Source: Acidimicrobiales bacterium
GTDB taxonomy: Bacteria > Actinomycetota > Acidimicrobiia > Acidimicrobiales > Palsa-688
Assembly: GCA_036378675.1 (NCBI GenBank)
Contig: DASUWA010000033.1
Span: 1 to 64,000, forward strand
Length of the DNA: 64,000 nt
Reading direction: 5' to 3'
The translations under genes were made by a program, and so were the position numbers. The notes under the pieces are model-generated. The model worked only from the letters and a program-made list of their open reading frames with translations. It searched no databases and was not told the DNA's origin. Shown here one piece after another: positions 1 to 64,000 of the stretch (positions within the stretch are counted from its first letter, which is position 1; each line of letters starts with the position of its first letter).

Positions 1-355
1 GCGAAGGGGATGCCGCCCCCAAACGCCCACGACGACACCAGCTTCCCCCGCTCACTCCCAACCTTTTCATGGCGGCAGCCCCTCCGCCGTTCACGCTGGC
101 CTGTGCCCGACAAACGCCAGAGCCTCACACATGGATTGTTATACGGGTGATCCGTGCTCGGCGTCGCCCGTCCGCGGCATGTCGGTTCATGACGAGAAAT
201 GATGGTCGCGACGGGTCGAGCGGGAGAAGTATCAGGATTAGCTGTGGACCAATCGGCTCATCTGCGGAAGGGAAATGAACTTAGGTTTGTTTTAGAACCG
301 GAGCGATTTGGCCAGGTGTTACATTGAGTCGGGCTTTGGACCGAGGGGGTTCGTC
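1..355. other. Left-edge stretch with no assigned gene
   Basis: I recognise no complete gene here. On the minus strand, from about position 36 running off the left edge, one frame after a GTG with a GGGGGAAG upstream reads MSSWAFGGGIPFA. This could be the first codons of a gene lying mostly outside the window, but 13 residues are too few to call. The A/T-richer part around 270-300 lies just upstream of the lipoprotein gene and may hold its promoter; I could not fix -35/-10 boxes. Confidence 0.4.
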
Positions 356-934
356 ATGACAGCCCGTACTCGTGCGTTGGGTGCCGGTATGGTCGCGCTC
401 TCTGTGATCGTGGGTGGCTGCGGCAGTTCCGCCAAAACCTCAAAAGGAACCGTATCGACAGCTACCTCAACCACTCGCTCGACCACCACGACGAGCACAA
501 CCACATCGACAGCTTCAGAGACAACACTCGTAGCCGGGGGAAACACTGGCGTGAACTTCACGGTCGACGGTACGTACAAGGGCCAAACCGTTACTGGCCC
601 GGTTCATAGCGGCTCTCTGCGATGCACCCCGATCACGACCGGAGCCAAGCAAGGCGTGCAACTTACCTGGGGCGGGACTGTGAACGGGACGGGCCAGATC
701 TCCGGCGATCTCATGTTCGTTGGCGGCCAACCATCAATCGCATTTGGTGACTCGCATTCGCAGGGCGAAGCCAGTGTTGTGATCAAGGGGGACTACGCGA
801 ACCGGTACGGGGCCTCGTCGGCTCTGGGTTCGGGAACCGCGAGCGCGAATGGCACCACCTCGGGCACTATCGATGCGGAACTCGACGGCGGAAGCGCAGG
901 CATGATTCACCTGAAGGGTACCTGGACTTGCTGA
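356..934 (+). CDS. Putative secreted lipoprotein, Ser/Thr-rich linker
   Basis: The product is 192 aa from the ATG at 356, which has a GAGGGGG ribosome site 6 bases upstream; a TTG at 308 is less likely. Residues 1-25 form a lipoprotein signal peptide (MTARTR, hydrophobic core, lipobox VGGC), so the protein should be lipid-anchored on the outer face of the membrane. It continues with a roughly 40-residue Ser/Thr linker (TSTTTSTT pattern) and a Gly/Thr-rich C-terminal domain of about 120 residues with two cysteines (LRCTP, and the terminal TWTC) that could form a disulfide. I do not recognise the domain. It is monocistronic; the next gene lies on the other strand. Confidence 0.75.
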   Translation: MTARTRALGAGMVALSVIVGGCGSSAKTSKGTVSTATSTTRSTTTTSTTTSTASETTLVAGGNTGVNFTVDGTYKGQTVTGPVHSGSLRCTPITTGAKQGVQLTWGGTVNGTGQISGDLMFVGGQPSIAFGDSHSQGEASVVIKGDYANRYGASSALGSGTASANGTTSGTIDAELDGGSAGMIHLKGTWTC

Positions 935-1248
935 CCTCTGAGTTCGGCCTCGTCTCATAGAAGAAGTTCGATCGATGGTCCGCTCCAAGCGGTCGCGCCA
1001 CGAAAACGTGAGCGCATCTGATTATGGATCGCGCCAACCAGGGCGCTCGCAGCCGGCGTTCGGTATCCGGACGGCCTGTCTGCCGTCATGGGTTTCAGTC
1101 GCTGCGAGGAGTTCGGTAGACCCCGTCCGCGATCTCCCGCAGAACATCCGCTTGTCTCAATACATTGCCGCGTCAACTTCCGAGACCGATTGTTCAGAGG
1201 AGAGCCCGGGCAACGCATACCGTGCCCGGGCTCGAGCCGGACCGCGAG
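935..1248. other. Intergenic region, hairpin near its right end
   Basis: This region separates the convergent lipoprotein gene and the small secreted-protein gene. Open frames exist on both strands but none has protein-like composition, a ribosome site or a recognisable domain. The only clear structure is the 11-bp perfect hairpin at 1202-1233, described separately. Confidence 0.5.
1202..1233 (-). terminator. Strong GC hairpin after the 1249-1560 gene
   Basis: GAGCCCGGGCA (1202-1212) pairs perfectly with TGCCCGGGCTC (1223-1233) around a 10-base loop. It begins 16 bases past the stop of the minus-strand gene. No T-run follows on the minus strand, so it is either an actinobacterial-style terminator without a U tract or a stabilising 3' hairpin. 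Confidence 0.5.
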
Positions 1249-1560
1249 CTAGTGGGTCGTGTTCTGGAAGCAGGCGATGTCGTACTCGGACACCGCGTGC
1301 GGGCTGTTTGAGTTGAGCGTCGACGGAGTGCCTGGGTTACCGGCGTAGTGATTGCCGGCGTTGCCGACCGGGTTGAACGGCGAGCCATTCGCGTTCACCG
1401 CGTTGCCGTTCTTCGTCGTATACACCGAGCATGTCACCACACCGACCGAGCCGGGCTGGCCGGGTCCGTTCGGGCTCGGAGTCGCTGATGCGACCCCGAC
1501 CGCCAGAGGCGCGACTGATGCAATGCCGCCGAGAACAAATCCTGCGAGAAGTCGTTTCAC
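1249..1560 (-). CDS. Small secreted protein, 103 aa
   Basis: It begins at a GTG preceded by AAAGGAGGGACCGGA, an excellent ribosome site. Residues 1-27 are a Sec signal peptide (MKRLLAGF, a hydrophobic stretch, then VASATPS for cleavage). The mature part of about 75 residues is Asn/Gly/Pro-rich (GNAGNHYAGNPGTPS) and has two cysteines (VVTCSVY and DIACFQ) that could form a disulfide. It has no lipobox and no anchor, so it should be released or wall-associated. I do not recognise the family. A hairpin lies immediately downstream. Confidence 0.75.
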   Translation of the reverse strand: MKRLLAGFVLGGIASVAPLAVGVASATPSPNGPGQPGSVGVVTCSVYTTKNGNAVNANGSPFNPVGNAGNHYAGNPGTPSTLNSNSPHAVSEYDIACFQNTTH

Positions 1561-1726
1561 TCCGGTCCCTCCTTTGTGGACTTTGCCCTATTTGTACGGG
1601 CGAAGGCGGCAAAGGGATTGCCGTTACTTGGTTTCGCCATCCCGAGGTACGAAATCGGCCCAACTAGGCGATCCGCTCGCCGGAGCCCGTCGCCGTCGCC
1701 GTCACGGCAGGGTCTACTTTTGCGGC

Positions 1727-2029
1727 GTGCCATGGTGGGGTTGGGTACTGACGGCGTCCGGCGCGACGTTTGTGATAGCGCTCACGTTCCGAAAGCAGCT
1801 CCTCTACCTGGTCAGGGTCGCAAAGGCGTGCGCCACCGACGATCGGCTGCCACGCCCGCTCCGGTGGGTGCTGGGAGTGGCGCTGGTCATCAAGGCCGTC
1901 CCGGTCCCCGACTTCGGGATCGACGAGGTCCTGCTGATCGTTGTCGGCATCCTTCTGGTAACCCTCTACCGCCCCACGTTCCGGGCAATCCTCGAAGAGT
2001 CTCGACGGGAGCCGCCGCCTTCCGAGTAG
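1727..2029 (+). CDS. Small membrane protein, two hydrophobic segments
   Basis: The product is about 100 aa from a GTG at 1727. The frame is open upstream, but the upstream part is antisense to the neighbouring secreted-protein gene and does not look like protein. The protein starts PWWGWVLTASGATF (first membrane segment), has a basic middle (RKQLLYLVRVAKAC, then LPRPLRW), a second segment around residues 52-80 (VLGVALVIKAVPVPDFG, then VLLIVVGILLV) and a charged tail. The central part, with paired basic residues and PVPDFGIDE, resembles the short DUF1232-type membrane proteins, but I would not assign the family. Function unknown. Confidence 0.6.
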   Translation: MPWWGWVLTASGATFVIALTFRKQLLYLVRVAKACATDDRLPRPLRWVLGVALVIKAVPVPDFGIDEVLLIVVGILLVTLYRPTFRAILEESRREPPPSE

Positions 2030-2083
2030 TCAAGGCACGCGCCGGAAGAAGACGGCGTTGGAACCGGCGAGGAGACGCGTCAC

Positions 2084-2314
2084 CTAGGCCCTGGCGGAAC
2101 CTTCACGGGTTAGCCATGGCCCAAAGACCGGGCGTGCCAGAAACGCCGCTGTGGGTCGCCCCAACTCACAGTGGAGTTCCCGTGCGCGGACCAGCGCCTC
2201 CTCGTCGTCAAAAGCCGTCACGCGTTCGACCTTCCAATCGGAACGCCCGGGCTGACCCCACACCACCAGCCAGGGGGCCGCGTCTGAACGCATCGGCGCC
2301 GCGTCAATCTCCAC
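2084..2314 (-). CDS. Hypothetical protein, 76 aa
   Basis: It is a short cytoplasmic protein with protein-like composition (WLVVWGQPGRSDWKVERV, then DDEEALVRARELHCELG, which looks helical). The start is a GTG at 2314 without a convincing ribosome site; an ATG seven codons further in is an alternative. There is no signal peptide or membrane segment and I do not recognise the family. It lies alone between two plus-strand genes. Confidence 0.45.
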   Translation of the reverse strand: MEIDAAPMRSDAAPWLVVWGQPGRSDWKVERVTAFDDEEALVRARELHCELGRPTAAFLARPVFGPWLTREGSARA

Positions 2315-2406
2315 GTGGGTCAGCGTACGCTGCCGGCCTCTGATTAGGGCTCGTTCGTGGCATTGTGCCGCTCAACTAGCGGGCCGGGGCGGCCGACACA
2401 AGGTCC

Positions 2407-3384
2407 GTGGATATCAGGCGGCTCCGGGCGGCCGTGCGCGTCATTCTGACCGTCGCACTCGTCGCGCTCCCTTTCGCGTCTGCGCGGTCGCGCTCGGTTG
2501 GACCAGTGTCGCTGGCGTCCAGCGTCGACCCGCAGACGAACTTCTGGCTGGTCTCCCCGACGGGCGGGGTGTGGGCGTTCGGAACGGCGGCTGCCTACGG
2601 ATCGCTCGACGGCGTCCACCTCAACCGGCCGATCGTAGACATGGCGCCCACACCCGACGGCAGGGGGTACTGGCTCGTCGCCTCCGACGGCGGCATCTTC
2701 ACCTTCGGCGACGCCCCCTTCTACGGCTCCACCGGCAACATCCATCTCAACAAGCCGATCGTCAACATGGCGCCCACACCCGACGGCAAGGGGTACTGGC
2801 TCGTCGCCTCCGACGGCGGCATCTTCACCTTCGGCGACGCCCCCTTCTACGGCTCGGCGGGATCAAGCCCGACGCCGGACCCGGCCGAGAAGCTCGTCCC
2901 GTCTCCGGACAATGCCGGCTACTGGTTGTTCGACCAGAACGGGACCGCTAGGGCCTTCGGCGAAGCCTCGGGCAGTCCGCCGACCCAGGCGCTGATGTTT
3001 CGCCAGGTGACGCCGGGCGACAAGGCAGTGCTCTTCGCGTTTGCCCAGCTTGGCAAGCCTTACATCTGGGGCGGAAACGGCCCCGTAGGTTACGACTGCA
3101 GCGGCTTAACGCTCGCCTCGTGGGAGCACGGCGCCGGAATCGGGTTCGCCCGAGTGGCGAACGACCAATACCACACCGCCGGTGTGCCAGTCGCGCTGTC
3201 CGACCTCCAGGCCGGCGACCTGGTCTTCTGGGGATCCAGCCAATCCGATTGGACCTCCGTATACCACGCCGCCCTGTTCGTCGGAGGGGGCCAGATCGTC
3301 GAGTCCACCGGCACCCACGTCCAGTTGAACTCGCTCGACCAATGGGGCGAGTCCGACCTGATGCCCAACGGCCGCCGGCCATAG
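2407..3384 (+). CDS. Secreted NlpC/P60 hydrolase with GYWLVASDGG repeats
   Basis: The product is 325 aa from a GTG. Residues 1-30 are a signal peptide. Residues 35-195 carry four repeats of about 42 residues built on GYWLVASDGGIFTFGDAPF, a repeat frequent in Acidimicrobiia surface proteins and likely a beta-propeller-like adhesive module. Residues 200-320 are an NlpC/P60 cysteine peptidase domain with the catalytic Cys231 in YDCSG and His287 in VYHAALFVGG, preceded by GKPYIWGG. NlpC/P60 enzymes usually cut the D-Glu-mesoDAP bond of peptidoglycan peptides, so a cell-wall remodelling role outside the cell is likely. The second and third repeats are almost identical in DNA. Confidence 0.85.
   Translation: MDIRRLRAAVRVILTVALVALPFASARSRSVGPVSLASSVDPQTNFWLVSPTGGVWAFGTAAAYGSLDGVHLNRPIVDMAPTPDGRGYWLVASDGGIFTFGDAPFYGSTGNIHLNKPIVNMAPTPDGKGYWLVASDGGIFTFGDAPFYGSAGSSPTPDPAEKLVPSPDNAGYWLFDQNGTARAFGEASGSPPTQALMFRQVTPGDKAVLFAFAQLGKPYIWGGNGPVGYDCSGLTLASWEHGAGIGFARVANDQYHTAGVPVALSDLQAGDLVFWGSSQSDWTSVYHAALFVGGGQIVESTGTHVQLNSLDQWGESDLMPNGRRP
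2641..2856 (+). repeat. 126-bp in-frame tandem repeat in the NlpC/P60 gene
   Basis: The 90 bases from 2641 recur from 2767 with two mismatches by my reading, giving a 126-bp (42-codon) period. Near-identity even at third codon positions points to recent duplication or gene conversion, since the outer two repeats of the same protein have diverged. Confidence 0.85.
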
Positions 3385-3422
3385 CCGCAGGCCAGATGTA
3401 GATGATTTGAACGTGGTACTCC

Positions 3423-4490
3423 TCAGACCCTGGCTTCAAGGATGAGATTCATCGGAGTCTCGGCAGCCCGGCGGAATTGGCTGAACCCGGCGTCTTTAAA
3501 GACCTGACGCAAGCGTGCTTCGCCGGCTTGGGCACCGAGACCGAGCCCGACATCTTGGGAAAGTGAGTTAGGGGTGCAGATCGCGGATGACACCGTGTAG
3601 AACAGTGCGGACATGGGATTGTCCGCAATGTTCGTCGGCTTGTCGTCGAGAGCGAAGGGTTCGACTAGTAGCACGGTCCCGTCAGCGTTGAGGTGCTCGC
3701 GGGCGTAGCTGGCTATGCCGATGGGATCGCCCATGTCGTGCAGGCAATCGAAGAAGCAGACCAGATCGAAGTTTCCTGGGTAGCCCTTGGCGTCAGCCAC
3801 CTCAAAGCTGGTCCGCTCGGCCACACCGGCCTCCGCCGCGCGTTTGCGGGCGGTGTCTATCGACGAGGGGTGATAGTCGAAGCCAGAAATCGTCGAGTTC
3901 GGGTAGGCCTTCGCCATAACCACCGCGGATGCACCGTGGCCGCAGCCAATGTCGGCGACAGACGCACCGGCTTTCAGTTTGGCATCAACCCCATCCAGCG
4001 CTGGTATCCAATCAGTCGGCAAGTAGGCGCGATAACCGGTGCGGAAGAACCATTCGGTGCCCGAGAATAGGCAAGGGTGATGGTCACCCCAGGCCATGGC
4101 CCCGTTGCTGCGGAAGGCGTCGGCGATCTTGGCGTGGTCGATTGATATCGACAAGAAGGCGTTCATTCCTCGCGCCACAAAGACAGGCGAGGAGTCGTCC
4201 GCCAACGCGGCGATTCCCTCAGGTGAAAGCGAGTAAGTGCTGTTCGAAGGGTCCAGCTCGAGTAATCCGGCGGCGGCCTGACCGTCGGCCCATTCTCGGA
4301 CCAGACGCGGGTGACAATTTGTGGCGGCGGCCAGAGAATCCGCGGTTCGCGGAACTCCGTCCGCCAGCGCTCGGTAGAAGCCCAACTCGTCTCCGAGCCA
4401 TACGCCGAAGCACAGCGCTCCGCCGGTCATGAATCCGGCCATTCGGCCCATGAACTCGCCCAGCTTCGCCTCATCGATGCTTCCAGGCAT
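3423..4490 (-). CDS. Class I SAM methyltransferase with N-terminal winged helix
   Basis: The product is about 355 aa from the second ATG of an ATGATG pair after an AAAGGGAGGG ribosome site; the frame runs farther upstream without support. Residues 1-110 look like the winged-helix dimerisation domain common in small-molecule O-methyltransferases (ALADGVPRTADSLAAA, then RLVREWADGQAAAGLL). Residues 165-350 form the Rossmann fold with SAM motif I VADIGCGHGASA and an acidic turn (GFDYHPSS). It resembles the mycobacterial Rv2258c-type transferases. The substrate is unknown; a small molecule or lipid is more likely than nucleic acid. Confidence 0.8.
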   Translation of the reverse strand: MPGSIDEAKLGEFMGRMAGFMTGGALCFGVWLGDELGFYRALADGVPRTADSLAAATNCHPRLVREWADGQAAAGLLELDPSNSTYSLSPEGIAALADDSSPVFVARGMNAFLSISIDHAKIADAFRSNGAMAWGDHHPCLFSGTEWFFRTGYRAYLPTDWIPALDGVDAKLKAGASVADIGCGHGASAVVMAKAYPNSTISGFDYHPSSIDTARKRAAEAGVAERTSFEVADAKGYPGNFDLVCFFDCLHDMGDPIGIASYAREHLNADGTVLLVEPFALDDKPTNIADNPMSALFYTVSSAICTPNSLSQDVGLGLGAQAGEARLRQVFKDAGFSQFRRAAETPMNLILEARV

Positions 4491-4647
4491 CATCCCTCCC
4501 TTTAGTGGAGCCGGTCCTACCCTTTGGGGTCTAGCCAATCTCGCTTTCGGATCACCGTGGCCAAATTCTGGACGATCGACTACCAGGCACATACTCCGCG
4601 CGATCCGGGCGCTCTACGATCCTGGCCCCGAATGCAAAATGGCGACA

Positions 4648-5022
4648 TCAGTTGATTCTCCAAGGCGGGTTCTTTCGGTTTTGGCCGCCACGGAAAAGGC
4701 ACAACTGGTGACCGTCTGGATCGCGTAAACGCGCCTCTCTCCACAGCCAAGGCATGTCAGTCGGCTCCTGGTCAAAGGTCACTCCCTGCGTCCGGAGTCG
4801 CTCACACAACGCGTCAAGGTCAGCCGACTCGAAATAGATGGTCACGCTGCTACCTGGGGGAGGAGATGCACTCAACTCCACTGAGAAGGTCGAGTCCCCG
4901 TCAGGGCACTCGAAGCGCAAGTACCGGTCGTTGCGGACAATCAGACGCAGCCCGAGCGTCAGGTAGAACTTCTGAGCTCGCTCGAGGTCGGTCGATCCGA
5001 TCGTCACCTGATTGAGATCCAT
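4648..5022 (-). CDS. VOC family (glyoxalase/bleomycin-resistance fold) protein
   Basis: The product is 124 aa from the ATG at 5022 (MDLNQVTIGSTDLERAQ); an upstream start at 5040 adds only six residues. It has the paired beta-alpha-beta-beta-beta units of the vicinal oxygen chelate fold: STDLERAQKFYLTLGL at the N terminus and LRDPDGHQLCLFRGG near the C terminus. The DPDGHQL segment holds the usual metal-side region. Members act as lyases, dioxygenases or drug-binding proteins; the substrate cannot be read from sequence. It stands alone upstream of the methyltransferase on the same strand, with about 155 bases between. Confidence 0.8.
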   Translation of the reverse strand: MDLNQVTIGSTDLERAQKFYLTLGLRLIVRNDRYLRFECPDGDSTFSVELSASPPPGSSVTIYFESADLDALCERLRTQGVTFDQEPTDMPWLWREARLRDPDGHQLCLFRGGQNRKNPPWRIN

Positions 5023-5237
5023 GAAGAGATTCGAGCACAAGGCGGTTCGAAGCCGGGCCCTCAGCTCACGTGGTCAAAGGTCCCTCTCGTCCCATAGCGA
5101 GAGTCTGACACCCACAACCCCGACGTAGCCCTCCAGTGTGATCCAGTACAGAACAGGCGAGCTGTCACCACCCTGGCAGGGCAGATGGTAGGGGCCTCCG
5201 ACGACCTGAGTCGGGATCAGGGCTAGGGTCGGCGAGT

Positions 5238-6551
5238 ATGACGAGTTGGTCCAACTGGGCCGGCAACCAGCGCGCCGACGGCGTGACCGTCATTGAGCCG
5301 CGGGACACCGAGGAAGTCGCCAAGGCCGTGCGGGAAGCCGCCGAACGGGGTCAGAAGGTGAAACCCATCGGCGCCGGCCACTCTTTTTCCGGGATCGGCA
5401 AGCCCAAGGATGTGCAGCTGCTCCTCGACAACATCACCGGCCTCCGCCATGTCGACCGCGACACCGGGACCGTCACCGTCGAGGCCGGAACCAGGCTCCA
5501 CCGGCTGAACGAGCTGCTCGCCGGCGAGGGTCTCGCCATGACCAACCTCGGCGACATCGAAGTGCAGAGCATCTCCGGCGCAGTGTCGACTGGAACGCAC
5601 GGAACAGGCAGGGATTTCGGCGGCATCGCCACGCAGATCGTCGGCCTCGAGATGATTCTGGCGGACGGTTCTGTGGTCACGTGCTCGCCCGACGAGCGCC
5701 CCGAGCTCTGGTCTGCCGCCCGCGTCGGTCTGGGAGCCCTCGGAGTGATCACCGCGGTCACGTTGAGGACGGTCCCCCTGTTCGCCATCACAGCCGAAGA
5801 AGGCCCGATGCCGCTCGACGAGCTGCTCGGACGGTTCGATGAGCTGACCGAGGAGTACGACCACTTCGAGGCGTACTGGTTTCCGCACACCAGCTCGACC
5901 CTTACCAAGCGCAACACGCGCAGGCCGCTCCATCAAGGTCTCGACCCACTGTCCGGGTGGAAGGAATGGCTCGACGACGAGTTCCTCTCCAACACCGTCT
6001 TCGGCTGGACGATCGCGCTCGGCAAGCGACGCAAGTCTCTAATCCGGCCGCTCAACCGGATCGCCTCGAAGGCACTGGGGACAAGGGTGTTCACCGATCT
6101 GTCCTACAAAGTGTTCACCTCACCACGCCGGGTTCGATTCTGCGAGATGGAGCTTGCCGTACCGAGGGCGAGCGCAGTCGAATCAATTCAAACTGTCGTC
6201 AAGGCGATCGAAGCCAGCGGAATGGACATCTCGTTCCCGGTCGAGCTGCGGGTGGCTGCGGCCGACGACATCCCGTTGTCGACCGCCTCCGCACGCGAGT
6301 CGGCCTACCTGGCGTTCCACCTTCCCGCCGGGGAGGACTACACCGCGTACTTCGGTCTGGTCGCGTCCGCGCTGGACGAGTTCGAACCCCGCCCCCACTG
6401 GGGAAAGCTCCATGAAATGGACGCCGAAGTTCTCCGCTGCCGGTACCCGCGGTTCGACGAGTTCGTGGCGCTGAGAGACTCAGTCGACCCGCGGGGCGTG
6501 TTCACCAACGACTACCTCAACGGGGTGCTCGGAGCGCCGCCGGACCGGTGA
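5238..6551 (+). CDS. FAD-linked aldonolactone (D-arabinono-1,4-lactone type) oxidase
   Basis: The product is 437 aa. Residues 10-180 form the PCMH-type FAD-binding domain. KPIGAGHSFSG has His48 at the place where this family attaches FAD covalently, and ISGAVSTGTHGTG is the pyrophosphate loop. The C-terminal half is the ALO domain with the family signature PHWGKLH near residue 386. These enzymes oxidise sugar lactones or alditols and pass electrons to oxygen or another acceptor. It begins with ATG and faces the sulfatase, ending 26 bases from that gene's stop. Substrate not determined; L-gulonolactone, alditol and arabinonolactone are all possible. Confidence 0.88.
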   Translation: MTSWSNWAGNQRADGVTVIEPRDTEEVAKAVREAAERGQKVKPIGAGHSFSGIGKPKDVQLLLDNITGLRHVDRDTGTVTVEAGTRLHRLNELLAGEGLAMTNLGDIEVQSISGAVSTGTHGTGRDFGGIATQIVGLEMILADGSVVTCSPDERPELWSAARVGLGALGVITAVTLRTVPLFAITAEEGPMPLDELLGRFDELTEEYDHFEAYWFPHTSSTLTKRNTRRPLHQGLDPLSGWKEWLDDEFLSNTVFGWTIALGKRRKSLIRPLNRIASKALGTRVFTDLSYKVFTSPRRVRFCEMELAVPRASAVESIQTVVKAIEASGMDISFPVELRVAAADDIPLSTASARESAYLAFHLPAGEDYTAYFGLVASALDEFEPRPHWGKLHEMDAEVLRCRYPRFDEFVALRDSVDPRGVFTNDYLNGVLGAPPDR

Positions 6552-6577
6552 CATGAAAGGCGAGTGACTGGAGGCGA

Positions 6578-8878
6578 TCACTGCTCCGACATGATCGCGT
6601 TGAACTCGGCTTTCGGATCGCGTGAGACCTGACCGTCAACGGTTATCTCCGCGTGGTGCAGCTCGCCGGTGAAACGGAAGGGCGCCTCGTAACCGTCTCC
6701 GATCGCCGGCCCCTGCTCCCACCCGCAGGTCAGCCCGCCGCCAGTGATGCTGTAACGCGAGAAGGCGGTTCGTTCGATGCGCCCTTCGGCGACGCGAACT
6801 CCGTCGACCGACAGGCGTCCGTGCCCGCCACAGTGAAACGAGCTGGATTCCAGCGGCTCGAATTCGAACGACAACGCGTGCCGGCCCTCGCGTAGCACCG
6901 CGCTGGACTCGATCACGTGCCGCTCGGCGCCGAGGAAGTTGTTGACATAACGGGGGCGGCCTTCGAGCAGATGGAGGCTCCACCCGCCCAATGCTGTCCC
7001 CATCGCGAGCATCACGCCCTCGGCCCCACCATCCGGAACGGTGACGTGCACGGTCAATACGTGGGCCCGGTTGCGCATGTTGACCACCTGTAGCTCCGGG
7101 ACGATCGCTCCGTCGGGCCATATCAACTGTCGCTGGCGATCCGGCGGTTGGTGCCGGGGATCGACCAATGCATCGAGCAACCTGTTGTCGAGCGGGAGCA
7201 CCTTGTGCCTCTCGGCTTCCTGCCACCAAATGTCGACCATCTCAGCAAGACGATCAGGCTCGGCCTCGGCCAGGTCGCGGGTCTCTGCGGGATCGTCGAC
7301 GATGTTGAAAAGCTCCCACTGGTCCTCGTCGAACGACGCGTCCGGGTCGAGTCCCTCTCCGTATAGATCGACGAACGGATGAAACGTCACCGCCTTCCAA
7401 CCTCGGTGGTAGATGCCCCGGCTGCCGAACATCTCGAAGTACTGAGTCGCGTGAACCCCATCAGACGACGGGTCGTCCAGCACCGGAACGAGGCTCACAC
7501 CTTCGATAGGCGACTGCGCGATGCCAGATATCTCCGGAGGCGCGTCGATCCCGATGAGGTCGAGGACCGTCGGTGCGATGTCGATCGCATGGGCGAACTG
7601 CCGGCGGATGCTGCCGTCCGACGGCAAGCGAGCGGGCCAGGAAACGATGCACGGATCGGCTATACCTCCCTGATGGACTTCCCGCTTCCAGCGCTTGAAC
7701 GGTGTGTTGCCGGCCATGGTCCATCCCCACGGGTAGTTGTTGTGCGCGGTGGGACCACCGAGCTCGTCGATTCGGGCGCGTAACTCCTCGGGCCCAGCCG
7801 GGGCGGCGTTCCAAGTCCTGACATCGTTGATCGAGCCGAGCGCGCCGCCCTCGGCGCTCGCTCCGTTGTCCGAGACAACTATGACGAGGGTGTTGTCCCA
7901 CTCGCCGAGCGTCCGCACGAACTCGAGCACGCGACCGATCTGCGCGTCCGCGTGCGAAAGAAACCCCGCGAAGCACTCCATGAACCGGGCAGCGACCCGC
8001 CGATCGTCGTCGCCGAGCGAGTCCCATGCCGGCACCCAGTGAGGGCGCCGCGACATCGGCACGGACGCATCGAAGAGGCCGAGCTCGATCTGGCGTTTGA
8101 AGGTACGTTCACGCCACTGGTCCCATCCCGAGTCGAAGCTGCCCGCATACCGGTCGATCCACGGCCTCGGCGCCTGATGCGGCGAGTGGCACGCCCCGGT
8201 CGCGAAGTAAAGGAAAAAGGGAACGTCGGGGGCTGCGGATCGGATCTCCCCCAGGTAACGGATCGCCCGGTCGGCCAAGTCCTCGGTGAGGTGGTAGCCG
8301 TCAGCAATCGACCTCGGCGGTTCCACCGCGTGGTTGTCCTGGAACAGCGAGGGAACGAACTGGTGGGTCTCGCCCCCGTGAAATCCATACCACCGCTGGA
8401 ACCCGCGCGCGCACGGCCAGGTGTCGCGAGGAGCGGCTTGGTGGGTTTCCCTGTCAGGAGTGAGGTGCCACTTGCCGACAGCCACGGGCGCGTAGCCGTG
8501 CCAGGCGAGCATCTCGGAGAGCAGGCCGTTCGACCTCGGGATGCGCCCCCAGTATCCCGGGAAGCCGGTCGACAGCTCGGCTATACGTCCCATCCCGTTC
8601 GAGTGATGGTTCCTGCCGGTTAACAAGCAAGCCCGCGTCGGAGAGCACAGCGAGGTGGTGTGGAAGCTCGAGAACCTCAACCCCGTCGCGGCCAGCGAAT
8701 CCAACACGGGAGTGTCGATGTCGGAGCCGTAACACCCCAGCTGCGCGAAACCGACGTCATCGAGCACGATGATGACCACGTTGGGCGCCCCCGCGGGCAG
8801 CTCGGGTTCAGGCGGCCACCACGGCTTCGATTGCCGCCAGGTACGCCCGATCAATCCGCCGAATCCAGGTTCGCTCAT
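6578..8878 (-). CDS. Arylsulfatase-type sulfatase
   Basis: The product is 766 aa from the ATG at 8878 (MSEPGFGGLIGR); two earlier ATGs add 14 residues. The alkaline phosphatase-like fold is clear. NVVIIVLDDVGF gives the metal aspartates near residues 40-41. SLCSPTRACLLTGR holds Cys78 of the CxPxR motif, which a formylglycine-generating enzyme would convert. VAVGKWHLTP and VIVVSDNGAS match later conserved motifs. No signal peptide is visible, so it is probably cytoplasmic. Residues beyond about 560 form a beta-rich extension typical of large actinobacterial arylsulfatases. The substrate is a sulfate ester, identity unknown. It diverges from the DNRLRE-ABC operon. Confidence 0.9.
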   Translation of the reverse strand: MSEPGFGGLIGRTWRQSKPWWPPEPELPAGAPNVVIIVLDDVGFAQLGCYGSDIDTPVLDSLAATGLRFSSFHTTSLCSPTRACLLTGRNHHSNGMGRIAELSTGFPGYWGRIPRSNGLLSEMLAWHGYAPVAVGKWHLTPDRETHQAAPRDTWPCARGFQRWYGFHGGETHQFVPSLFQDNHAVEPPRSIADGYHLTEDLADRAIRYLGEIRSAAPDVPFFLYFATGACHSPHQAPRPWIDRYAGSFDSGWDQWRERTFKRQIELGLFDASVPMSRRPHWVPAWDSLGDDDRRVAARFMECFAGFLSHADAQIGRVLEFVRTLGEWDNTLVIVVSDNGASAEGGALGSINDVRTWNAAPAGPEELRARIDELGGPTAHNNYPWGWTMAGNTPFKRWKREVHQGGIADPCIVSWPARLPSDGSIRRQFAHAIDIAPTVLDLIGIDAPPEISGIAQSPIEGVSLVPVLDDPSSDGVHATQYFEMFGSRGIYHRGWKAVTFHPFVDLYGEGLDPDASFDEDQWELFNIVDDPAETRDLAEAEPDRLAEMVDIWWQEAERHKVLPLDNRLLDALVDPRHQPPDRQRQLIWPDGAIVPELQVVNMRNRAHVLTVHVTVPDGGAEGVMLAMGTALGGWSLHLLEGRPRYVNNFLGAERHVIESSAVLREGRHALSFEFEPLESSSFHCGGHGRLSVDGVRVAEGRIERTAFSRYSITGGGLTCGWEQGPAIGDGYEAPFRFTGELHHAEITVDGQVSRDPKAEFNAIMSEQ

Positions 8879-9004
8879 CGCACGAGTATGTCCACCCGGT
8901 TCGGCCGACCGCGACATCAAACGGGTCGGAATGCCCCGGATGGGACAAATCCGTCAAACAGCTATAGAGTCTTGGCGCTCGAAGAGTTGTTGAGAGGCCG
9001 GTAC

Positions 9005-10105
9005 TTGCTGAAGGTGAAGACGATCCTGGCGGGGACCGGAACCTTGGGATTCGCGTTCGCGCTATGGGTCACGGTTCTCTCCCCGGGGGCACAGTCTCAG
9101 TCCGCGCCGACCGTGTCGCTCGTCCAATCGACGTGGTTCTGGCAGGGTGAAGCGTCACCCCCGGGCGGGGTCAGTCTTCCTCAAACCGTCCCGGACCCCG
9201 CCGTCCCCTCCGGTGATCTGGCCGTCGGCGGACCCGAAGTGCAGGGTCAGGCGCCGGCGGAAACCTACTTGGAGTTCGACGTGAGCTCGATTCCTCAGGG
9301 TTCGACGATCTCGTCGTTCAAGATCTCGCTTCCTGTGGACCCCTCCGCCCAAAGCCTGGTGCCGGCCGGCACCGTTCCTCCCATCGTCGCCTGTTCGCCG
9401 CAGCAACCTTGGCCAGCGGCTCCGGGTCCCCAGCCCTACGGTCAGAAGCCGGCCGATCACTGCGATCCAGGCGCGCCGAAAGTATCGAGTGGTGACGGAG
9501 GCAAGACGTATACGGTCGACATCGCTTCAATCGCGTCCGCCTGGGTCGCCAACGGTCAGAACTTCGGCGTCGCCATCACCGATGATCCGTCGAACACTTC
9601 GACCGCTTATCAAGTCGTGTTCGGGCCGTCCTCGGCGGTAGAGAAGATCCAAGCCACCGTCGATTACTCCCCGCCGCCCTCGGGACTTGGCGGGAGTTCC
9701 ATCGGGAATGAAACCCCTGCCGTGGTGAACGGCCCGTCGCCGGAGGGTCCTTCGGGGGTTGCAGCTCCATCGGTGCCGGCCTCCCCGATACTCCCCGCCA
9801 CGGGAACCGGGGGCACACCGCCGGCGACTGCAACGCCGCCGGTCGCATCAACTCTTCCTTCCGCGACGACTCCGCAGCGGGTCAAGTCCGCGGCGGCCTC
9901 ACACCACACCGCGACAAGCACGCCGCCCGCGGGTTTCTGGATAGTGGCCGCCCTCCTGGCTGCGCTGGTCGGCGTGTGCATGCTGGAGCTTCGGCGGCCT
10001 CCCGAGATGTCGCTCGCGACCACCGAGCGGGGCGTCGGAAAGTTGCTGTCGCACCTCGCCGCCCGGCAAGAAGACGGCCCGGCACAGGCGGATGGCGGGC
10101 CTTGA
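9005..10105 (+). CDS. Secreted DNRLRE-type protein with C-terminal membrane segment
   Basis: I place the start at TTG 9005, seven bases after GAGAGG; GTG 9014 is the alternative. Residues 1-38 are a signal peptide ending near GAQSQSAP. Residues 40-215 resemble the DNRLRE / CBM96-like domain: TYLEFDVSSIPQGSTISSF is the typical strand pattern, followed by VDIASIASAWVANGQNFGVAI. A Pro/Thr-rich linker follows and contains LPATG at about residue 263. A membrane segment (FWIVAALLAALVGVCMLEL, about 311-330) and a cytoplasmic tail of about 35 residues end it. LPATG lies too far from the membrane segment for a standard sortase signal. A TATAGA at 8963 may be the -10 box. It heads the ABC-transporter operon. 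Confidence 0.72.
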   Translation: MLKVKTILAGTGTLGFAFALWVTVLSPGAQSQSAPTVSLVQSTWFWQGEASPPGGVSLPQTVPDPAVPSGDLAVGGPEVQGQAPAETYLEFDVSSIPQGSTISSFKISLPVDPSAQSLVPAGTVPPIVACSPQQPWPAAPGPQPYGQKPADHCDPGAPKVSSGDGGKTYTVDIASIASAWVANGQNFGVAITDDPSNTSTAYQVVFGPSSAVEKIQATVDYSPPPSGLGGSSIGNETPAVVNGPSPEGPSGVAAPSVPASPILPATGTGGTPPATATPPVASTLPSATTPQRVKSAAASHHTATSTPPAGFWIVAALLAALVGVCMLELRRPPEMSLATTERGVGKLLSHLAARQEDGPAQADGGP

Positions 10106-10125
10106 AGTCAGGAGACCTGGAGACA

Positions 10126-11613
10126 ATGACCAACATGTTTGAGCGGCCGCGCCGCCGGAACGTAATCGCAGGGGTGGCAGCGCTCGGCCTGCTGTGCACC
10201 TCGTGCGGGCTGGCCTCAGGGTCCGCCGGCGACCTGAGCCGCTCCCTTACCGCTGGCGGGGGGGCCGGTGCATCGTCGATCGGCCCCGGCGGGGGATCCT
10301 CCTCGGGAGGCGGAACGGCTGCCGGTTCGGCATCGGCTAGCGGGGCCGCAGCTGCGAACGGAAGTTCAGCTGCGGGCGGCGGCACCGCGGCCGGCGGGTC
10401 GGGCGCGGCAGGAGCGAGTGGTGGCGGGGCCGCCACGGCAGGAGGCACCGGCGGCGGCGCGGCCGGCGGAGGAGCGGCAGCGGGCCAGGCGGCCTTCGAG
10501 ACGATTGGCATCCGCAACGGGGTGATCTACTTGGGGCTTCACGCGCCCGAGACGGGGGCTGCGCCCATTCCCCTGCAGGCGTTCGCCACCGGCGTGAAGC
10601 TGTTCTGGGAGAACCACACGGTCTTCGGGCACCAGGTAGTCATGCAGTTCGCCGACGACCAGTACAACCCGTCGGTGGCTCGGCAGGTGTGCGAGTCGAT
10701 GTCCCGCCAGGACCTGTTCGTCATAGGCGGGGCGGGCACCGATCAGATCCAAGCGTGCGGAACCGACCCGGTCCTTGCAAGCACCCATACGCCCTACTTC
10801 TCGGCGGGCGTCACGACCAACGGACTGAACGGATTGCCGTACTACTTCGCGCTCAGCCAGAGCTACGCGGCACAGTCCGCCAACGTCTTTGCGATGGCGA
10901 GCCAGCTCTACGGAGCTGACGTCAACCAAAAGTGGGCAATCGTCACGGAGAACACGCCCAACTTCGACGACACGACGAATGCGATCGTCCAGGTCCTTAG
11001 AAGCAAGGGGATCAGCTACTGCGACCCCAAGACCACGAGACCGCCGAAGTACTACAGCGACTCCGACGTGAGCCACTACACGAGCGCGATCCAGTCGTGT
11101 GGGGCCAAGGTGGTGTACCTCGACGTCGACCCGAACTTCTGGATCGCCATGGTCCGTGACGCTTCGACATCGCTGTTCACCCCCGACTGGGTCGGACCGG
11201 GAATCACCAACGGCGAGGACCTCGTGGCCACCCCGGTGTGCGGAGAGCAACCGAACATCAAGGCCGCGTTCTTGTCGCCCTACATGGGCCTGGACCGCCA
11301 GCCGGCGGACTTCAGCGGCCAGAGCAACCCAGCTCCCGATGCGCCCGCGGCCGAACGCGACATCGAGCTCCTCATCTACGGCGTGTCGCAGGTGGTCTAC
11401 AACGCGATGCTCTCGGTCGGGAGCTTCGCCAACCTCACGAGGGACAACCTGATCGCCGCCATGTCGAGATTCTCGGCCGGCTACGGCCAGCAGCTCACCG
11501 TGTTCCCGACCGTGAACATGGCGGCGGGGCAGGGCCATTTCGGTGGTACTGGCATGTGGGAGCTGCAGCTGAGCTGCGCCCAGAGCCAATACGTCACCGC
11601 GGGAAGGCTGTAG
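10126..11613 (+). CDS. ABC transporter substrate-binding lipoprotein (branched-chain amino-acid type)
   Basis: The product is 495 aa. It has a lipoprotein signal (RRRNVIAGVAALGLLCTSC), then a roughly 85-residue Gly/Ala/Ser low-complexity linker, then a type I periplasmic-binding fold (Peripla_BP_6/LivK class) from about residue 125: IRNGVIYLGLHAPETG, then HQVVMQFADDQYNP, then DLFVIGGAGTDQIQ. It should be lipid-anchored and deliver a ligand to the LivHM channel encoded next. Ligands in this class include amino acids, amides, urea, aromatic acids and short lipidic acids, so specificity is open. The long Gly/Ala linker is unusual. ATG 10126 follows GGAG closely; a second ATG is three codons on. 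Confidence 0.88.
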   Translation: MTNMFERPRRRNVIAGVAALGLLCTSCGLASGSAGDLSRSLTAGGGAGASSIGPGGGSSSGGGTAAGSASASGAAAANGSSAAGGGTAAGGSGAAGASGGGAATAGGTGGGAAGGGAAAGQAAFETIGIRNGVIYLGLHAPETGAAPIPLQAFATGVKLFWENHTVFGHQVVMQFADDQYNPSVARQVCESMSRQDLFVIGGAGTDQIQACGTDPVLASTHTPYFSAGVTTNGLNGLPYYFALSQSYAAQSANVFAMASQLYGADVNQKWAIVTENTPNFDDTTNAIVQVLRSKGISYCDPKTTRPPKYYSDSDVSHYTSAIQSCGAKVVYLDVDPNFWIAMVRDASTSLFTPDWVGPGITNGEDLVATPVCGEQPNIKAAFLSPYMGLDRQPADFSGQSNPAPDAPAAERDIELLIYGVSQVVYNAMLSVGSFANLTRDNLIAAMSRFSAGYGQQLTVFPTVNMAAGQGHFGGTGMWELQLSCAQSQYVTAGRL

Positions 11614-11622
11614 GTAAGGGCG

Positions 11623-12561
11623 TTGATCGCATCGGTGGGAAGTTCGGTCGGCGTCCCTCTAGTCGCGGGGATACGCGACGGTTGCGTGTACGGGCTCGTC
11701 GCGTGCGGGCTGGTGCTCATCTACAAGTCCAACCAGATATTCAACTTCGCCCAGGCCGAATTCGGGTCGGTCGCCGCGTTCATCGCCCTCGCCTTCATCA
11801 AGGGTCTGGGCCCGTTCCCCAAGGTGCCCTACGGTCTCGCTCTCGCCTTCGGGATCATCGCCGGAGCGCTGACCGGACTCATAACCGAGCGGCTGGTGAT
11901 CAGACCCCTGTTCACGGCCTCAAGGGCGGTGCTGCTCGTGGCCACCGCCGGCGTCGCCCTGCTCCTGATCAGCCTCGAAGCGGTGATTCTCGGGACAGAG
12001 AACCTGCACGTGTTCCCTCCGCTGGGGGCCCGTCACCACTTCGCTCTGTTCGGGAAGGTTGGGGGAGCCCACTCATTCACCTACGGCTTCACGGACATCG
12101 ACCTCTTGATCGGGCTTCTCGCCATCGCGGTCCTCGGGGTGTGGTTCTTCAGGAGCAGGTGGGGCAAGAGCGTCCTCGCGGTGAGCCAAGACGTTTCAGC
12201 AGCGCGCGCTGTCGGAATCAACGTGAGCAAGGTTTCGGCGCTCACCTGGCTGATCGCCGGGCTCGTCGGAGGGGTGGCCGGGGTTCTTTATGCCCCTGCC
12301 AAAGGCGCGATACCTCCGGGCTTCATGACTGGTATCGGGGAGATCGGCCCGCTCGTATTCGGATTCATCGCCGCGGTCATCGGGGGGATGACCAGCCTTC
12401 CGGGAGCCTTCGTGGGCGGGGTGGTGGTGGGTATCGTCGGAGACTTCGCGCAGAAGTACGTTCCCACCTCGGTGCCTGGAGCAGAGCAGGTCGTGCTCGC
12501 TTCGATCCTGCTGATCGTACTCGTCGCCCGACCGACCGGACTCTTGGGCAGGGGAGTCTGA
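11623..12561 (+). CDS. livH: Branched-chain amino-acid type ABC permease LivH
   Basis: The product is 312 aa from TTG 11623 (GTG 11635 is an in-frame alternative). It has about eight membrane helices and the family segments VPLVAGIRDGCVYGLVACGL at the start and VSQDVSAARAVGINVSKV, the cytoplasmic loop that docks the ATPase. GMTSLPGAFVGGVVVG near the end is the second typical LivH patch. It pairs with LivM. Its stop overlaps the next start (TGATG), so the two are translationally coupled. Confidence 0.9.
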   Translation: MIASVGSSVGVPLVAGIRDGCVYGLVACGLVLIYKSNQIFNFAQAEFGSVAAFIALAFIKGLGPFPKVPYGLALAFGIIAGALTGLITERLVIRPLFTASRAVLLVATAGVALLLISLEAVILGTENLHVFPPLGARHHFALFGKVGGAHSFTYGFTDIDLLIGLLAIAVLGVWFFRSRWGKSVLAVSQDVSAARAVGINVSKVSALTWLIAGLVGGVAGVLYAPAKGAIPPGFMTGIGEIGPLVFGFIAAVIGGMTSLPGAFVGGVVVGIVGDFAQKYVPTSVPGAEQVVLASILLIVLVARPTGLLGRGV

Positions 12562-13652
12562 TGGCCTTTCGGGTTGCTGCTCCTGCGCCCTCGTTATTGG
12601 CGCCGAAGGCCGCGGGCTTTACGGCGCGTGCGCTCGCCTGGGCGGCGGTTGTGGCGGCGGTTCTGATCGCCGGGTTGTCGGGAGCGAATACCGCGGCGTA
12701 CGCGACCACTGCCGCGGTGTACGTGCTTATCGGCCTGTCACTGAACGTCATACTCGGCTACACCGGTCAGCTGTCTCTCGGCCATCAAGGACTCATGGGC
12801 TCCGGGGCACTCTTCGCCGCCTACATGTCGACCAAGCACGGCACTCCGTTCCCCGCTGCGGTAGCGATCGGTGGCGTTGCGGCGGCAGCCGTGGCCCTGC
12901 TCATCGGCTTCGCCGCGCTGCGGATACGCGGTCTATACCTAGCTCTGGTCACCTTGGTCGTCGGCATCACGTTGCAAGGTTCTCTTTTCGAGGTGCCTGC
13001 CCTCACCGGAGGAGGGGCGGGCGAAGCCGCCAACCGGCCCTCGGTTCTCTCGTCCAACGACCGGTACTACTTCGTCTGCGTCGCAGTCGTCGTCGCGGTG
13101 ATGTACCTGGATAGCCGCCTGGTCGCATCGAAGGTCGGGCGGGCGTTCGCGGCGATCAAGGAGGACGAGAGGGTGGCGTCCGCCTTCGGAGTGAACGTCA
13201 TGGGATACAAGCTGCTGGCGTTCGTCATCTCCGGGCTCGTGGCTGGAGTGGCCGGCGGGCTGTTCGCATTCTCCACTCAGCAGTTCAACGGAAACGACTT
13301 CTCCTTCCTTCTCGCGCTCACTTTCGTTCTGATGACGGTTGTCGGTGGCGCAGGCTCGCGTGCGGGCGTTGCGATCGGGTCGATCTTGTTCGCGGTCTTG
13401 CACACGTTCCTGGCGAACTTTTTCCTGTTCAAGGACTTCGCAGGGCTCTTCTCGACCAGTCTGCACAACAACATCCTGCAGTTCGGTCCTGACCTGATCA
13501 GCGCGTTGCTACTGCTGATCACGTTCGCCATAAATCCTCAAGGTCTCGCCCAGCAGATCGACCCGATTGTGCGCTGGATGACCGGTGGCCCTCTCCGGTT
13601 CCGTTCGCGCTCCGCCGTCCAGGGTCGGGAGGTCGTGAATGCCCGTCCTTGA
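12561..13652 (+). CDS. livM: Branched-chain amino-acid type ABC permease LivM
   Basis: The product is 363 aa from the ATG at 12561, which overlaps the LivH stop by one base. An N-terminal extension of about 30 residues precedes eight to ten helices. LNVILGYTGQLSLGHQG is the LivM signature, and KEDERVASAFGVNVMGYKL is the ATPase-docking loop. ALRIRGLYLALVTL is also typical. It forms the channel with LivH. Its 3' end overlaps the LivG start by 14 bases. Confidence 0.9.
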   Translation: MAFRVAAPAPSLLAPKAAGFTARALAWAAVVAAVLIAGLSGANTAAYATTAAVYVLIGLSLNVILGYTGQLSLGHQGLMGSGALFAAYMSTKHGTPFPAAVAIGGVAAAAVALLIGFAALRIRGLYLALVTLVVGITLQGSLFEVPALTGGGAGEAANRPSVLSSNDRYYFVCVAVVVAVMYLDSRLVASKVGRAFAAIKEDERVASAFGVNVMGYKLLAFVISGLVAGVAGGLFAFSTQQFNGNDFSFLLALTFVLMTVVGGAGSRAGVAIGSILFAVLHTFLANFFLFKDFAGLFSTSLHNNILQFGPDLISALLLLITFAINPQGLAQQIDPIVRWMTGGPLRFRSRSAVQGREVVNARP

Positions 13653-14475
13653 AGTCCGGGATCTATCCATTCGCTTCGGAGGCCTCCGCGCCCTCGACTC
13701 GCTGTCGATGGTCGTCGACGAGTGGGAAATAGTCGGGCTGATCGGTCCCAACGGCGCTGGCAAGACGACCGCCTTCAACTGCATCACCGGTTTCTACCGC
13801 CCCGATACGGGCAAGGTGATTCACCGCGGCCGCGACGTCACCGGAATGAGTCCTCACCAGCGCGTCGCCCTCGGGTTCGGGCGCACCTTCCAGAACGTCG
13901 GGATGATCAAGAGCGCGACCGCACTCGACAACCTCAAGGCCGCCCAACACATCCACGCCGGCTACTCGGCGCTGTCAGGGATTCTGGGCACACCGGAGGC
14001 CGCCGAGGACGAGCGCGAACTGACCTTCAAGGCCGAAGCCATGCTCGAATTCCTCGGCCTCGGGGAGATCCGCGACTCTGTCGTCTCGAGCCTCCCGTAC
14101 GGGCAGCTGAAGCTTCTGGAACTCGGCTGCGCCCTCTCCACCGACCCGGACGTTCTTCTCCTCGATGAGCCTTCGAGCGGGATGGGCCCGGAGGAAGCAG
14201 CCGATCTTGGGCGGCGTCTCCTTGAACTCCGGGAGCAAGTGGGGCTCACCATGCTGCTGATCGAGCATCACGTGCCGCTCGTCAGCGCAGTTTGCGACTA
14301 CGTGTATGTGCTCAACTTCGGAAGCCTTCTCGCAGAAGGAGTGCCGGCCGAGATCCAACGCCACCCGCAGGTAGTGGAGGCCTATCTCGGCGGTTCGGCA
14401 CGGCAAAAGAAGACGCCCACGGCCGCCCCCGACGACACCGTCGAGATGCCGAATCCGACCGAGGCGTCGGCATGA
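13639..14475 (+). CDS. livG: Branched-chain amino-acid type ABC ATPase LivG
   Basis: The product is 278 aa. It has the Walker A GPNGAGKTTAFN near residue 35, a signature helix written SLPYGQLKLLELG instead of LSGGQ, as is usual for LivG, Walker B DVLLLDEPSSGMGPEE, and the switch histidine in LLIEHHVPLV. The last 30 residues (KKTPTAAPDDTVEMP) are a polar tail beyond the domain. It energises the LivHM pore together with LivF. ATGA overlap with the next gene couples translation. Confidence 0.92.
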   Translation: MPVLEVRDLSIRFGGLRALDSLSMVVDEWEIVGLIGPNGAGKTTAFNCITGFYRPDTGKVIHRGRDVTGMSPHQRVALGFGRTFQNVGMIKSATALDNLKAAQHIHAGYSALSGILGTPEAAEDERELTFKAEAMLEFLGLGEIRDSVVSSLPYGQLKLLELGCALSTDPDVLLLDEPSSGMGPEEAADLGRRLLELREQVGLTMLLIEHHVPLVSAVCDYVYVLNFGSLLAEGVPAEIQRHPQVVEAYLGGSARQKKTPTAAPDDTVEMPNPTEASA

Positions 14476-15203
14476 GCCTGCTGGAAGTGGATGACCTTCG
14501 CGTCGGGTACGGGGCCTTGCCGGTCCTGCACGGCATTAGTTTCTCTATCGAAGAGGGAACGACGGCGGTGCTGCTCGGTCTGAACGGCGCCGGTAAGACG
14601 ACCACGGTCAACACCATCGCCGGGTTGTTGCGGTCGTGGTCGGGTGACATCCGTTTCGAGGGAAGATCCGTCACCCGGATGAACACGGACGAGATCGTGA
14701 AGGCGGGGATCTCGTTGTCGATGGAAGGCCGCCACGTCTTCTCCGGACTGACGGTTCGCGACAACCTCGAGCTCGGTTCGTGGACATCCAGGGATCGAAT
14801 GCGCGAGACGATGGAGAAGGTTTTCGCCTACTTCCCCCGCCTGGAGGAACGGGCCGGGCAGGTCGCAGGGACTCTTTCGGGCGGCGAGCAGCAGATGCTT
14901 GCGATAGGCCGCGCGCTGATGGCCCGTCCGAGGCTGCTTCTAATCGACGAGGCATCACTGGGGCTGTCACCGTTGATGGCCGAGACGGTCTTCCAGGTGG
15001 TGGAGCAGATCAACACGGACGGCACCACGGTGATGCTCGTCGAGCAGAACGTGGGCGCCCTCGAATACGCAGACCGAGCGCTGGTGATGGAGAAGGGAAC
15101 CTTGACTTTCGACGGGCTCCCCGAACGATTGGCCTCCGAGTCTTATCTCGAAGAGGTCTACCTCGGAGACGTCGCGGAGGCCGGGGCGGCCAGGAGCAAA
15201 TGA
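14472..15203 (+). CDS. livF: Branched-chain amino-acid type ABC ATPase LivF
   Basis: The product is 243 aa from the ATG at 14472, overlapping the LivG stop by four bases. Walker A is LGLNGAGKTTTVN, the signature is TLSGGEQQMLAIGRALM, and Walker B is RLLLIDEASLGLSP. MEGRHVFSGLTVRDNL is the typical Q-loop-side segment of LivF. The partner is LivG; together they form the nucleotide-binding pair of the importer. Confidence 0.92.
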   Translation: MSLLEVDDLRVGYGALPVLHGISFSIEEGTTAVLLGLNGAGKTTTVNTIAGLLRSWSGDIRFEGRSVTRMNTDEIVKAGISLSMEGRHVFSGLTVRDNLELGSWTSRDRMRETMEKVFAYFPRLEERAGQVAGTLSGGEQQMLAIGRALMARPRLLLIDEASLGLSPLMAETVFQVVEQINTDGTTVMLVEQNVGALEYADRALVMEKGTLTFDGLPERLASESYLEEVYLGDVAEAGAARSK

Positions 15204-15216
15204 CAGGAGGAGCCGC

Positions 15217-15834
15217 ATGAGCACCGATGAGCAGACCTCAACGGAGCACGAGCTGAGAGCCGGCGCCGCGATGCGACGCGCTCAGACGGGGATCCGCGGA
15301 GCCGCGGGCCGAGTGCTGGGCAGCGGCGGTAGCCGCCTGGGCCTGGTCGTCATTGCCATCGGGTTGGTGGTGATCGGAGTCGGCTGGAACGGCGCCGCGG
15401 GATCCGGCGGCGAGGTCAACCACGTACCGGTCGTCCAAGCTCAGCTTCCCTGGTTGCTGTCCGGCGGCTTTCTGGGTCTGGGGATCATTGTCCTCGGGGC
15501 GGCGATGGTCGTCGCCAACGCCTACCGCGAGTCCGAGGCTCGCCTGGCGGCGCGATTCGAACAACTTCTCGATGTGCTAGAGCGCTCGCCGGCCGCGACG
15601 GGCCCGGCAGCTGCCGCCTCCCGCCCGCGCGACGACGACCTTGTAGTTGCCGGCTCCGCGTCCTTCCATCGCCCCGACTGCCGCCTCGTGAAGGGCCGAT
15701 CCGAGGCACGTCTCATCGACGTCGCGACGGCTTTGGATCTCGGGCTTACCCCATGCCGCATCTGCAAACCGGTCGGTGCGCAGCACGACTCGGCTGCGGC
15801 ACGCCAGTACTCTGAGTCGACTCGAGGTTCGTGA
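15217..15834 (+). CDS. Two-helix membrane protein with Cys pair at the C terminus
   Basis: The product is 205 aa, starting 13 bases after livF with AGGAGG upstream, so it belongs to the ABC operon. An N-terminal region of about 40 residues is followed by two membrane helices (LGLVVIAIGLVVIGVGW, then LPWLLSGGFLGLGIIVLG), a coiled segment (RESEARLAARFEQLLDVLE), an Ala/Pro linker, and a C-terminal module with FHRPDCRLVKG and TPCRIC. That module resembles the small Ada-type metal-binding pattern (HRPDCxxV then PCxxC), which could hold zinc. No function is known to me; the position suggests an accessory subunit or a regulator of the transporter. Confidence 0.75.
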   Translation: MSTDEQTSTEHELRAGAAMRRAQTGIRGAAGRVLGSGGSRLGLVVIAIGLVVIGVGWNGAAGSGGEVNHVPVVQAQLPWLLSGGFLGLGIIVLGAAMVVANAYRESEARLAARFEQLLDVLERSPAATGPAAAASRPRDDDLVVAGSASFHRPDCRLVKGRSEARLIDVATALDLGLTPCRICKPVGAQHDSAAARQYSESTRGS

Positions 15835-15840
15835 CGCGGT

Positions 15841-17037
15841 TCACCCGATCTTGACCTGCGTCGGGAGCTTGGCGAATCCGCGCACGTTGATCGAATGCAC
15901 TCTTTCGGAGTTTTCCTCGTCGACGCAATAATCGGAGACCCTGCGTGCGAGCGCCTCGAGAGCTATCCGGCCCTCCAACCGAGCGAGCGGCGCTCCTAGG
16001 CAGAAATGACGGCCCGAACCGAAGCTGATCAGCTTCGAAGTATTCCGGTACGGGTCGTAGAGGTCAGGGTCGGGAAACGCTGCGGCGTCACGGTTGGCGG
16101 ACCCGATCAGGAGCAGGACGGGTGCACCGTCCGGCACCGAGCTGCCAGCGAGTTCTACGTCCCCGGTCGCTACCCGGACGAGCATCTGGGTGGAGTTGTC
16201 AAAGCGCACCGTCTCCTCGACCCAGAGTGGAGCGTCACTGGGCTCGGCAAGTAACCGGGCTTTGACGTCGGGGAACCGCGAAGCCCAGAACCAGGCGTTG
16301 GCCAGCATCTTGGTCGTGGTCTCGTTCCCGGCGACAACCATCAGCAGCAGGAAGGACGTGACTTCCTCGTCGCTCAACCGGTCGCCCTCGACGTCAGCCT
16401 GGGTCAGCGCAGAGGTCAGGTCGTCGGCAGGTCGTGTCCGCCGATCGGCGATCAGCTCGGAGAAGTAGGTGATGAGCTTGATCGCAGCCTCGATGCCCGC
16501 CGGCGGGACATCGGTAACGCCTTTATCGCGGTGGACGAGCAGGTCGGCGAGGCGACGGAGCTCGGTCCTGTCGGTTTCGGGGACGCCGAGCATCGCCGAG
16601 ATCACTTCCATCGGAAGTAGGCCGGCGAAGTCCGCGACGAAGTCGAACTCGCCGCCGGACTTCGATAGGGCTGCATCGAGATGCCGTTCCGCCAGGAGCC
16701 GGATGCTGGGCTCCAGGTCTGCCGCGCGACGTGGGGTGAATCCTTTTGACACGAGCGCACGCATTCGGGTGTGCTTCGGCGGATCCATGGCCAGAAAGGA
16801 CATGCTCTTGTGTGCATCGGGGCCGTAGGCGATCGGGTCCAAGGACACACCGAACCTGCTCGACAGCTGGGCGGTGTTGCGGAAGCCGGCCGCAACGTCG
16901 GAGTGCCGGGATATCGCCCAGAACCCGCGTTCTTCGTTGTGGTACAGGGGTGCCTCATCCCTGAGGCGCGCGTAGGTCGGATACGGGTCTTCGTGGATCT
17001 GGTAGTCGTACGGGTCGTATCGGAGGGGCTCGCTCAT
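15841..17037 (-). CDS. Cytochrome P450
   Basis: The product is 398 aa, the usual length for a soluble bacterial P450. The I-helix oxygen motif AGNETTT, the K-helix EETVR (ExxR), and the heme loop FGSGRHFCLGAPLAR with ligand Cys346 are all present. It needs ferredoxin and a reductase, neither of which is adjacent. Related actinobacterial P450s hydroxylate steroids, terpenes or fatty acids, and the neighbourhood (beta-hydroxyacid dehydrogenase, CMD, NDMA-alcohol dehydrogenase) suggests a catabolic role. It ends six bases from the convergent ABC operon and diverges from the next gene with 35 bases between starts. Confidence 0.93.
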   Translation of the reverse strand: MSEPLRYDPYDYQIHEDPYPTYARLRDEAPLYHNEERGFWAISRHSDVAAGFRNTAQLSSRFGVSLDPIAYGPDAHKSMSFLAMDPPKHTRMRALVSKGFTPRRAADLEPSIRLLAERHLDAALSKSGGEFDFVADFAGLLPMEVISAMLGVPETDRTELRRLADLLVHRDKGVTDVPPAGIEAAIKLITYFSELIADRRTRPADDLTSALTQADVEGDRLSDEEVTSFLLLMVVAGNETTTKMLANAWFWASRFPDVKARLLAEPSDAPLWVEETVRFDNSTQMLVRVATGDVELAGSSVPDGAPVLLLIGSANRDAAAFPDPDLYDPYRNTSKLISFGSGRHFCLGAPLARLEGRIALEALARRVSDYCVDEENSERVHSINVRGFAKLPTQVKIG

Positions 17038-17072
17038 AACTACTGTGGACCCCTGTCTATCAACAAAGGGGG

Positions 17073-17927
17073 ATGCGGGTGGCCGCCGTTGGTGTTGTGG
17101 GCCTTGGCGAGATAGGCGGAAGCGTCGCTTCCGCGCTGGCCGCGGCGGGTCACGACGTATGTGTCTGTGACGTCCGTCCGGAAGCGTCGGCCAAGCTCTC
17201 GGACAGGTGCCGGGTGGTTGACGACCCGGCGGAGCTCGGTCGGTCGGTCGACGTCGTCATCGTCGCGGTCGTCGACGACGATCAGGTCCGAGCGGTGCTC
17301 CTCGGACCTTTGGGTGCGCTAACGACGATGCGCCGCGGGTCGACTGTGATCGTCGTGTCGACGGTTAGCATGGCGGCCTTGCGTGACGTCGCCGAAGCCG
17401 GGCGGCCCGGCGGGGTGGCCGTCGTGGATTGCGGCGTGAGCGGTGGCCCGTCCGCAGCAGCGGCGGGAAAGTTCGTCTCGATGGTCGGTGGCGATGATGG
17501 CGCTGTAGCGCGGGTCCTGCCGGTCATCGATTCGTTCAGCTCGCTTGTGGTTCGAATGGGCCCGCTGGGTTCGGGGCTGAAGGCAAAGCTGGCGCGCAAC
17601 GTGGTGCAGTACGGATCGTGGCTGGCTGCTTACGAGGCCCAGAGGATCGCGGAAGCCGCCGGCATAGATCTTCAGAATCTCGCGCGGGTGATCAAAGAGA
17701 GCGATCGCATGATCGGGGGCGCTTCGGCGCTCATGTTCAGGGACACGGTGGCGCCCTTCGGACCGGGCGACGATGAGCGACTGGTCGGCGCCATGCGGTC
17801 GGCCGCTGCGTTGGCCCACAAGGACCTCGACGCCGCGCTGGATCTCGCGTGGGAGCTCGAGTTGGAGTGCCCGCTGACCGAGCTCGCCGAGTCGAACATC
17901 GGATCGGTCTTCGGAGTCGAACCTTGA
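17073..17927 (+). CDS. Beta-hydroxyacid dehydrogenase-like NAD(P) oxidoreductase
   Basis: The product is 284 aa, with ATG 17073 after AAAGGGGG. The N-terminal Rossmann fold has VGVVGLGEIGGSVASALAAAG and the acidic second-strand end CDVRPEA, favouring NAD. VVDCGVSGGPSAAAAGK matches the substrate-binding motif of 3-hydroxyisobutyrate/6-phosphogluconate-type enzymes (usually DAPVSGG; here DCGVSGG). The catalytic lysine is expected in SGLKAKLARNVV (usually GxxxKxxxN). The substrate is a beta-hydroxy acid of unknown identity. It is followed directly, with overlapping TTGA, by the CMD gene. Confidence 0.85.
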   Translation: MRVAAVGVVGLGEIGGSVASALAAAGHDVCVCDVRPEASAKLSDRCRVVDDPAELGRSVDVVIVAVVDDDQVRAVLLGPLGALTTMRRGSTVIVVSTVSMAALRDVAEAGRPGGVAVVDCGVSGGPSAAAAGKFVSMVGGDDGAVARVLPVIDSFSSLVVRMGPLGSGLKAKLARNVVQYGSWLAAYEAQRIAEAAGIDLQNLARVIKESDRMIGGASALMFRDTVAPFGPGDDERLVGAMRSAAALAHKDLDAALDLAWELELECPLTELAESNIGSVFGVEP

Positions 17928-17980
17928 GCGAACCTGACGCGGTGGGCCGGCGCCCACCCTCCGCGGATCGCGAAGCCGGC

Positions 17981-18312
17981 ATGGCAAAGATGCACGAGGT
18001 GTACGGGTTCAGCGCGGATCCGGAACAGGCCCGGGGGACTTCGTCGCGTACACGGTCGACCATCTTTTCGGGGACGTGTGGTGCAGGCCGGGCTTGGACG
18101 TCCCCGCCCGGCGCCTCATCACTGTTGGCGTTCTCGCCGCGCAGGGACACGAGGACCTCCTCGAAGTTCAGTTCGCAGCTGCTCTGAGCAACGGTGAGAT
18201 GGACGAGAGCACGCTTCGAGAGATCGTCCTGCAAGTCACGCATTACGTCGGTTGGGCGCTCGGCGCGAAGGCGAACAACGCTGCGGAACGAGCGATAGCG
18301 CGCCGCGCGTGA
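17981..18312 (+). pseudogene. Carboxymuconolactone decarboxylase family gene with a one-base frameshift
   Basis: Two frames together spell one CMD/AhpD-family protein of about 110 aa. From ATG 17981 the first frame reads AKMHEVYGFSADPEQARG. The family sequence then resumes in the next frame: GDFVAYTVDHLFGDVW, RRLITVGVLAAQGHEDLL, LREIVLQVTHYVGWALG. The switch coincides with a run of five Gs at 18033-18037; six would restore the frame. Either the gene is inactivated or the assembly lost a base. TTG 17924 and GTG 17942 are alternative starts. CMD proteins decarboxylate lactones or act as peroxiredoxin-like reductases. Context: downstream of a dehydrogenase. Confidence 0.8.
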
Positions 18313-18333
18313 GCCGGCGAGCACTTCGGCGTC

Positions 18334-19449
18334 TCAGCTCGGGTAGACGAGAACACCCCGGATGTTGCGACCCGCCCTCATGTCTTCGTAGCCCTCGTTG
18401 ATCCCGTCGAGGGGGTAGCGCCGCGTCACCATGCCTTCGAGGTCCAGTTGACCAGCCTGGTACAGCTGGGACAGCAAGGGGATGTCGACTCGCGGGTTGG
18501 CGGACCCGTACAGACACCCGAGGATCTCTTTCTCCATGAACACCAGATCGATCATGCTCAACTTGACGTCGACCTCGAACGCGCTGTGAACGTTGGTCAT
18601 CACGGCTCTGCCTCGTTTGGCCACCAACGACATCAAGGGGGCCACGAGGTCTCCCCGGCCGACGCCCATGGTTGCGACGAGCTTGTGGCACATCCGCCCT
18701 TGGGTCTCTTGTTGGATGAGCGGGAACGCCTCCTCGATCGACGCCACGGTGTGAGTGGCGCCGAAGCGCCGGGCGGCCTCCCATTTCTCGGTCTGTGGCT
18801 CGACGGCGAAGATTCGCCGAGCGCCGGCTAACCGGGCCCCTTGGACCGCCGCCGACCCGAGTCCGCCGATTCCGACGATGGCGACGTCCTCGCCCGGTTG
18901 GACTTGCGCCCGGTGGACCGCGGAGCCCCATCCGGTCGTGAACCCGCAACCCAGGAGCGCAGCAAGGTCGAGGGGGATATAGGGATCGATCTTGATGAAC
19001 GAGGCTTCGTTGCCCACGGTCCAGTGAGCGAAAGTGCCGACCATGCACATTGCCCGGAGATCCTGATCCCCGAGGTGATGGCGCGCTGTGCCATCGGATA
19101 TCTGCCAGCCGTCGGCGATGAACGCCCCGAGATCGCAGAGGTTTTGGTGGCCGGCGCTGCAGGATGGGCACCGACCGCAGGCCGGTAGGAAGCTGGTGAC
19201 CACGTGGTCGCCGGGGGCGAGATCGCGGACCCCGGGGCCGACAGCCTCGACCACCCCGGCGCCCTCATGCCCACCGACCATCGGAAGCGGCATCGGTGTG
19301 TCACCGGTCACGATGTGCTCCTCGGAGTGGCACATCCCCGATGCCGCCAGCCGTACGAGGACCTCACCCTGCCTGGGAGGGTCGAGTTCGATCCGTTCGA
19401 TCTTCCAGTCGGTCCCCGGTTCCCAGAGAACCGCCGCGTCAGTCTGCAC
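18334..19449 (-). CDS. NDMA-dependent (zinc, medium-chain) alcohol dehydrogenase
   Basis: The product is 371 aa from GTG 19449 after GGGGGAGGAG; this matches the family length, while the frame's upstream ATG would add 26 poorly conserved residues. Catalytic zinc ligands lie in GMCHSEEH and GGHEGAG; structural zinc cysteines lie in PACGRCPSCSAGHQNLC. The NAD fold is VAIVGIGGLGSAAVQGA. The long family-specific insert, GAFIADGWQISDGTARH, points to the actinobacterial group that uses an internal nicotinoprotein cofactor and mycofactocin as electron carrier. No mycofactocin genes are in the window. It oxidises primary alcohols. Confidence 0.88.
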   Translation of the reverse strand: MQTDAAVLWEPGTDWKIERIELDPPRQGEVLVRLAASGMCHSEEHIVTGDTPMPLPMVGGHEGAGVVEAVGPGVRDLAPGDHVVTSFLPACGRCPSCSAGHQNLCDLGAFIADGWQISDGTARHHLGDQDLRAMCMVGTFAHWTVGNEASFIKIDPYIPLDLAALLGCGFTTGWGSAVHRAQVQPGEDVAIVGIGGLGSAAVQGARLAGARRIFAVEPQTEKWEAARRFGATHTVASIEEAFPLIQQETQGRMCHKLVATMGVGRGDLVAPLMSLVAKRGRAVMTNVHSAFEVDVKLSMIDLVFMEKEILGCLYGSANPRVDIPLLSQLYQAGQLDLEGMVTRRYPLDGINEGYEDMRAGRNIRGVLVYPS

Positions 19450-19547
19450 GTATGACTCCTCCCCCGGTGGAGCTCTCCGGCTCCAGTCAACCCGGATTGC
19501 CGCGCGCAGACCATATCGAACAGCCACTTCGGCCGTATCTTTGGCGC

Positions 19548-19805
19548 ATGTGCCGGAACATCACGACCCTCAGAGGCCTCGAGCCGCCAGCAACCACCGA
19601 AGAGATCCGCGCGGCCGCTCTGCAATACGTCCGAAAGGTCAGCGGTGTTCAGACAGTGACGCCCCGAACGGCCGAAGCCGTAGATCGGGCAGTGGATCAG
19701 GTTGCGAGCGCAACGGCGGAGCTTCTGATGCAGCTTCCGCCGCGCCAGGTGCCTCCGGCCACCACCCCACCTCTTCGCCGGCTGGCCCAGAGATCCGGCC
19801 AGTAG
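19548..19805 (+). CDS. DUF2277 domain protein
   Basis: The product is 85 aa from ATG 19548. MCRNITTLRGLEPPAT at the N terminus and EEIRAAALQYVRKVSG after it match the DUF2277 family, small cytoplasmic helical proteins of unknown function found across actinobacteria, often with heat-shock or catabolic genes. The tail (PPRQVPPATTPPL) is proline-rich. Its stop codon lies within a 20-bp tandem duplication. It is divergent from the NDMA-alcohol dehydrogenase, about 100 bases apart. Confidence 0.85.
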   Translation: MCRNITTLRGLEPPATTEEIRAAALQYVRKVSGVQTVTPRTAEAVDRAVDQVASATAELLMQLPPRQVPPATTPPLRRLAQRSGQ

Positions 19806-19824
19806 CCCACAGATCCGGCCAGTA
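19785..19824 (+). repeat. 20-bp tandem duplication over the DUF2277 stop codon
   Basis: GCCCAGAGATCCGGCCAGTA (19785-19804) is followed at once by the same 20 bases with one change (AC for AG at bases 5-6). The first copy supplies TAG, so the second copy is untranslated. This may be a recent slippage event. Confidence 0.8.
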
Positions 19825-19961
19825 GATCGAGCCACTGGATCGATCAGGCCGTCCGCAGTTTCATCCTTAGGGCCGAGGCGCAAACCATCCTGAGATCGAT
19901 GACACCGAGGCGCGGTCGGCGCACGCTTACACCAGTTGCGTCCTCGACCCCCGGAGGAATC

Positions 19962-20327
19962 ATGAACCCCCACCCCACATCGACGGTCTCGCCGCTGGTT
20001 CTCCACGGCCGAATTGCGTTTGCGTCGTTCAGGCCAGGATCTGTGATCATCGACGGAGTCCTCGAGCCGGAGACGTCATATCCAGTCGATGGAGTCTTCT
20101 CCCTTCATGCCCGGCTCCCCTACTCCGCCTGGGCCGTGGCCGCCGCGGGCCTCGTCGAGACCTGGGCTGCCGCGGACGCGCCGATCGAACTCCGTTTCCG
20201 GTACTCGCACAGAAGGCAGCAGGTGCGAATCACCGACGGAGTGTCGTTCGTACTGTTTGACCTCCGGTCGGCTCCGGTTTTGCAGATAGGCGACGGCAGC
20301 GAATTTCGGCCGCCGATATGCGCGTGA
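19962..20327 (+). CDS. Hypothetical protein, 121 aa
   Basis: The ATG at 19962 follows CCGGAGGAATC, a good ribosome site; the frame is open further upstream but without support. The protein begins NPHPTSTVSPLVLHGRIAF and is beta-rich with no signal or membrane segment. Segments such as VITDGV-like RITDGVSFVLFDL and a central Trp (SAWAVAAAGLVETWAAAD) give a protein-like composition. I do not recognise the family. It sits 19 bases upstream of the Coq4-like gene, so they are probably co-transcribed. Confidence 0.65.
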   Translation: MNPHPTSTVSPLVLHGRIAFASFRPGSVIIDGVLEPETSYPVDGVFSLHARLPYSAWAVAAAGLVETWAAADAPIELRFRYSHRRQQVRITDGVSFVLFDLRSAPVLQIGDGSEFRPPICA

Positions 20328-20346
20328 CGATGACAAACTGACCTTC

Positions 20347-21486
20347 GTGCCGGTCCCGCTGCCCTCTCTGGACGCGACCAACCTCTCTGTACCCGACGCG
20401 GCAGAGGTAGCGATCGTCAGCCGGGCAGTCGCCACCGCGGCGGCGCCGCCAGGCGGGCTGACCGAAACTCAGCAGCTACTTGTTCGCTCGGTGCTGCTGG
20501 CCATGACCGGGCATCCTGCCGCCCTGGACCAGCCTCCTGTCACTGCACCAGAGCTTGCCGCTGCTCTGCGGAACAGAAACGAGGCGTACCGGTCTCGGAT
20601 CGTGCAGATCATGACCCTGGTCGGGCTTGTCCTTAGGCCCATCCCACAGGACGTGGCGGATCGGATAGCGGAGTACGCCGCGGAATTGTCGGTCGACGAA
20701 GGGATGGTTGAGGTCGCGCGGCAGTTCGCCGCTGGCAGCTTGGGTCTGGCGGCCTTCGACTTCAAACGCAACGGGTACACCGCGGGGTGGAGCTCCGAGG
20801 ACGCCGCCAACCTTCACACCACGGTGGAGATCTCCGACGCCTGGGACTTCGACTTGAACGACCCCGATCTTGCAGCCCGCTGGCGTGCCATGGAGAAACT
20901 CCCGGAGGAGTCGCTCGGACGCCGGGTGACCGACTTCTACCGAGCACGGGGGTTCAACTACCCCGGACTCGCCGGCTCCGCTCCGCCGCTTCTCGCTCAG
21001 CACGACTGGGTGCACGTTCTCGCCGACTACGGAACGACCGTCGAGTCCGAACTCGAAGTTTTCGCGTTCATTGCCCGCGCCAACGACGACCCCAGGGGAT
21101 TCTCCCTCCTCGCAATGGTCGTGTCCCTATTCGAGACCGGATACCTGCGATCGGGCGCCGGGCTCTTCGAGTCTTCGCCCGGTCATCTCTCCCGGACGGG
21201 GATGGCCGAACGGGTTGCCGACGCCATGTACCGAGGAGCGAAATGCTCGGGCAGCGTCGACTTCCTCGGACTCGACTGGTTCGAACTCGCAGATCTGCCG
21301 GTCGAGGACGCCTGCAGGCATTTCGGAGTGCTACCGAAGTCAGCCGAAGCTTTGAAGGCCGGGGCAGTCGGGCCCTGGGAGACGGGGGGAATCAGCCCGT
21401 TCCAGGTCCGGGCGGGCAAGATGTTGGCCGAATCCGACGGGCGCCCCTACGAACCATTCGGGGCGCGAGTGGCCGAAGTCACCTAA
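20347..21486 (+). CDS. Coq4-like protein with intact HDxxHx11E motif
   Basis: The product is 379 aa from GTG. The middle reads QHDWVHVLADYGTTVESELE: HD, two residues, H, eleven residues, E. That is the zinc motif that defines Coq4, the ubiquinone-biosynthesis protein. The following AFIARANDDPRGFSLLA and an aromatic C-terminal half fit the mostly helical Coq4 fold, though the N-terminal 200 residues are longer than in Coq4 and unassigned. No signal peptide or obvious membrane segment is seen. Actinobacteria normally use menaquinone, so the role is unclear: a prenyl-lipid or hydrophobic-substrate decarboxylase/hydroxylase is possible. The family call rests on the motif. Confidence 0.6.
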   Translation: MPVPLPSLDATNLSVPDAAEVAIVSRAVATAAAPPGGLTETQQLLVRSVLLAMTGHPAALDQPPVTAPELAAALRNRNEAYRSRIVQIMTLVGLVLRPIPQDVADRIAEYAAELSVDEGMVEVARQFAAGSLGLAAFDFKRNGYTAGWSSEDAANLHTTVEISDAWDFDLNDPDLAARWRAMEKLPEESLGRRVTDFYRARGFNYPGLAGSAPPLLAQHDWVHVLADYGTTVESELEVFAFIARANDDPRGFSLLAMVVSLFETGYLRSGAGLFESSPGHLSRTGMAERVADAMYRGAKCSGSVDFLGLDWFELADLPVEDACRHFGVLPKSAEALKAGAVGPWETGGISPFQVRAGKMLAESDGRPYEPFGARVAEVT

Positions 21487-21495
21487 CGAGCCGGA

Positions 21496-23853
21496 TCAAT
21501 CTCGGTGGTGTCTGCGGGTCGGCTCACGCCCGGGGGGCTGCGTCGGGCGGGGCAGTCGAGTTCGAGGAGGCAACGAACGGCGTTCGACGGCGTCGCTTGA
21601 AAGGCTTAGCTCCTCGTCGTAGTGCCAGATGGAAAGATCGTCGCCAGAGAGCAGTTCGTAAGACGCGTTTCCCTCGGAAAGGCTCACTTTTATCCGCCTA
21701 CCCCTATAGGTGATCCGAAAATGAAGCGCCAGCAGGCTGTCGGGTAGACGCGGATGGAACACAATCCGGTTCTCCTCTATCCGTAGGCCTCCGAGACCCT
21801 CGACAAGCGCCACCCAGGAGCCCGCGAGCGATGCCATGTGCAGACCATCTCGGGTGTTGTGCTCCAGATCCATCAAGTCGACGAGAGCAGCTTCTCCGAC
21901 GTAGTCGTAGGCAAGGCCAAGATGCTCGGTCTCCGCCGCCATGACAGCTTGGGTGCACGCGGACAGAGAGGAGTCTCGGACAGTGAGACGCTCGTAGTAG
22001 GCAAAGTTGCGCACCTTGTCCTCTGCCGTGAAGAAGTCCCCCCTCAGGTGCATCGCGAGCACTAGGTCGGCCTGCTTGGCGACTTGCTTGCGGTACAGAT
22101 CGAAGTACGGGAAGTGCAGCAGAAGCGGGTACTGATCCGCGGTGGTGGCGGCGAAGTCCCAAACTTGGTGGTCGGTGAATCCGTCGGCCTGAGGATGCAC
22201 CCCAAGCGTCTGATCGTAAGGGATGAACACGTCGGCGGCGGCGTCCCGCCACGAGGCGACCTCCTCGTCGGTGACGCCAAGCTTGCCGGCGCTCCCTGGA
22301 TGACGCATGCAGGCGTCGGCCGCGGCGATGAGGTTCTGCTGCGCCATCAGATTGGTGTAGATGTTGTTGTCTGCGATGGCGCTGTACTCGTCGGGACCGG
22401 TGACTCCGTCGATCCGGAAGGTTCCGTCCATGTGATGGTGCCCGACCGTTCGCCAAAGCCTGGCAGTCTCGACCAGAAGTTCTACGCCGATCTCAGCTTC
22501 GAACTCGTCGTCCCCGGTGACGCGCACGTAGCGGACAACGGAGTGGGCAATATCAGCTCCGATATGGAACGCGGCGGTGCCGGCAGGCCAGTACGCCGAG
22601 CACTCGGCCCCGTTGATCGTCCGCCACGGGAACGCCGCACCCGATAAGCGAAGCTGCTGGGCCCGCTCCCGCGCAGCAGGCAGTGTGGCGTGACGCCACC
22701 TGAGCGAGTCCGCCACGGCTTCGGGGCGGGATAGACCCAACAGGCTGTGAACGTAGATCTCGGTGTCCCAGAACGCATGGCCCTCGTATCCGGTTCCGGT
22801 GAGCCCTTTGGCTGCGATCGGCCTGCGCTCGGCCCGCGCGGCAGCCTGGAGGATATGAAACATGGCGAACCGGACCGCTTGTTGAACCTCTGAGTCACCG
22901 TCTATCTCGACGTCCGCCCCCGACCAGAAGTCGTCGAGGAACTCGCGCTGTCCCTTGAGGAGGCCCTCCCAGCCGGTCCGGCTTGCAGCCTGCACGGCGC
23001 CACGCGCCTGGTCGTGCAAGGCGGGTTCGGACCGCTCCGCGGACCACCCGTAAGCCAGCATCTTCGTGACGACGAGGCTCTCGGACGACTGCAGGGTCGT
23101 CATCACGTTGGTCCTGGCGACGTCATCGATGGCCTCGGAAGTGACCTCCGTGTCGTCGGGGCCGGCGACGCTATGGTCCATTGTCGCCACCACGAGCAGG
23201 CCGCTTCGACGAACCCGATGAGCCAGCAAGGCCGACGAGCCCATTGCGAGCGCAGCGTGCGACTCCAGAGGCTGGTCGAGGATCGCCGAAACCCGCGGGT
23301 CCTCGGCCGGTCTTGCCGGCATGGCCTCGTTGGCAACAAGCTCGGACTGAACCACTATCTGAACCGAACGGTCGAGCGGCGTCACCTCATATCTGATGGC
23401 GGCCACCGAACGCTGAACGAGTGACACGAGCCGCGTCGAGGTCACCTGCACCCGCGCGCCGGACGGGCTGCGCCACTCGACCTCCCGGTGGAGGAACCCT
23501 CCCCTCAGATCGAGGACCCTGCGGTGGCTCAGCAGCTCGCCGTATCGAACGTCGAACGGTTCGTCGTCTACGAGCAGCCGGATCACTTTGCCATTGGTTA
23601 CGTTGACCATGGTCTGCCCGGACTCGGGGTTTCCGTAGCCGGCTTCGGCGTACGGGAGGGGGCGCAGCTCGTAAACCGAGTTGAGGTAGGTGCCGGGCAG
23701 GCCGTAGGGCTCTCCCTCGTCGAGGTTCCCTCGCATTCCGATGTGGCCGTTGGACAAAGCGAACACCGATTCGGTCTGAGCCAGAACGCTCAGGTCGAGC
23801 GAGGATTCGGTTACCGACCAGGGGTCGACCGCGAAGGCAGGATGGGCAAACAC
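21496..23853 (-). CDS. GH65 glycoside phosphorylase (maltose/trehalose/kojibiose type)
   Basis: The product is 785 aa, standard for GH65. The N-terminal beta-sandwich starts with PWSVTESSLDLSVLAQTES and SNGHIGMRGNLDEGEPYG. The (alpha/alpha)6 barrel contains GYEGHAFWDTEIYVHS and the catalytic acid Glu489 in VTGPDEYSAI. KQADLVLAMHLRGD and the small C-terminal beta domain (RGRRIKVSL) complete the fold. It splits an alpha-glucobiose with phosphate to give beta-glucose-1-phosphate and glucose, which the adjacent beta-phosphoglucomutase would convert. Two bases separate the pair, so they form an operon. Which disaccharide is used is not readable here. The C-terminal 35 residues (RRSLPPRTRLPRPTQPP) are a basic extension. 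Confidence 0.9.
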   Translation of the reverse strand: MFAHPAFAVDPWSVTESSLDLSVLAQTESVFALSNGHIGMRGNLDEGEPYGLPGTYLNSVYELRPLPYAEAGYGNPESGQTMVNVTNGKVIRLLVDDEPFDVRYGELLSHRRVLDLRGGFLHREVEWRSPSGARVQVTSTRLVSLVQRSVAAIRYEVTPLDRSVQIVVQSELVANEAMPARPAEDPRVSAILDQPLESHAALAMGSSALLAHRVRRSGLLVVATMDHSVAGPDDTEVTSEAIDDVARTNVMTTLQSSESLVVTKMLAYGWSAERSEPALHDQARGAVQAASRTGWEGLLKGQREFLDDFWSGADVEIDGDSEVQQAVRFAMFHILQAAARAERRPIAAKGLTGTGYEGHAFWDTEIYVHSLLGLSRPEAVADSLRWRHATLPAARERAQQLRLSGAAFPWRTINGAECSAYWPAGTAAFHIGADIAHSVVRYVRVTGDDEFEAEIGVELLVETARLWRTVGHHHMDGTFRIDGVTGPDEYSAIADNNIYTNLMAQQNLIAAADACMRHPGSAGKLGVTDEEVASWRDAAADVFIPYDQTLGVHPQADGFTDHQVWDFAATTADQYPLLLHFPYFDLYRKQVAKQADLVLAMHLRGDFFTAEDKVRNFAYYERLTVRDSSLSACTQAVMAAETEHLGLAYDYVGEAALVDLMDLEHNTRDGLHMASLAGSWVALVEGLGGLRIEENRIVFHPRLPDSLLALHFRITYRGRRIKVSLSEGNASYELLSGDDLSIWHYDEELSLSSDAVERRSLPPRTRLPRPTQPPGREPTRRHHRD

Positions 23854-23855
23854 AG

Positions 23856-24596
23856 CTAACCGATCAGCTCGGCGAGATCCGTGACCACGATGTCCGCACC
23901 GTGAGCGGCAAGTGCGTTCGACTGACCTACCCGATCCACCCCGACCACCAAGCCGAATCTGCCCGCGCGTCCCGCCTCGACTCCCGCCAGCGCGTCCTCG
24001 AATACCGCCGCGGCGGAAGGATCCACGCCGAGCCCCCGGGCCGCCGCCAGGTAGGTGTCCGGAGCCGGCTTGCCCGCCAAGTGGTCGCGTTCCGCGACGA
24101 TTCCGTCGACCACCTCGTCGAACATTCCCTCCAGACCCCCGACCCTGAGCACTTCTGACGTGTTGGCACTGGAGGATACGACCGCCGTGGCCAACTGCCG
24201 GCGGCGGACTTCCTGCAGGAAACGAAGTGATCCGGGATACACAGTCACCCCCCGCTCCTTGATCAGATGCAACACCAGATCATTCTTCCGATTAGACAGC
24301 CCGTAGATGGTCTCGGTTCCCGCCGGATCCTGCGGTTTTCCCTCTGGTAGGTCGATCCCGCGAGAACGCAAGAACTCGCGAGTCCCGTCGAGCCGGGGTC
24401 GCCCGTCGACGTACTGGTCGTAGTCGATGACCGAGTCGAACGGGACGAAGGGCTCGTTGTTGTTAGTCGCACGCTTGCCCAGGTATTCGTCGAACATCTG
24501 CTTCCAGGCAGCTGCGTGAAGCTCGGCGGTGCTGGTCAGGACCCCATCCATGTCGAACAGGCAGGCCGTGATGCGTCGGGGCAGACGGACGGGCAC
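23856..24596 (-). CDS. Beta-phosphoglucomutase family HAD enzyme
   Basis: The product is 246 aa from GTG 24596. The HAD motif I is FDMDGVLTST with nucleophile Asp15 and acid/base Asp17. The helical cap follows (AWKQMFDEYLGKR, then DYDQYVDGRPRLDGT, where the beta-PGM-specific loop sits). Motif II is VVSSSANT, motif III lies near GKPAPDTYLAA, and motif IV is VFEDALAGVEAG. It converts beta-glucose-1-phosphate to glucose-6-phosphate through a beta-1,6-bisphosphate. It is co-transcribed with the GH65 gene, upstream of it. Only 11 bases separate its start from the divergent alkyltransferase-like gene. Confidence 0.88.
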   Translation of the reverse strand: MPVRLPRRITACLFDMDGVLTSTAELHAAAWKQMFDEYLGKRATNNNEPFVPFDSVIDYDQYVDGRPRLDGTREFLRSRGIDLPEGKPQDPAGTETIYGLSNRKNDLVLHLIKERGVTVYPGSLRFLQEVRRRQLATAVVSSSANTSEVLRVGGLEGMFDEVVDGIVAERDHLAGKPAPDTYLAAARGLGVDPSAAAVFEDALAGVEAGRAGRFGLVVGVDRVGQSNALAAHGADIVVTDLAELIG

Positions 24597-24607
24597 AATG
24601 CGAGACT

Positions 24608-24934
24608 ATGGCGGTCAATCCTCGCTCGCGCTCCCAACTGAACTCCCGTTCGAACGTTCCGGTGTCTGCAGACTCGCGTGAAGCACTAATCCTCGACAGG
24701 ATCAAGGCGATACCTCAAGGATTCGTTCGCACCTACGGTGACATCTACCCGACGGCTCCGCGGCTGGTGGGCCGTGTGCTGGCAGCCACCACCGAGGATC
24801 TGCCATGGCATCGGGTGGTCCGAGCAAACGGGTCAGTCGCGAAGGGTTCGAGGCAGCTGAGGTTGCTCCGGCAGGAAGGAGTCCCGCTGCGGGGAGACCG
24901 TGTCGACCTCGCTCAGGCTCGGATGCCGTACTAA
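24608..24934 (+). CDS. Alkyltransferase-like protein (MGMT fold, no acceptor cysteine)
   Basis: The product is 108 aa. The DNA-binding part of O6-alkylguanine-DNA alkyltransferase is present: IKAIPQGFVRTYGDIYPTA, helix-turn-helix VGRVLAATT, then LPWHRVVRANGSVAKG. The active-site PCHR of true transferases is PWHR here, so the cysteine acceptor is replaced by Trp. Such ATL proteins bind alkylated guanine, bend DNA and hand it to nucleotide-excision repair rather than repairing it directly. It converges with the ABM gene, ends overlapping by four bases. Confidence 0.85.
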   Translation: MAVNPRSRSQLNSRSNVPVSADSREALILDRIKAIPQGFVRTYGDIYPTAPRLVGRVLAATTEDLPWHRVVRANGSVAKGSRQLRLLRQEGVPLRGDRVDLAQARMPY

Positions 24935-25257
24935 GCGGACCGGAAGCCCCGGTGACTTAGCTGCTCGCAGACCGATATGGAGTACTCCTCGTAGTACTTC
25001 TCGCGTCCGTGACGCTGGGCGACGACGTGCTCAGGGTCGTCTCGCCAAGCATCCTGATGTTCCCGCGTCTCGAAGGTGATGATTGACACGCGTTCACCGT
25101 CGGGAGCGGTGAACGTCTTCAAATCCACGAATCCCGGCATCGCGCGGGCTCGCGACTCCATCCGGGCGGCTTCTTCGCCGTATCCGAGTTGGTCCGCATC
25201 GGGCCGGAGCCTCGAACGAAAAATGGTCACGATGCGGCTGGCGCCTGCGGGTTGCAT
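24931..25257 (-). CDS. Antibiotic biosynthesis monooxygenase (ABM) domain protein
   Basis: The product is 108 aa from ATG 25257. The ferredoxin-like alpha/beta ABM barrel is seen as IVTIFRSRLRPDA, an Ala/Met-rich helix (ARAMPGFVDLKTF), GERVSIITFETREHQDAWRDD, then HVVAQRHGREKYYEEYS. Members oxidise small aromatic or polyketide substrates without cofactor, or simply bind them. Its 3' end overlaps the convergent alkyltransferase-like gene. There is a 63-base gap to the VOC gene upstream. Confidence 0.8.
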   Translation of the reverse strand: MQPAGASRIVTIFRSRLRPDADQLGYGEEAARMESRARAMPGFVDLKTFTAPDGERVSIITFETREHQDAWRDDPEHVVAQRHGREKYYEEYSISVCEQLSHRGFRSA

Positions 25258-25320
25258 GCGACCAGATTGCCGGAGCCCGGAGGTGAGCGACGACTCAATA
25301 CGCCGCCGCCTGCATCGGGG

Positions 25321-26613
25321 TTACAGCTGCCCGAGGTAGAAGCGGGTGCCCTGGTCGTCCTCGCACTCGGCGCTGATCCCGTAAGGCTGTTGCTCGGGAT
25401 CGGTCGATTGCCCACCGAGGGCACGCACCCGGCCAACCGCACGCTGGATGTCGTCCACCCGGTACATGGGCATGATGAAACTCCGTTCGTGTCCCCCGCT
25501 CAGGCCGGTCATGGGCACGGGACCTTCGGCGCCCCAGCCGTCCTCGACCCGTCCAGGGCGCCACCGCCAACCGAGCACCGAACCGTAGAAGTCCCTCGCC
25601 GCTGATGAATCGGGCACGTACATGGTGATGTACGCCAGGTCGCCCGGTCGCCCGCTTTCGGGAGGCGGCGGGTCCCCAGCCCGTCCAACTCCCCCGGGCG
25701 GCTCGAACAGCGCGAACTCGAGACCCTGGTTGTCCCTGCACATCGCCGTCGGGCCCCATGGCTCGTTGACCGGCTCCGCGGCGGAACCCCCCGAAGCCCG
25801 AACCGCTTCGAGAGTGGGTCCGAGGTCAGCGACGGCGTAGCAGAGGAACAGCGTCGGGTCGGGATGGCGAGGGTCGATGCCGTGAGGGAGCGAGAGCCCC
25901 CGCACCGCCCACCCCCACGTTCCGTCGTTGGGCTCGAACTCCCAGCCGAGCACCTCGGAGAAGAACCGCGATGCGCGTTCGGCGTCGCGAACCCAAAGCG
26001 ACGCGTACCCGACGTCGCCGTGCCTGATGCGAACGTAAGTACGAGGCGCCGAGGGCTCGGTCGAGATCAGCCACCTGTGCCCGAACGGATCTCGGATTAC
26101 TCCGTTTCGTCCGTAGTCGTAATCGAGAACGTCACGTTCCAAGCTGGCGCCGGCGTCGACCGCCCGCGAGACCACTTCGTCGACGTTCGGAACACTGGCG
26201 TAGATGGTCACGGGGACTCCGCCCGCCGGTGATGGGGCCACGACACCGATCTCGGGGTATTCCTCGGAGAGCATCAGCAGGCCGCCGTTCGGGATCTCCA
26301 GCTCCGCGTGGCCGATACGGCCGTCCGGCATGACAATCGGCGAGCCGCGCAGGCGCGCACCAAGCGCCTCGCGATACCAGTCGATAGCGCGCTGCGCCCC
26401 AGCGACCGCGAGGTAAGGGAGGACCCGGACCTCCCCAGTTACAACGGCGGGGGACGGCGCAACTTCGACGTCTTCAAGGGTGAGATCTGACACGGTGACT
26501 CCTTTCGGGAGGTCGAACGCCTTCAAGAGGCGGGAACGGAGACGGTCGGAAAACTCCGGATCCGGAAGCTGAGCTTCGGACGGCACTCGGAGGGCATCGA
26601 AGGGGTCAGCCAT
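25321..26613 (-). CDS. Multi-unit VOC protein with an ECF-linked N-terminal segment
   Basis: The product is 430 aa from the ATG at 26613, which overlaps the ECF sigma stop by eight bases after CAGGAGGACTGC. Residues 1-40 (DPFDALRVPSEAQLPDPEF, then DRLRSRLLKAF) form a leader I associate with genes next to ECF sigma factors. Three VOC/glyoxalase units follow: VLPYLAVAGAQRAIDWYR, then VGYASLWVRDAERASRFF, then LAYITMYVPDSSAARDFYG. Each shows the metal-chelate beta pattern. The genes are co-transcribed, so the protein is probably a target or modulator of the sigma factor. The substrate is unknown. Confidence 0.82.
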   Translation of the reverse strand: MADPFDALRVPSEAQLPDPEFSDRLRSRLLKAFDLPKGVTVSDLTLEDVEVAPSPAVVTGEVRVLPYLAVAGAQRAIDWYREALGARLRGSPIVMPDGRIGHAELEIPNGGLLMLSEEYPEIGVVAPSPAGGVPVTIYASVPNVDEVVSRAVDAGASLERDVLDYDYGRNGVIRDPFGHRWLISTEPSAPRTYVRIRHGDVGYASLWVRDAERASRFFSEVLGWEFEPNDGTWGWAVRGLSLPHGIDPRHPDPTLFLCYAVADLGPTLEAVRASGGSAAEPVNEPWGPTAMCRDNQGLEFALFEPPGGVGRAGDPPPPESGRPGDLAYITMYVPDSSAARDFYGSVLGWRWRPGRVEDGWGAEGPVPMTGLSGGHERSFIMPMYRVDDIQRAVGRVRALGGQSTDPEQQPYGISAECEDDQGTRFYLGQL

Positions 26614-27136
26614 CGCAGTCCTCCTGTTCGTAAACGCGGCGAAAGGCCGCCTTGGCACGGATGAGCAGCGTCTCAGTGGCATGGACCGTGCGGCCGAGCT
26701 CGCTTGCTATTTCAGGGACTGGCAGGTCGTCGAGGTAGCGAAGCGTGAGGGCCGCTTTCTGGAAGGGAGCGAGCTTGTCGAGCACCGACCGAGCTCTCAT
26801 CGCCTCCATACGGACGTCCCAAGGATCTACGGCTTCAACCGTTCCGAATTCGTCGGCCAACGCACGCAGGCCGCGATCCTTCCGGCTCTCTCTGCGCCAA
26901 TAGTCGACAAGCTTGTGCCGGGCCACGCCGATCGCCCAGGGCACGCCGATGGGCGTGGCGGGCTCTTTTCTCGCCACATCGACAGCCGTCAGGAATACCT
27001 CAGAAGTGATCTCCTCGGCGATCGACCGGCTCGGGCAACGCGCCGAGAGGTAGCCGTAGACGTGGGGCAAGGCGTTGTCGTAGAAGGCGATGAAGTCCTC
27101 CCTCGAATGGTCGCTTGCCGGCATCTGCTGGCTCAC
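26606..27136 (-). CDS. ECF-type RNA polymerase sigma factor
   Basis: The product is 176 aa. Region 2 spans AFYDNALPHVYGYLSARC to TSEVFLTAVDVARKE and includes the -10 recognition helix VPWAIGVARHKLVDYWRR. Region 4 is DKLAPFQKAALTLRYLDD with the helix-turn-helix PEIASELGRTVHATETLL. No C-terminal regulatory extension is present, and no classical anti-sigma gene follows; a VOC protein overlaps its 3' end instead. The upstream 236 bases are divergent to the response regulator and hold GGGAACTTTTTTT and GGGGAACCC patterns that could be self-recognised promoter elements. Confidence 0.88.
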   Translation of the reverse strand: MSQQMPASDHSREDFIAFYDNALPHVYGYLSARCPSRSIAEEITSEVFLTAVDVARKEPATPIGVPWAIGVARHKLVDYWRRESRKDRGLRALADEFGTVEAVDPWDVRMEAMRARSVLDKLAPFQKAALTLRYLDDLPVPEIASELGRTVHATETLLIRAKAAFRRVYEQEDCDG

Positions 27137-27369
27137 ATCCCCTAAATCGTTCGGGGGAACCCGATTCCGACGCTCCGCCGGGAACTTTTTTTGACTTCTT
27201 TGATCGAGAGCACGAGGGAAATGATCGCTCAGACCCGGTTCTTGCTGATCCCGCCGCTTAGCAGACCTCCCGACCCTCCTTCCTTTTCGCCCTCTACGGT
27301 CGATAACCCTTCAGTTCTGGCCGATTTGCGCCGACACGTCGATCTGGACGGGTCCGCGTGAAGGAGACA

Positions 27370-27434
27370 ACGGTGGACGATTCCGCATCGGCGGAGGACG
27401 ATTTTGCATTGACGGTGGACGATTCCGCATCGGC
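27370..27434 (+). repeat. 21-bp triplicated repeat in the response regulator start
   Basis: Three 21-bp units lie in tandem; units one and three share 23 identical bases (27370-27392 and 27412-27434), and the middle unit is a diverged copy. Each unit encodes seven residues rich in Asp and Ala, and the first and third also offer GTG starts. Confidence 0.8.
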
Positions 27435-27822
27435 CGTGCTGGTTATTGACGATGAGCCATCGATCGTTCGGCTTCTGCGAGTGCTTCTGGAAGCCGACGG
27501 TTTCGTTGTCTTCGAGGCGATGACCGGCCCGATGGGGCTGGGGTTGATCCCGGTCGTCGAGCCGAAGGCAGTCGTCCTGGATGTGATGATGCCCGGGATG
27601 GACGGGGTCGAGGTGTGTTCTCACATAACCGAGGAGTTCCCGGACCTTCCGGTGGTCATCCTCACCGGTCGCGACGATCGTGAGCTCGAGGAGCGCTGCA
27701 TGGCTGCCGGCGCGAAGCGCTTCATGACAAAGCCGGTTCTGCCGGGGCAGCTCACCCGGGTTCTGAACGATGTCCTCGCGCCGGATGGGGACCGATCGCG
27801 AGGTCCTGCGGCCGTCGACTGA
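27373..27822 (+). CDS. Single-domain response regulator
   Basis: The product is 149 aa from GTG 27373 with AAGGAG six bases upstream; GTG 27358 is an earlier in-frame alternative. The receiver domain has the acid pair in VLVIDDEPS, the phospho-acceptor Asp in VVLDVMMPGMDG, the Thr/Ser switch in VVILTGRDD, and Lys in RFMTKPVLPG. No output domain follows. The N terminus carries an odd three-fold heptapeptide repeat (TVDDSAS, AEDDFAL, TVDDSAS). No kinase lies nearby. It probably acts by protein contact in a phosphorelay or on a neighbour. Confidence 0.87.
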   Translation: MDDSASAEDDFALTVDDSASAVLVIDDEPSIVRLLRVLLEADGFVVFEAMTGPMGLGLIPVVEPKAVVLDVMMPGMDGVEVCSHITEEFPDLPVVILTGRDDRELEERCMAAGAKRFMTKPVLPGQLTRVLNDVLAPDGDRSRGPAAVD

Positions 27823-27835
27823 ATAGGGTGCGAGC

Positions 27836-29080
27836 ATGCGCATCCTCGAACACCCCGATTGGGTTCGACGGCTGAACTACTTCGGCGACGCCGTAGGGAA
27901 CCCAGCTCGCATCGTCGGCCTTGACGCGCGCGAGATGCTGGACGTTGCCAGCTCGGCCTGCGGCCTAACCGATCTGGGCGAAGACGAATGGCCGGGCTGG
28001 ACCGAGACCTACGAACGGCAGATCGCCTCGATCAACGCCGACTCGAATCTGCATCTGCTCGGTCGCGTCCTCACGCGGAGCGAGGTGCTGCGCGTTCTCG
28101 AGACGTGGCTGCGCCTTCAGCAGCTCTGGAAGGAGCACCCGTCGACCGGCACCACCGCGATCAGAGAGCCCGTCTTCGTCGTGGGACCTCCGCGTACCGG
28201 AACGACCATCCTGCTCGAGCTTTTGGCGCTCGACCCGCAACTCCGAGCCCCGCTGGCCTACGAGGCTCTCTACCCGTTGAAGCAGAGCGGCAGCATCGAG
28301 ACCCGTCTCAAACTGTCCGAGTCTGAGCAGGAGCTGTGGGCCGACATTCATCCACCGTTCATGGCGATGCACGAGCTCGCCAGCGGTCTCCCCTGCGAGT
28401 GCGTGCACTTCCTGATGTACGACTTCTCCGGGCCGTACTGGGGGATGCTTTACGACACGCCGTCCTTCATGGGTTGGCAGCTGGAGCATCTCGAGACGCT
28501 TGGACGCGTGTACCGGCTTCATCGTCGAATGCTTCAGACCTTCCAGCATGAGACTCCTGACGCTCGCCCGCGTCGATGGCTGCTGAAGTCACCGTTTCAC
28601 GTGTCGACCCTTCCCGCGCTGTTCGCCGAGTACCCGGATGCGAAGGTCATCCACACCCACCGCGACCCGCAGAAGTTCCTCCCCTCGTTGATCAGCATTC
28701 TCTCAGCGGTGCGTTTCATGCGCAGCGATGCTGTGGACGTTGGCGCGCTAGCAGGCGCGATGGAAGCCATGTACAAGATGTTCCTTGAAGGCACTATCCA
28801 CGCGAGGGAAAACGCCGAGATCCCCGACAAGCAAATCGTCGACTCGCACTTCATCGAGCTGATGTCCGACCCCGTGAGCGCCTTACGCCGGATCTATGGC
28901 GAACTGCAGCTGGATTGGCCCGACAATCACGAGCAAGTCGTAAAGGACTACCTCGTCAACAAACCCAAGGACAAACATGGGGCTCACGCGTACTCATTAC
29001 CTGACGTGGGACTCGAGCGGGAATCAGTGAGGCGAAGCTTCGCGCCCTACGTCGCCCACTACGGAATCGCAGAGGAATGA
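27836..29080 (+). CDS. Sulfotransferase family protein
   Basis: The product is 414 aa from ATG. The PAPS 5'-phosphosulfate loop is FVVGPPRTGTTILLELL near residue 118. The PAPS 3'-phosphate site fits the region KVIHTHRDPQKFLPS, and later KDYLVNKPKDKHG ends the family alignment. It is cytoplasmic. The family transfers sulfate from PAPS to lipids, glycans or small hydroxyl compounds; actinobacterial members of this type are often linked to sterol or lipid modification. It sits 13 bases after the response regulator, so they may be co-transcribed. Confidence 0.83.
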   Translation: MRILEHPDWVRRLNYFGDAVGNPARIVGLDAREMLDVASSACGLTDLGEDEWPGWTETYERQIASINADSNLHLLGRVLTRSEVLRVLETWLRLQQLWKEHPSTGTTAIREPVFVVGPPRTGTTILLELLALDPQLRAPLAYEALYPLKQSGSIETRLKLSESEQELWADIHPPFMAMHELASGLPCECVHFLMYDFSGPYWGMLYDTPSFMGWQLEHLETLGRVYRLHRRMLQTFQHETPDARPRRWLLKSPFHVSTLPALFAEYPDAKVIHTHRDPQKFLPSLISILSAVRFMRSDAVDVGALAGAMEAMYKMFLEGTIHARENAEIPDKQIVDSHFIELMSDPVSALRRIYGELQLDWPDNHEQVVKDYLVNKPKDKHGAHAYSLPDVGLERESVRRSFAPYVAHYGIAEE

Positions 29081-29084
29081 CGCC

Positions 29085-30242
29085 TCAGAAGTCCGCAAGG
29101 TCGACCACTTGCGCGTCGGGAGTTTCGATCGGGCCGGCTGGGAGCATGTAGCGCCAGAACACGAGCCCAAATGGCCTGCCTTCCGTGTCAAGCCAATTCG
29201 GCGCGCCGGGATCCCGGTGCGACAGAACGATTCGAAACGTCCCGTCGGGTTCGACGTGGGTTTGAGCGCGATTGAGCGATACCTGGCGATGTGCGTAGTC
29301 GTAAGTCTGCAAATGCCGGTTCCAAAGGGACACGTTGGCGCAACGACACTCAGGCCAGCGACCGGTCATCAGCAGTGCCTGATCCGGACCGAGGAAATAC
29401 GGAGCCATGCTGTAAGCGGCATCGGCCGCCGCAAGGGCATGATCACCGGGGGATACCGGCGGCGGGAAGACGTTGATCTCTCGGGAGACAAAGGCGGGCT
29501 GTTCACCCTCACCGGGTCTGGTCTGCTCCAGAGATCTGGACCTGACATAGCGCTCCACCCGCCGAAATCCTGCTGCGACAGAGGCATCGTTGGGCGCCGG
29601 CAAGGGCGTTGGGCTGTCCAGGAGATCGATGCGAAGGGCCAGGTCCGGAATCGGGGGCACAGCCGCTGAGGCCTCCTGCTCGAAATAATGGCGGGTCGTC
29701 ACGCGCGTGGCATCGTCGTCCAGACCGATCCAGTTGCGGTCTCTTCTCGGCCCGCCGAGAAAGACCTCGAACCGACCTTCGGCGTCAATGTCGAACTCGG
29801 TGTCGTTGAGCACCCCCGCCGTTCGCTTGGGGAAGGCGCCGCCGACCCCGCCGGCCTCGACCGTGAAGGACACGTACACCGCACCGGCCGTCCGTCCGGT
29901 CACCCGATAGGCGAACCCAGGCGACACCGCGGCGTCGAAATATATGGCATCCGCGTTGTCGCCGAGGCTTTTCCGGGTCGACGTGACTATCTGTCGAAAG
30001 ACCGGCTGGCTCGGGTCGTCCTCGAAATGGCCAACGAACCCGCCTTCCAGCAGATGGGCCACGACCCTGAGCCCTCCGGCCACATCGTCCGGGGACGACA
30101 GCCCCCACTCGAGGCCGCAGAATCGGTCGGCCACCTCTCGCATAGTGGAAAGCAACTCGTCGAAAGCTGCCCGGGCCTCGCTCACGCGGTTGGCGCTCAG
30201 GAAGAGCCGGGCGAGTCTTGACCGGGGTGATGGTCCTTCCAA
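29085..30242 (-). CDS. DUF1214 domain protein
   Basis: The product is up to 385 aa. The segments LSTMREVADRFCGLEWGLS, FRQIVTSTRKSLGDNADA and VYVSFTVEAGGVGG with ITRTxHYF-like VTTRHYFEQE are typical of the DUF1214 family, which has beta-rich halves. No signal peptide or membrane segment is seen. The TTG at 30242 overlaps the 3' end of the NTF2-like gene by 46 bases; GTG 30185 is an in-frame alternative that avoids overlap. The family is of unknown biochemical function but often sits next to lipid or steroid catabolic genes. It converges with the sulfotransferase gene, with five bases between stops. Confidence 0.78.
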   Translation of the reverse strand: MEGPSPRSRLARLFLSANRVSEARAAFDELLSTMREVADRFCGLEWGLSSPDDVAGGLRVVAHLLEGGFVGHFEDDPSQPVFRQIVTSTRKSLGDNADAIYFDAAVSPGFAYRVTGRTAGAVYVSFTVEAGGVGGAFPKRTAGVLNDTEFDIDAEGRFEVFLGGPRRDRNWIGLDDDATRVTTRHYFEQEASAAVPPIPDLALRIDLLDSPTPLPAPNDASVAAGFRRVERYVRSRSLEQTRPGEGEQPAFVSREINVFPPPVSPGDHALAAADAAYSMAPYFLGPDQALLMTGRWPECRCANVSLWNRHLQTYDYAHRQVSLNRAQTHVEPDGTFRIVLSHRDPGAPNWLDTEGRPFGLVFWRYMLPAGPIETPDAQVVDLADF

Positions 30243-30670
30243 GCCTTCATCCAGGCCATGACCATCTCCCCGAATTCAGCGGGGTTGTAGATGTCCTCCT
30301 CTTCCGAGAAAAGCCCATCGCCGGCATAGATCAACCGGGTCCAGTTCACGGCTCGGTACTCCTTGCCGTCCCCGGGGTCGGTCATAACGTTGGCGATCTG
30401 TCCGACTATCACCCCGTTCTCGGCGTCGATCACGTGCCAATCCCATGGATACGACTGCATCTGGTTGATCGGCCAGCGTGCCATTTCAGGGACGATCCAT
30501 TCACGAACGGCTTTCTTGCCGTGGAACTCGCCGTAGTGATGCTCGACGTAGTGAACGTCGTCTGTGAAACAGTCGAGGAAGACTTCCCAATTCCCAGTTC
30601 GTCCGGCCTCGGCGGCTGCTGACCGATAGTGGTCGAAGGCCGCTTCGATATCCCCTCTGGTGTACGTCAC
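30197..30670 (-). CDS. NTF2-like / SnoaL-like protein
   Basis: The product is 157 aa from ATG 30670. It has the cone-shaped NTF2 fold layout: GDIEAAFDHYRSAAAEA helix, GNWEVFLDCFTDDVHYVEHH, GKKAVREWIVPEMARW, and terminal strands with YRAVNWTRLIYAGDGLF and YNPAEFGEMVMAW. HYVEHHYGEF carries a His cluster in the pocket. Members are isomerases, dehydratases or hydrolase-like proteins acting on hydrophobic small molecules. It is upstream of, and overlapping, the DUF1214 gene. Confidence 0.82.
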   Translation of the reverse strand: MTYTRGDIEAAFDHYRSAAAEAGRTGNWEVFLDCFTDDVHYVEHHYGEFHGKKAVREWIVPEMARWPINQMQSYPWDWHVIDAENGVIVGQIANVMTDPGDGKEYRAVNWTRLIYAGDGLFSEEEDIYNPAEFGEMVMAWMKAWKDHHPGQDSPGSS

Positions 30671-30793
30671 GATCGAGAAGATACTCGGCGCCCGTAGGGT
30701 CTACCTCTCGCGCACTTCATTTCTGGTGATCCCACCAGATCGGGTGCCACCCGCTGAGAGCATCTCTCCCCCGATTGCGGGCATACTTGTCGC

Positions 30794-30961
30794 GTGAAGC
30801 GCCGCCTCAACGCGTCGCAGGTCGCCGAGCTAGCCGAACTGCTCGAAGAAGCCCCGGTTCGGGCCGGCGTAGTCGACCAAGTCCTCCAAGCGGCCGAGGA
30901 GCGAAGAGGAATGACCCCTAGGCTGGATGAAGACCGCAGGGAGCAGGAGGGTCCGGGCTAG
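30794..30961 (+). CDS. Possible small protein, 55 aa
   Basis: From GTG 30794 to TAG 30961 the frame reads MKRRLNASQVAELAELLEEA and continues VDQVLQAAEERRGMTPRL. The composition is helical, charged and Leu/Glu-rich, and it fits a small regulatory or toxin/antitoxin-like protein, but no family is recognised and no ribosome site is obvious. It would lie upstream of the frameshifted DoxX-like gene on the same strand. Confidence 0.4.
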   Translation: MKRRLNASQVAELAELLEEAPVRAGVVDQVLQAAEERRGMTPRLDEDRREQEGPG

Positions 30962-30997
30962 CGCTTCAAGAAAGATCGAGCCTACGATTCGGGACCG

Positions 30998-31410
30998 ATG
31001 GCTCTCGCGCTGCGGAGATCCAATCGGCTGATTGTGGGTCTCATTGGTGCCCAGGCGATGAACGCCGCGTTCGACACCGTTGCGCTGTACCCCGTGGCTC
31101 GATCATCCAAATGGGGCGTCGGTCTAAGCGTTGGGCCAGCGAGCATCTCGACCACCTCGGATTCCCAGATCAGCTCCGATTCGTCTTCCCGATAGTCAAG
31201 GCGAGTTCGGCACTCGGCCTCGCCGTCGGACTTCGGTCCCGAGCCGTAGGGAGGTTGACGGCCGCTTCGATCGTCGCCTACTTCATCATCGGTCTCGGCT
31301 TCCACGCCCGAGCCAAGGACGCAGCGACCGAATACGCCCCGGCGGTCGGCATGCTCTTGTGGTCGTACTTGGTGCTGCGTGCCTTCGGATCCGATGCAAG
31401 CTCCGACTGA
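30998..31410 (+). pseudogene. DoxX-like membrane protein with a one-base frameshift
   Basis: The N-terminal part (LIVGLIGAQAMNAAFDTVALY) is in one frame from ATG 30998. The rest (SEHLDHLGFPDQLRFVFP, then IVKASSALGLAVGLRS, then LGFHARAKDAATEYAPAVG) is in the next frame and ends at 31410. The joined product of about 137 aa is a four-helix DoxX-type membrane protein. The shift fits one missing G in the four-G run at 31113-31116: a fifth would give KWGRRSKRWASEHLDHLGF. DoxX-like proteins are associated with redox control in the membrane. It is either inactivated or an assembly error. Confidence 0.72.
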
Positions 31411-31915
31411 ACCTTCGGCGATCGCCAAAGGAAGCGATCTTCGAGTGGTTCCGTTCATCCCCGCGGCCGTCCTGACGCTTGTCACGGGCGGGATCATGAT
31501 GACTGCCGGATACATCTTCGCCACCGACGGGTGGGCGCTGGCTGGACCAATCATGATTCCATCGGGTCCGCTCATCTCCGTAGCCTTCGCTCTCGCGAGA
31601 CGACCCAGAAGACCTGCACGGTCTTCTGACATGAAGGTCCGAGTCCGACACATCGCGTCGATCGCCCTCGGGCTGCCCTCTCCGGGAGGCGATGTGACGT
31701 TGACGGTGACACTGCTGATCACCATCGTCACCCTCCTTGCTGGGGCAGTGATGGTCGTCGCCGGTTACGCCACCGCAGCGTGGAATCTCGCGATCGCGCC
31801 GCCGCTGATTGTGGCGAGCGGATTGATCATCACAGGAGCGTTCGTCATCGCCGATAGAGCGGATCGCTCAGGCAATCGTGATCAAGATCGGAGCGAACGG
31901 ATTAAGGAGGAATAG
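31394..31915 (+). CDS. Membrane protein with four predicted helices
   Basis: The product is about 173 aa from ATG 31394 (GTG 31379 is possible); the start overlaps the end of the DoxX-like gene. Helices: FIPAAVLTLVTGGIMMTAG, then WALAGPIMIPSGPLISVAFAL, then VTLLITIVTLLAGAVMVVAG, then LAIAPPLIVASGLIITGA. The two halves look like a tandem duplication of a two-helix unit (both pairs follow GGIMM/GAVMV with AGY). The tail is charged (RSGNRDQDRSERIKEE). Function unknown. It is coupled to the next gene by overlapping TAGTG. Confidence 0.65.
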   Translation: MQAPTEPSAIAKGSDLRVVPFIPAAVLTLVTGGIMMTAGYIFATDGWALAGPIMIPSGPLISVAFALARRPRRPARSSDMKVRVRHIASIALGLPSPGGDVTLTVTLLITIVTLLAGAVMVVAGYATAAWNLAIAPPLIVASGLIITGAFVIADRADRSGNRDQDRSERIKEE

Positions 31916-32634
31916 TGGGCCAGCTGACCGGGAAAGTGGCGATCATCACGGGTGGGGCGCGGGGACAAGGAGCAGCCGAGGGTCGTCTTTTTGTCGCCGA
32001 GGGAGCGACGGTCTACCTAACTGATGTCCTCGCTGACGAGGGCGCCAAGACTGCCGCCGATGTCGGAGCGATCTTTTTCGAACATGACGTTGCCTCGCGT
32101 GACGCCTGGGTGACGGTCGTGCAGCAGGTCCTCAGCGACCAGGGTCACATCGACGTCTTGGTGAACAACGCCGGGATTCTGGAATGGAAGAACCTGGCCG
32201 ACACATCGCTCGACACGTGGGATCGGATCGTCGCGGTGAACCAGACCGGGGTGTTCCTTGGCATGCAGGCTGTGGCTCCGCAGATGATCAAGCAAAAGTC
32301 CGGATCTATCATCAACCTGTCATCGATCGCTGGGCTCAGGAGTTCAGGGGCGTGCTTCGCCTACGGGGCGACGAAGTGGGCGGTCCGGGGCATGACCAAG
32401 AGTGCCGCCCAGGAACTTGGGCCTCATGGGATCAGGGTCAACTCCATCCATCCGGGCATCATTGACACACCGATGATGGCGGGGGTGCCCCTCGATCAGC
32501 TGACCGCCAACGTGCCGCTGGGGCGCTATGCCGCCGCCGATGAAGTGGCCAAGCTGGCGTTGTGGCTGGCGTCCGACGAAAGCGCCTACGCGAACGGGGC
32601 GGAGTGGGTGCTCGACGGAGGATTCACGGCCTAA
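31915..32634 (+). CDS. Short-chain dehydrogenase/reductase (hydroxysteroid-type)
   Basis: The product is 239 aa from GTG 31915. NAD loop TGGARGQG (residues 13-20), NNAG near residue 80, and the catalytic YGATK with Tyr150 and Lys154 are present. The Rossmann second strand ends in Asp (VYLTDVLADE), favouring NAD over NADP. The ARGQG loop and overall pattern are those of bacterial 3-alpha/20-beta-hydroxysteroid dehydrogenases, which accept sterols and other secondary alcohols. It is the last gene of a small plus-strand group, and 78 bases separate it from cydA. Confidence 0.88.
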   Translation: MGQLTGKVAIITGGARGQGAAEGRLFVAEGATVYLTDVLADEGAKTAADVGAIFFEHDVASRDAWVTVVQQVLSDQGHIDVLVNNAGILEWKNLADTSLDTWDRIVAVNQTGVFLGMQAVAPQMIKQKSGSIINLSSIAGLRSSGACFAYGATKWAVRGMTKSAAQELGPHGIRVNSIHPGIIDTPMMAGVPLDQLTANVPLGRYAAADEVAKLALWLASDESAYANGAEWVLDGGFTA

Positions 32635-32712
32635 GCCTCTCCACATCCGAACAGCACGCTAAAGCTTGGTCACGTTGTCGAAGGATCCCTCGATGTGGTG
32701 GCATGAGAGGGC

Positions 32713-34113
32713 GTGGGTGCTGCCTCGCTGTCCTCCGTAGCGCCATTCATCGCCGCGGTTGTTCCGACGCGGGCCCAGATGGCGGCGACCCTGGGATTCC
32801 ACATCATCCTGGCCTGCCTGGGGATCGCCTTGCCGTCCATCGTGTTGCTGGCCGAGTTCGTCGGCTTGCGCCGGCGGGACGAGACAGCGATGAGGTTGGC
32901 ACGTCGGTGGTCTCAGGCCATGGGCGTGCTGATCGCAGTCGGCGCGGTCACTGGGACCGTGCTGTCGTTCGAGATGGGCCTGTTGTGGCCGGGCCTGATG
33001 CGCCGGTATGGAGCCGTGCTCGGATTCCCCTTCGGGGTCGAGGGTGTGTTCTTCTTCCTGGAGGCGATCTTCGCTGGGGTCTACCTTTACGGCTGGCGGC
33101 GCCTGCCCGGGTGGGCGCATTTTTGGAGCGGGATCCCCATCGCCGTGAGCGGGATCTTCGGAGCGATGTCGGTTATCGCGGTGAACGCCTGGATGAACCA
33201 GCCGGGCGGATTCATCGAGCGTGCCGGCAAGGTTGTTTCGGTCAGACCGTGGCAGGTGTTCTTCAACCACGCGGCTCTCTATGAGATGCCCCACATGATC
33301 CTGGCCGCCTACATGGTCTCGGGGTTCCTCGTCGCGGGTGTGTATGCCGCCGGCGTGCTGCGCGGCCGCCGCGACCGCTACCACTACACCGGGTTCGCCC
33401 TGGGGTTCGTGCCGGCCGCCGTGTTGACCCCATTCCAGATCTTCGTAGGCGACACTGCGGCGAGGGCAATCGCCCGTGACCAGCCGGTCAAGTTCGCCGC
33501 AATGGAGTACGTAGCGCGCACCGGAAGGAACGTGCCGGAGTGGTTGGGCGGGGTGTACACCGGGGGTCATGTCTATGGGGGCTTGAAGATTCCGGACCTG
33601 GACTCGCTGCTCGTGGGCTTCGGGCCGGGCACCAAAGTCGTCGGCTGGGACACCGTCCGTGCCGCATATCGCCCCCCCGTCGCGTGGTTGATCCACCTGT
33701 GCTTCGACGCCATGGTGGGAATCGGCTTCCTGCTGCTGCTCGCCGGGTTGTGGTCCGCTTATGAGTGGTGGCGGCGACGGCGTCTACCCCCGCACAGGCT
33801 GTTCTGGTGGGTCGGTGCGATCAGCGGATTGGCCGCCATCGTGGCCATGGAGGCGGGCTGGGTCGTAACCGAGGTCGGTCGCCAGCCGTGGGTGGTCTAC
33901 CGGCGGCAGACGACCGACGCAGCGGCCACAACCAATGGAGGCGTGCTCGTCAGTTTGAGCATCGTGGTCGTCCTCTATGCGTTGCTCGGCGCGGCGACGA
34001 TCCTGATTTTGAGGACTCTGGCTCGGAGATGGCGTCGAGGTGACCTGGAGGAAGGCGCGGTGCCCTACGGCCCGTCGCCCGCTCCCGTTCTCGACCGAAC
34101 GGAGATCGTCTGA
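32713..34113 (+). CDS. cydA: Cytochrome bd quinol oxidase subunit I
   Basis: The product is 466 aa from GTG. LGFHIILACLGIALP has the histidine near the outer heme site. VLSFEMGLLWPGLMRRYG and FGVEGVFFFLEAIFAGVYLYGW carry conserved membrane acidic residues. WVVTEVGRQPWVVYRRQTT is the quinol-oxidation loop region of the CydA family. Nine helices are expected. It reduces oxygen to water with menaquinol at low oxygen and is resistant to some inhibitors. It pairs with CydB, coupled by TGATG overlap. No cydCD genes are in the window. Confidence 0.93.
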   Translation: MGAASLSSVAPFIAAVVPTRAQMAATLGFHIILACLGIALPSIVLLAEFVGLRRRDETAMRLARRWSQAMGVLIAVGAVTGTVLSFEMGLLWPGLMRRYGAVLGFPFGVEGVFFFLEAIFAGVYLYGWRRLPGWAHFWSGIPIAVSGIFGAMSVIAVNAWMNQPGGFIERAGKVVSVRPWQVFFNHAALYEMPHMILAAYMVSGFLVAGVYAAGVLRGRRDRYHYTGFALGFVPAAVLTPFQIFVGDTAARAIARDQPVKFAAMEYVARTGRNVPEWLGGVYTGGHVYGGLKIPDLDSLLVGFGPGTKVVGWDTVRAAYRPPVAWLIHLCFDAMVGIGFLLLLAGLWSAYEWWRRRRLPPHRLFWWVGAISGLAAIVAMEAGWVVTEVGRQPWVVYRRQTTDAAATTNGGVLVSLSIVVVLYALLGAATILILRTLARRWRRGDLEEGAVPYGPSPAPVLDRTEIV

Positions 34114-35171
34114 TGGCCGCGGACGCGGTGGGTGGGATCCTTCTAGCTGGGATCGCGTTGTACGCGATCTTGGGTGGAGCCGACTTCGGCGGCGGTCTGT
34201 GGGATCTCTTGGCCGGCGGGGACCGGCGAGGGTGGGCTCCGCGGCGCCTGATCGACGATTCGATCACGCCGGTATGGGAAGCAAACCACGTCTGGTTGGT
34301 CTTCGACCTGGTCATCTTCTGGACTGCGTTTCCCAGCGCCTTCGCCGACGTCATGAACACCGCCGCGCTGCCGTTGTGGCTAGCAGTAGGCGGCATCGTG
34401 CTGCGCGGATCGGGGTTCGCGTTTCGCAAGGAGGTCTCCCGCCTGAGTCTGGTCCGAGCGACCGGCGCCATCTTCGCTCTCTCGTCGTTGATGACCCCGT
34501 TCTTCATGGGAACCGTGATCGGGGCCATAGCCAGCGGCAGCGTCCACGCAAACGCGAACCACGCGAGCCTCTACGCCTGGACGAATACCACTTCGCTGTT
34601 GGCGGGCTTCTTGTTCGTCGCGGCTTGTGGCTACCTGGCTGCCGTCTACCTGACCGGCGAGGCCGCCCGCCGCGCTGACGACAAGTTGCGGGTCTACTTC
34701 TCACGTCGGTCCCAAGCTGCTGGGCTCGTGGCCGGAGCCCTTTCGCTGGGCCTCCTGGCCGAGTTGCACAGCTCGAATCGGGCGCTCTACAGACACCTAA
34801 CTGGACGGGCGCTTCCCCTCGTGATCCTTTCGGGAGTGTGCGGTCTCGCCGTCATCGGTCTGTTGATGATTCCGCGAATGAGGCTGTGGGCACCTCGGGC
34901 GGTCGCCGCCCTCGGAGTTGCAGCCGTCATCTGGGGTTGGGGAGTCGCGCAGTATCCGGCGCTGCTTCCGGGCACGACGGTCACCTTGAGCAACGCCGGC
35001 GCACCGCACGCCGTTCTCGTTGCGCTGATAGTTCTGTTCGGCGCGGCCGTCGTCCTGATCGGTCCCCCGTTCGCCCTGCTCTTCAACCTGCAAGGCCGCC
35101 GCCTGCTGAGCTCTGACGAACCACCCCTTCTTTCGACCACTGACCCGCACGCGATGCAAGATCCTCAGTGA
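34113..35171 (+). CDS. cydB: Cytochrome bd quinol oxidase subunit II
   Basis: The product is 352 aa from the ATG at 34113. It begins LAGIALYAILGGADFGGGLWDL, the CydB first-helix signature. PVWEANHVWLVFDLVIFWTAFPSAF is the second conserved block. Eight helices follow. It stabilises CydA and the heme-bearing dimer. The C terminus (SSDEPPLLSTTDPHAMQDP) is a soluble tail. The gene ends 15 bases from the convergent FtsX-type permease gene. Confidence 0.93.
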   Translation: MAADAVGGILLAGIALYAILGGADFGGGLWDLLAGGDRRGWAPRRLIDDSITPVWEANHVWLVFDLVIFWTAFPSAFADVMNTAALPLWLAVGGIVLRGSGFAFRKEVSRLSLVRATGAIFALSSLMTPFFMGTVIGAIASGSVHANANHASLYAWTNTTSLLAGFLFVAACGYLAAVYLTGEAARRADDKLRVYFSRRSQAAGLVAGALSLGLLAELHSSNRALYRHLTGRALPLVILSGVCGLAVIGLLMIPRMRLWAPRAVAALGVAAVIWGWGVAQYPALLPGTTVTLSNAGAPHAVLVALIVLFGAAVVLIGPPFALLFNLQGRRLLSSDEPPLLSTTDPHAMQDPQ

Positions 35172-35186
35172 GCCCGGTGCCCGGCT

Positions 35187-37712
35187 CTACTCGTAATGAA
35201 GCGCTTCGACTACGGGGACGTGTGCGTTCCTCCATGCCGGTAGGAGCGACGCCACAGTAACGAGCAGGAGAGCGATCGGACCCCAGATGACCAGCGTGGC
35301 GAAGTCGAAGATGAGCGGATCTTTGAAACCAATGATGATTGGAAGAATCCAGTAGAAGCCTATGGCCGATATGACTGCACCACCGACGGATAGTGCGATC
35401 CCGATCAGCCCGGCTCCGGCGCCTTCGGCGAGCGTCATGCTTGCAAGCTGGTTGGGTTCCATTCCGACGGCCGCGAAGAGCCCCAGTTCTCGTCGCCGTT
35501 GTACCCCTACGAGGAGCATGGTCGAGAGCACGGCGACGAAGGCGACGATGGTCAGGCTCCGCTGTATCGAGTCGAATGCGGTGAGCTGTTGGCCGACTCC
35601 TTTTGAGATCGACCTGGCCAACTGGTGTGGCGTGTCGACGATGAGATCAGAGGCCAGGTGTGCCTCCCGAACATTTTGAGCAAGCTGCACCGGTGTGACC
35701 CCGGCAATGGGGATCAACCCGACGCTTTGAGGAGGTTGGTCGCCGTACAGGCGCTGGAATAGCCAGAGCGGCACGGTGACCGTGTTGCCGTTGACATTTC
35801 CGTCCTCCCATACTCCGCCCACGATCACCGACGCGAGTCCGGTCGGCGTGTCCAAGACGAGGTTCGAGCCGGGTCGCAGGTGACGCTTGCGAGCCAGCGC
35901 AGGTCCTACCAGGACCTGTCCGCCTTGGAATGCGCCGAGTGACCTGGTTCCCAGGATCAACGGAGCGTTGAGCCATGGATGGTCATAGGCCGACACTCCT
36001 ACCAAGTCATCTGCGTTATGCCCGCTGAGTTCGAAGAACGCCCGGTCGATGCTTGCGGTTCCCGGAACCTTTGAGAGCTCTGCGACGAGTGAGGGGGGCG
36101 GTTTGGCGTCGAGGTTGAAGGTGTTGTTGGTCCCGACCGTCGATACCGCCACCTCTTGGGCATGTCCGGTAGTGAGACCGTGGGTGATGGCCTGGTCGGC
36201 CGCTTGATGGGTGCTCGATATCACGAACGCGGTGGCGACAGCCGCGCCAACCGCTACCGCCATGACACCGCAGCGGCGTGGGTCGCGGGCGAGGTTGGCC
36301 GCGCCCAGCGAGAGGGTCCCGTTCCACCTGCGAAGCAGTCCAGCCCCGAATCTCGCAACGACGGCCGCAAAGGAGCCGCTGGCGACGAGGTACCCGACGA
36401 TGGCGATGAGCACCCCTATCGGGGCCACGCTTGCCTGCCATGGCTGGAGCGCTCCTTGGCGTTGGGCGATCCAGCAGATCAGCAAACCAAGCCCGCTCAC
36501 GACCAGAAAGAGCATCCCGCGGGTGAGGTTCGGTCGGGTTTCGCTCTCATTGCGCCGCTCCCGCATGGATAGCTCGGCCGCCACGTCGATGCGAACCGAC
36601 CGTCGAGCGGCCATCAGGGCGGCGATCGCCCCGACGGCGGCCCCGATCGCGCAGCCGATCACGAATGCCCCCAGTGTCATATGAACACCGATCGCGACGC
36701 CCACGTACGGTCGAGTGAAACTGGAGAGACTGTCGGTCAGGGGATGGGCCAGGAGGAAGCCGCCCAAGCAACCCAGCAGTCCGCCCGCCAACCCGATGAC
36801 AGCGCCCTCGGTCATCGCTCCACCGATAACGGTCTGGGTCGTGCCTCCCAAGGCTGCGACTATGGCGAGTTCCGTTCGCCGCTCCTCCGCGCTGAGGGAG
36901 AGAATGTTGAACACCAATACGGCTCCAACGCCGAGCGCGAACAGGCCGAGCAAGGTGAAGATCGGCAAGAACGAGCTCGACGCAACCGAAACCCCCGGAG
37001 GAGGGTCATTTGCTTTGAGGACCCCATTCCAGTTGCCGACGTTCCGCTTCAGCGTTTGTGACAGGTCCGCCAGATTCACGCCGCGTGCCGGCAGCACATA
37101 GATGGCGTCGAGACCGTGGGGTCGATCGAAGAGACGCTGGGCCAGCGGCAGGCCGAGGAGTGCAACATTTCCATGATTGAAACTGTCGAGCGGACTGTGG
37201 GGCGGAGCGGCGACAACCGGACTGCTGCCGAGATCGGTCCGTATCGTCGCGTTCGGTCCGAGCCTTTCGGCGAGCGTCGAGCTGATGAGGACTCTGCCTT
37301 GGTTATCGAAGGCTGCCAGAGCTGGCTGCGAACAGCCAAAGTTCCCTGCCAGCGCCTGTATCCGACAGTCGACACCTAGAACAAGGGTCGTGACGGAACG
37401 TCCTCGGTCGCCATCACTGAGGGTCACCGCCTCGACGACGGGGACGGCCCCCGAAACACCCGGGGTCGCTTGGACAACGTTCACGACTGACTCCATCAAG
37501 CCGCCGCGCGACGTCGCCCCTACAACCCGCAGAGGCGCCGGTCCTGCCAAGCGGTTGCCGAAGGATCTCAGGGAACTCGAAACGCTCGAGGTCAAGACGA
37601 CGACCGAAACGCCCAGCGAAACTCCAGCCGCGACGCAGACGACCGCAAGAACTAACCGCAACGGGTGCGAACGAAGCCGCCGCAGATTCAGCCAGCGGAC
37701 GGCTCGGAACAT
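35187..37712 (-). CDS. MacB/FtsX-type ABC exporter permease
   Basis: The product is 841 aa from ATG 37712 (the frame is open upstream but starts inside the ATPase gene). It has two FtsX-like units, each with helices such as LGVGAVLVFNILSLSAEERRTELAIVAALGG and VAVLSTMLLVGVQRRRELGLFAAVGMEP (both shown in part), and large extracytoplasmic loops (residues about 55-260 and 520-690). MFRAVRWLNLRRLRSHP marks the N terminus. With the LolD-type ATPase encoded just upstream it should form a membrane exporter or mechanical transmitter. Substrate unknown. Confidence 0.85.
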   Translation of the reverse strand: MFRAVRWLNLRRLRSHPLRLVLAVVCVAAGVSLGVSVVVLTSSVSSSLRSFGNRLAGPAPLRVVGATSRGGLMESVVNVVQATPGVSGAVPVVEAVTLSDGDRGRSVTTLVLGVDCRIQALAGNFGCSQPALAAFDNQGRVLISSTLAERLGPNATIRTDLGSSPVVAAPPHSPLDSFNHGNVALLGLPLAQRLFDRPHGLDAIYVLPARGVNLADLSQTLKRNVGNWNGVLKANDPPPGVSVASSSFLPIFTLLGLFALGVGAVLVFNILSLSAEERRTELAIVAALGGTTQTVIGGAMTEGAVIGLAGGLLGCLGGFLLAHPLTDSLSSFTRPYVGVAIGVHMTLGAFVIGCAIGAAVGAIAALMAARRSVRIDVAAELSMRERRNESETRPNLTRGMLFLVVSGLGLLICWIAQRQGALQPWQASVAPIGVLIAIVGYLVASGSFAAVVARFGAGLLRRWNGTLSLGAANLARDPRRCGVMAVAVGAAVATAFVISSTHQAADQAITHGLTTGHAQEVAVSTVGTNNTFNLDAKPPPSLVAELSKVPGTASIDRAFFELSGHNADDLVGVSAYDHPWLNAPLILGTRSLGAFQGGQVLVGPALARKRHLRPGSNLVLDTPTGLASVIVGGVWEDGNVNGNTVTVPLWLFQRLYGDQPPQSVGLIPIAGVTPVQLAQNVREAHLASDLIVDTPHQLARSISKGVGQQLTAFDSIQRSLTIVAFVAVLSTMLLVGVQRRRELGLFAAVGMEPNQLASMTLAEGAGAGLIGIALSVGGAVISAIGFYWILPIIIGFKDPLIFDFATLVIWGPIALLLVTVASLLPAWRNAHVPVVEALHYE

Positions 37713-37722
37713 GTCAGGGCGC

Positions 37723-38418
37723 CTAGGGCTTGACCGAGACTCGGCGCCGTGCGGGCCGCCGGGCTTCGAGATGACCATCCTTCAAGGTCAGGACCCGGTG
37801 TGCCCGGCCAGCCGCGTCGGGGTTGTGGGTCACCATCACCAGCGCGCTGCCCTCGCCAGCCACCCGGTCCGAAAGCATGTCGAGTATCTCCTCCCCGGTC
37901 GTGGAGTCGAGGTTGCCCGTCGGTTCGTCGGCCAGGATTAGTCGCGGATGGTTAACCAACGCACGAGCGATCGCGGCTCTCTGCATCTCCCCGCCGGATA
38001 GTTCCGACGGGCGATGGTCCAGCCTGGCGGTCAGCCCAACCGCCGCGATCGCGTCCCTCACTGTCGTTCCGACCGCGCGCCTGCCGTCGAGCACCAACGG
38101 CAGCGAGACGTTCTCTTCGACCGAGAGGGTCGGAATCAGATGAAAGAACTGGAACACGAACCCCACGTACCGTCGCCGCAGCCGAGCACGATCGGCGGCC
38201 GACAGCGTTGAGACATCCCTCCCGGCTAACCACACCCGACCCTTGTCGGGGCGATCCAACCCACCCGCGAGATTCAAGAGGGTCGACTTGCCAGAACCGC
38301 TGGGACCCACCAGCCCGATGAATTCCCCCTCGGCCACCTCGAGCTCCACATCCTCGAGCGCGACAACCACCTCACGCCCGCGTTGAAACCTCTTGGAAAC
38401 CCCCTCTAGGCGAAGCAC
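37723..38418 (-). CDS. LolD/MacB-type ABC ATPase
   Basis: I start it at GTG 38418 (VLRLEGVSKRFQRGREV) because GGGAGAG lies at a good distance upstream; GTG 38442 is an earlier alternative. The product is 231 aa. Walker A is GPSGSGKSTLLNLAGG, the signature ELSGGEMQRAAIARAL, Walker B RLILADEPTGNLDS and the H-switch VMVTHNPDAAG. It ends 10 bases before the permease, so they form a pair. This is the usual motor for MacB/FtsX-type permeases. Confidence 0.88.
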   Translation of the reverse strand: MLRLEGVSKRFQRGREVVVALEDVELEVAEGEFIGLVGPSGSGKSTLLNLAGGLDRPDKGRVWLAGRDVSTLSAADRARLRRRYVGFVFQFFHLIPTLSVEENVSLPLVLDGRRAVGTTVRDAIAAVGLTARLDHRPSELSGGEMQRAAIARALVNHPRLILADEPTGNLDSTTGEEILDMLSDRVAGEGSALVMVTHNPDAAGRAHRVLTLKDGHLEARRPARRRVSVKP

Positions 38419-38540
38419 GCAGCCCGACTCTCCCAGCGGCACCGGGCAAAGGTTATCTTTCCGACAAATCGCCCGTCATACGAATTAGTCGGGCTGCCCC
38501 GATCAGTGGTCCCGGTAGAGGTCGCCGACTTCGAACGGCT

Positions 38541-39566
38541 CTACCGCTCGATTACCAGCTTGATGGCTGGTTCCAGCCAACTTCGGTGTGCCTGCTCCCA
38601 GTCGACGACGGTCGTCGGAATTGACATCGGGCTGACCTTTCCCTCGGCCACGAGGTCGAGAACCGCGGGAAGGTAGCGACGGGAGTCTGCTCGTGACACG
38701 TGGAATGTCACCCCTTTCGTGTACATGTCGAGCAAGGGGACCGGCGTCGTTGGCGTGAAGTGGATGGCAATCCCGGTGCAGACGCCATAGTCGTCGGTTG
38801 AGCGCAGCGTGCAAGCAAGGCCTTCTGGATCGCCGGAGTTGTCCACAGTGATTGGCGCGCGATCGAATCGGCGCGGCCAGGGTCCGTCGTGGAGGTGAAC
38901 GTCGGCCCCGAGTTCGCTGGCGATAGCACACCGTTCGGGATCGCGGTCGATGTACCGGACGTTGCAAGCACCCAGTCCTGCCGCGAGCACGACTGCGTAT
39001 AGGCCGATCGAAACGGCGGCGGAGCCGACGATCAACACCTCCGCTCCGGGTCGTTCTGACAAGGGCGGACCGACGGCTCGGTACGCGTCGACAAGATTGT
39101 CGGGCAACGTGCACAGGGCCGTCGTGGGAATTCCTTCGGGGGCAAGCAACAACAGGTGATCCGCGGACGGGACGGCGACGACGTCGGCGACGGCTCCCCC
39201 GTGGCCGCCACCGGCACTCCCGAATCCGAACGCTCCCCCGGCGGGCGCCCGATATCGGTGGCAGGCGGCGAACCTGCCTTGCTCGCAGGCTACGCAGCCG
39301 CCGCATGAGGGCTGGAACGGGACGAGGACGGGTTCGCCCACACGCCGTTTCGTCACCTGGTCCCCGACTGAGAGGACTTCCGCCACGAACTCGTGACCGA
39401 CGGCGAACGGTGCCGGGAAGGTGCCCGCCAGGACCATCGGCAGGTCGAGGTCGCATCGGGCTACAGCCAGTGGTCGGAGGAGCGCCCCCGCAGGATCCGT
39501 CAGTTCGGGCTCGGGAACGTCCTGCCACTCGACCCGCCCGGCCTTCACGTATGCCAACTGACGCAA
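38541..39566 (-). CDS. Zinc-dependent medium-chain alcohol dehydrogenase-like protein
   Basis: The product is 341 aa from TTG 39566 with AAGGAG eight bases upstream. The catalytic zinc site is altered: the usual Cys position reads ARCDLD and GHEFVAEVL holds the His. Structural zinc cysteines are complete (CGGCVACEQGRFAAC). The Rossmann motif is EVLIVGSAAVSIGLYAVVLA, with Gly positions replaced (GSAAVS instead of GxGxxG). This is a divergent member, and the substrate is unknown. It is divergent from the enoyl-CoA hydratase gene over a 101-base region with a 13-bp tandem repeat. Confidence 0.85.
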   Translation of the reverse strand: MRQLAYVKAGRVEWQDVPEPELTDPAGALLRPLAVARCDLDLPMVLAGTFPAPFAVGHEFVAEVLSVGDQVTKRRVGEPVLVPFQPSCGGCVACEQGRFAACHRYRAPAGGAFGFGSAGGGHGGAVADVVAVPSADHLLLLAPEGIPTTALCTLPDNLVDAYRAVGPPLSERPGAEVLIVGSAAVSIGLYAVVLAAGLGACNVRYIDRDPERCAIASELGADVHLHDGPWPRRFDRAPITVDNSGDPEGLACTLRSTDDYGVCTGIAIHFTPTTPVPLLDMYTKGVTFHVSRADSRRYLPAVLDLVAEGKVSPMSIPTTVVDWEQAHRSWLEPAIKLVIER

Positions 39567-39625
39567 AACGACGGCTCCTTCGAACTGAGGCGGACGCACA
39601 CGGTTGCACGGCATCCAGTCTTATC

Positions 39626-39651
39626 GTAACATGCATTCGTAACATGCGTTC
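39626..39651 (+). promoter_or_regulatory. 13-bp tandem repeat in the divergent promoter (possible TetR operator)
   Basis: GTAACATGCATTC (39626-39638) is followed by GTAACATGCGTTC (39639-39651), one mismatch. It sits between the starts of the dehydrogenase (39566) and the enoyl-CoA hydratase (39668), the second of which is followed by a TetR gene. Direct repeats of about this length serve as operator pairs for regulators. The binding partner is inferred from position only. Confidence 0.5.
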
Positions 39652-39667
39652 ACATCAAGGAGTGATA

Positions 39668-40381
39668 GTGACGCCTAGGGTCACCTACCAGCTGGAAGGC
39701 TCCGTAGCGACGATCGCGTTGGACGACGGCAAGGTCAACGTGATGTCGCTCGAGATGATCTGCGAGATCAACCAAGCTCTCGACCGCGCCAGTGACGATC
39801 GGGCCGTGGTGATATTGCGCGGGCGGGATGGAGTGTTTTCCGCCGGGTTCGATCTTCCTGTCCTTCGCGCCGGAGGGGACGAGGCTTTCCGGATGCTTCG
39901 AGCCGGTTTCGACCTAACCGAGCGAGTCTTGTCGTTTCCGCTTCCGGTCGTCATCGCTTGCACCGGTCACGCCGTAGCCATGGGCGTGTTCCTTCTCCTC
40001 TCGGGTGACTACCGAGTGGGCGCCACGGGTCCTTTCAAGATCACCGCCAATGAGGTGGCCATCGGACTCACGATGCCTCGCGCGGCCGTGGAGATCTGCC
40101 GGCAGCGGCTCGCGCCAGCACACTTCAACCGGGCGACGATCCTGGCCGAGCCGTATACGCCAGACACTGCCGTGGAGGCCGGATTCCTGGACCGGGTAGT
40201 CGACCCGTCCCAGCTATCGAGCGTGGTTGGTGAGATCGCGGGGCAGTTGACCCAGCTCGACCTCGATGCGCATCGAGCAACCAAACAGAGGGCTCGAGGC
40301 GCGACGCTCCAGGCGGTTCACGACGCCATCGAGGCGGACGCCGGCGACCTATCTCGAGCACGAGCGACGACCGTAGCGTGA
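39668..40381 (+). CDS. Enoyl-CoA hydratase/isomerase (crotonase) family protein
   Basis: The product is 237 aa from GTG 39668 after AAGGAG. The crotonase core includes VATIALDDGKVNVMSLEM, SAGFDLPVLRAGG (oxyanion side), CTGHAVAMGVFLLLSGDYR, and ANEVAIGLTMPRAAVEIC. The usual second glutamate region reads NEVAIGL, so an acidic residue is retained. A distant GxxxxGG part is AMGVFLL. It probably hydrates or isomerises an acyl-CoA ester. It is 27 bases upstream of the TetR gene, in an operon. Confidence 0.85.
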   Translation: MTPRVTYQLEGSVATIALDDGKVNVMSLEMICEINQALDRASDDRAVVILRGRDGVFSAGFDLPVLRAGGDEAFRMLRAGFDLTERVLSFPLPVVIACTGHAVAMGVFLLLSGDYRVGATGPFKITANEVAIGLTMPRAAVEICRQRLAPAHFNRATILAEPYTPDTAVEAGFLDRVVDPSQLSSVVGEIAGQLTQLDLDAHRATKQRARGATLQAVHDAIEADAGDLSRARATTVA

Positions 40382-40408
40382 CGACGTTCCGGTATCGTCC
40401 CGAGCAGC

Positions 40409-41029
40409 ATGCCCAGAGCGAAGCAGCGGACTCCTGAACTGCGCGAGAAGGTCTTGCAGGTCGCTGTCGAGATGCTTACCAGCGATGGTCTCGCCGGGTT
40501 CACGGCCCGCAAGGTTGCCGAAGGGGCCGACACGTCGACTCCAGCGGTATACGAGCTGTTCGGTGACAAGGCCGGACTTGTGCGCGAGGTGTTCTTCGAA
40601 GGTTTCCGCATGCTGTACGGGCGCCTTGAGCACCTAGAGCACCTTGAATCATCGGCGGATCCACGGGCCGACCTCGCAGAGGTCATGCTGGTGCTGCGTC
40701 GCTTCGCCAGGGACAACCCCACTCTGGCCGAGCTCATGTTCTCCCGGCCCTTCGCCGACTTCGACCCCCGGCCCGCCGACCGGAATGCCGGGGCCGCCGT
40801 TCGGGAGTTCATCGTCGCCCGTGTCCGTCGCTGCATCGACGCGGGGATTATCTCGGGCGACCCGACTGATATCTCTCACGTTCTGTTAGCCGTGGTCCAA
40901 GGGCTCGCCTTGCAGGAGACGGCTGGTTGGCTTGGTAGCTCCAAAGCTTCGATAGACCGCCGTTGGAGTTTGGCCCTAGACGCAGTCCTTCGCGGGCTAT
41001 CCCCGGCAGGCGACAAGATCACGCGTTAG
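40409..41029 (+). CDS. TetR-family transcriptional regulator
   Basis: The product is 206 aa from ATG. The N-terminal helix-turn-helix is LREKVLQVAVEMLTSDG, FTARKVAEGADTSTPAVYELFGDKAGLVREVF. The ligand-binding C-terminal half is helical with an Ala/Leu-rich core. It follows the crotonase gene and likely controls it and perhaps the divergent dehydrogenase through the 13-bp repeat at 39626. An acyl-CoA or alcohol ligand is plausible. Its 3' end overlaps the convergent secreted-protein gene by 11 bases. Confidence 0.9.
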   Translation: MPRAKQRTPELREKVLQVAVEMLTSDGLAGFTARKVAEGADTSTPAVYELFGDKAGLVREVFFEGFRMLYGRLEHLEHLESSADPRADLAEVMLVLRRFARDNPTLAELMFSRPFADFDPRPADRNAGAAVREFIVARVRRCIDAGIISGDPTDISHVLLAVVQGLALQETAGWLGSSKASIDRRWSLALDAVLRGLSPAGDKITR

Positions 41030-41600
41030 TCGCCGAGGCCGCTCTGATCTGCCGCGGCGCGCCAGAGCCGACCGTCGTGGTGACCGTAAAGCTGCTCGGG
41101 AGACCACCCGGTGAGGCCTGGAGATAGACCGCGCTGCCAGGGCTCGTGGGCACGCCGACGGTCACCGGATATGTACCTGCCGCGACGCCGGAGAGAACCG
41201 TCGTCTGCACCCCGGTACAAGTAGGGAGCACGACGGTTGTCCACGCGACGCTGCAAGCGGTGAGGGTCACTGTCGGGGCCACGCCGCCGTTGAAGGCGAT
41301 GGAATAGGTGAGACCCGCAATCGTCACTGTTCCGGTGTTCCAGATGTTGAAGTACCAGGGGCTGAGCCCGGAACTGGTGAACGAGCCGCAAGACCCGGGG
41401 TTGCTCAAACAGGGAGGAGCTGATGTGACCGAGGTGGCAGCCGGAACGACGCCCCACGCGACCGCGGTCACCGAGCTCGTGCTCGAGATCGACCCGCCCG
41501 ATGTCGCCGGCGCCGACGCCGGAAAGACGAGCACCGACAGGAGAAGGGCAGCCGCAACCGCGGCTGCCCTTCTTGCCTGCACGGCAACGAGTGGGAACAT
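41019..41600 (-). CDS. Secreted protein paralogous to the adjacent SipW-type protein
   Basis: The product is 193 aa from ATG 41600. Residues 1-35 are a signal peptide ending around ASAPATS, normal Sec length. The mature part shares a clear pattern with its upstream neighbour: YFNIWNTGTVTIAGLT here versus YVNLNNTGTLASAAGMT there, and TACSVAWTTVVLPTCTG versus ITQCSLAWTVTGTCAG. Both therefore belong to one beta-rich fold with a conserved Cys pair, likely disulfide-bonded. It lacks any anchor. It lies in the sipW operon, 32 bases after the neighbour's stop. A second subunit of a fibre or pilus-like layer is a reasonable inference. Confidence 0.72.
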   Translation of the reverse strand: MFPLVAVQARRAAAVAAALLLSVLVFPASAPATSGGSISSTSSVTAVAWGVVPAATSVTSAPPCLSNPGSCGSFTSSGLSPWYFNIWNTGTVTIAGLTYSIAFNGGVAPTVTLTACSVAWTTVVLPTCTGVQTTVLSGVAAGTYPVTVGVPTSPGSAVYLQASPGGLPSSFTVTTTVGSGAPRQIRAASATNA

Positions 41601-41632
41601 CGACCCCTCGAGGTTCAGAGAACCTTGCCTGG

Positions 41633-42295
41633 TTAGGCGTTGGTCGTGGTGGCAGTCCGCTGCTGCTCGGTGAAGGTCCAGGTGATCGTCGTGCTGAGAC
41701 CCTGGATCGTCGAGGCAGGCAGCGTGCCGTTCGTCGATGTTTCCGTGCCAGCGAGCGTCAGTGTGAACTGAAGGTGGGCAAGCTGGCCGGTGCTGGCCGC
41801 CAGAGACGGCACGTTGGAAAGCGACTGCGCGCTCGAGAAGCTGGAGAGGGGCGTGCTCGCCAGAATTGTCGTCGTGGTACCCGCGCACGTGCCCGTGACT
41901 GTCCAGGCAAGGCTGCATTGGGTGATGGCCACGGAGAGGCCCTCGCCCGCGATGCTCCCGTTGGTGAGAGCGGTGACCGGGCTCGCCGCTGCTCCCAAGG
42001 TCATCCCTGCCGCTGAAGCGAGCGTGCCGGTGTTGTTCAAGTTCACATAGACGTTGTAGGTGTCTCCCGGGGCCATTCCGGTGATTGTTTCGGGAAGACC
42101 GCCGCTGGTTCCGTCATGGGTGAGTGTCATGAGTAGCGTCCCGGTGGTGACCGCAGACGTACCGGTCGCCGCCGCGCTGAGAGCGGCATAGGCACCGGCC
42201 CCAGTCAAGGACAGCGCGGACAGGACGAAGCAGGCCGCAAGGATCTTGCGGGTATTTCTCTTAGGACGCTGAGCGTGAGCTCCTCTAGTGGACAT
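41633..42295 (-). CDS. SipW-dependent secreted protein (TasA/CalY-like signal)
   Basis: The product is 220 aa from ATG 42295 after AAAGGGAGACACAA. Its N terminus, KRNTRKILAACFVLSALSLTG (shown in part) then AGAYAALSAAATGTSAVTTGT, matches the SipW-cognate signal class, in which the cleavage site is followed by an A-rich T/S segment as in TasA and camelysin-type biofilm proteins. The mature body is Thr/Ser/Gly-rich beta structure with NTGTL, CSLAWT and TCAGTTT. It should be exported and processed by the SipW-type peptidase encoded next to it and may form fibres. No LPXTG anchor. Confidence 0.78.
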   Translation of the reverse strand: MSTRGAHAQRPKRNTRKILAACFVLSALSLTGAGAYAALSAAATGTSAVTTGTLLMTLTHDGTSGGLPETITGMAPGDTYNVYVNLNNTGTLASAAGMTLGAAASPVTALTNGSIAGEGLSVAITQCSLAWTVTGTCAGTTTTILASTPLSSFSSAQSLSNVPSLAASTGQLAHLQFTLTLAGTETSTNGTLPASTIQGLSTTITWTFTEQQRTATTTNA

Positions 42296-42350
42296 TTGTG
42301 TCTCCCTTTCTGCTGCGAGTAATGCGACGGACTGTTTTGATGGCTGGGTG

Positions 42351-42962
42351 TTACGAGGTGGGAAAGTGAACGTGTGCGGCGGGCTTTTGAGGATGCAGCG
42401 GAGCGCGACGTTTCTGCGACGGAGCAAGCAAGGCCCTTGCACCCCAGATGCTCACCGCAATCCCGACCAGGCCGACGAGTAAGGCGCGCATCCAGGTTTT
42501 CGCGCCGCCGGCGAGAAGCCAACCGAGCTTGGGGACCTGCGCGACAACCTTGTACGCGGACGTCCCTTTGAGTTGAGCCCGCCAAGGGTCAGCGACCGGG
42601 TTGGCGTCGCCCTTGGTGGTGATGATCGGGTGGTTCGGAGAACCCCCAACGCTGATCACCCGGTGGGCAAACGCCGCCGCTGATCCGGGCGGGTGGAAGA
42701 GCAGGATCTCTCCGGGCTTCACCTGAGAGACAGGTATCGGGCGGGTGACGACCATCCAACCCGGACCAAAAGTCGGTCGCATGCTCCCCGACAGAATCGG
42801 GTGGACGGCCAGATGGAACCAGAACACTGCAACCGCGCTGAGCACCATGACGAGCGCGAGTGCGGCAACCAATACTGAGGCCAACGCACGCCAGGCGATC
42901 CAAACGAACCGCGATGCGCGACGCACGCGTACCCCGTAGTGAGCTGCCACGATCGTCGACAC
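42351..42962 (-). CDS. sipW: SipW-type (ER-type) signal peptidase I
   Basis: The product is 203 aa. A membrane helix (ASVLVAALALVMVLSAVAVF) precedes the catalytic Ser60 in ILSGSMRPTF. The second catalytic residue is His100 in AAFAHRVISVGG, not the lysine of standard bacterial enzymes, placing it in the ER-like SipW group. A second helix (MRALLVGLVGIAVSIWGARAL) lies near the C terminus. The annotated GTG at 42962 lacks a good ribosome site; GTG 42926 is an alternative. It is the first gene of a three-gene minus-strand unit with the two secreted proteins, its likely substrates. Confidence 0.85.
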   Translation of the reverse strand: MSTIVAAHYGVRVRRASRFVWIAWRALASVLVAALALVMVLSAVAVFWFHLAVHPILSGSMRPTFGPGWMVVTRPIPVSQVKPGEILLFHPPGSAAAFAHRVISVGGSPNHPIITTKGDANPVADPWRAQLKGTSAYKVVAQVPKLGWLLAGGAKTWMRALLVGLVGIAVSIWGARALLAPSQKRRAPLHPQKPAAHVHFPTS

Positions 42963-43288
42963 GGGGATGCAGTCGGCCCGCCACAGACGGTTCTTGATGC
43001 GTTTTGTTGGAAAGGACCATTGCCAAAAGAGGCGAGGTCAGCTGGGGGTCATGCGCCCTTTTCCATGTACCGCGATGTCACTACCTGCGGTGGTCAGATG
43101 CAGCACTCACAGTGGCACACGTTCGACGAACTTCGCCGCGAACGCTCTTTTCTTGATACATATGCGAACGTATGCACCGCCAGCGTTTGCCGGCCGAGCC
43201 GGCTCGATGACAAACGACCAAAAGGTGGCAAGCGGCCAAACAGCGATTTAGGTATCAGCGAGAAATGATGGACAAGTGAGCACGTCCC
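42963..43288. other. Intergenic region upstream of sipW
   Basis: This 326-base gap lies between the sipW start and the 3' end of the GGDEF-EAL gene, both on the minus strand. It is A/T-richer than its surroundings. A palindrome-like CATACGTTCGCATATG segment lies near 43160-43175 and could be part of a promoter. I looked for a c-di-GMP riboswitch and saw none. No convincing coding frame. Confidence 0.45.
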
Positions 43289-45661
43289 TCAGACGCCAAA
43301 GCACTCCAGCACCGCCAGGAAATCGTCGCCGTCGAGATCGAATGCCGAATCGGTCCGCGCACTGACTCCTGCAAGGACTGCGGCGACCCGAGCAGGCGGG
43401 AGCACCGCGCCGGTTGAATCGCGCAACACCGAACCTGCCGGAAGTTCGACTCGCACCCGAATCGGCCCTGTCACGAGCTTCTCTATCTCCTCCGCCGGGA
43501 CTGGCCGGCTGAAGAGATAACCCTGAACCTGGTCGCAACCCTGCTCTGACAGGAACTCGAGTTGGCCGACCGTTTCCACGCCTTCGGCCACCACCTTCAA
43601 GCCGAGGCTGTGGGCCAAGGCGATGACGGAACCCACTATCGGCGCTGCTCCAGTCTCGTTGTCGATCCGATGGACGAAGGAGGGATCGATCTTGATGGCG
43701 TCGACGGGCATCTCGGCTAAGTAGGTCAGCGCGCTGTAGCCGGTTCCGAAGTCGTCTATCGAGCAGCGGACACCCATCGAGCGCAGTTCGGCAAGGCTCG
43801 ACGACGTCTCTTGCATGTGCTCCACGAGAACGCTTTCGGTTACCTCCAACTCAAGAAGTGTCGGATCGAGCCCGGTTCGTTCGAGAACCTTGGCAACGAC
43901 TTGCACGACCGATTGGCGAACGAACTGCCGTGGCGACACATTGACGGCCACTGACAATCCTGACAGTCCTTGTTCCTGCCAGGACTTCGCCTGCAGGCAG
44001 GCCGTCTCCAGCACCCACTCCCCCAGCGTGGCGATGAGGCTGGTCTCCTCTGCCAGAGGGATGAAAGCCGAAGGCGGAATGAACCCAAGGCGTGGGTGCT
44101 CCCACCGGGCGAGTGCCTCGACGCCGGTTATCTGGCCGGTGGCGGCGGAGAGCTTCGGCTGGTAGTGGACGGTGAGCCGTCCTTGTTCGAGGGCGCCTCG
44201 GAGATTGGTCTCCAGAGCGAATCGCAGCTCCGCCTTGGCGCTCATGGCGGCGTTGTAGATCGAGTAGGTGTTTCGCCCTGCCGCCTTCGCTTGGTACATG
44301 GCGGTGTCCGCGTGTTTGAAGAGAGTCTCTGAATCCTCCCCGTCGTCGGGATACACCGCGACACCGATGCTGGTCTGCACGGGGAGCAGCTTCCCGCTGA
44401 CGTTGATCGGCTCCGAGAAGGCGGCGAGGACCCGTTCGGCGAGGTTCGCTCCAGCCTCTTTCCCCTCCACTTCGGGAAACAGGATCGTGAACTCGTCTCC
44501 TCCCATCCGGGCGAGGGTGTCCTTGGGCCGGAGCCGAGACTGCAGCCGCTTGACGACCGCCTGTAGGAGTTGATTGCCGACCGCGTGGCCGAGGCTGTCG
44601 TTCACACTCTTGAACCGATCGAGATCCAGGAACATGACGGCGACGGAACGTCCGTTGCGCCGGGCGTCGACGATGGCCGCGTCCAAGCGATCGTTGAAAA
44701 GGACCCGATTGCACACGCCGGTCAGGGGATCGTGCTGAGCCCGGTACTCGGCGGCGGATCGTGCGAACACCTGATAGAGCAGGTACATGACCGCAAGCGC
44801 CGGCAGCAAGGTGAACCCGGCGGTGAGCACCGGACGGCTGAAAGGAATGTGGAACGCCACCTTCACCGCGATGACAACAGGCGCGACCAGGACGCTGAAT
44901 ATCACGAGGACCACCTGTGCCCATCCGGGGCGGGTCGAACGGAGGGTGGCTGGGTCAAGAGCGCGTCGCTGCGAGTTGTGCAAGATGGCGCAGCTCCACA
45001 GGCACGTGCCCCACAGGATCGCTGCGTTCAGGGGGACAGGAAATGAGTGTGCGCCCATAAACAAGAGCGCCGTCGCGGTGGTGCGCGCGGCTAACAGGCA
45101 CATGAAGCCTCCGATCAGATACCGGTAGGCAACGGGATGGCGATCCGTCAGGGAGACGACGCTGGCTCCGAGCCAGAGCATCATGACCCCCAGTGCCGGA
45201 ACCGCCATGGGCAGCAGCTCACGCCCCGGGTCCCACCCCATCGACGGAACGACCACAAGTGAAAGCAGCGGGAAGCCGGCCGTGGCGGTGGCAACGGCCG
45301 CCCCGATAAGCGCTTCTCCCCAATGGCCGGGCACCCGCTGGTTGATGATCAGGACGAGCCCTGCGATGGTGATCAGCTCTCCGACGCTCGTGACCACGAG
45401 CGGGACACGGCCCTCCATCGACAACGCACCGGGTTCGAGTCCGGCTATTGCGGCGCCGATGAGATTGACCGCAAGACCGACGGTGACGACCCCCCATGAC
45501 ACGGTCCAGCCACGCCAATGCGACCTTCCGTTGGAACGTAGCCCGTAAACCGCGGCGCCTATCGCAAGGATCCCCACGACCACAGCCGTCAACGCGGGTG
45601 CGGTCGCGGTAGTCACTCGTATGAGCGCCGCGATCGCCGCTATTACCAGAACTGCCTTCAC
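43289..45661 (-). CDS. Membrane GGDEF-EAL protein (c-di-GMP cyclase/phosphodiesterase)
   Basis: The product is 790 aa from GTG 45661. Residues 1-320 are about nine hydrophobic helices (a MASE-like sensor region). The GGDEF domain (about 335-500) keeps the catalytic MGGDEF and the DPLTGVCNR, DLDRFK start. The EAL domain (about 515-760) keeps EALARW, DDFGTGYSALTYL and KIDPSFV, so both activities look intact. A short tail of about 40 residues follows. It should set c-di-GMP levels near the surface-protein genes. It is alone on its strand between the sipW operon and the sortase gene. Confidence 0.92.
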   Translation of the reverse strand: MKAVLVIAAIAALIRVTTATAPALTAVVVGILAIGAAVYGLRSNGRSHWRGWTVSWGVVTVGLAVNLIGAAIAGLEPGALSMEGRVPLVVTSVGELITIAGLVLIINQRVPGHWGEALIGAAVATATAGFPLLSLVVVPSMGWDPGRELLPMAVPALGVMMLWLGASVVSLTDRHPVAYRYLIGGFMCLLAARTTATALLFMGAHSFPVPLNAAILWGTCLWSCAILHNSQRRALDPATLRSTRPGWAQVVLVIFSVLVAPVVIAVKVAFHIPFSRPVLTAGFTLLPALAVMYLLYQVFARSAAEYRAQHDPLTGVCNRVLFNDRLDAAIVDARRNGRSVAVMFLDLDRFKSVNDSLGHAVGNQLLQAVVKRLQSRLRPKDTLARMGGDEFTILFPEVEGKEAGANLAERVLAAFSEPINVSGKLLPVQTSIGVAVYPDDGEDSETLFKHADTAMYQAKAAGRNTYSIYNAAMSAKAELRFALETNLRGALEQGRLTVHYQPKLSAATGQITGVEALARWEHPRLGFIPPSAFIPLAEETSLIATLGEWVLETACLQAKSWQEQGLSGLSVAVNVSPRQFVRQSVVQVVAKVLERTGLDPTLLELEVTESVLVEHMQETSSSLAELRSMGVRCSIDDFGTGYSALTYLAEMPVDAIKIDPSFVHRIDNETGAAPIVGSVIALAHSLGLKVVAEGVETVGQLEFLSEQGCDQVQGYLFSRPVPAEEIEKLVTGPIRVRVELPAGSVLRDSTGAVLPPARVAAVLAGVSARTDSAFDLDGDDFLAVLECFGV

Positions 45662-45992
45662 GCCCTTGCCCCTTATCAGTTACTGACCCGCCGAAACGGT
45701 GAACGAGAGCCTCGCGTCCCGGACCCACGTCGCCATCAACGGACGGCCAATACCTCCGCAGTTTCGCGGAGGCCCGAATTCGATAGCCGAGCGCCTTCGG
45801 GGTCGGCGCGCAGCCCACACGACGCCATCCGACTCGGACATTTGCATACAACCTCCACGGATCCGAAAGGACAAGCAGGGACGATGCAGAAAGTCGACCC
45901 CTGTTGAGGCCCCATTGATCGATCCGTGAGGTTGACCGCACAACATCGGTAACCGCTATCGAGTTCTTTAGTCGAAGGGGCAGTGGGGCAGC
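45662..45992. other. Intergenic region between divergent GGDEF-EAL and sortase genes
   Basis: This 331-base gap must hold both promoters. A hairpin CCTCCGC-(6)-GCGGAGG lies at 45753-45772. A short frame on the minus strand is open but does not look like protein. I found no tRNA, attachment site or clear riboswitch. The sortase start GTG 45993 is preceded by AAGGGGCAGTGGGGCAGC. Confidence 0.45.
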
Positions 45993-47120
45993 GTGGGGCA
46001 GGGCAGGCGCCGCCACCGATGGGTGGAGGCGGCAGTCAGTTTGGTTGTGATGACGGCGGGCTTGGCGTTGCTGGCGAATGTCTGGCTCTACCGTGAGCAC
46101 AGCGAGCGCGCCGCTTCGCGGCTGGTTGCTCGATTCGTCGGCTCCTCGGCGTCGCTCCAGAACCCGTCTTCGAAACTGGCGTCCCCAGCGCCGGCAGCGT
46201 CCGGAAACACTGCTCAACCGCTTTCCTGCGAGGGACCCGCACCTTCCTCGCGACCACTTGAGGGACAGGCGTCGATGCTCGTGGAGATACCTTCGCTCGG
46301 AGAGACGGCACCGGTGCTTCCCGGGACCAACGAGTCGGTGCTGTCGCAGGCGATTGGACATCTGGACTCCTCCGCGTGGCCCGACCAGGGCGGCACCGAC
46401 GTACTCGAAGCCCACGACGTGACCTTCCTCCGATCGATCGGGGATTTGAAGGATGGTCAGCAGGTCGATCTGGTCGGACGCTGCAAGACCTGGATCTACC
46501 AGGTCTCGACTCACTTCATCGCTCGCGAGGGCGAACCGATAATCGCCTCCGCCCCGTCGAGCGTTGTCCTGGTGACCTGCTGGCCGACCGATGCGCTCTA
46601 CTACACCAATCAGCGTTATGTGGTCGAAGCTGCCCTGGTGTCCAGCGTTGCCACTTCGCCGGTGCTCCTCGCTTCGACTTCGGCCGCGCCGCAGGTGCAG
46701 CCGGCGCTACCCGACGAACTGAAGGGAGCCAGTTTGAACGCCACCAAGGTCGGCATCCCCCTCGGCCGGCTCGAGTTCAAAGGAAGCTTCAGCCCTGGCT
46801 GGCTCAAGTCGCCCCGGCCCCTGCAAGCCTCTGACGCAGCAACCAACCTCCTCGAGGCCGCGGTCGTTGCAACTCGGGCCCACAATGACGCTTGGCTTCA
46901 GGTGATCGCCCCGAACCTCCCACCTTCTGAGCTGCAAACACTTGGTGTTCCGCTGAAGTGGACCGCTCCGGTGAACGTCGTCCTCTTCGGCGAGGGAACT
47001 CAGGTCACCGGAGCGAGCATGACGGCTTCGGTCAACATCGCAGGACGCGACGCCACGATGACTCTGACCACAACGGTCGGTCCTACTGGAATGGTCATCT
47101 CGGCGTTCACGCTGTCCTGA
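45993..47120 (+). CDS. Sortase-family transpeptidase with C-terminal extension
   Basis: The product is 375 aa from GTG. An N-terminal helix (WVEAAVSLVVMTAGLALLANV) anchors it. The sortase barrel spans about residues 92-225 with His141 in VLEAHDVTFLR, catalytic Cys196 in VVLVTCWPTD, and Arg208 in TNQRYVVEA, all three of the triad. A further 150 residues follow with a proline/serine-rich linker and a beta-rich domain unlike any sortase part I know. It should join surface proteins to the wall. The adjacent gene on the other strand encodes a surface protein with a C-terminal sorting-type tail; another with LPITG lies at 52725. Confidence 0.85.
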   Translation: MGQGRRRHRWVEAAVSLVVMTAGLALLANVWLYREHSERAASRLVARFVGSSASLQNPSSKLASPAPAASGNTAQPLSCEGPAPSSRPLEGQASMLVEIPSLGETAPVLPGTNESVLSQAIGHLDSSAWPDQGGTDVLEAHDVTFLRSIGDLKDGQQVDLVGRCKTWIYQVSTHFIAREGEPIIASAPSSVVLVTCWPTDALYYTNQRYVVEAALVSSVATSPVLLASTSAAPQVQPALPDELKGASLNATKVGIPLGRLEFKGSFSPGWLKSPRPLQASDAATNLLEAAVVATRAHNDAWLQVIAPNLPPSELQTLGVPLKWTAPVNVVLFGEGTQVTGASMTASVNIAGRDATMTLTTTVGPTGMVISAFTLS

Positions 47121-47131
47121 CCGGCCGGAGC

Positions 47132-48634
47132 CTAGCGAGCCCGGACCTTTCTTCTACGGATCCCCAGGAACAACCCAGAGCCTCCGGCGATTAGCAGCGC
47201 CGCGCCGAGGATCTCCTCCCCGAGGAACGGCTTGCCGGTGTGGATGCTCGTCGCACCCAGGATGGCCTTTGACTGCGAGCCCGCTGGATCGGAGGTGTGG
47301 TTTGACCCCGACGGGATCGGTCCCCCACCGGGATTGTTTGATCCGGGCGTCTTGGAGCCAGGGCCACCGCTGCCAACGCCAGCGACGGGAGGGTTCGCGC
47401 CTGGCGTTCCGGAGCTGCTGGCCGGCGGCTGAGTGGCGGTGAACTGAACGCAGGATGACTGCGCGCTGAGGTTCTGGCCGTCGCCGCTGTAGACCGCGCG
47501 GTAGCTGTCCGGGCCAGGAGAGGGCGGGGTCAACGACGAGCCTGGAACGTTTCCCGAGCCGACCACCACCGTCTCGGTGGACACGGCGGGCCCGCCGCAG
47601 TTGCCGCCCGAATAGAGCGTGTAGGTAACTGTGCCAGACGCCTGGGGTGACGCGCCCGGAAGGATCGACCCGACCGGAGCGGCCGACTCTGCCTGCACCG
47701 AGGTGAGCCTGACGCCGCCGGGACCTTGTAACGACGCGGTGATCGACGGCACGAAGAAAAGGCTGTTCTCGTTGACGGACCGGTCCTGGCTCCCCAAGGA
47801 TCCCCCGTCCAAGGAGATCAGGAACATGTGGAACGGCGCGCCATTTATCGAGCTGGACGAGTTACCTGCTCCCCAGTCCGCGGCGGAGGCCAGGTGGGCG
47901 CCCCACGCGATGACGATGTCGTTGCTCGACCCGCCTCCGGTGAGGGAGAACGACACGTTCACGATCACAACACAGCCTCCCCCAAATGGTGTCGCGGTGC
48001 CGAGGCTCATGCCGGTGATCCTGGAGTTGGCCGGGCCGTACAGCTTGATGGCACCGGGCAGCTGCGTTCCCGAGAACGTTCCGGTTGCATTGCATGACGG
48101 TGACTCGGCACCGGCCATGCCCGCTGGCACGACCAGCGATGATGCCGGTTGGCTCGTGACGCAGTCCGACGCCGCCATTTGTCCCGACGCAACCACGTCG
48201 CCGCAGGGGTCGCTCTGGTTGGCGTGGAATGCGGAAGGCGAGTTGGAGGTGCTCTCGGTGCTGTCGAACGAGCCCAGGTAGTCGAAGGCGTGCTTGCCCT
48301 GGTCGGTAACCCGGTAACCGAACTGCAGGGTGTGCGGCCCTCCGGAAAGGCCGGCGATCACCGTTCTATAAGGGACGAGTTCCCCTTCCTGCCAGTGGGC
48401 CTTGGAGGAGTTCAGGTCACCGGTGACCCAGTTGGCACCCGCGCACGGCTCGAGCGTGGGCGCTGCTCCCGCTGCGCCCTCTCCGCCGTTCTGGCACTGC
48501 TGGAGGTTGGCCCCGGCAGGCGGTTGTCCTGCCAATGCCGATGAGGCAATCGGGAGGGACAAAGCTGCGGACGTCGCAGTCACGAGTCCCACCCGCAGCG
48601 ACCAGCGCCTCGCACATCCGATGGTTATCGACAT
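47132..48634 (-). CDS. Large surface protein with sortase-type C terminus
   Basis: The product is 500 aa from ATG 48634 after AAAGGGG. Residues 1-37 are a signal peptide. Several Cys pairs and Gly/Ser-rich beta segments follow, including a likely Ig-like unit (TYTLYSGGNCGGPAVSTETVV to DSYRAVYSGDGQN), then a Gly/Pro/Ser linker. The C terminus has HTG in a context SIHTGKPFLGEEILGAALL, then a hydrophobic stretch and RRRKVRAR, the layout of a sorting signal with an unusual recognition motif. It faces, and is convergent with, the sortase gene, 11 bases apart. Confidence 0.75.
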   Translation of the reverse strand: MSITIGCARRWSLRVGLVTATSAALSLPIASSALAGQPPAGANLQQCQNGGEGAAGAAPTLEPCAGANWVTGDLNSSKAHWQEGELVPYRTVIAGLSGGPHTLQFGYRVTDQGKHAFDYLGSFDSTESTSNSPSAFHANQSDPCGDVVASGQMAASDCVTSQPASSLVVPAGMAGAESPSCNATGTFSGTQLPGAIKLYGPANSRITGMSLGTATPFGGGCVVIVNVSFSLTGGGSSNDIVIAWGAHLASAADWGAGNSSSSINGAPFHMFLISLDGGSLGSQDRSVNENSLFFVPSITASLQGPGGVRLTSVQAESAAPVGSILPGASPQASGTVTYTLYSGGNCGGPAVSTETVVVGSGNVPGSSLTPPSPGPDSYRAVYSGDGQNLSAQSSCVQFTATQPPASSSGTPGANPPVAGVGSGGPGSKTPGSNNPGGGPIPSGSNHTSDPAGSQSKAILGATSIHTGKPFLGEEILGAALLIAGGSGLFLGIRRRKVRAR

Positions 48635-48766
48635 CGTTCTGAGCCCCTTTCAACGACAGACCGATTGGTGGCCACGGGGACGCCCGCGGCACCGCTAAAA
48701 CCGGGGAATCGGCACGCCGGGCGGAAACTGAATAGCCCCGGACGGACGTTGATGCGCTGTTGATAA

Positions 48767-48800
48767 CCCGGTGATCCGGCTTGATGGCCCGGTGATCCGG
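48767..48800. promoter_or_regulatory. Direct repeat CCCGGTGATCCGG, 21-bp period, between divergent genes
   Basis: The 13-bp CCCGGTGATCCGG occurs at 48767-48779 and 48788-48800, start-to-start 21 bp, that is two helical turns. It lies between the start of the surface-protein gene (48634) and pilB (48820), 20 bases upstream of pilB. This geometry suits a dimeric regulator binding on one face of DNA. Which regulator is unknown. Confidence 0.55.
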
Positions 48801-48819
48801 GTCAACGATCATTTCTCCT

Positions 48820-50547
48820 ATGACATCGGCGGTCTTGGTCAGCAGAACTGGCAAACCCATCCGTCCCGCGGACGACGAGCAGTTGGGACTGCTACTCGTT
48901 CAGGCCGGTTTGCTGGACGAGCAGGCGCTCGAGCGGGCGCTCGCGGCCGGAGCCGAGCGGGAGCTCAACCTGGCGAAGGTGCTTCTCGAGGACGGGTTGG
49001 TCCAAGAATCCGAACTCGTGTCGACCCTCGCGTCGCATCTGGGTCTCGACTACGTGGACCTGTCCGACTATCCGGTTGATGCGGCCGCCGCACGGCTCAT
49101 AAGTACTGCCATGGCCAAGCGTTACCTCGCCCTTCCAATCGAATGGTACGAGGGCCGGCTAGTCGTGGCGATGGTCGACCCGTCGAACGTCTTCGCACTG
49201 GACGACATCCGCACCGTCACCGAGGCGGACATCCGGCTGGCAGTGGCCACCGAGACTTCGGTGCTGCAGGCCATAGCGAGATATCACCGCGTCGATGACG
49301 ACGCTGAGAGCATCTCGGAGGAGGCAGCCAGCAGCTTTGAGGCCGAAATGGATCTGTCGGTTGTCCGACAGGTCACCGAAGAGTCCCCGATCGTCAGGCT
49401 GGTCAACATGATCATCACGCAAGCGATCGCAGACCGGGCTTCCGACATCCACATCGAGCCGGCCGAGGACGACGTGAGGATCCGCTATCGGGTCGATGGC
49501 GTCCTGCGCGAAGTGATGCGTCCCCCCAAGAGAATCCAGTCCGGAATCGTCAGCCGGCTCAAGGTGATGGCGGACATCAACATCGCGGAACGGCGAGTTC
49601 CTCAGGACGGGCGGATCACCACGAACATCGACGGACGTCACGTCGATCTCCGGGTGGCGACCCTGCCAACCGTCCACGGCGAGAAGGTGGTCATGCGGGT
49701 GCTCGACAAGTCGATCGCGGTCCTGCAGCTTGCCGACCTCGGGTTCCTTCCTGAGAACATGTTGCGTTACGAGGAGTCCTACCGCAAGCCGTACGGGACG
49801 ATCCTCGTCACCGGTCCTACCGGATCGGGCAAGTCGACCACGCTGTACGCGACCCTGAACATCCTGGCGGAAACCGCCAAGAACGTGATCACGGTCGAGG
49901 ACCCAGTTGAGTACCAGCTGCCGGGGATCAACCAGGTCCAGGTGAACCCTGCAGCCGGTCTCACGTTTGCCGCTGCGCTGCGCAGCATTCTCCGCTCCGA
50001 CCCTGACATTCTCTTGGTCGGAGAGATCCGCGACCGCGAGACGGCCGTCATCGCCGTGGAGGCTGCCCTCACCGGGCACCTGGTCCTGTCCACGCTCCAC
50101 ACCAACGACGCCGCGTCAACACCGAGCCGGCTCATCGAGATGGGCGTAGAACCGTTCCTCGTGGGGAACGCGATCGACTGCGTCGTCGCTCAGCGCCTCG
50201 CCCGCAAGCTCTGCACCAAGTGCAAGCAGCCGTACACGCCGGAACGCTCGGAGTTGAGCACAGTCGGCTGGGACTTCGAGCGCAACGGGCTTGACACCAA
50301 GACGACCCTCTTCAGGCCGGCCGGCTGCGGCGCCTGCGGCGGAAGCGGCTACTACGGCCGTTTCGCCATTCACGAGGTCATGCAGGTGACCGAAGAGATC
50401 GAGCGGCTGATAGTCGAGCGCGGACACACCGACGAGTTACGCAAGCTCGCTACGTCGCAGGGGATGCTTCCGCTACGCCAATCCGGGCTGGCGGCCGTAG
50501 CTGCGGGGATGACCTCGGTCGAGGAAGTCCTCCGAGTCGTCGCTTAG
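48820..50547 (+). CDS. pilB: PilB/GspE-type secretion or pilus ATPase (MshEN domain)
   Basis: The product is 575 aa. Residues 20-140 are an MshEN-type N-terminal domain with two motif copies, QLGLLLVQAGLLDEQALERAL (shown in part) and KVLLEDGLVQESELVSTLA; the Arg that binds c-di-GMP in model proteins is Gln or Asn here. The ATPase core has Walker A GPTGSGKSTT, Asp box and Walker B DILLVGEIRD, His box TLHTNDAAS, and the tetra-Cys zinc site LCTKCKQ with CGACGGSG. It is a hexameric cytoplasmic motor for type IV pilus extension or type II secretion. No pilC, pilT or pilin gene is in the window. Confidence 0.9.
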   Translation: MTSAVLVSRTGKPIRPADDEQLGLLLVQAGLLDEQALERALAAGAERELNLAKVLLEDGLVQESELVSTLASHLGLDYVDLSDYPVDAAAARLISTAMAKRYLALPIEWYEGRLVVAMVDPSNVFALDDIRTVTEADIRLAVATETSVLQAIARYHRVDDDAESISEEAASSFEAEMDLSVVRQVTEESPIVRLVNMIITQAIADRASDIHIEPAEDDVRIRYRVDGVLREVMRPPKRIQSGIVSRLKVMADINIAERRVPQDGRITTNIDGRHVDLRVATLPTVHGEKVVMRVLDKSIAVLQLADLGFLPENMLRYEESYRKPYGTILVTGPTGSGKSTTLYATLNILAETAKNVITVEDPVEYQLPGINQVQVNPAAGLTFAAALRSILRSDPDILLVGEIRDRETAVIAVEAALTGHLVLSTLHTNDAASTPSRLIEMGVEPFLVGNAIDCVVAQRLARKLCTKCKQPYTPERSELSTVGWDFERNGLDTKTTLFRPAGCGACGGSGYYGRFAIHEVMQVTEEIERLIVERGHTDELRKLATSQGMLPLRQSGLAAVAAGMTSVEEVLRVVA

Positions 50548-50572
50548 AACCGCTCTTTTCGTTCCGCTGTAC

Positions 50573-50836
50573 TTAGCGGACGCGGAACTTGTACCACTTG
50601 CCCCGCGACTTCGCAGGCAGGGCAGGTTCTTGCTCACCGAATTCCTTGGGCTCCCGAACTGCGGTTCGGCGGTCGCGCAGCCTTAGCTCGATCATCCGCT
50701 CGCGCTTTGCTACGGAAAGCATGCCGACCCTCGACATCCAGTGAAGGCGTCGCAGTTCGGCGTCTTCCTCCTTGGTCATCCCCTGATGGAGCGACGCAGT
50801 CTCGTCGACCTGCAACGAGGTCCGGATTTCGTCCAC
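50573..50836 (-). CDS. Small charged protein, 87 aa
   Basis: I start it at GTG 50836, six bases after GAAAGG, giving VDEIRTSLQVDETASLHQG. The product is basic and rich in Arg/Lys/Glu (TKEEDAELRRLHWMSRVG, then SVAKRERMIELRLRDRR, ending GKWYKFRVR). No membrane segment or known domain is visible. It converges with pilB, 26 bases apart, and sits just downstream of the GGDEF gene on its strand. Confidence 0.6.
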   Translation of the reverse strand: MDEIRTSLQVDETASLHQGMTKEEDAELRRLHWMSRVGMLSVAKRERMIELRLRDRRTAVREPKEFGEQEPALPAKSRGKWYKFRVR

Positions 50837-50928
50837 ATTGATCCTTTCGGCACCAGATGTGACCGCCCTGAGTGGCGCTACCCGTTGAACATCGGATTGG
50901 TGACGAAACAAGAAACCTCGCTCCGCTA

Positions 50929-52413
50929 CTACTTCTTGGCGGAGCCGCCCTGCCCTGAGGCGGCCGGCGACGGAGAGGTAGCGGGGGAAGCGGACTGCGC
51001 GGATTTTGCGGTCCCGTGTCCGTTGCCGTGCCCGTTCCCGGAGCCGCTGTTGGGCGGCTTGCCCTGGTTGGTTGACGGTGGACCGCCGGCGGTGGTTGGC
51101 GGCGATGTAGGCGGTGTTGTGATGGTCGCGGGGGCCGTGCTCGTCGCAGGCCCCGTCGACGGAGGAGTTGCCGGCGCGCCTGCGGGCGGGGGAGTGGAAG
51201 GACCGGTAACGAGCCGGTTGCTCGAGCCGCTCGCCGGCACGGGGCCGGTCGCGGGCAAGGTCTTCTGGTTGGACGCCACTGGCGTAAGGGTCGTTGCTGA
51301 CGGGTTGGGTTGCATCGTCAGGCTTACCGTCGGCGCGTAACTCGGCGGAAGACTCTTGCCTGGCGCCGGCTTTACGACGCTCGCCAAGAAGAACAGTCCG
51401 ACAACAGCAGCGCTACCGAACGCAAGCGGCAGCAGAGGCTTGCGTCGGCGACGCTCAGACGCTGGAGCCGCTGGGACCGACGCTGAGAGCGCGGCTGGGC
51501 TCGCAAGCTCAAATGCGGACCGGCGCTCGTAGTAACCCTCGTCGCGCCTCGACTGGTAGAGCCGGCCGTCGGCGAGCCCCAACAGGGAATCGAGATCTTC
51601 CGCTTCGAGGGGGAAGGTCGCAGCACCCCAGGAGAAGTCGGGAGCGTTGAAGCTCTCGGCTCTCGCCATCACCTTGGCGGCAGCCTCGCGGGACGCCCCG
51701 GGCAAGAGCAACACGAACTCGTCTCCGCCGACGCGGAAGAGACGGTCGGTGTCGCGCATGGCCGCGCCGAGCGACGCGGCGAAACCGGCGAGTGCTTTGT
51801 CGCCCGCGGCGTGCCCCTGGGTGTCGTTGATCTCCTTCAAACCCTTCAGGTCGATCACCGCGACCGACACCAATTCGCGCTTGTCAGAGGCCTCGCGCAG
51901 GATGCTCTGACCGGTGTCCTCCAGCGCTCGTCGGTTCCCGACGCCGGTAAGCGTGTCGGTCATGGCAGCGTCGGCGAGGGCTGCTGTGGCCGCTTCGGTC
52001 GCGACCGCGGTCACCAGGTCGAGAGCCCTCTGGAATCTGTCGTTCAGCTCGGGGAGGCGGGAGATGCCCTCATCGCTGAACAGCTCGCGCAGGGAGGCGA
52101 GCCGTCGCAGAAGGATTGCCACGGTTGGGTTGGCCCGCGCCCAGGCTTGTGAGGCCCGGCGGAGCCTGCTCTCCTCGCCGGCGACGATGTGCTGGCGGAG
52201 AGCCTCGAGGAGCTCGAACGCTTCCCTCGAAGGCCAACGCGCGTCGTCTCCCCCCTTACGGCAGCGGGCCTCCCAGCTCCGGACCGGCTCGCTGGCCGCT
52301 GGAACCGGGGAGAGCTCGTTTCCGATGCCGGTGGCAGGCGCGCGGCCTTCACCCACGATCATCGCTCCGGCCTCGTCATTTTCTGCCCCTTCGCACTGCC
52401 ACCCCTGCCCCAA
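50929..52413 (-). CDS. Diguanylate cyclase with an outside Pro-rich tail
   Basis: The product is up to 494 aa from TTG 52413 (AAGG upstream); ATG 52362 is the alternative. A helical N-terminal region (about 45-165) precedes a GGDEF domain with TDTLTGVGNRRAL, DLKGLKEINDTQGH and RVGGDEFVLLLPG intact, so it should make c-di-GMP. One membrane helix (LPLAFGSAAVVGLFFLASVV, about 328-350) follows. A 145-residue Pro/Thr/Ser/Gly tail then lies outside, including LPATG and two GNGHG copies. The order GGDEF inside, then tail outside, is unusual. The function of the tail is unknown. Confidence 0.82.
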   Translation of the reverse strand: MGQGWQCEGAENDEAGAMIVGEGRAPATGIGNELSPVPAASEPVRSWEARCRKGGDDARWPSREAFELLEALRQHIVAGEESRLRRASQAWARANPTVAILLRRLASLRELFSDEGISRLPELNDRFQRALDLVTAVATEAATAALADAAMTDTLTGVGNRRALEDTGQSILREASDKRELVSVAVIDLKGLKEINDTQGHAAGDKALAGFAASLGAAMRDTDRLFRVGGDEFVLLLPGASREAAAKVMARAESFNAPDFSWGAATFPLEAEDLDSLLGLADGRLYQSRRDEGYYERRSAFELASPAALSASVPAAPASERRRRKPLLPLAFGSAAVVGLFFLASVVKPAPGKSLPPSYAPTVSLTMQPNPSATTLTPVASNQKTLPATGPVPASGSSNRLVTGPSTPPPAGAPATPPSTGPATSTAPATITTPPTSPPTTAGGPPSTNQGKPPNSGSGNGHGNGHGTAKSAQSASPATSPSPAASGQGGSAKK

Positions 52414-52724
52414 GTTGCCTTGTCCTCTCGAAGGAGGACGCCACTCAAAGTAGCTGACCTGACGCTCACGATGCCGGTATCGGTCGGCAAAGTGCGCGAT
52501 TTTCTCAGCTGGGCTTCTAATGGCTTAAGGCGCTTTTTCCCATCCAAGAACACATAAATGCCGAGGTCAGAGCCAAGGTTTCGGCCGGACCGAGCCTTGG
52601 TCGCCCTGGAAACCCGCTTCCCGTAGTACTGGACAGCACAGGACTCATTGATAGATACTGTGAGGTGTCAACTCGCCGAGTGGTGGGTACAACACGGCCA
52701 GAGACAATTGCGGAGGAGCGAATA
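52414..52724. other. Intergenic region with a bulged hairpin upstream of the LPITG gene
   Basis: This 311-base gap divides the divergent GGDEF and LPITG genes. CCAAGG (52573-52578) pairs with CCTTGG (52595-52600), with an inner CGG/CCG pair (52582-52584, 52590-52592), a bulged stem in the transcript leader of the downstream gene. A T-run (CTTTTTCCC) lies near 52532. I compared it with the c-di-GMP-I consensus and saw no match. Confidence 0.45.
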
Positions 52725-53252
52725 ATGAAACGCGGGTGGATTCGATGGTCAATCGGACCAGTAGCGGCAGTTGCCTCAGCCGGCGCAGGCGTCGTCTTCG
52801 CCTCCCCGCTCTGGGCAGGAACAGCTTCCGCCTACGGGCCCACGGCCTGCACCCCAAGCGTCTCCACCGGCTCCTCCTCGGTGGCAGCAGGAGGGAGCAT
52901 CACCGTTTCGGTGACCGGCTCGTGCACGAGCGACACCTTCACCGCCGTCCTTCACTCGACGTCGGCGACGCTGGGGACGCTGACCACTGGCACCAACGGA
53001 ACCGGAAGCGCAACGTTCACAGTCCCCTCCAACCTCACCAGCGGTACGCACACGCTCACCGTGTCCGATCCGAACGGCAACAGCGCTTCTACGACCGTCA
53101 CGGTCACGGGCGGTGCTGCGTCGTCGTCGGCGCCGCTGCCGATCACCGGCACGGACAGCGCTCCGCTGGTAGCGATAGGTGCCGCAGCCGTTGGCTTCGG
53201 TGGCCTTCTGGTGCTCGGAGCCCGCAGGCGCCGGCGCCATCAGTTCAGCTGA
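52725..53252 (+). CDS. LPITG-anchored surface protein
   Basis: The product is 175 aa from ATG 52725 after GGAGGAG. Residues 1-38 form a signal peptide (WSIGPVAAVASAGAGVVFA then TASAYGP). The body is a single Ig-like beta domain of about 90 residues with a disulfide-ready Cys pair (TACTPS, TGSCTSD). The end is a textbook sorting signal: APLPITGTDSAPLV, a hydrophobic stretch, then ARRRRRHQFS. The sortase encoded at 45993 is the candidate enzyme. It lies 102 bases upstream of the BY-kinase gene. Confidence 0.87.
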   Translation: MKRGWIRWSIGPVAAVASAGAGVVFASPLWAGTASAYGPTACTPSVSTGSSSVAAGGSITVSVTGSCTSDTFTAVLHSTSATLGTLTTGTNGTGSATFTVPSNLTSGTHTLTVSDPNGNSASTTVTVTGGAASSSAPLPITGTDSAPLVAIGAAAVGFGGLLVLGARRRRRHQFS

Positions 53253-53354
53253 CCGGCTGCAGTTCCCGTGGTACGTGGCTCGGTTGGTTCAGCGCGACCG
53301 AATACGATCGCCTGATCGTGAGGCCTAGTCAGCGGAAGGTCAAACTGGCAATTC

Positions 53355-55106
53355 ATGGATGAGCTCGAGGTTGTCGAGCAGGCGGATATCCGCGCCTACT
53401 TGCATGTCCTAAATCGACGTAAGTACATAATCGCGTTGACAGTGCTGGTCGTTCTCGGGCTGACGCTCGCGTATTCGTTCGTCAAGACACCCACGTATAC
53501 GGCGACGGCCACTGTTCTCGTTCCCGAACAGCAAGCATCGTCGGCACTGAATATCCAGAACTCCCAGTTGCCGGCGTCCGACGCACTCACCCGAGCGCTA
53601 TCCGATGACCAGCAGTTCGCGAAGGGCGACACCGTTAAGCAAGCCGCCGCTAGCCAGCTCGGTTACCAGCCGAACGCCTCGGTTGGCATGTCAACGACGG
53701 CCGATGTGCTGACATTCACCGCTCATTCTTCCGAGAAGCAGGCAGCCGCCGCGATTGCTAACGCCTACGCCAAGGCCTTCATTAGCGCTCGGCGAGCTAA
53801 TCAGGTCACGCAGTACACAGAACAGGTGTCAGCCCTGCAAGCGAGCATTAGCCAACTGCAGACAAAAGCGGCGCCTCTCTCCCCCAAGGATCCGCAGCTT
53901 CCCATCCTTCAACAGTCGATCAACTCGCTAGAGCAGAGCGTCCAGCAGGCCCAGGCCGCTAGCCAAGTGGCCGGTGAGGTCGGGCCATCCATAATCGATG
54001 CGGCCGCTGTCCCCACCTCTGCCTCGTCTCCAAAGCCAGTGCGAAACGGGATATTAGGTGGTGTCGTCGGACTCATACTCGGGCTTGGGTTTGCATTGGT
54101 CGCAGAACGCCTCGATGACGGAATCAACTCCCGCGATGCCGCGGAAGCGGTTAGCGGTGGGCTCCCGATCGTCGGTCTGGTTCCGATGGTCAACTCGTGG
54201 AAGCGCAAGCACGCTCGTCATCTAGCTCTGATCGAGGACCCGAGCTCCAACGTATCTGAGGCTTACCGAACAGTTCGAACGGCTATCCAGTTCCTTAGCT
54301 TGGATGATCCTAAGCGCGTCATTGCAATAACTAGTTCCGTACCGGGTGAAGGCAAGACGACAACAGTCGCCAATCTCGCTGTCAGCTTCGCGCGAGCCGG
54401 CCAAAACGTGATTGTCGTTTCGTGCGACCTCAGGCGCCCCCACCTTCACGAGTTCTTCGGCGATAACGACGGCCGCGGCCTCACCTCTGTTCTTCTTGGC
54501 CGGTGCGCCTTATCCGACGTCGTTCACTCCGTTTCTACAGACCACAACCTCAGAATCGTTCCGCCAGGCCCAATACCCCCTAACCCCGCCGAGATCCTCT
54601 CGCTGGACCGAGTTCGCGAGGTGGTGGATGCCTTAGCGCGCAATGCGGACCTCGTCCTGTTGGACTGTCCACCGGTGCTGCCGGTGAGCGACGCCTTACT
54701 TCTGTCTCGCTTGGTCGACGGGATGCTCGTTCTCGCGTCCGTCAAATCGACGTCGCGTCGCGACCTGCGTCGCACCATCGAGCTGTTAAATCAGGTTCAC
54801 TGCCCCACCCTGGGGGTTATTCTCAACAAGGTCCCCATCGGCAGCGGGTACTCCTACGGCTACGACTACTACGGTCATTACTCCCCCTCAGGCACTTCAG
54901 ACCAGCAACCACACAGCGGGAATCCCGACCATCAGGACTCGCCGCTTGGACAACCGACCATCTCCGAAAATGAGTCCGGCGTCAACGGAAGCGTGCTTCA
55001 TCGACGTAAGGAAGCCAATATGGCGCAATCCAGCCTCTTCTCAGGGGAGGCTCAACGCGGCCCAATTCGCAATCGTCGCGACGAATTCTTCTCCGCTCAA
55101 GACTAG
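53355..55106 (+). CDS. Chain-length regulator fused to BY-type tyrosine kinase
   Basis: The product is 583 aa. A Wzz domain comes first: helix YIIALTVLVVLGLTLAYSF (about 24-44), extracytoplasmic loop with a coiled part, second helix GILGGVVGLILGLGFALVAE (shown in part, about 228-250). The kinase domain then has Walker A VPGEGKTTTVANLA (about 329), Walker A' VVSCDLRRP (about 354), and Walker B VLLDCPPVLP. The Tyr cluster GYSYGYDYYGHYSP (about 497-510) is the usual autophosphorylation tail; a further 70 residues follow, which is unusual. It controls exopolysaccharide polymer length with the minus-strand operon downstream. Confidence 0.92.
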   Translation: MDELEVVEQADIRAYLHVLNRRKYIIALTVLVVLGLTLAYSFVKTPTYTATATVLVPEQQASSALNIQNSQLPASDALTRALSDDQQFAKGDTVKQAAASQLGYQPNASVGMSTTADVLTFTAHSSEKQAAAAIANAYAKAFISARRANQVTQYTEQVSALQASISQLQTKAAPLSPKDPQLPILQQSINSLEQSVQQAQAASQVAGEVGPSIIDAAAVPTSASSPKPVRNGILGGVVGLILGLGFALVAERLDDGINSRDAAEAVSGGLPIVGLVPMVNSWKRKHARHLALIEDPSSNVSEAYRTVRTAIQFLSLDDPKRVIAITSSVPGEGKTTTVANLAVSFARAGQNVIVVSCDLRRPHLHEFFGDNDGRGLTSVLLGRCALSDVVHSVSTDHNLRIVPPGPIPPNPAEILSLDRVREVVDALARNADLVLLDCPPVLPVSDALLLSRLVDGMLVLASVKSTSRRDLRRTIELLNQVHCPTLGVILNKVPIGSGYSYGYDYYGHYSPSGTSDQQPHSGNPDHQDSPLGQPTISENESGVNGSVLHRRKEANMAQSSLFSGEAQRGPIRNRRDEFFSAQD

Positions 55107-55207
55107 GGACCCCGCAAACGAAGTTCGGCTCTGGTAGCTCTCGATTCCACGGGTCCGAGTGTCCTGTCACGAACGTCAACGGGAAGACCTCTCGGTCTAT
55201 CCCGTCT

Positions 55208-56350
55208 TCACTCCGGGGCTCGGTGGGCGAGTTCCTGCCAAATTGCGAGCAACTGTTTGGCGATCACACCCCAGTCGAATTTGGCGGAGCGTTTCAGCCC
55301 GTTGCGGGCTAGCTCGTCGGCGAGGTCAGGTGTGTCGCGAAGGCGGAGAAGAGCCTGAGCTAAACCGTGACAATCACCTGGGGCCACTAGCAATCCGCTA
55401 TCGCCGACCACGTATGCAATCTCTCCAACATCGGTTGCTACGACCGGGATCGCGCATGCCATTGCCTCCACCAGCACACGGCCGAACTGTTCTCGAAGGG
55501 GTACCTTTATCCAGGGTAGAAAGTTCCGTTGAACGACAGGAATCGAAGGCAGGACCAGCACATCCATCCTGCACAGTTCTCGGGGCAACTCGCTGTGGGA
55601 GACCCACGGCAGAAGTTCGATTGCACCCGGTCGAATCCGCTGCTCCTCCTCAACGAGAGAACGCAACGAGCCGTTCCCCACGATCCGCAACTGGCACTCG
55701 ACAGTCCGAGCCGCTTGCAGAAGTTGTCTGATCCCCTTGTGCTCCTCAAGCCGCCCTACGTATCCAGCCGTAAATCGTCGGCGCCGCTTGGCGCGTGGCA
55801 TAAACAAGTCGCGGTCAACGCCGAGCGGTACGATCGAGCTTCGACCTTCGTAGCCCTTTCTTCGAATCACTGACTCCGCCGCGGGCGTGATGGGCAGCAT
55901 CATCTGCACGTTGGCGAAGGCGTATCGCTCCAGAAGTGGGAAGGGCCACGGAAAACGTGTCAGAACGTTCTGAGCGGCATACAAGGCAATCGGGACCCCG
56001 GCCCAAGCCGCGGCCCTAAATCGGATAGTTTGCCAGGTACTAAGGTAGGCGGCCTCACCGATGATGTGAAGTACGTCTGGCCTTCGTCCCGCGCTTGCTC
56101 GATGAAGGCTGCCCCGTCGAAGTGCCACCGAGGCCATGTGCCCAGTCGCATCCTCACCCACTCGGTGCGGCAACAGTCGATAGCGAAAGAGTTCGTTCGT
56201 CGCTTCGAGTTTCTCGAACTCCTCCTGGGCGAGGGAGCTAACGTCTGCTGCGTAGACATCCAGCTCTGTCTGGCTACTCTGGACCACACGGCGGAACAAA
56301 TCCACCCAATGCTCAGTCCGCTTCCCGACGGCGACTACGGCTATTCGCAT
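55208..56350 (-). CDS. Glycosyltransferase family 4
   Basis: The product is 380 aa from ATG 56350, which overlaps the preceding GT2 gene by 10 bases; the longer frame upstream is antisense-like. The GT-B fold shows MRIAVVAVGKRTEHWVDLF at the N terminus, FTAGYVGRLEEHKGIRQLL at the start of the C-terminal half, and EQFGRVLVEAMACAIPVVA, the glutamate-bearing motif that binds the sugar nucleotide. It is the last gene of the exopolysaccharide operon on this strand. Donor and acceptor sugars are unknown. Confidence 0.87.
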   Translation of the reverse strand: MRIAVVAVGKRTEHWVDLFRRVVQSSQTELDVYAADVSSLAQEEFEKLEATNELFRYRLLPHRVGEDATGHMASVALRRGSLHRASAGRRPDVLHIIGEAAYLSTWQTIRFRAAAWAGVPIALYAAQNVLTRFPWPFPLLERYAFANVQMMLPITPAAESVIRRKGYEGRSSIVPLGVDRDLFMPRAKRRRRFTAGYVGRLEEHKGIRQLLQAARTVECQLRIVGNGSLRSLVEEEQRIRPGAIELLPWVSHSELPRELCRMDVLVLPSIPVVQRNFLPWIKVPLREQFGRVLVEAMACAIPVVATDVGEIAYVVGDSGLLVAPGDCHGLAQALLRLRDTPDLADELARNGLKRSAKFDWGVIAKQLLAIWQELAHRAPE

Positions 56351-57288
56351 TCGACAGATTGCGGGTCGGCCGAGCGGAGCGTCAGGCCCGCCACGCGCCA
56401 CCAGGCTTGAGCACGGCGGCGGCCTTCTGGGACTTGCCCTCGCACTACCCTCAGCCCAGCGAGCACCAATCCGAGCACCGCTCTCGCGAAGACAACTGCC
56501 CTGACAATCGAGTAAGACTGCGGGTTGCGGAGCCGGTGGTACCTCAACAGGCTTCTGTATAGGTGCGGCCACAAATGAGCCGGGTCGCGGCTACTGGCAC
56601 CACCCAGGTGCAGAGCTTCCGCTCCGCTGATCTGGGCGACGCGGAGACCCGCTTCGCGCGCTTGCCAGCAAAGTTCCACGTCCTCGTAGTACATGAAGTA
56701 GCCGTCGTCCAAACCCCCAATACCCTTCAATAGGTTCGTCCGCACCGCAAGACAAGCGCCAGATAGCCAGTCCACGTCAATCAGGACGCCATCGGAATCG
56801 GGCGGGCGGGACTTTCGTAGCCCGTTCAAACGAGCGATCTTGCGCTTCACACTCAGAGGCACCAGACTGCCGCCGAATCGGCTTACGATTAACCTCGATA
56901 CCGTTTCGAATGGATGAGCGCTAACTACGAGGCGTCCCCGAGCATTCACCAATTGCGGTCCGACAATGCCTAGGGTTGGGTCCGCGCTCAGTGTGTCGAG
57001 CATCGCCCACGCCGTTGACTCGGGCAACACACAGTCTGGGTTGACTAGCAGCACCTCAGAGTGCTCCACACAAAGCAGAGCCTGATTAACAGCGGCGGCA
57101 AATCCGAGGTTCACGTAATTGCCCACAATCACGGCATCCGGCGCTACCCGACGAACGATGTTCACTGTTTCGTCGGTCGAGGCGTTATCGACGACGCAGA
57201 GCGAAATGCCGGTTCGCGCTAGCGCTGATAAGCACGTCTCGATCTCCGGGGCCGAGTTATGCGTCACAACGATGGCGGATGCGCTCAT
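56341..57288 (-). CDS. Glycosyltransferase family 2
   Basis: The product is 315 aa from ATG 57288, whose start overlaps the ligase stop (TGATG). The GT-A fold has AIVVTHNSAPEIETCLSAL, VVDNASTDETVNI and LLVNPDCVLPEST (the DxD position reads NPD). SGACLAVRTNLLKGIGGLD and YYEDVELCWQAREAG complete the rhamnosyl/glucosyl-transferase-like pattern. It adds a sugar to the growing repeat unit on the cytoplasmic face. Confidence 0.87.
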   Translation of the reverse strand: MSASAIVVTHNSAPEIETCLSALARTGISLCVVDNASTDETVNIVRRVAPDAVIVGNYVNLGFAAAVNQALLCVEHSEVLLVNPDCVLPESTAWAMLDTLSADPTLGIVGPQLVNARGRLVVSAHPFETVSRLIVSRFGGSLVPLSVKRKIARLNGLRKSRPPDSDGVLIDVDWLSGACLAVRTNLLKGIGGLDDGYFMYYEDVELCWQAREAGLRVAQISGAEALHLGGASSRDPAHLWPHLYRSLLRYHRLRNPQSYSIVRAVVFARAVLGLVLAGLRVVRGQVPEGRRRAQAWWRVAGLTLRSADPQSVECE

Positions 57289-58601
57289 CAAGTTCGCCCC
57301 GGCATCGGCATGATGGATACCGCCGGTTCGTGGTTTCGCCCCAGAAGCGTCGCTGTGATCACGACCAAAGCTGGAAGCAACCCCAGATCCCAGTGACCGT
57401 CAGTGGGGCCTCCGAACGCAGCGCTGATCACAAAGCCAATCGTTAACGCGATAAGGATCCTCGTCCAAGGTACTCGCATCGAGATGCCGATTCGAATAGT
57501 CCGAATCAAGATCCATCCGAGAGCCAAGGCAAGCACTAGGCCTCCGTTGGCCAATATTGACACATACCACACGTGATATATCGGTCCGACGTCTGTTACC
57601 CGAAACGTCGGAAGAAAGACGTCGTGCCGCGTCTGCCCGAGCCCGTTTCCCAGTAGCGGGTTAGCCCAGAAGACATGTAGGCCGACATTGGCTTCGGCCG
57701 CGCGGTATCCCGCTGTTTGGTGCAACTCGTCCCTTAGTACCTGAAGTCGGTGGTCAAGACCCGGGCTGACGAGTACGCCGACGAAAATCGTCATCGCTGA
57801 GAGCACGATAACCTGAACGACCATTCGACGCAGCCGCCGGCCGGCTAGAGGAAGCATCAACAACAGAGCTACTGCAGCGGCCAACCAGGTCGCTCTATAC
57901 GAAGCCAAAAGGGTATCGACTGCAAGAATCACGGCGATCGCTACCAAGAGGAACCGCCGAGCGCCGTGGCTTCGCCCCGCAGCAAATAAGACCACCGGAA
58001 GTGCGATCAGAGATGGGAACCCGCCGTGTCGTCCAGGAGAGGCGAAGCCAGTGACGGCCAAGGCTGTAGCCACGAAAACAAACAACCATGCCGCTTTCTG
58101 TAGCCAGCTCCTGCTCGCCAAGGTAACTGTGGCAACCAGGTAATAAGCGGGAATCACGCCTAACTCGTAGGTGGCCACGAGTAGCTTGTGGCTTTGATTT
58201 CCGACCGCTATACCCCACGCCGTGACCAAGAGAAGCACCACTGCGTATGACAGCATCGGCGTATCGAGAGTGGTGGCCACACGTCGAGGCACCGCTCCGA
58301 ACGTCGCTCGGGTGCACCAACCCAGCATGCCGATCACGAGAATCCCCACGTGTACCGCTATGACGAACGTTACTGAGGCGTGCGGTCGCAGGCCTGCGAG
58401 AACGATGCCGCCTGCGACGCCAAGAGGCAATGTCGCCCACGGCCAAAACGCAAAGGCCGCCGTCGCGAACAGGCAGCCGATTATCAGAGCAAGGATTCGT
58501 GATGGGACATTTACAACGGCAGCTGCCGCGAGGACTGACACGACGAGAATGGCACCGCCCCAGATCACCTTGCCACGCGGCAGCTCAAGAGAGAGCATCA
58601 T
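57288..58601 (-). CDS. O-antigen ligase / polymerase-family membrane protein
   Basis: The product is 437 aa from an ATGATG pair at 58601 (one base after the preceding stop). About 11 helices are present, with LPRGKVIWGGAILVVSVLA at the start and the large outside loop about 290-340 (HRLQVLRDELHQTAGYRAA, then FWANPLLGNGLGQTRHDVF) that carries the family motif, with the NGLG part typical of Wzy/WaaL proteins. It polymerises or transfers the polysaccharide outside the membrane. Confidence 0.85.
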   Translation of the reverse strand: MMLSLELPRGKVIWGGAILVVSVLAAAAVVNVPSRILALIIGCLFATAAFAFWPWATLPLGVAGGIVLAGLRPHASVTFVIAVHVGILVIGMLGWCTRATFGAVPRRVATTLDTPMLSYAVVLLLVTAWGIAVGNQSHKLLVATYELGVIPAYYLVATVTLASRSWLQKAAWLFVFVATALAVTGFASPGRHGGFPSLIALPVVLFAAGRSHGARRFLLVAIAVILAVDTLLASYRATWLAAAVALLLMLPLAGRRLRRMVVQVIVLSAMTIFVGVLVSPGLDHRLQVLRDELHQTAGYRAAEANVGLHVFWANPLLGNGLGQTRHDVFLPTFRVTDVGPIYHVWYVSILANGGLVLALALGWILIRTIRIGISMRVPWTRILIALTIGFVISAAFGGPTDGHWDLGLLPALVVITATLLGRNHEPAVSIMPMPGRT

Positions 58602-58602
58602 C

Positions 58603-60654
58603 TCAGGGTCGACGGCTTATCGGAATGTCCAGTTCGGACAATGCTTGCTCGAGAATTTCGCCGCGACGACTCCAACTGTTGGCGATGGCAAGCTGTCGCA
58701 ATGTCGAACTAGACCAGCCGTTTCCGGCGTCCTGGGCGAGAATCGACTCGATCGCATCCACCAGTGATCCTGAGGTGGACGCAAACCACACAGGAACTTG
58801 GCTGGCTACTACGGCAGGCAGCGGCGTCGAGACCACCGGCTTGCCAGCCGCGAGGTATTCATAAAGCTTCTTCGGGTGGACGTAGCGCGTCCGAGAGCTG
58901 ACCTTATAAGGGATCAGCGATACGTCGAAGGAGCGAAGGACTTCGGGAACGGCGTCGTAGCTCACCGAACCCAGGAGGTGGATGTTTTCCATGGCAGAAA
59001 GCCGCCGACAAACGGAGCGGCGCCCCGGCCCCACCAAGACGAAGGTCCAATTGGGACGCAATCTTGCTGCACCAAGGACAAGCTCAGTATCGAAAGCCCG
59101 CTCGTCGAGTGCGCCCAGATAGCCGATCCGAGGAGCCGCCAGATCGGCGACATCCGGGTTAAGGCCTCCATTGGGCGCGAAGTGCTCGGGATCGCACCCA
59201 TTGACGAGTTCGATGAGTGCCGCGGGTTCGGCTGGTAACTCGAGGGCGAGTTGGCTGGAGGAAGTGAATACAATTTCTGCCTTCGCGAGGCACCGTTTAC
59301 ACGAACGACGCAGATAGCGGCGGTTCCACCAACGAGCGAAGGTCCAGTCAAGATCGCCAATGTCATATACGCGATGCCGCTCTTGGATCCGACCGCTCAT
59401 CGGTTCCGCCAAGTCCTCGTCTAACCACAACAACCGCGGTCCAGGGTGCAGGTCTAGCCACCTGCGCAATATGCGACTGGCCACAACCCTATTGACGTAG
59501 TTGGCCACTGGGAGGTGACGGTAGAGCGGGAGAATGGTCGGGAGGGTTGCAGCCCAGATCCCTCGCTCTATTGGAACAACCTGAAACACCAGGCTGGGCT
59601 TCAACGAGGGAGGCTCGAGAAAAAGAACCCGGCGGGACCGGGCGAGCAGTCTGCTCAACGCATGCACTCTCTGACGGGGATCGTTCCAAGGCACTGGGCT
59701 GCACACAATTACCCAGGTGTCGCCAGGTGGTTGAGGAAGGGAGCCGGGCTCGCCCTTCAGGGCCGCCATAAGGTCCCCCAAGGGCATCCGGCCAGGCAAT
59801 CGGGCCGCCAGTCTGAACACTCGATCAATAAAGGTACCGCCCAAGAAAAGCCACAGGAGAGGCCGACTCAGCGTTTGGCTTCTGCGCAAATATCGAACCA
59901 GCGAGGCGAGGTGGTGGCGCGCTCGAATGTGGTCAGGCAGTCGGAAGCATGAGGCGCCCAGCGCATGCATGACAGTAGCGGCCGGCTCTATCCAGAGTTG
60001 CCGTCCGGACAGGCCGATCCGGCGAGCCAGGTCGACGTCGTTGAAATAGAGCGGATAACCCTCGTCCATGAGCACGACGTCGGAATCATCGCGACGCAAC
60101 AGCAGGCAGCTCGCGACCGGTTGAGGAACCGCGCGTGCGGCCGAAAGGTCGACATCCCGCATCTCGAAAGTGGCGTATTGCCTTCGAAACCATGGGAATC
60201 GCCTCAGCATGGCGATTGAGCCGAATACCGAAGCGGGTACCGGCAAGCGCCGGCAAGACAGTTGTAGGCTTCCATCAGGGTCGAAATGTGCCGGACTCAC
60301 TCCGGCGGCGGCGGGATGCTTGTCCAGAAATTCAACCAATCGGCTCAGCGCGGTCTGAGAAACTTCAACGTCTGAGTTTAGGAGCAGAACGTACCTCCCC
60401 CGAGCATGACAATACGCTTGATTGACGGCAGCCGCGTAACCGAGGTTACGCTGGTTAGAGATGAGAGTAATGTCGGACTTTGCCTTCAACATGTCCCGGC
60501 TCCCGTCGCTAGACCCGTTATCAACGACGATTACCTCGAACTCAGTGCCGGGAGCCACGCTGGCCTGCAAGGAATCCAAACATTTCCGTGTGAGATCGCG
60601 GGTCTCCCAGCTAACAATCAGTACTGACACGTCGACGGGCCGGTCGTGCTTCAC
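58603..60654 (-). CDS. GT2-GT4 fused glycosyltransferase
   Basis: The product is 683 aa from GTG 60654, whose GTGA overlaps the methyltransferase stop; longer frames start inside that gene. Residues 1-270 are GT2: VDVSVLIVSWETRDLTRKC, VVDNGSSDGSRDM, LLLNSDVEVSQ and a DVDLARR end. Residues 310-683 are GT4-like: GDTWVIVCSPVPWNDPRQR and RIGYLGALDERAFDTELV, ending in VHPKKLYEYLAAGKPVVST. Two linkages in one protein suggest coordinated addition of adjacent sugars. Both domains keep the key motifs. Confidence 0.85.
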   Translation of the reverse strand: MKHDRPVDVSVLIVSWETRDLTRKCLDSLQASVAPGTEFEVIVVDNGSSDGSRDMLKAKSDITLISNQRNLGYAAAVNQAYCHARGRYVLLLNSDVEVSQTALSRLVEFLDKHPAAAGVSPAHFDPDGSLQLSCRRLPVPASVFGSIAMLRRFPWFRRQYATFEMRDVDLSAARAVPQPVASCLLLRRDDSDVVLMDEGYPLYFNDVDLARRIGLSGRQLWIEPAATVMHALGASCFRLPDHIRARHHLASLVRYLRRSQTLSRPLLWLFLGGTFIDRVFRLAARLPGRMPLGDLMAALKGEPGSLPQPPGDTWVIVCSPVPWNDPRQRVHALSRLLARSRRVLFLEPPSLKPSLVFQVVPIERGIWAATLPTILPLYRHLPVANYVNRVVASRILRRWLDLHPGPRLLWLDEDLAEPMSGRIQERHRVYDIGDLDWTFARWWNRRYLRRSCKRCLAKAEIVFTSSSQLALELPAEPAALIELVNGCDPEHFAPNGGLNPDVADLAAPRIGYLGALDERAFDTELVLGAARLRPNWTFVLVGPGRRSVCRRLSAMENIHLLGSVSYDAVPEVLRSFDVSLIPYKVSSRTRYVHPKKLYEYLAAGKPVVSTPLPAVVASQVPVWFASTSGSLVDAIESILAQDAGNGWSSSTLRQLAIANSWSRRGEILEQALSELDIPISRRP

Positions 60655-61502
60655 GGTGCCGTCCTCGCTAATAAGCGGATGTTGTCCCCATCGTGCGGGT
60701 GCACTCGATGGAATGTGCGGGCCCACCACAAGTCTCGAAACGTAGCTCTCAGCATCTCGGGAGAAACCCAGTGTTCCGGGGGCACGTACATCCTGGTGAA
60801 TGCAGTATCCAACTGGCACACTTCAAAGCCCACCCTGTGAACTAAGGCGACCAGTGTTTCGGGGGTGAAGTGCCAGCGGTGATATCTAGGCTGCAGTGCC
60901 GGCCAAGCGGGTCCCTGATTTGCCGCAGCGGCGGACGCCAAGTTTGGTACCTCTAAGGCCAGATATCCGCCGCCTCCGAGTACCTGGCGTACCCGCGTAA
61001 GGAAGCGGCGAGGATCCTCCACGTGTTCAAAAACGTGGAAACCGCAGACAAGGTCGACCTCGGTGTCGAAGGATGATTCTTCGAAGGTTCCAGTCCGACA
61101 GTCAACCGCAAGGTCTCGTGTGGCGTACTCCACAGCTTCACCTGAGGGATCGATTCCAAATGCCGCGATTCCACGCTGAACGGCGGCCTCCACGAAGAAT
61201 CCCCCAGCGGCTCCGACCTCAACCAGGGAGTGCGCGTCTAAATGGCTCAATATCCAGTCAAGCCGGCGACGAGCAATGAAACGCCACAATGGAGCCCGCT
61301 CGAAGTATCGCGAGTACCCTCCACTCTCGTAGTACTCAGCATCGTAGAGATCGGGTTGCGATGGTTCGGCAACAGCCAACCGAGTTGAGACTAAGCCACA
61401 CCCGTCGCACTCTTCGATCACGTCTCCCCACGTGGGGTTCAGGCGACGCTCCATTGCTCCGCAGAGTGGACACGAACGCTCGACGACTTCAGCGGACTGC
61501 AT
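60651..61502 (-). CDS. Class I SAM methyltransferase with N-terminal zinc ribbon
   Basis: The product is 283 aa from ATG 61502 (CCGGAG nine bases upstream; GTG 61544 is possible), overlapping the flippase end by 14 bases. A Cys-rich start (RSCPLCGAMERR, then EECDGCGLVSTR) forms a zinc ribbon, followed by a SAM fold with LVEVGAAGGFFVEA and FGIDPSGEAV, and HVFEHVEDPRRFLTRV. Such proteins methylate or otherwise modify sugars or glycan ends. It is in the middle of the operon. Confidence 0.85.
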   Translation of the reverse strand: MQSAEVVERSCPLCGAMERRLNPTWGDVIEECDGCGLVSTRLAVAEPSQPDLYDAEYYESGGYSRYFERAPLWRFIARRRLDWILSHLDAHSLVEVGAAGGFFVEAAVQRGIAAFGIDPSGEAVEYATRDLAVDCRTGTFEESSFDTEVDLVCGFHVFEHVEDPRRFLTRVRQVLGGGGYLALEVPNLASAAAANQGPAWPALQPRYHRWHFTPETLVALVHRVGFEVCQLDTAFTRMYVPPEHWVSPEMLRATFRDLWWARTFHRVHPHDGDNIRLLARTAP

Positions 61503-63090
61503 CTGAGGGAACTCCGGTTGAGGAAGGCGAAGATCCTGTGGCACTACTCATCACGGCCTGAACAAGACTTAGGTGAGATGATCCGCGCAACCATTCGATC
61601 AATCCCAAAATCAGGAGGCTGGCTGCAACAACCAAGACGGTTCCACTCCCGAGGGCAAGGACCGTCACAGCGCTCGATAGCCGACCAGAGAAATGGATTT
61701 GTCGGGCGGCCAGGGCCATTGTCACGCCGGCCAGTGCCGACGACACGAACGGGATGCCAATGGCTCGCCACAAGAGGGCCGCTGGACGGTCTGGGTCGCG
61801 ATGAAAGCGTGCCAGCAAGTAGACGATCCCTAACGCGCCCGCCAGAGACGTGCCGACGGGTGCTCCGATCGGACCCACGATAATTACCGCTGGCACAGTA
61901 ATGGCAACGTTGGCTATCGCCGTGATAACTGAATAGCGCGCTGGTATACCCGGCCTACCCTCTGCCCAACAGAGAGTCGTTGCTGCGCCCCCAACTATGG
62001 CCAGAGTGCATCCGGGGACCAGTATCGTCAGGGTCTTTGCGGCGAAAGGGATCTGGCGCCCTAGCCAAAGCTCCACGAGGGGGCGGGAACAGACTATGAA
62101 TACAGCTCCGGAGGTAAACGAGAATACCGCCAAGCGGTGGGTGGCCCTGTAATACAGCGCGGTCAACTCGTCCCGCTTTCCCTCTGCGACGAGTTGCGCT
62201 GCTAGGGGGAATGTGGTCGACAACGCCAAGAAGGGCAGCAGCCGAAGCCCGTTGACCAACTTTGATCCGAGATCGAACCATCCTGCGGTGGCCGCTCCCG
62301 CGATCCCTCCTACTACAAGTCGGTCTGTGTCGTTGTTGACGACGCTTGCGACATTCGAAACTTGCACTCTCGTGCCGTAGGCCAATAGCGGGTGCAGACG
62401 ATGGCGAGGAAACCCCTTGAAACGGGATCTGAACGCCGCGCCATGACGCAGTGAGCGGCTTCGCAGGAGAGTCGCCTGCAGCGAACTCCCTGCGACCGCG
62501 ACCATCCCCAAGCCCGGGAGTCCTTTGCTCAAGATGACCGCGAACGCGTCTCCGAGTGCAATGACCACAGCGGCCACCGTCGAAATCGCTGCGACGTCCG
62601 AGAAGCGTCTCTTCCCCTCGAGAACAGCGCGCCACGGGGCCGCGAAGGCGTCGATAGCAAAGGACGTAATAACGAATAGAGCGCAATAGCGGTAATCCGA
62701 TCCGACTCCCAATCGCGGAACTAAGTCGGCCAGTACGGGCCATGTGGCCACGGTCAGCACCATCAATAGACCTGCGATTGCCAAACCCCAATACCTGACA
62801 AGCTTGAGCGCAAGAATGGCGACCGTCGGATCCGAAACTTCAACAGTCCGAGCCACCTCTCGGACCGCCGTCTTGGAGAGGCCGAGGTCAGCGAGACTGA
62901 CCAGAGCAACCAATCCGGAAATGATCGACCAAGTGCCGAAACGGGCAGCACCCAAGCGCGATAAGAGAATCGGCGTTACGGCGACCGCTGCTAACAGGCC
63001 GCTGATCCGGGCAGCCGCCAACGCTGCGGTGTTGGCAGCAATCCCTCGTGCTACAGCGGCGCCGCTTCTGCCAACCCGAGATTCGGCCAA
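61489..63090 (-). CDS. Polysaccharide flippase (Wzx/PST-type)
   Basis: The product is 533 aa from TTG 63090, with one base between it and the preceding stop. About 13-14 helices are expected, starting VARGIAANTAALAAARISGL and LSRLGAARFGTWSIISGLVA. VVNNDTDRLVVGGIAGAATAGWF is the typical conserved part of the PST family. It moves lipid-linked oligosaccharide across the membrane. The gene group starts with the initiating transferase just upstream. Confidence 0.9.
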   Translation of the reverse strand: MAESRVGRSGAAVARGIAANTAALAAARISGLLAAVAVTPILLSRLGAARFGTWSIISGLVALVSLADLGLSKTAVREVARTVEVSDPTVAILALKLVRYWGLAIAGLLMVLTVATWPVLADLVPRLGVGSDYRYCALFVITSFAIDAFAAPWRAVLEGKRRFSDVAAISTVAAVVIALGDAFAVILSKGLPGLGMVAVAGSSLQATLLRSRSLRHGAAFRSRFKGFPRHRLHPLLAYGTRVQVSNVASVVNNDTDRLVVGGIAGAATAGWFDLGSKLVNGLRLLPFLALSTTFPLAAQLVAEGKRDELTALYYRATHRLAVFSFTSGAVFIVCSRPLVELWLGRQIPFAAKTLTILVPGCTLAIVGGAATTLCWAEGRPGIPARYSVITAIANVAITVPAVIIVGPIGAPVGTSLAGALGIVYLLARFHRDPDRPAALLWRAIGIPFVSSALAGVTMALAARQIHFSGRLSSAVTVLALGSGTVLVVAASLLILGLIEWLRGSSHLSLVQAVMSSATGSSPSSTGVPSDAVR

Positions 63091-63091
63091 G

Positions 63092-64000
63092 TTATCGACC
63101 TTGAAAACGCAGGATGCTCGACAAGGTCATCAATCCGATCCTTAGATCGAGCCCGAGAGACTGGTACCGCATGTAATAGAGGTCGCGCTCAAGTTTTCGG
63201 GTCGCCTCGTCGAGCGACGAGCTGTACCCTTCGTGCACCTGCGCCCATCCGGTGATGCCGGGCTTCACGATGGTACGTTTATCGTAGAAGGGGATCAGTT
63301 TGCGGTAGATCTCAACCCACTGAGGACGCTCCGGCCTCGGCCCGATGAGCGATAGATCGCCCCGGATGAGGTTCAGCGCTTGCGGAAGTTCATCGACACG
63401 GCACCGGCGAATGACGCGGCCAACCGCGGTAACACGTTCATCTTTATGGCGGGCGAACTGGGGCCCATCCTGCTCTGCCGTGGTGGACATGCTGCGGATC
63501 TTGTGCAGCGTGAAGACCTTGCCATGCTGGCCCACTCGCCGCTGCGAGAAGAACAGCGGTCCTCTGGAATCGAGTTTTACTGCGACGGTGATGAACGGCA
63601 GCAACACCAACAAGACGACGCCGGCAGCCACGCCGAAGACTAGATCCACGATTCGCCTCGCGAAGCGATACCCGAGACGATGAAGCGGGCCGATATCGAA
63701 AACAAACCATGACCCATCGAGGCTCCCAAGGCGCACCCGGCTCAATTCTTCCTCAAAGAAGTGGCCAATAGAGGAGATCCGGGTTCCGTACTCATTGATC
63801 CGCGCGAGTTCGATTAGGAGTCTTTGATCGCCACGTACGCGATCTCCGACCACGAGCTTTGTCGGGCGCACCATCTTGCACCACGAGACCAAGTCGCCGG
63901 TGACCACCACGCCTCCCCGGTCCTTAGTCAGATCAACGCACTCTGCTCTAGTCAACGAGAGCCTGCTTGTCCCCACCTCCTTAAAGGCCGCCAGGACTTC
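63092..64000 (-). CDS. Initiating sugar-phosphate transferase (WbaP/EpsL-type), cut by window end
   Basis: The reading frame runs off the right edge; at least 300 residues are visible. The C-terminal catalytic domain is clear: RRIVDLVFGVAAGVVLLVLL helix, GPLFFSQRRVGQHGKVF, LHKIRSMSTTAE, DELPQALNLIRGDLSLIGPRPERP and KPGITGWAQVHEG, the bacterial sugar-transferase signature. The part upstream (VVTGDLVSWCKMVRPTKLVVG) is the end of an N-terminal Rossmann-like CoA-binding region. It transfers a hexose-1-phosphate to undecaprenyl phosphate and starts the repeat unit. GTG 63976 is an internal possible start, but the frame continues beyond. Confidence 0.9.
   Translation of the reverse strand, partial: EVLAAFKEVGTSRLSLTRAECVDLTKDRGGVVVTGDLVSWCKMVRPTKLVVGDRVRGDQRLLIELARINEYGTRISSIGHFFEEELSRVRLGSLDGSWFVFDIGPLHRLGYRFARRIVDLVFGVAAGVVLLVLLPFITVAVKLDSRGPLFFSQRRVGQHGKVFTLHKIRSMSTTAEQDGPQFARHKDERVTAVGRVIRRCRVDELPQALNLIRGDLSLIGPRPERPQWVEIYRKLIPFYDKRTIVKPGITGWAQVHEGYSSSLDEATRKLERDLYYMRYQSLGLDLRIGLMTLSSILRFQGR

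Follow-up and report, generated by a model that had tools for sequence, protein, structure and literature searches.

A sortase and a convergent surface protein with a predicted non-LPXTG sorting signal form the conserved pair within a mosaic locus of an Acidimicrobiales bacterium

The window analysed here, 64,000 nucleotides of contig DASUWA010000033.1 from an Acidimicrobiales bacterium, encodes a sortase (45993..47120, + strand) and, converging on it, a secreted surface protein (47132..48634, − strand; hereafter protein 47132). Judging from genome comparison, the two are a true and widely conserved pair, and the pairing recurs in dozens of Acidimicrobiia genomes. We regard it as probable that they constitute a dedicated sortase–substrate pair with its own non-LPXTG signal, lying outside classes A–F and distributed across the Acidimicrobiia, and we read the enzyme as belonging to a sortase class not described before, which has a sorting signal of its own. 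The segment in which the pair lies (41019–64000) is, as far as gene order indicates, a mosaic of separate modules, of which this pair is the conserved unit. An earlier note had interpreted the same segment as a single c-di-GMP-regulated biofilm-matrix system: the gene content that it listed is borne out, every gene being present on the strand stated (by Pfam, NCBIfam and sequence); as for the joint placement, the sortase and protein 47132 do belong together, and SipW/TasA-like genes lie near the sortase in two other genomes, but the rest of the composite does not hold.

The sortase and its convergent partner

The sortase consists of an N-terminal membrane helix, a β-barrel (approximately residues 95–220) and a C-terminal domain (46689..47120, +). 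It scores above the cut-off of PF04203 (Pfam Sortase, E 2.7e-16) and possesses the catalytic residues His141, Cys196 and Arg208, all three of which are invariant in 42 of 42 relatives from the family, here termed the HTG family. A relative of the enzyme occurs in Acidithrix ferrooxidans. The AlphaFold model (pLDDT 86.8) is a sortase β-barrel with a membrane anchor and matches PDB sortases with Z up to 19, the top match being C. perfringens SrtD (4d70). The C-terminal domain is modelled with a pLDDT of 95.0 and corresponds to no Pfam or NCBIfam model, searches against these (Pfam for 38 members) giving nothing informative; a Foldseek search with the domain returned no match below 0.001, and the best structural match (Z 9.5) is to the CaMKII hub and further NTF2-like folds. 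On these middling matches, which do not indicate a ligand, the domain, a hallmark of the HTG family, may be assigned as NTF2-like. The window genome has three other sortases; it lacks a 700-aa membrane protein that adjoins several relatives of the sortase (at L122, L123 and further loci).

The stop codons of the two genes are separated by 11 bp and, being convergent, the genes do not form a single operon in the window. Protein 47132 (500 aa), the proposed cognate substrate, begins with a signal peptide and terminates in SIHTGKPF, a membrane helix and an Arg/Lys tail. Its earlier description as 'wall-type' stands as regards the shape of this sorting signal and fails as regards LPXTG, which is absent. 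The signal, ATSIHTGKPFLGEEILGAALLIAGGSGLFLGIRRRKVRAR (47138..47254, −), matches our tail profile with E 1.7e-13, the profile itself including the window sequence, and it is the only such tail in the window genome; Pfam and NCBIfam models gave nothing informative for the substrate tails. Relatives of the ectodomain occur in three related genomes (G007, G039 and G008) and on contig C48 of the same genome, that of G007 ending in LAFTG rather than in an HTG tail. A search of the open-access literature for the HTG motif, or for sortases with an NTF2-like domain, retrieved nothing relevant.

Recurrence of the pairing across genomes

The HTG motif was first noticed in only two pairs, those of the window and of locus L006, and was then tested on 43 further loci collected by sortase sequence. 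HTG[EK] tails are present at 22 of these 43 sortase loci, whereas the 139 control loci (876 kb) have none, nor does reversed DNA; the trend is opposite for canonical L[PA]xTG tails (1/43 versus 14/139). Around 15 of the 43 have no HTG tail in the DNA covered; some contigs stop nearby, and in one genome (G031) the tail is on a different contig from the sortase. The reverse test, in which the tail profile was run on 298 genomes of the order, located tails in 37 genomes: at 20 of 48 tail loci the stretch includes an HTG-family sortase, which is almost always the adjacent gene, and at the remaining 28 there is none within the stretch covered. Among 61 relatives, only five possess a sortase of the HTG family, and tails with E < 1e-10 occur in just three genomes (G000, G031 and G058), all of which are among these five, although these matches are not independent, since the profile was built from members. 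The 67 distinct tail clusters define the motif [TP][STA][VAT]-H-T-G-[EK]-P-[WF], in which the T-G core is kept and TG-[EK]-P-[WF] is conserved, whereas neither a Leu at P4 nor a Pro at P3 is.

The N-terminal signal peptide would direct export of protein 47132 and the C-terminal helix would retain it in the membrane, and the sortase would then cut between the Thr and Gly of the motif ([TP][STA][VAT]-H-T^G-[EK]-P-[WF]; S-I-H-T^G-K-P-F in the window). Cleavage would proceed through a thioester with Cys196, to be followed by covalent joining to an acceptor in the envelope, most likely peptidoglycan. More tentatively, and with the balance leaning slightly against it, the family may be an undescribed class that, within the searches made, is confined to the Acidimicrobiia, that attaches between one and four proteins in each genome via x-[VA]-H-T-G-[EK]-P-[WF] with the help of the NTF2-like domain, and that sits repeatedly in Mce lipid-transport operons; if so, covalent anchoring would serve the lipid uptake machinery in those lineages.

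The SipW/TasA-like genes

A SipW/ER-type signal peptidase (42351..42962, −; TIGR02228 65.2 bits, cut-off 51.85), with its Ser-His dyad in SGSM...AHR, lies beside a TasA/camelysin-like exported protein (41633..42442, or 41633..42295 with the inferred start codon, −; PF12389, Peptidase_M73, 24.3 bits, cut-off 22.5) and a second exported protein (41019..41918, or 41019..41600 with the inferred start codon, −), recognized by sequence similarity as a paralogue of the first (36% over 91 aa, E 4e-7). With the Bacillus SipW model NF046067, the peptidase scores 36.4 against a cut-off of 190. Neither an HTG tail nor a sorting signal is present on the TasA-like proteins. The trio is seen again in genome G015 (72% identity for the TasA-like protein and 47% for the second exported protein), where its neighbours are unrelated.

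A SipW gene with a TasA-like gene is found near an HTG-family sortase at 2 of the 43 loci (L122, which also has an EAL protein, and L125; expected 0.1, P ~0.005), and in C. perfringens a sortase gene, srtB, flanks sipW-bsaA (PMC7395162). Such observations would fit a scheme in which the SipW and TasA-like proteins and the HTG sortase are recurrent, co-selected surface modules, combining fibre export with anchoring and independent of PilB and c-di-GMP. We consider this unlikely, however, as no SipW lies near the sortase or tail in another set of 48 loci (P 0.018 for the sets combined), both the G015 trio and a tasA–sipW pair in G039 are away from any HTG-family sortase, and the BsaA polymers of C. 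perfringens form without need for the flanking sortase (PMC7395162). The recurrence suggests a weak link, and we retain the dedicated sortase–substrate pair as the conserved unit, flanked by SipW/TasA, PilB, c-di-GMP and EPS genes that are separate modules.

Placement among the sortase classes

In a tree, the HTG family splits cleanly from other sortases, with no exceptions and moderate support (0.86). The window sortase falls below all NCBIfam class cut-offs and matches no curated family. Its best scores are with class D models, which match all 42 members (71.8 versus a cut-off of 140 bits, and 69.3 versus 165 bits); with class E and class C it scores 41.6 and 28.9 bits, respectively (cut-off 160 in each case), and class F matches just 3 of the 42 members (best E 0.00059). 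The LPXTA-type signal of class D was not seen on the neighbouring substrates, the 67 tail clusters having a T-G core.

The experimentally studied sortase classes recognize LPXTG-like cores, namely, LPXTG, NPXTN, LPXTA and LAXTG, the last being an example of an altered signal that is accepted, by class E (PMC5148588). Given such tolerance, and the class D scores, the enzyme might be viewed as a conventional sortase of class D or E whose LPXTG-like signal has diverged slightly, and as nothing new in kind. This is improbable: the scores lie far under the class cut-offs, conservation resides in TG-[EK]-P-[WF] and not at P4 and P3, only a single locus of the 43 has canonical signals near the HTG sortase, and there is the extra NTF2-like domain to be accounted for. 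A separate class with its own signal remains our reading of the family.

The PilB, c-di-GMP and exopolysaccharide genes

Upstream of the sortase in window coordinates is a membrane GGDEF-EAL protein (43289..45661, −; Pfam EAL 4.9e-78, GGDEF 4.3e-52) with intact GGDEF, RxxD and EAL motifs; it has a paralogue on contig C51 (65%), and its best relative, in G007 (63%), is located among other GGDEF-EAL genes. The second GGDEF protein (50929..52413, −; Pfam GGDEF 2.4e-28) has a membrane helix at its C-terminus, with a tail rich in Pro and Thr on the outside; within the loci covered, L138 and L145 have a relative of it close to the sortase. Overall, c-di-GMP genes occur near the HTG-sortase family at 6 of the 43 sortase loci and 5 of the 48 tail loci, which is about their genome-wide density, and they were rejected as general companions of the sortase on this basis. 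A search for a c-di-GMP riboswitch upstream of a target gave no match up to E 1. The c-di-GMP regulation proposed earlier finds no support in riboswitches or gene linkage.

The PilB/T2SSE paralogue (48820..50547, +), identified from its sequence and containing MshEN, lies outside the sortase pair. It is an 'orphan', as previously described, insofar as pilT and pilC are lacking here, but the genome has another PilB in a full type IV pilus cluster on contig C31, to which the window protein is 77% identical; it was accordingly rejected, as a second copy, as a lineage-specific companion of the sortase. In a tree its branch is long and its placement next to the C31/G007 clade weakly supported, and across 60 related genomes PilB adjoins pilT in most loci checked and never the sortase. 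Since its first MshEN motif reads QLG, not RLG, c-di-GMP binding cannot be assumed. A plasmid origin was also rejected, the matches being of PilB type only.

A small surface protein with a canonical LPITG signal (52665..53252, +, its start formerly given as 52725; TIGR01167 19.6 bits, cut-off 15.9) is probably served by another sortase of the genome. It is followed by a Wzz/BY-kinase (53355..55106, +; Pfam Wzz, and NCBIfam eps_fam above cut-off) and by the exopolysaccharide operon (55208..64000, −; Pfam), whose presence is confirmed and whose last gene runs past the window end to completion at contig position 64543. The operon comprises GT1, GT2, Wzy, GT2-GT1, methyltransferase, Wzx and sugar-phosphate transferase genes and, with a GC content of 0.59–0.60 versus ~0.64, is a separate low-GC module.

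That all 23 kb form one c-di-GMP biofilm-matrix system, in which SipW would export TasA-like fibres, the sortase anchor them, c-di-GMP gate PilB and the EPS genes add polysaccharide, is very unlikely: all the parts are present, L122 and L125 provide partial parallels and C. difficile sortase substrates are controlled by c-di-GMP (PMC4591827), but no other genome examined unites them with PilB, the second GGDEF protein or the EPS genes, and gene order in relatives, which led us to reject the composite, puts the sipW trio, sortase, pilB and GGDEF genes in separate contexts, the very pattern that the earlier note had associated with separate modules.

Implications

Sortase classes are defined by the peptide that they cut. 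If our explanation is correct, a natural sortase with HTG-[EK]-P-[WF] partners would add a specificity beyond the LPXTG-like cores, provide a rule for annotating surface proteins in a class that is ecologically common yet poorly cultured, the Acidimicrobiia, and supply a peptide ligase that may be orthogonal to those now used. The pairing also corrects the tempting, yet unsupported, account of a composite c-di-GMP matrix island.

Comparison with known systems

In C. difficile, the c-di-GMP control of sortase substrates acts through riboswitches, and the signal of SrtB is of a modified XPXTG type that keeps the Pro of the core. The HTG signal departs from LPXTG as does that of SrtB, but has no conserved Pro at P3. 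Sortase substrates of C. difficile are under c-di-GMP control (PMC4591827, PMC4155245), whereas no c-di-GMP riboswitch was found at the window locus. As in the SipW–TasA matrix modules of B. subtilis and C. perfringens (PMC7395162), a SipW-type peptidase adjoins TasA-like proteins, known here from the genes, and a sortase gene lies in the neighbourhood, as it does directly beside sipW-bsaA of the latter organism; in contrast to both, the window sortase has its own tagged substrate and a sorting signal is missing from the TasA-like proteins.

With class E, represented by S. coelicolor SrtE1 (5cuw; LAXTG; PMC5148588), the HTG sortase shares an actinobacterial origin, the same fold (Z 17.2) and a non-canonical T-G signal, at which cleavage would here take place, whereas the class E signal has Leu at P4 and Ala at P3, and the additional C-terminal domain is peculiar to the HTG enzyme. 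The likeness to class D (NF058671 and NF033746; B. anthracis SrtD, 2ln7; C. perfringens SrtD, 4d70) extends to the best profile scores, the catalytic barrel, the His-Cys-Arg residues and the small size; the HTG sortase is set apart from it by scores below the cut-offs, by an HTG-[EK]-P-[WF] signal in place of LPXTA, by its C-terminal NTF2-like domain and, in the genomes scanned, by its confinement to the Acidimicrobiia.

The sortase pairs with a tail of its own type

The gene for the surface protein at 47132-48634 (-), hereafter protein 47132, converges on the sortase gene (45993-47120, +). At the C-terminus of its product, ATSIHTGKPF precedes a membrane helix and RRRKVRAR, an arrangement typical of sorting signals, although LPXTG is absent. 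Genome G058 (locus L006) has such a sortase directly downstream of a protein ending in TTVHTGEFW, a helix and RRR; in the sortase-bearing genome G031, a different contig encodes a protein with the C-terminus TTAVTGKPF, a helix and RRQRR. Scanning the sortase alignment against 84,980 species genomes gave 43 loci of the Acidimicrobiia type, one of them from the isolate Acidithrix ferrooxidans, together with weak hits on other sortases. HTG[EK], the pattern chosen on the initial pairs before these loci were counted, occurs as a tail in 22 of the 43 as against none of 139 control loci (and none in reversed DNA), whereas LPXTG/LAXTG tails show the opposite trend (1/43 versus 14/139). In the reverse direction, 298 genomes of the order were scanned with a profile built from 29 tails: 37 contained between one and four tails each, and the sortase lay within the fetched stretch in 20 of 48 tail loci, nearly always as the next gene; the two sets overlap, since some genomes of the same species are in both. 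Among 61 relatives, strong tails were confined to G000, G031 and G058, all of which carry the sortase. The consensus of 67 tail clusters is [TP][STA][VAT]-H-T-G-[EK]-P-[WF]-x-G.

The ectodomain of protein 47132 also occurs in genome G007, there with an LAFTG tail, and one surface domain could therefore be assigned to different sortases by a tail swap. A second small LPITG surface protein, at 67407-68048 of the window's contig (L092:7408-8049), resembles the 52665 protein in size and tail.

Gene order in relatives

Every gene that the earlier note listed in 41019-64000 was found there (the window covers positions 1-64000 of contig C33, which spans 87.7 kb, in an assembly of 4.1 Mb in 75 contigs); its proposal that they form one c-di-GMP-regulated biofilm-matrix system is contradicted by gene order in relatives. 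The sipW (42351-42962, -), tasA-like (41633-42295, -) and exported-protein trio recurs in G015 (72, 47 and 40% identity) in a different order and among unrelated neighbours. The closest relative of the GGDEF-EAL protein (43289-45661, -), at 63%, is in G007, surrounded by other GGDEF-EAL genes; the window's own genome holds a 65% paralogue on contig C51 and at least 11 more at E < 1e-60. PilB (48820-50547, +) is 77% identical to that heading a full T4P cluster on contig C31 of the same genome (pilB, pilT, pilC, prepilin peptidase, pilM and others); pilT follows pilB in most relatives' loci, and is missing after the window's pilB. The EPS genes (55208-64000, -) fall in DNA with a GC content of ~0.59-0.60 from ~54 kb onward, versus ~0.64 elsewhere. 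A c-di-GMP riboswitch was sought, and none was found.

The two exported proteins are paralogues (36% across 91 aa, E 4e-7), and the TasA-like one scores above the camelysin model's threshold. Both end in TNA, mostly TTNA, in the window (41019-42442) and in L109:1881-3142, the ends being kept in both genomes despite diverged ectodomains. Two tandem 21-bp repeats (48760-48801), with no further copy in the window, lie directly upstream of pilB, where the divergently transcribed genes for PilB and protein 47132 have a common promoter region. The GGDEF protein at 50929-52413 starts with its cytoplasmic catalytic domain, followed by a membrane helix; the tail after this helix is rich in Pro and Thr, is predicted to lie outside the cell, and includes LPATG with no helix after it. 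A 126-bp tandem repeat (1.9 copies; 2615-2855) appears to be within a coding region.

Neighbours of the sortase family

SipW and a TasA-like gene lie close to a family sortase in loci L122 and L125 (0.1 loci expected; P ~0.005), and in none of 48 further loci (pooled P 0.018). In C. perfringens, a sortase gene adjoins sipW, and is dispensable for BsaA polymerisation (PMC7395162). On contig C135 of G039 (L099:9303-14507), which belongs to another family of the order, tasA-like and sipW genes are followed ~1.5 kb downstream, on the same strand, by a GGDEF-EAL gene, an independent example of sipW beside a c-di-GMP enzyme.

An Mce operon adjoins the sortase in at least 12 of the family's 43 loci and in two of the overlapping tail-first set; the HTG substrate-sortase pair accompanies it in L125, L128, L129, L132, L136, L137, L140, L142, L145, L146, L147 and L159, and also in L228 and L231. 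These lipid-transport operons comprise an MlaE/YrbE permease (225 bits for MlaE in L129) and Mce proteins. Beside the sortase, 7 of the 43 (L122, L123, L124, L127, L135, L152 and L157) encode a conserved polytopic protein of the membrane, ~700 aa long and matching no Pfam family, which is absent from the window's genome.

Structure and proposed mechanism

All 42 family members match sortase models, the window's member far below the class cut-offs, and a sortase-domain tree splits the family, with no exceptions, from other Acidimicrobiia and clostridial sortases (support 0.86). The catalytic residues His141, Cys196 and Arg208 are invariant among the 42. In the structure model (pLDDT 86.8), a membrane helix at the N-terminus is followed by a sortase barrel and then by a distinct C-terminal domain; the top PDB match of the barrel is C. 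perfringens SrtD (Z 19.0, rmsd 2.4, 148 residues). Modelled by itself (pLDDT 95.0), the C-terminal domain resembles the CaMKII hub (Z 9.5, rmsd 2.5, 97 residues), and its matches, which agree in kind with middling scores, are consistent with an NTF2-like fold.

By analogy with known sortases, protein 47132 would be secreted and halted in transit by its C-terminal helix, whereupon Cys196 would attack after the Thr of S-I-H-T^G and the protein would be handed to an envelope acceptor. The analysis establishes the fold, the catalytic residues, the motif and its pairing with the sortase; we infer the cleavage and acceptor, as well as a role for the C-terminal domain. Pfam and NCBIfam hold no model for HTG tails or for the extra domain, and no paper on a signal of this type was found in the open-access literature searched. 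Overall, we read the window's enzyme and its relatives as a class of sortases that has a signal of its own.
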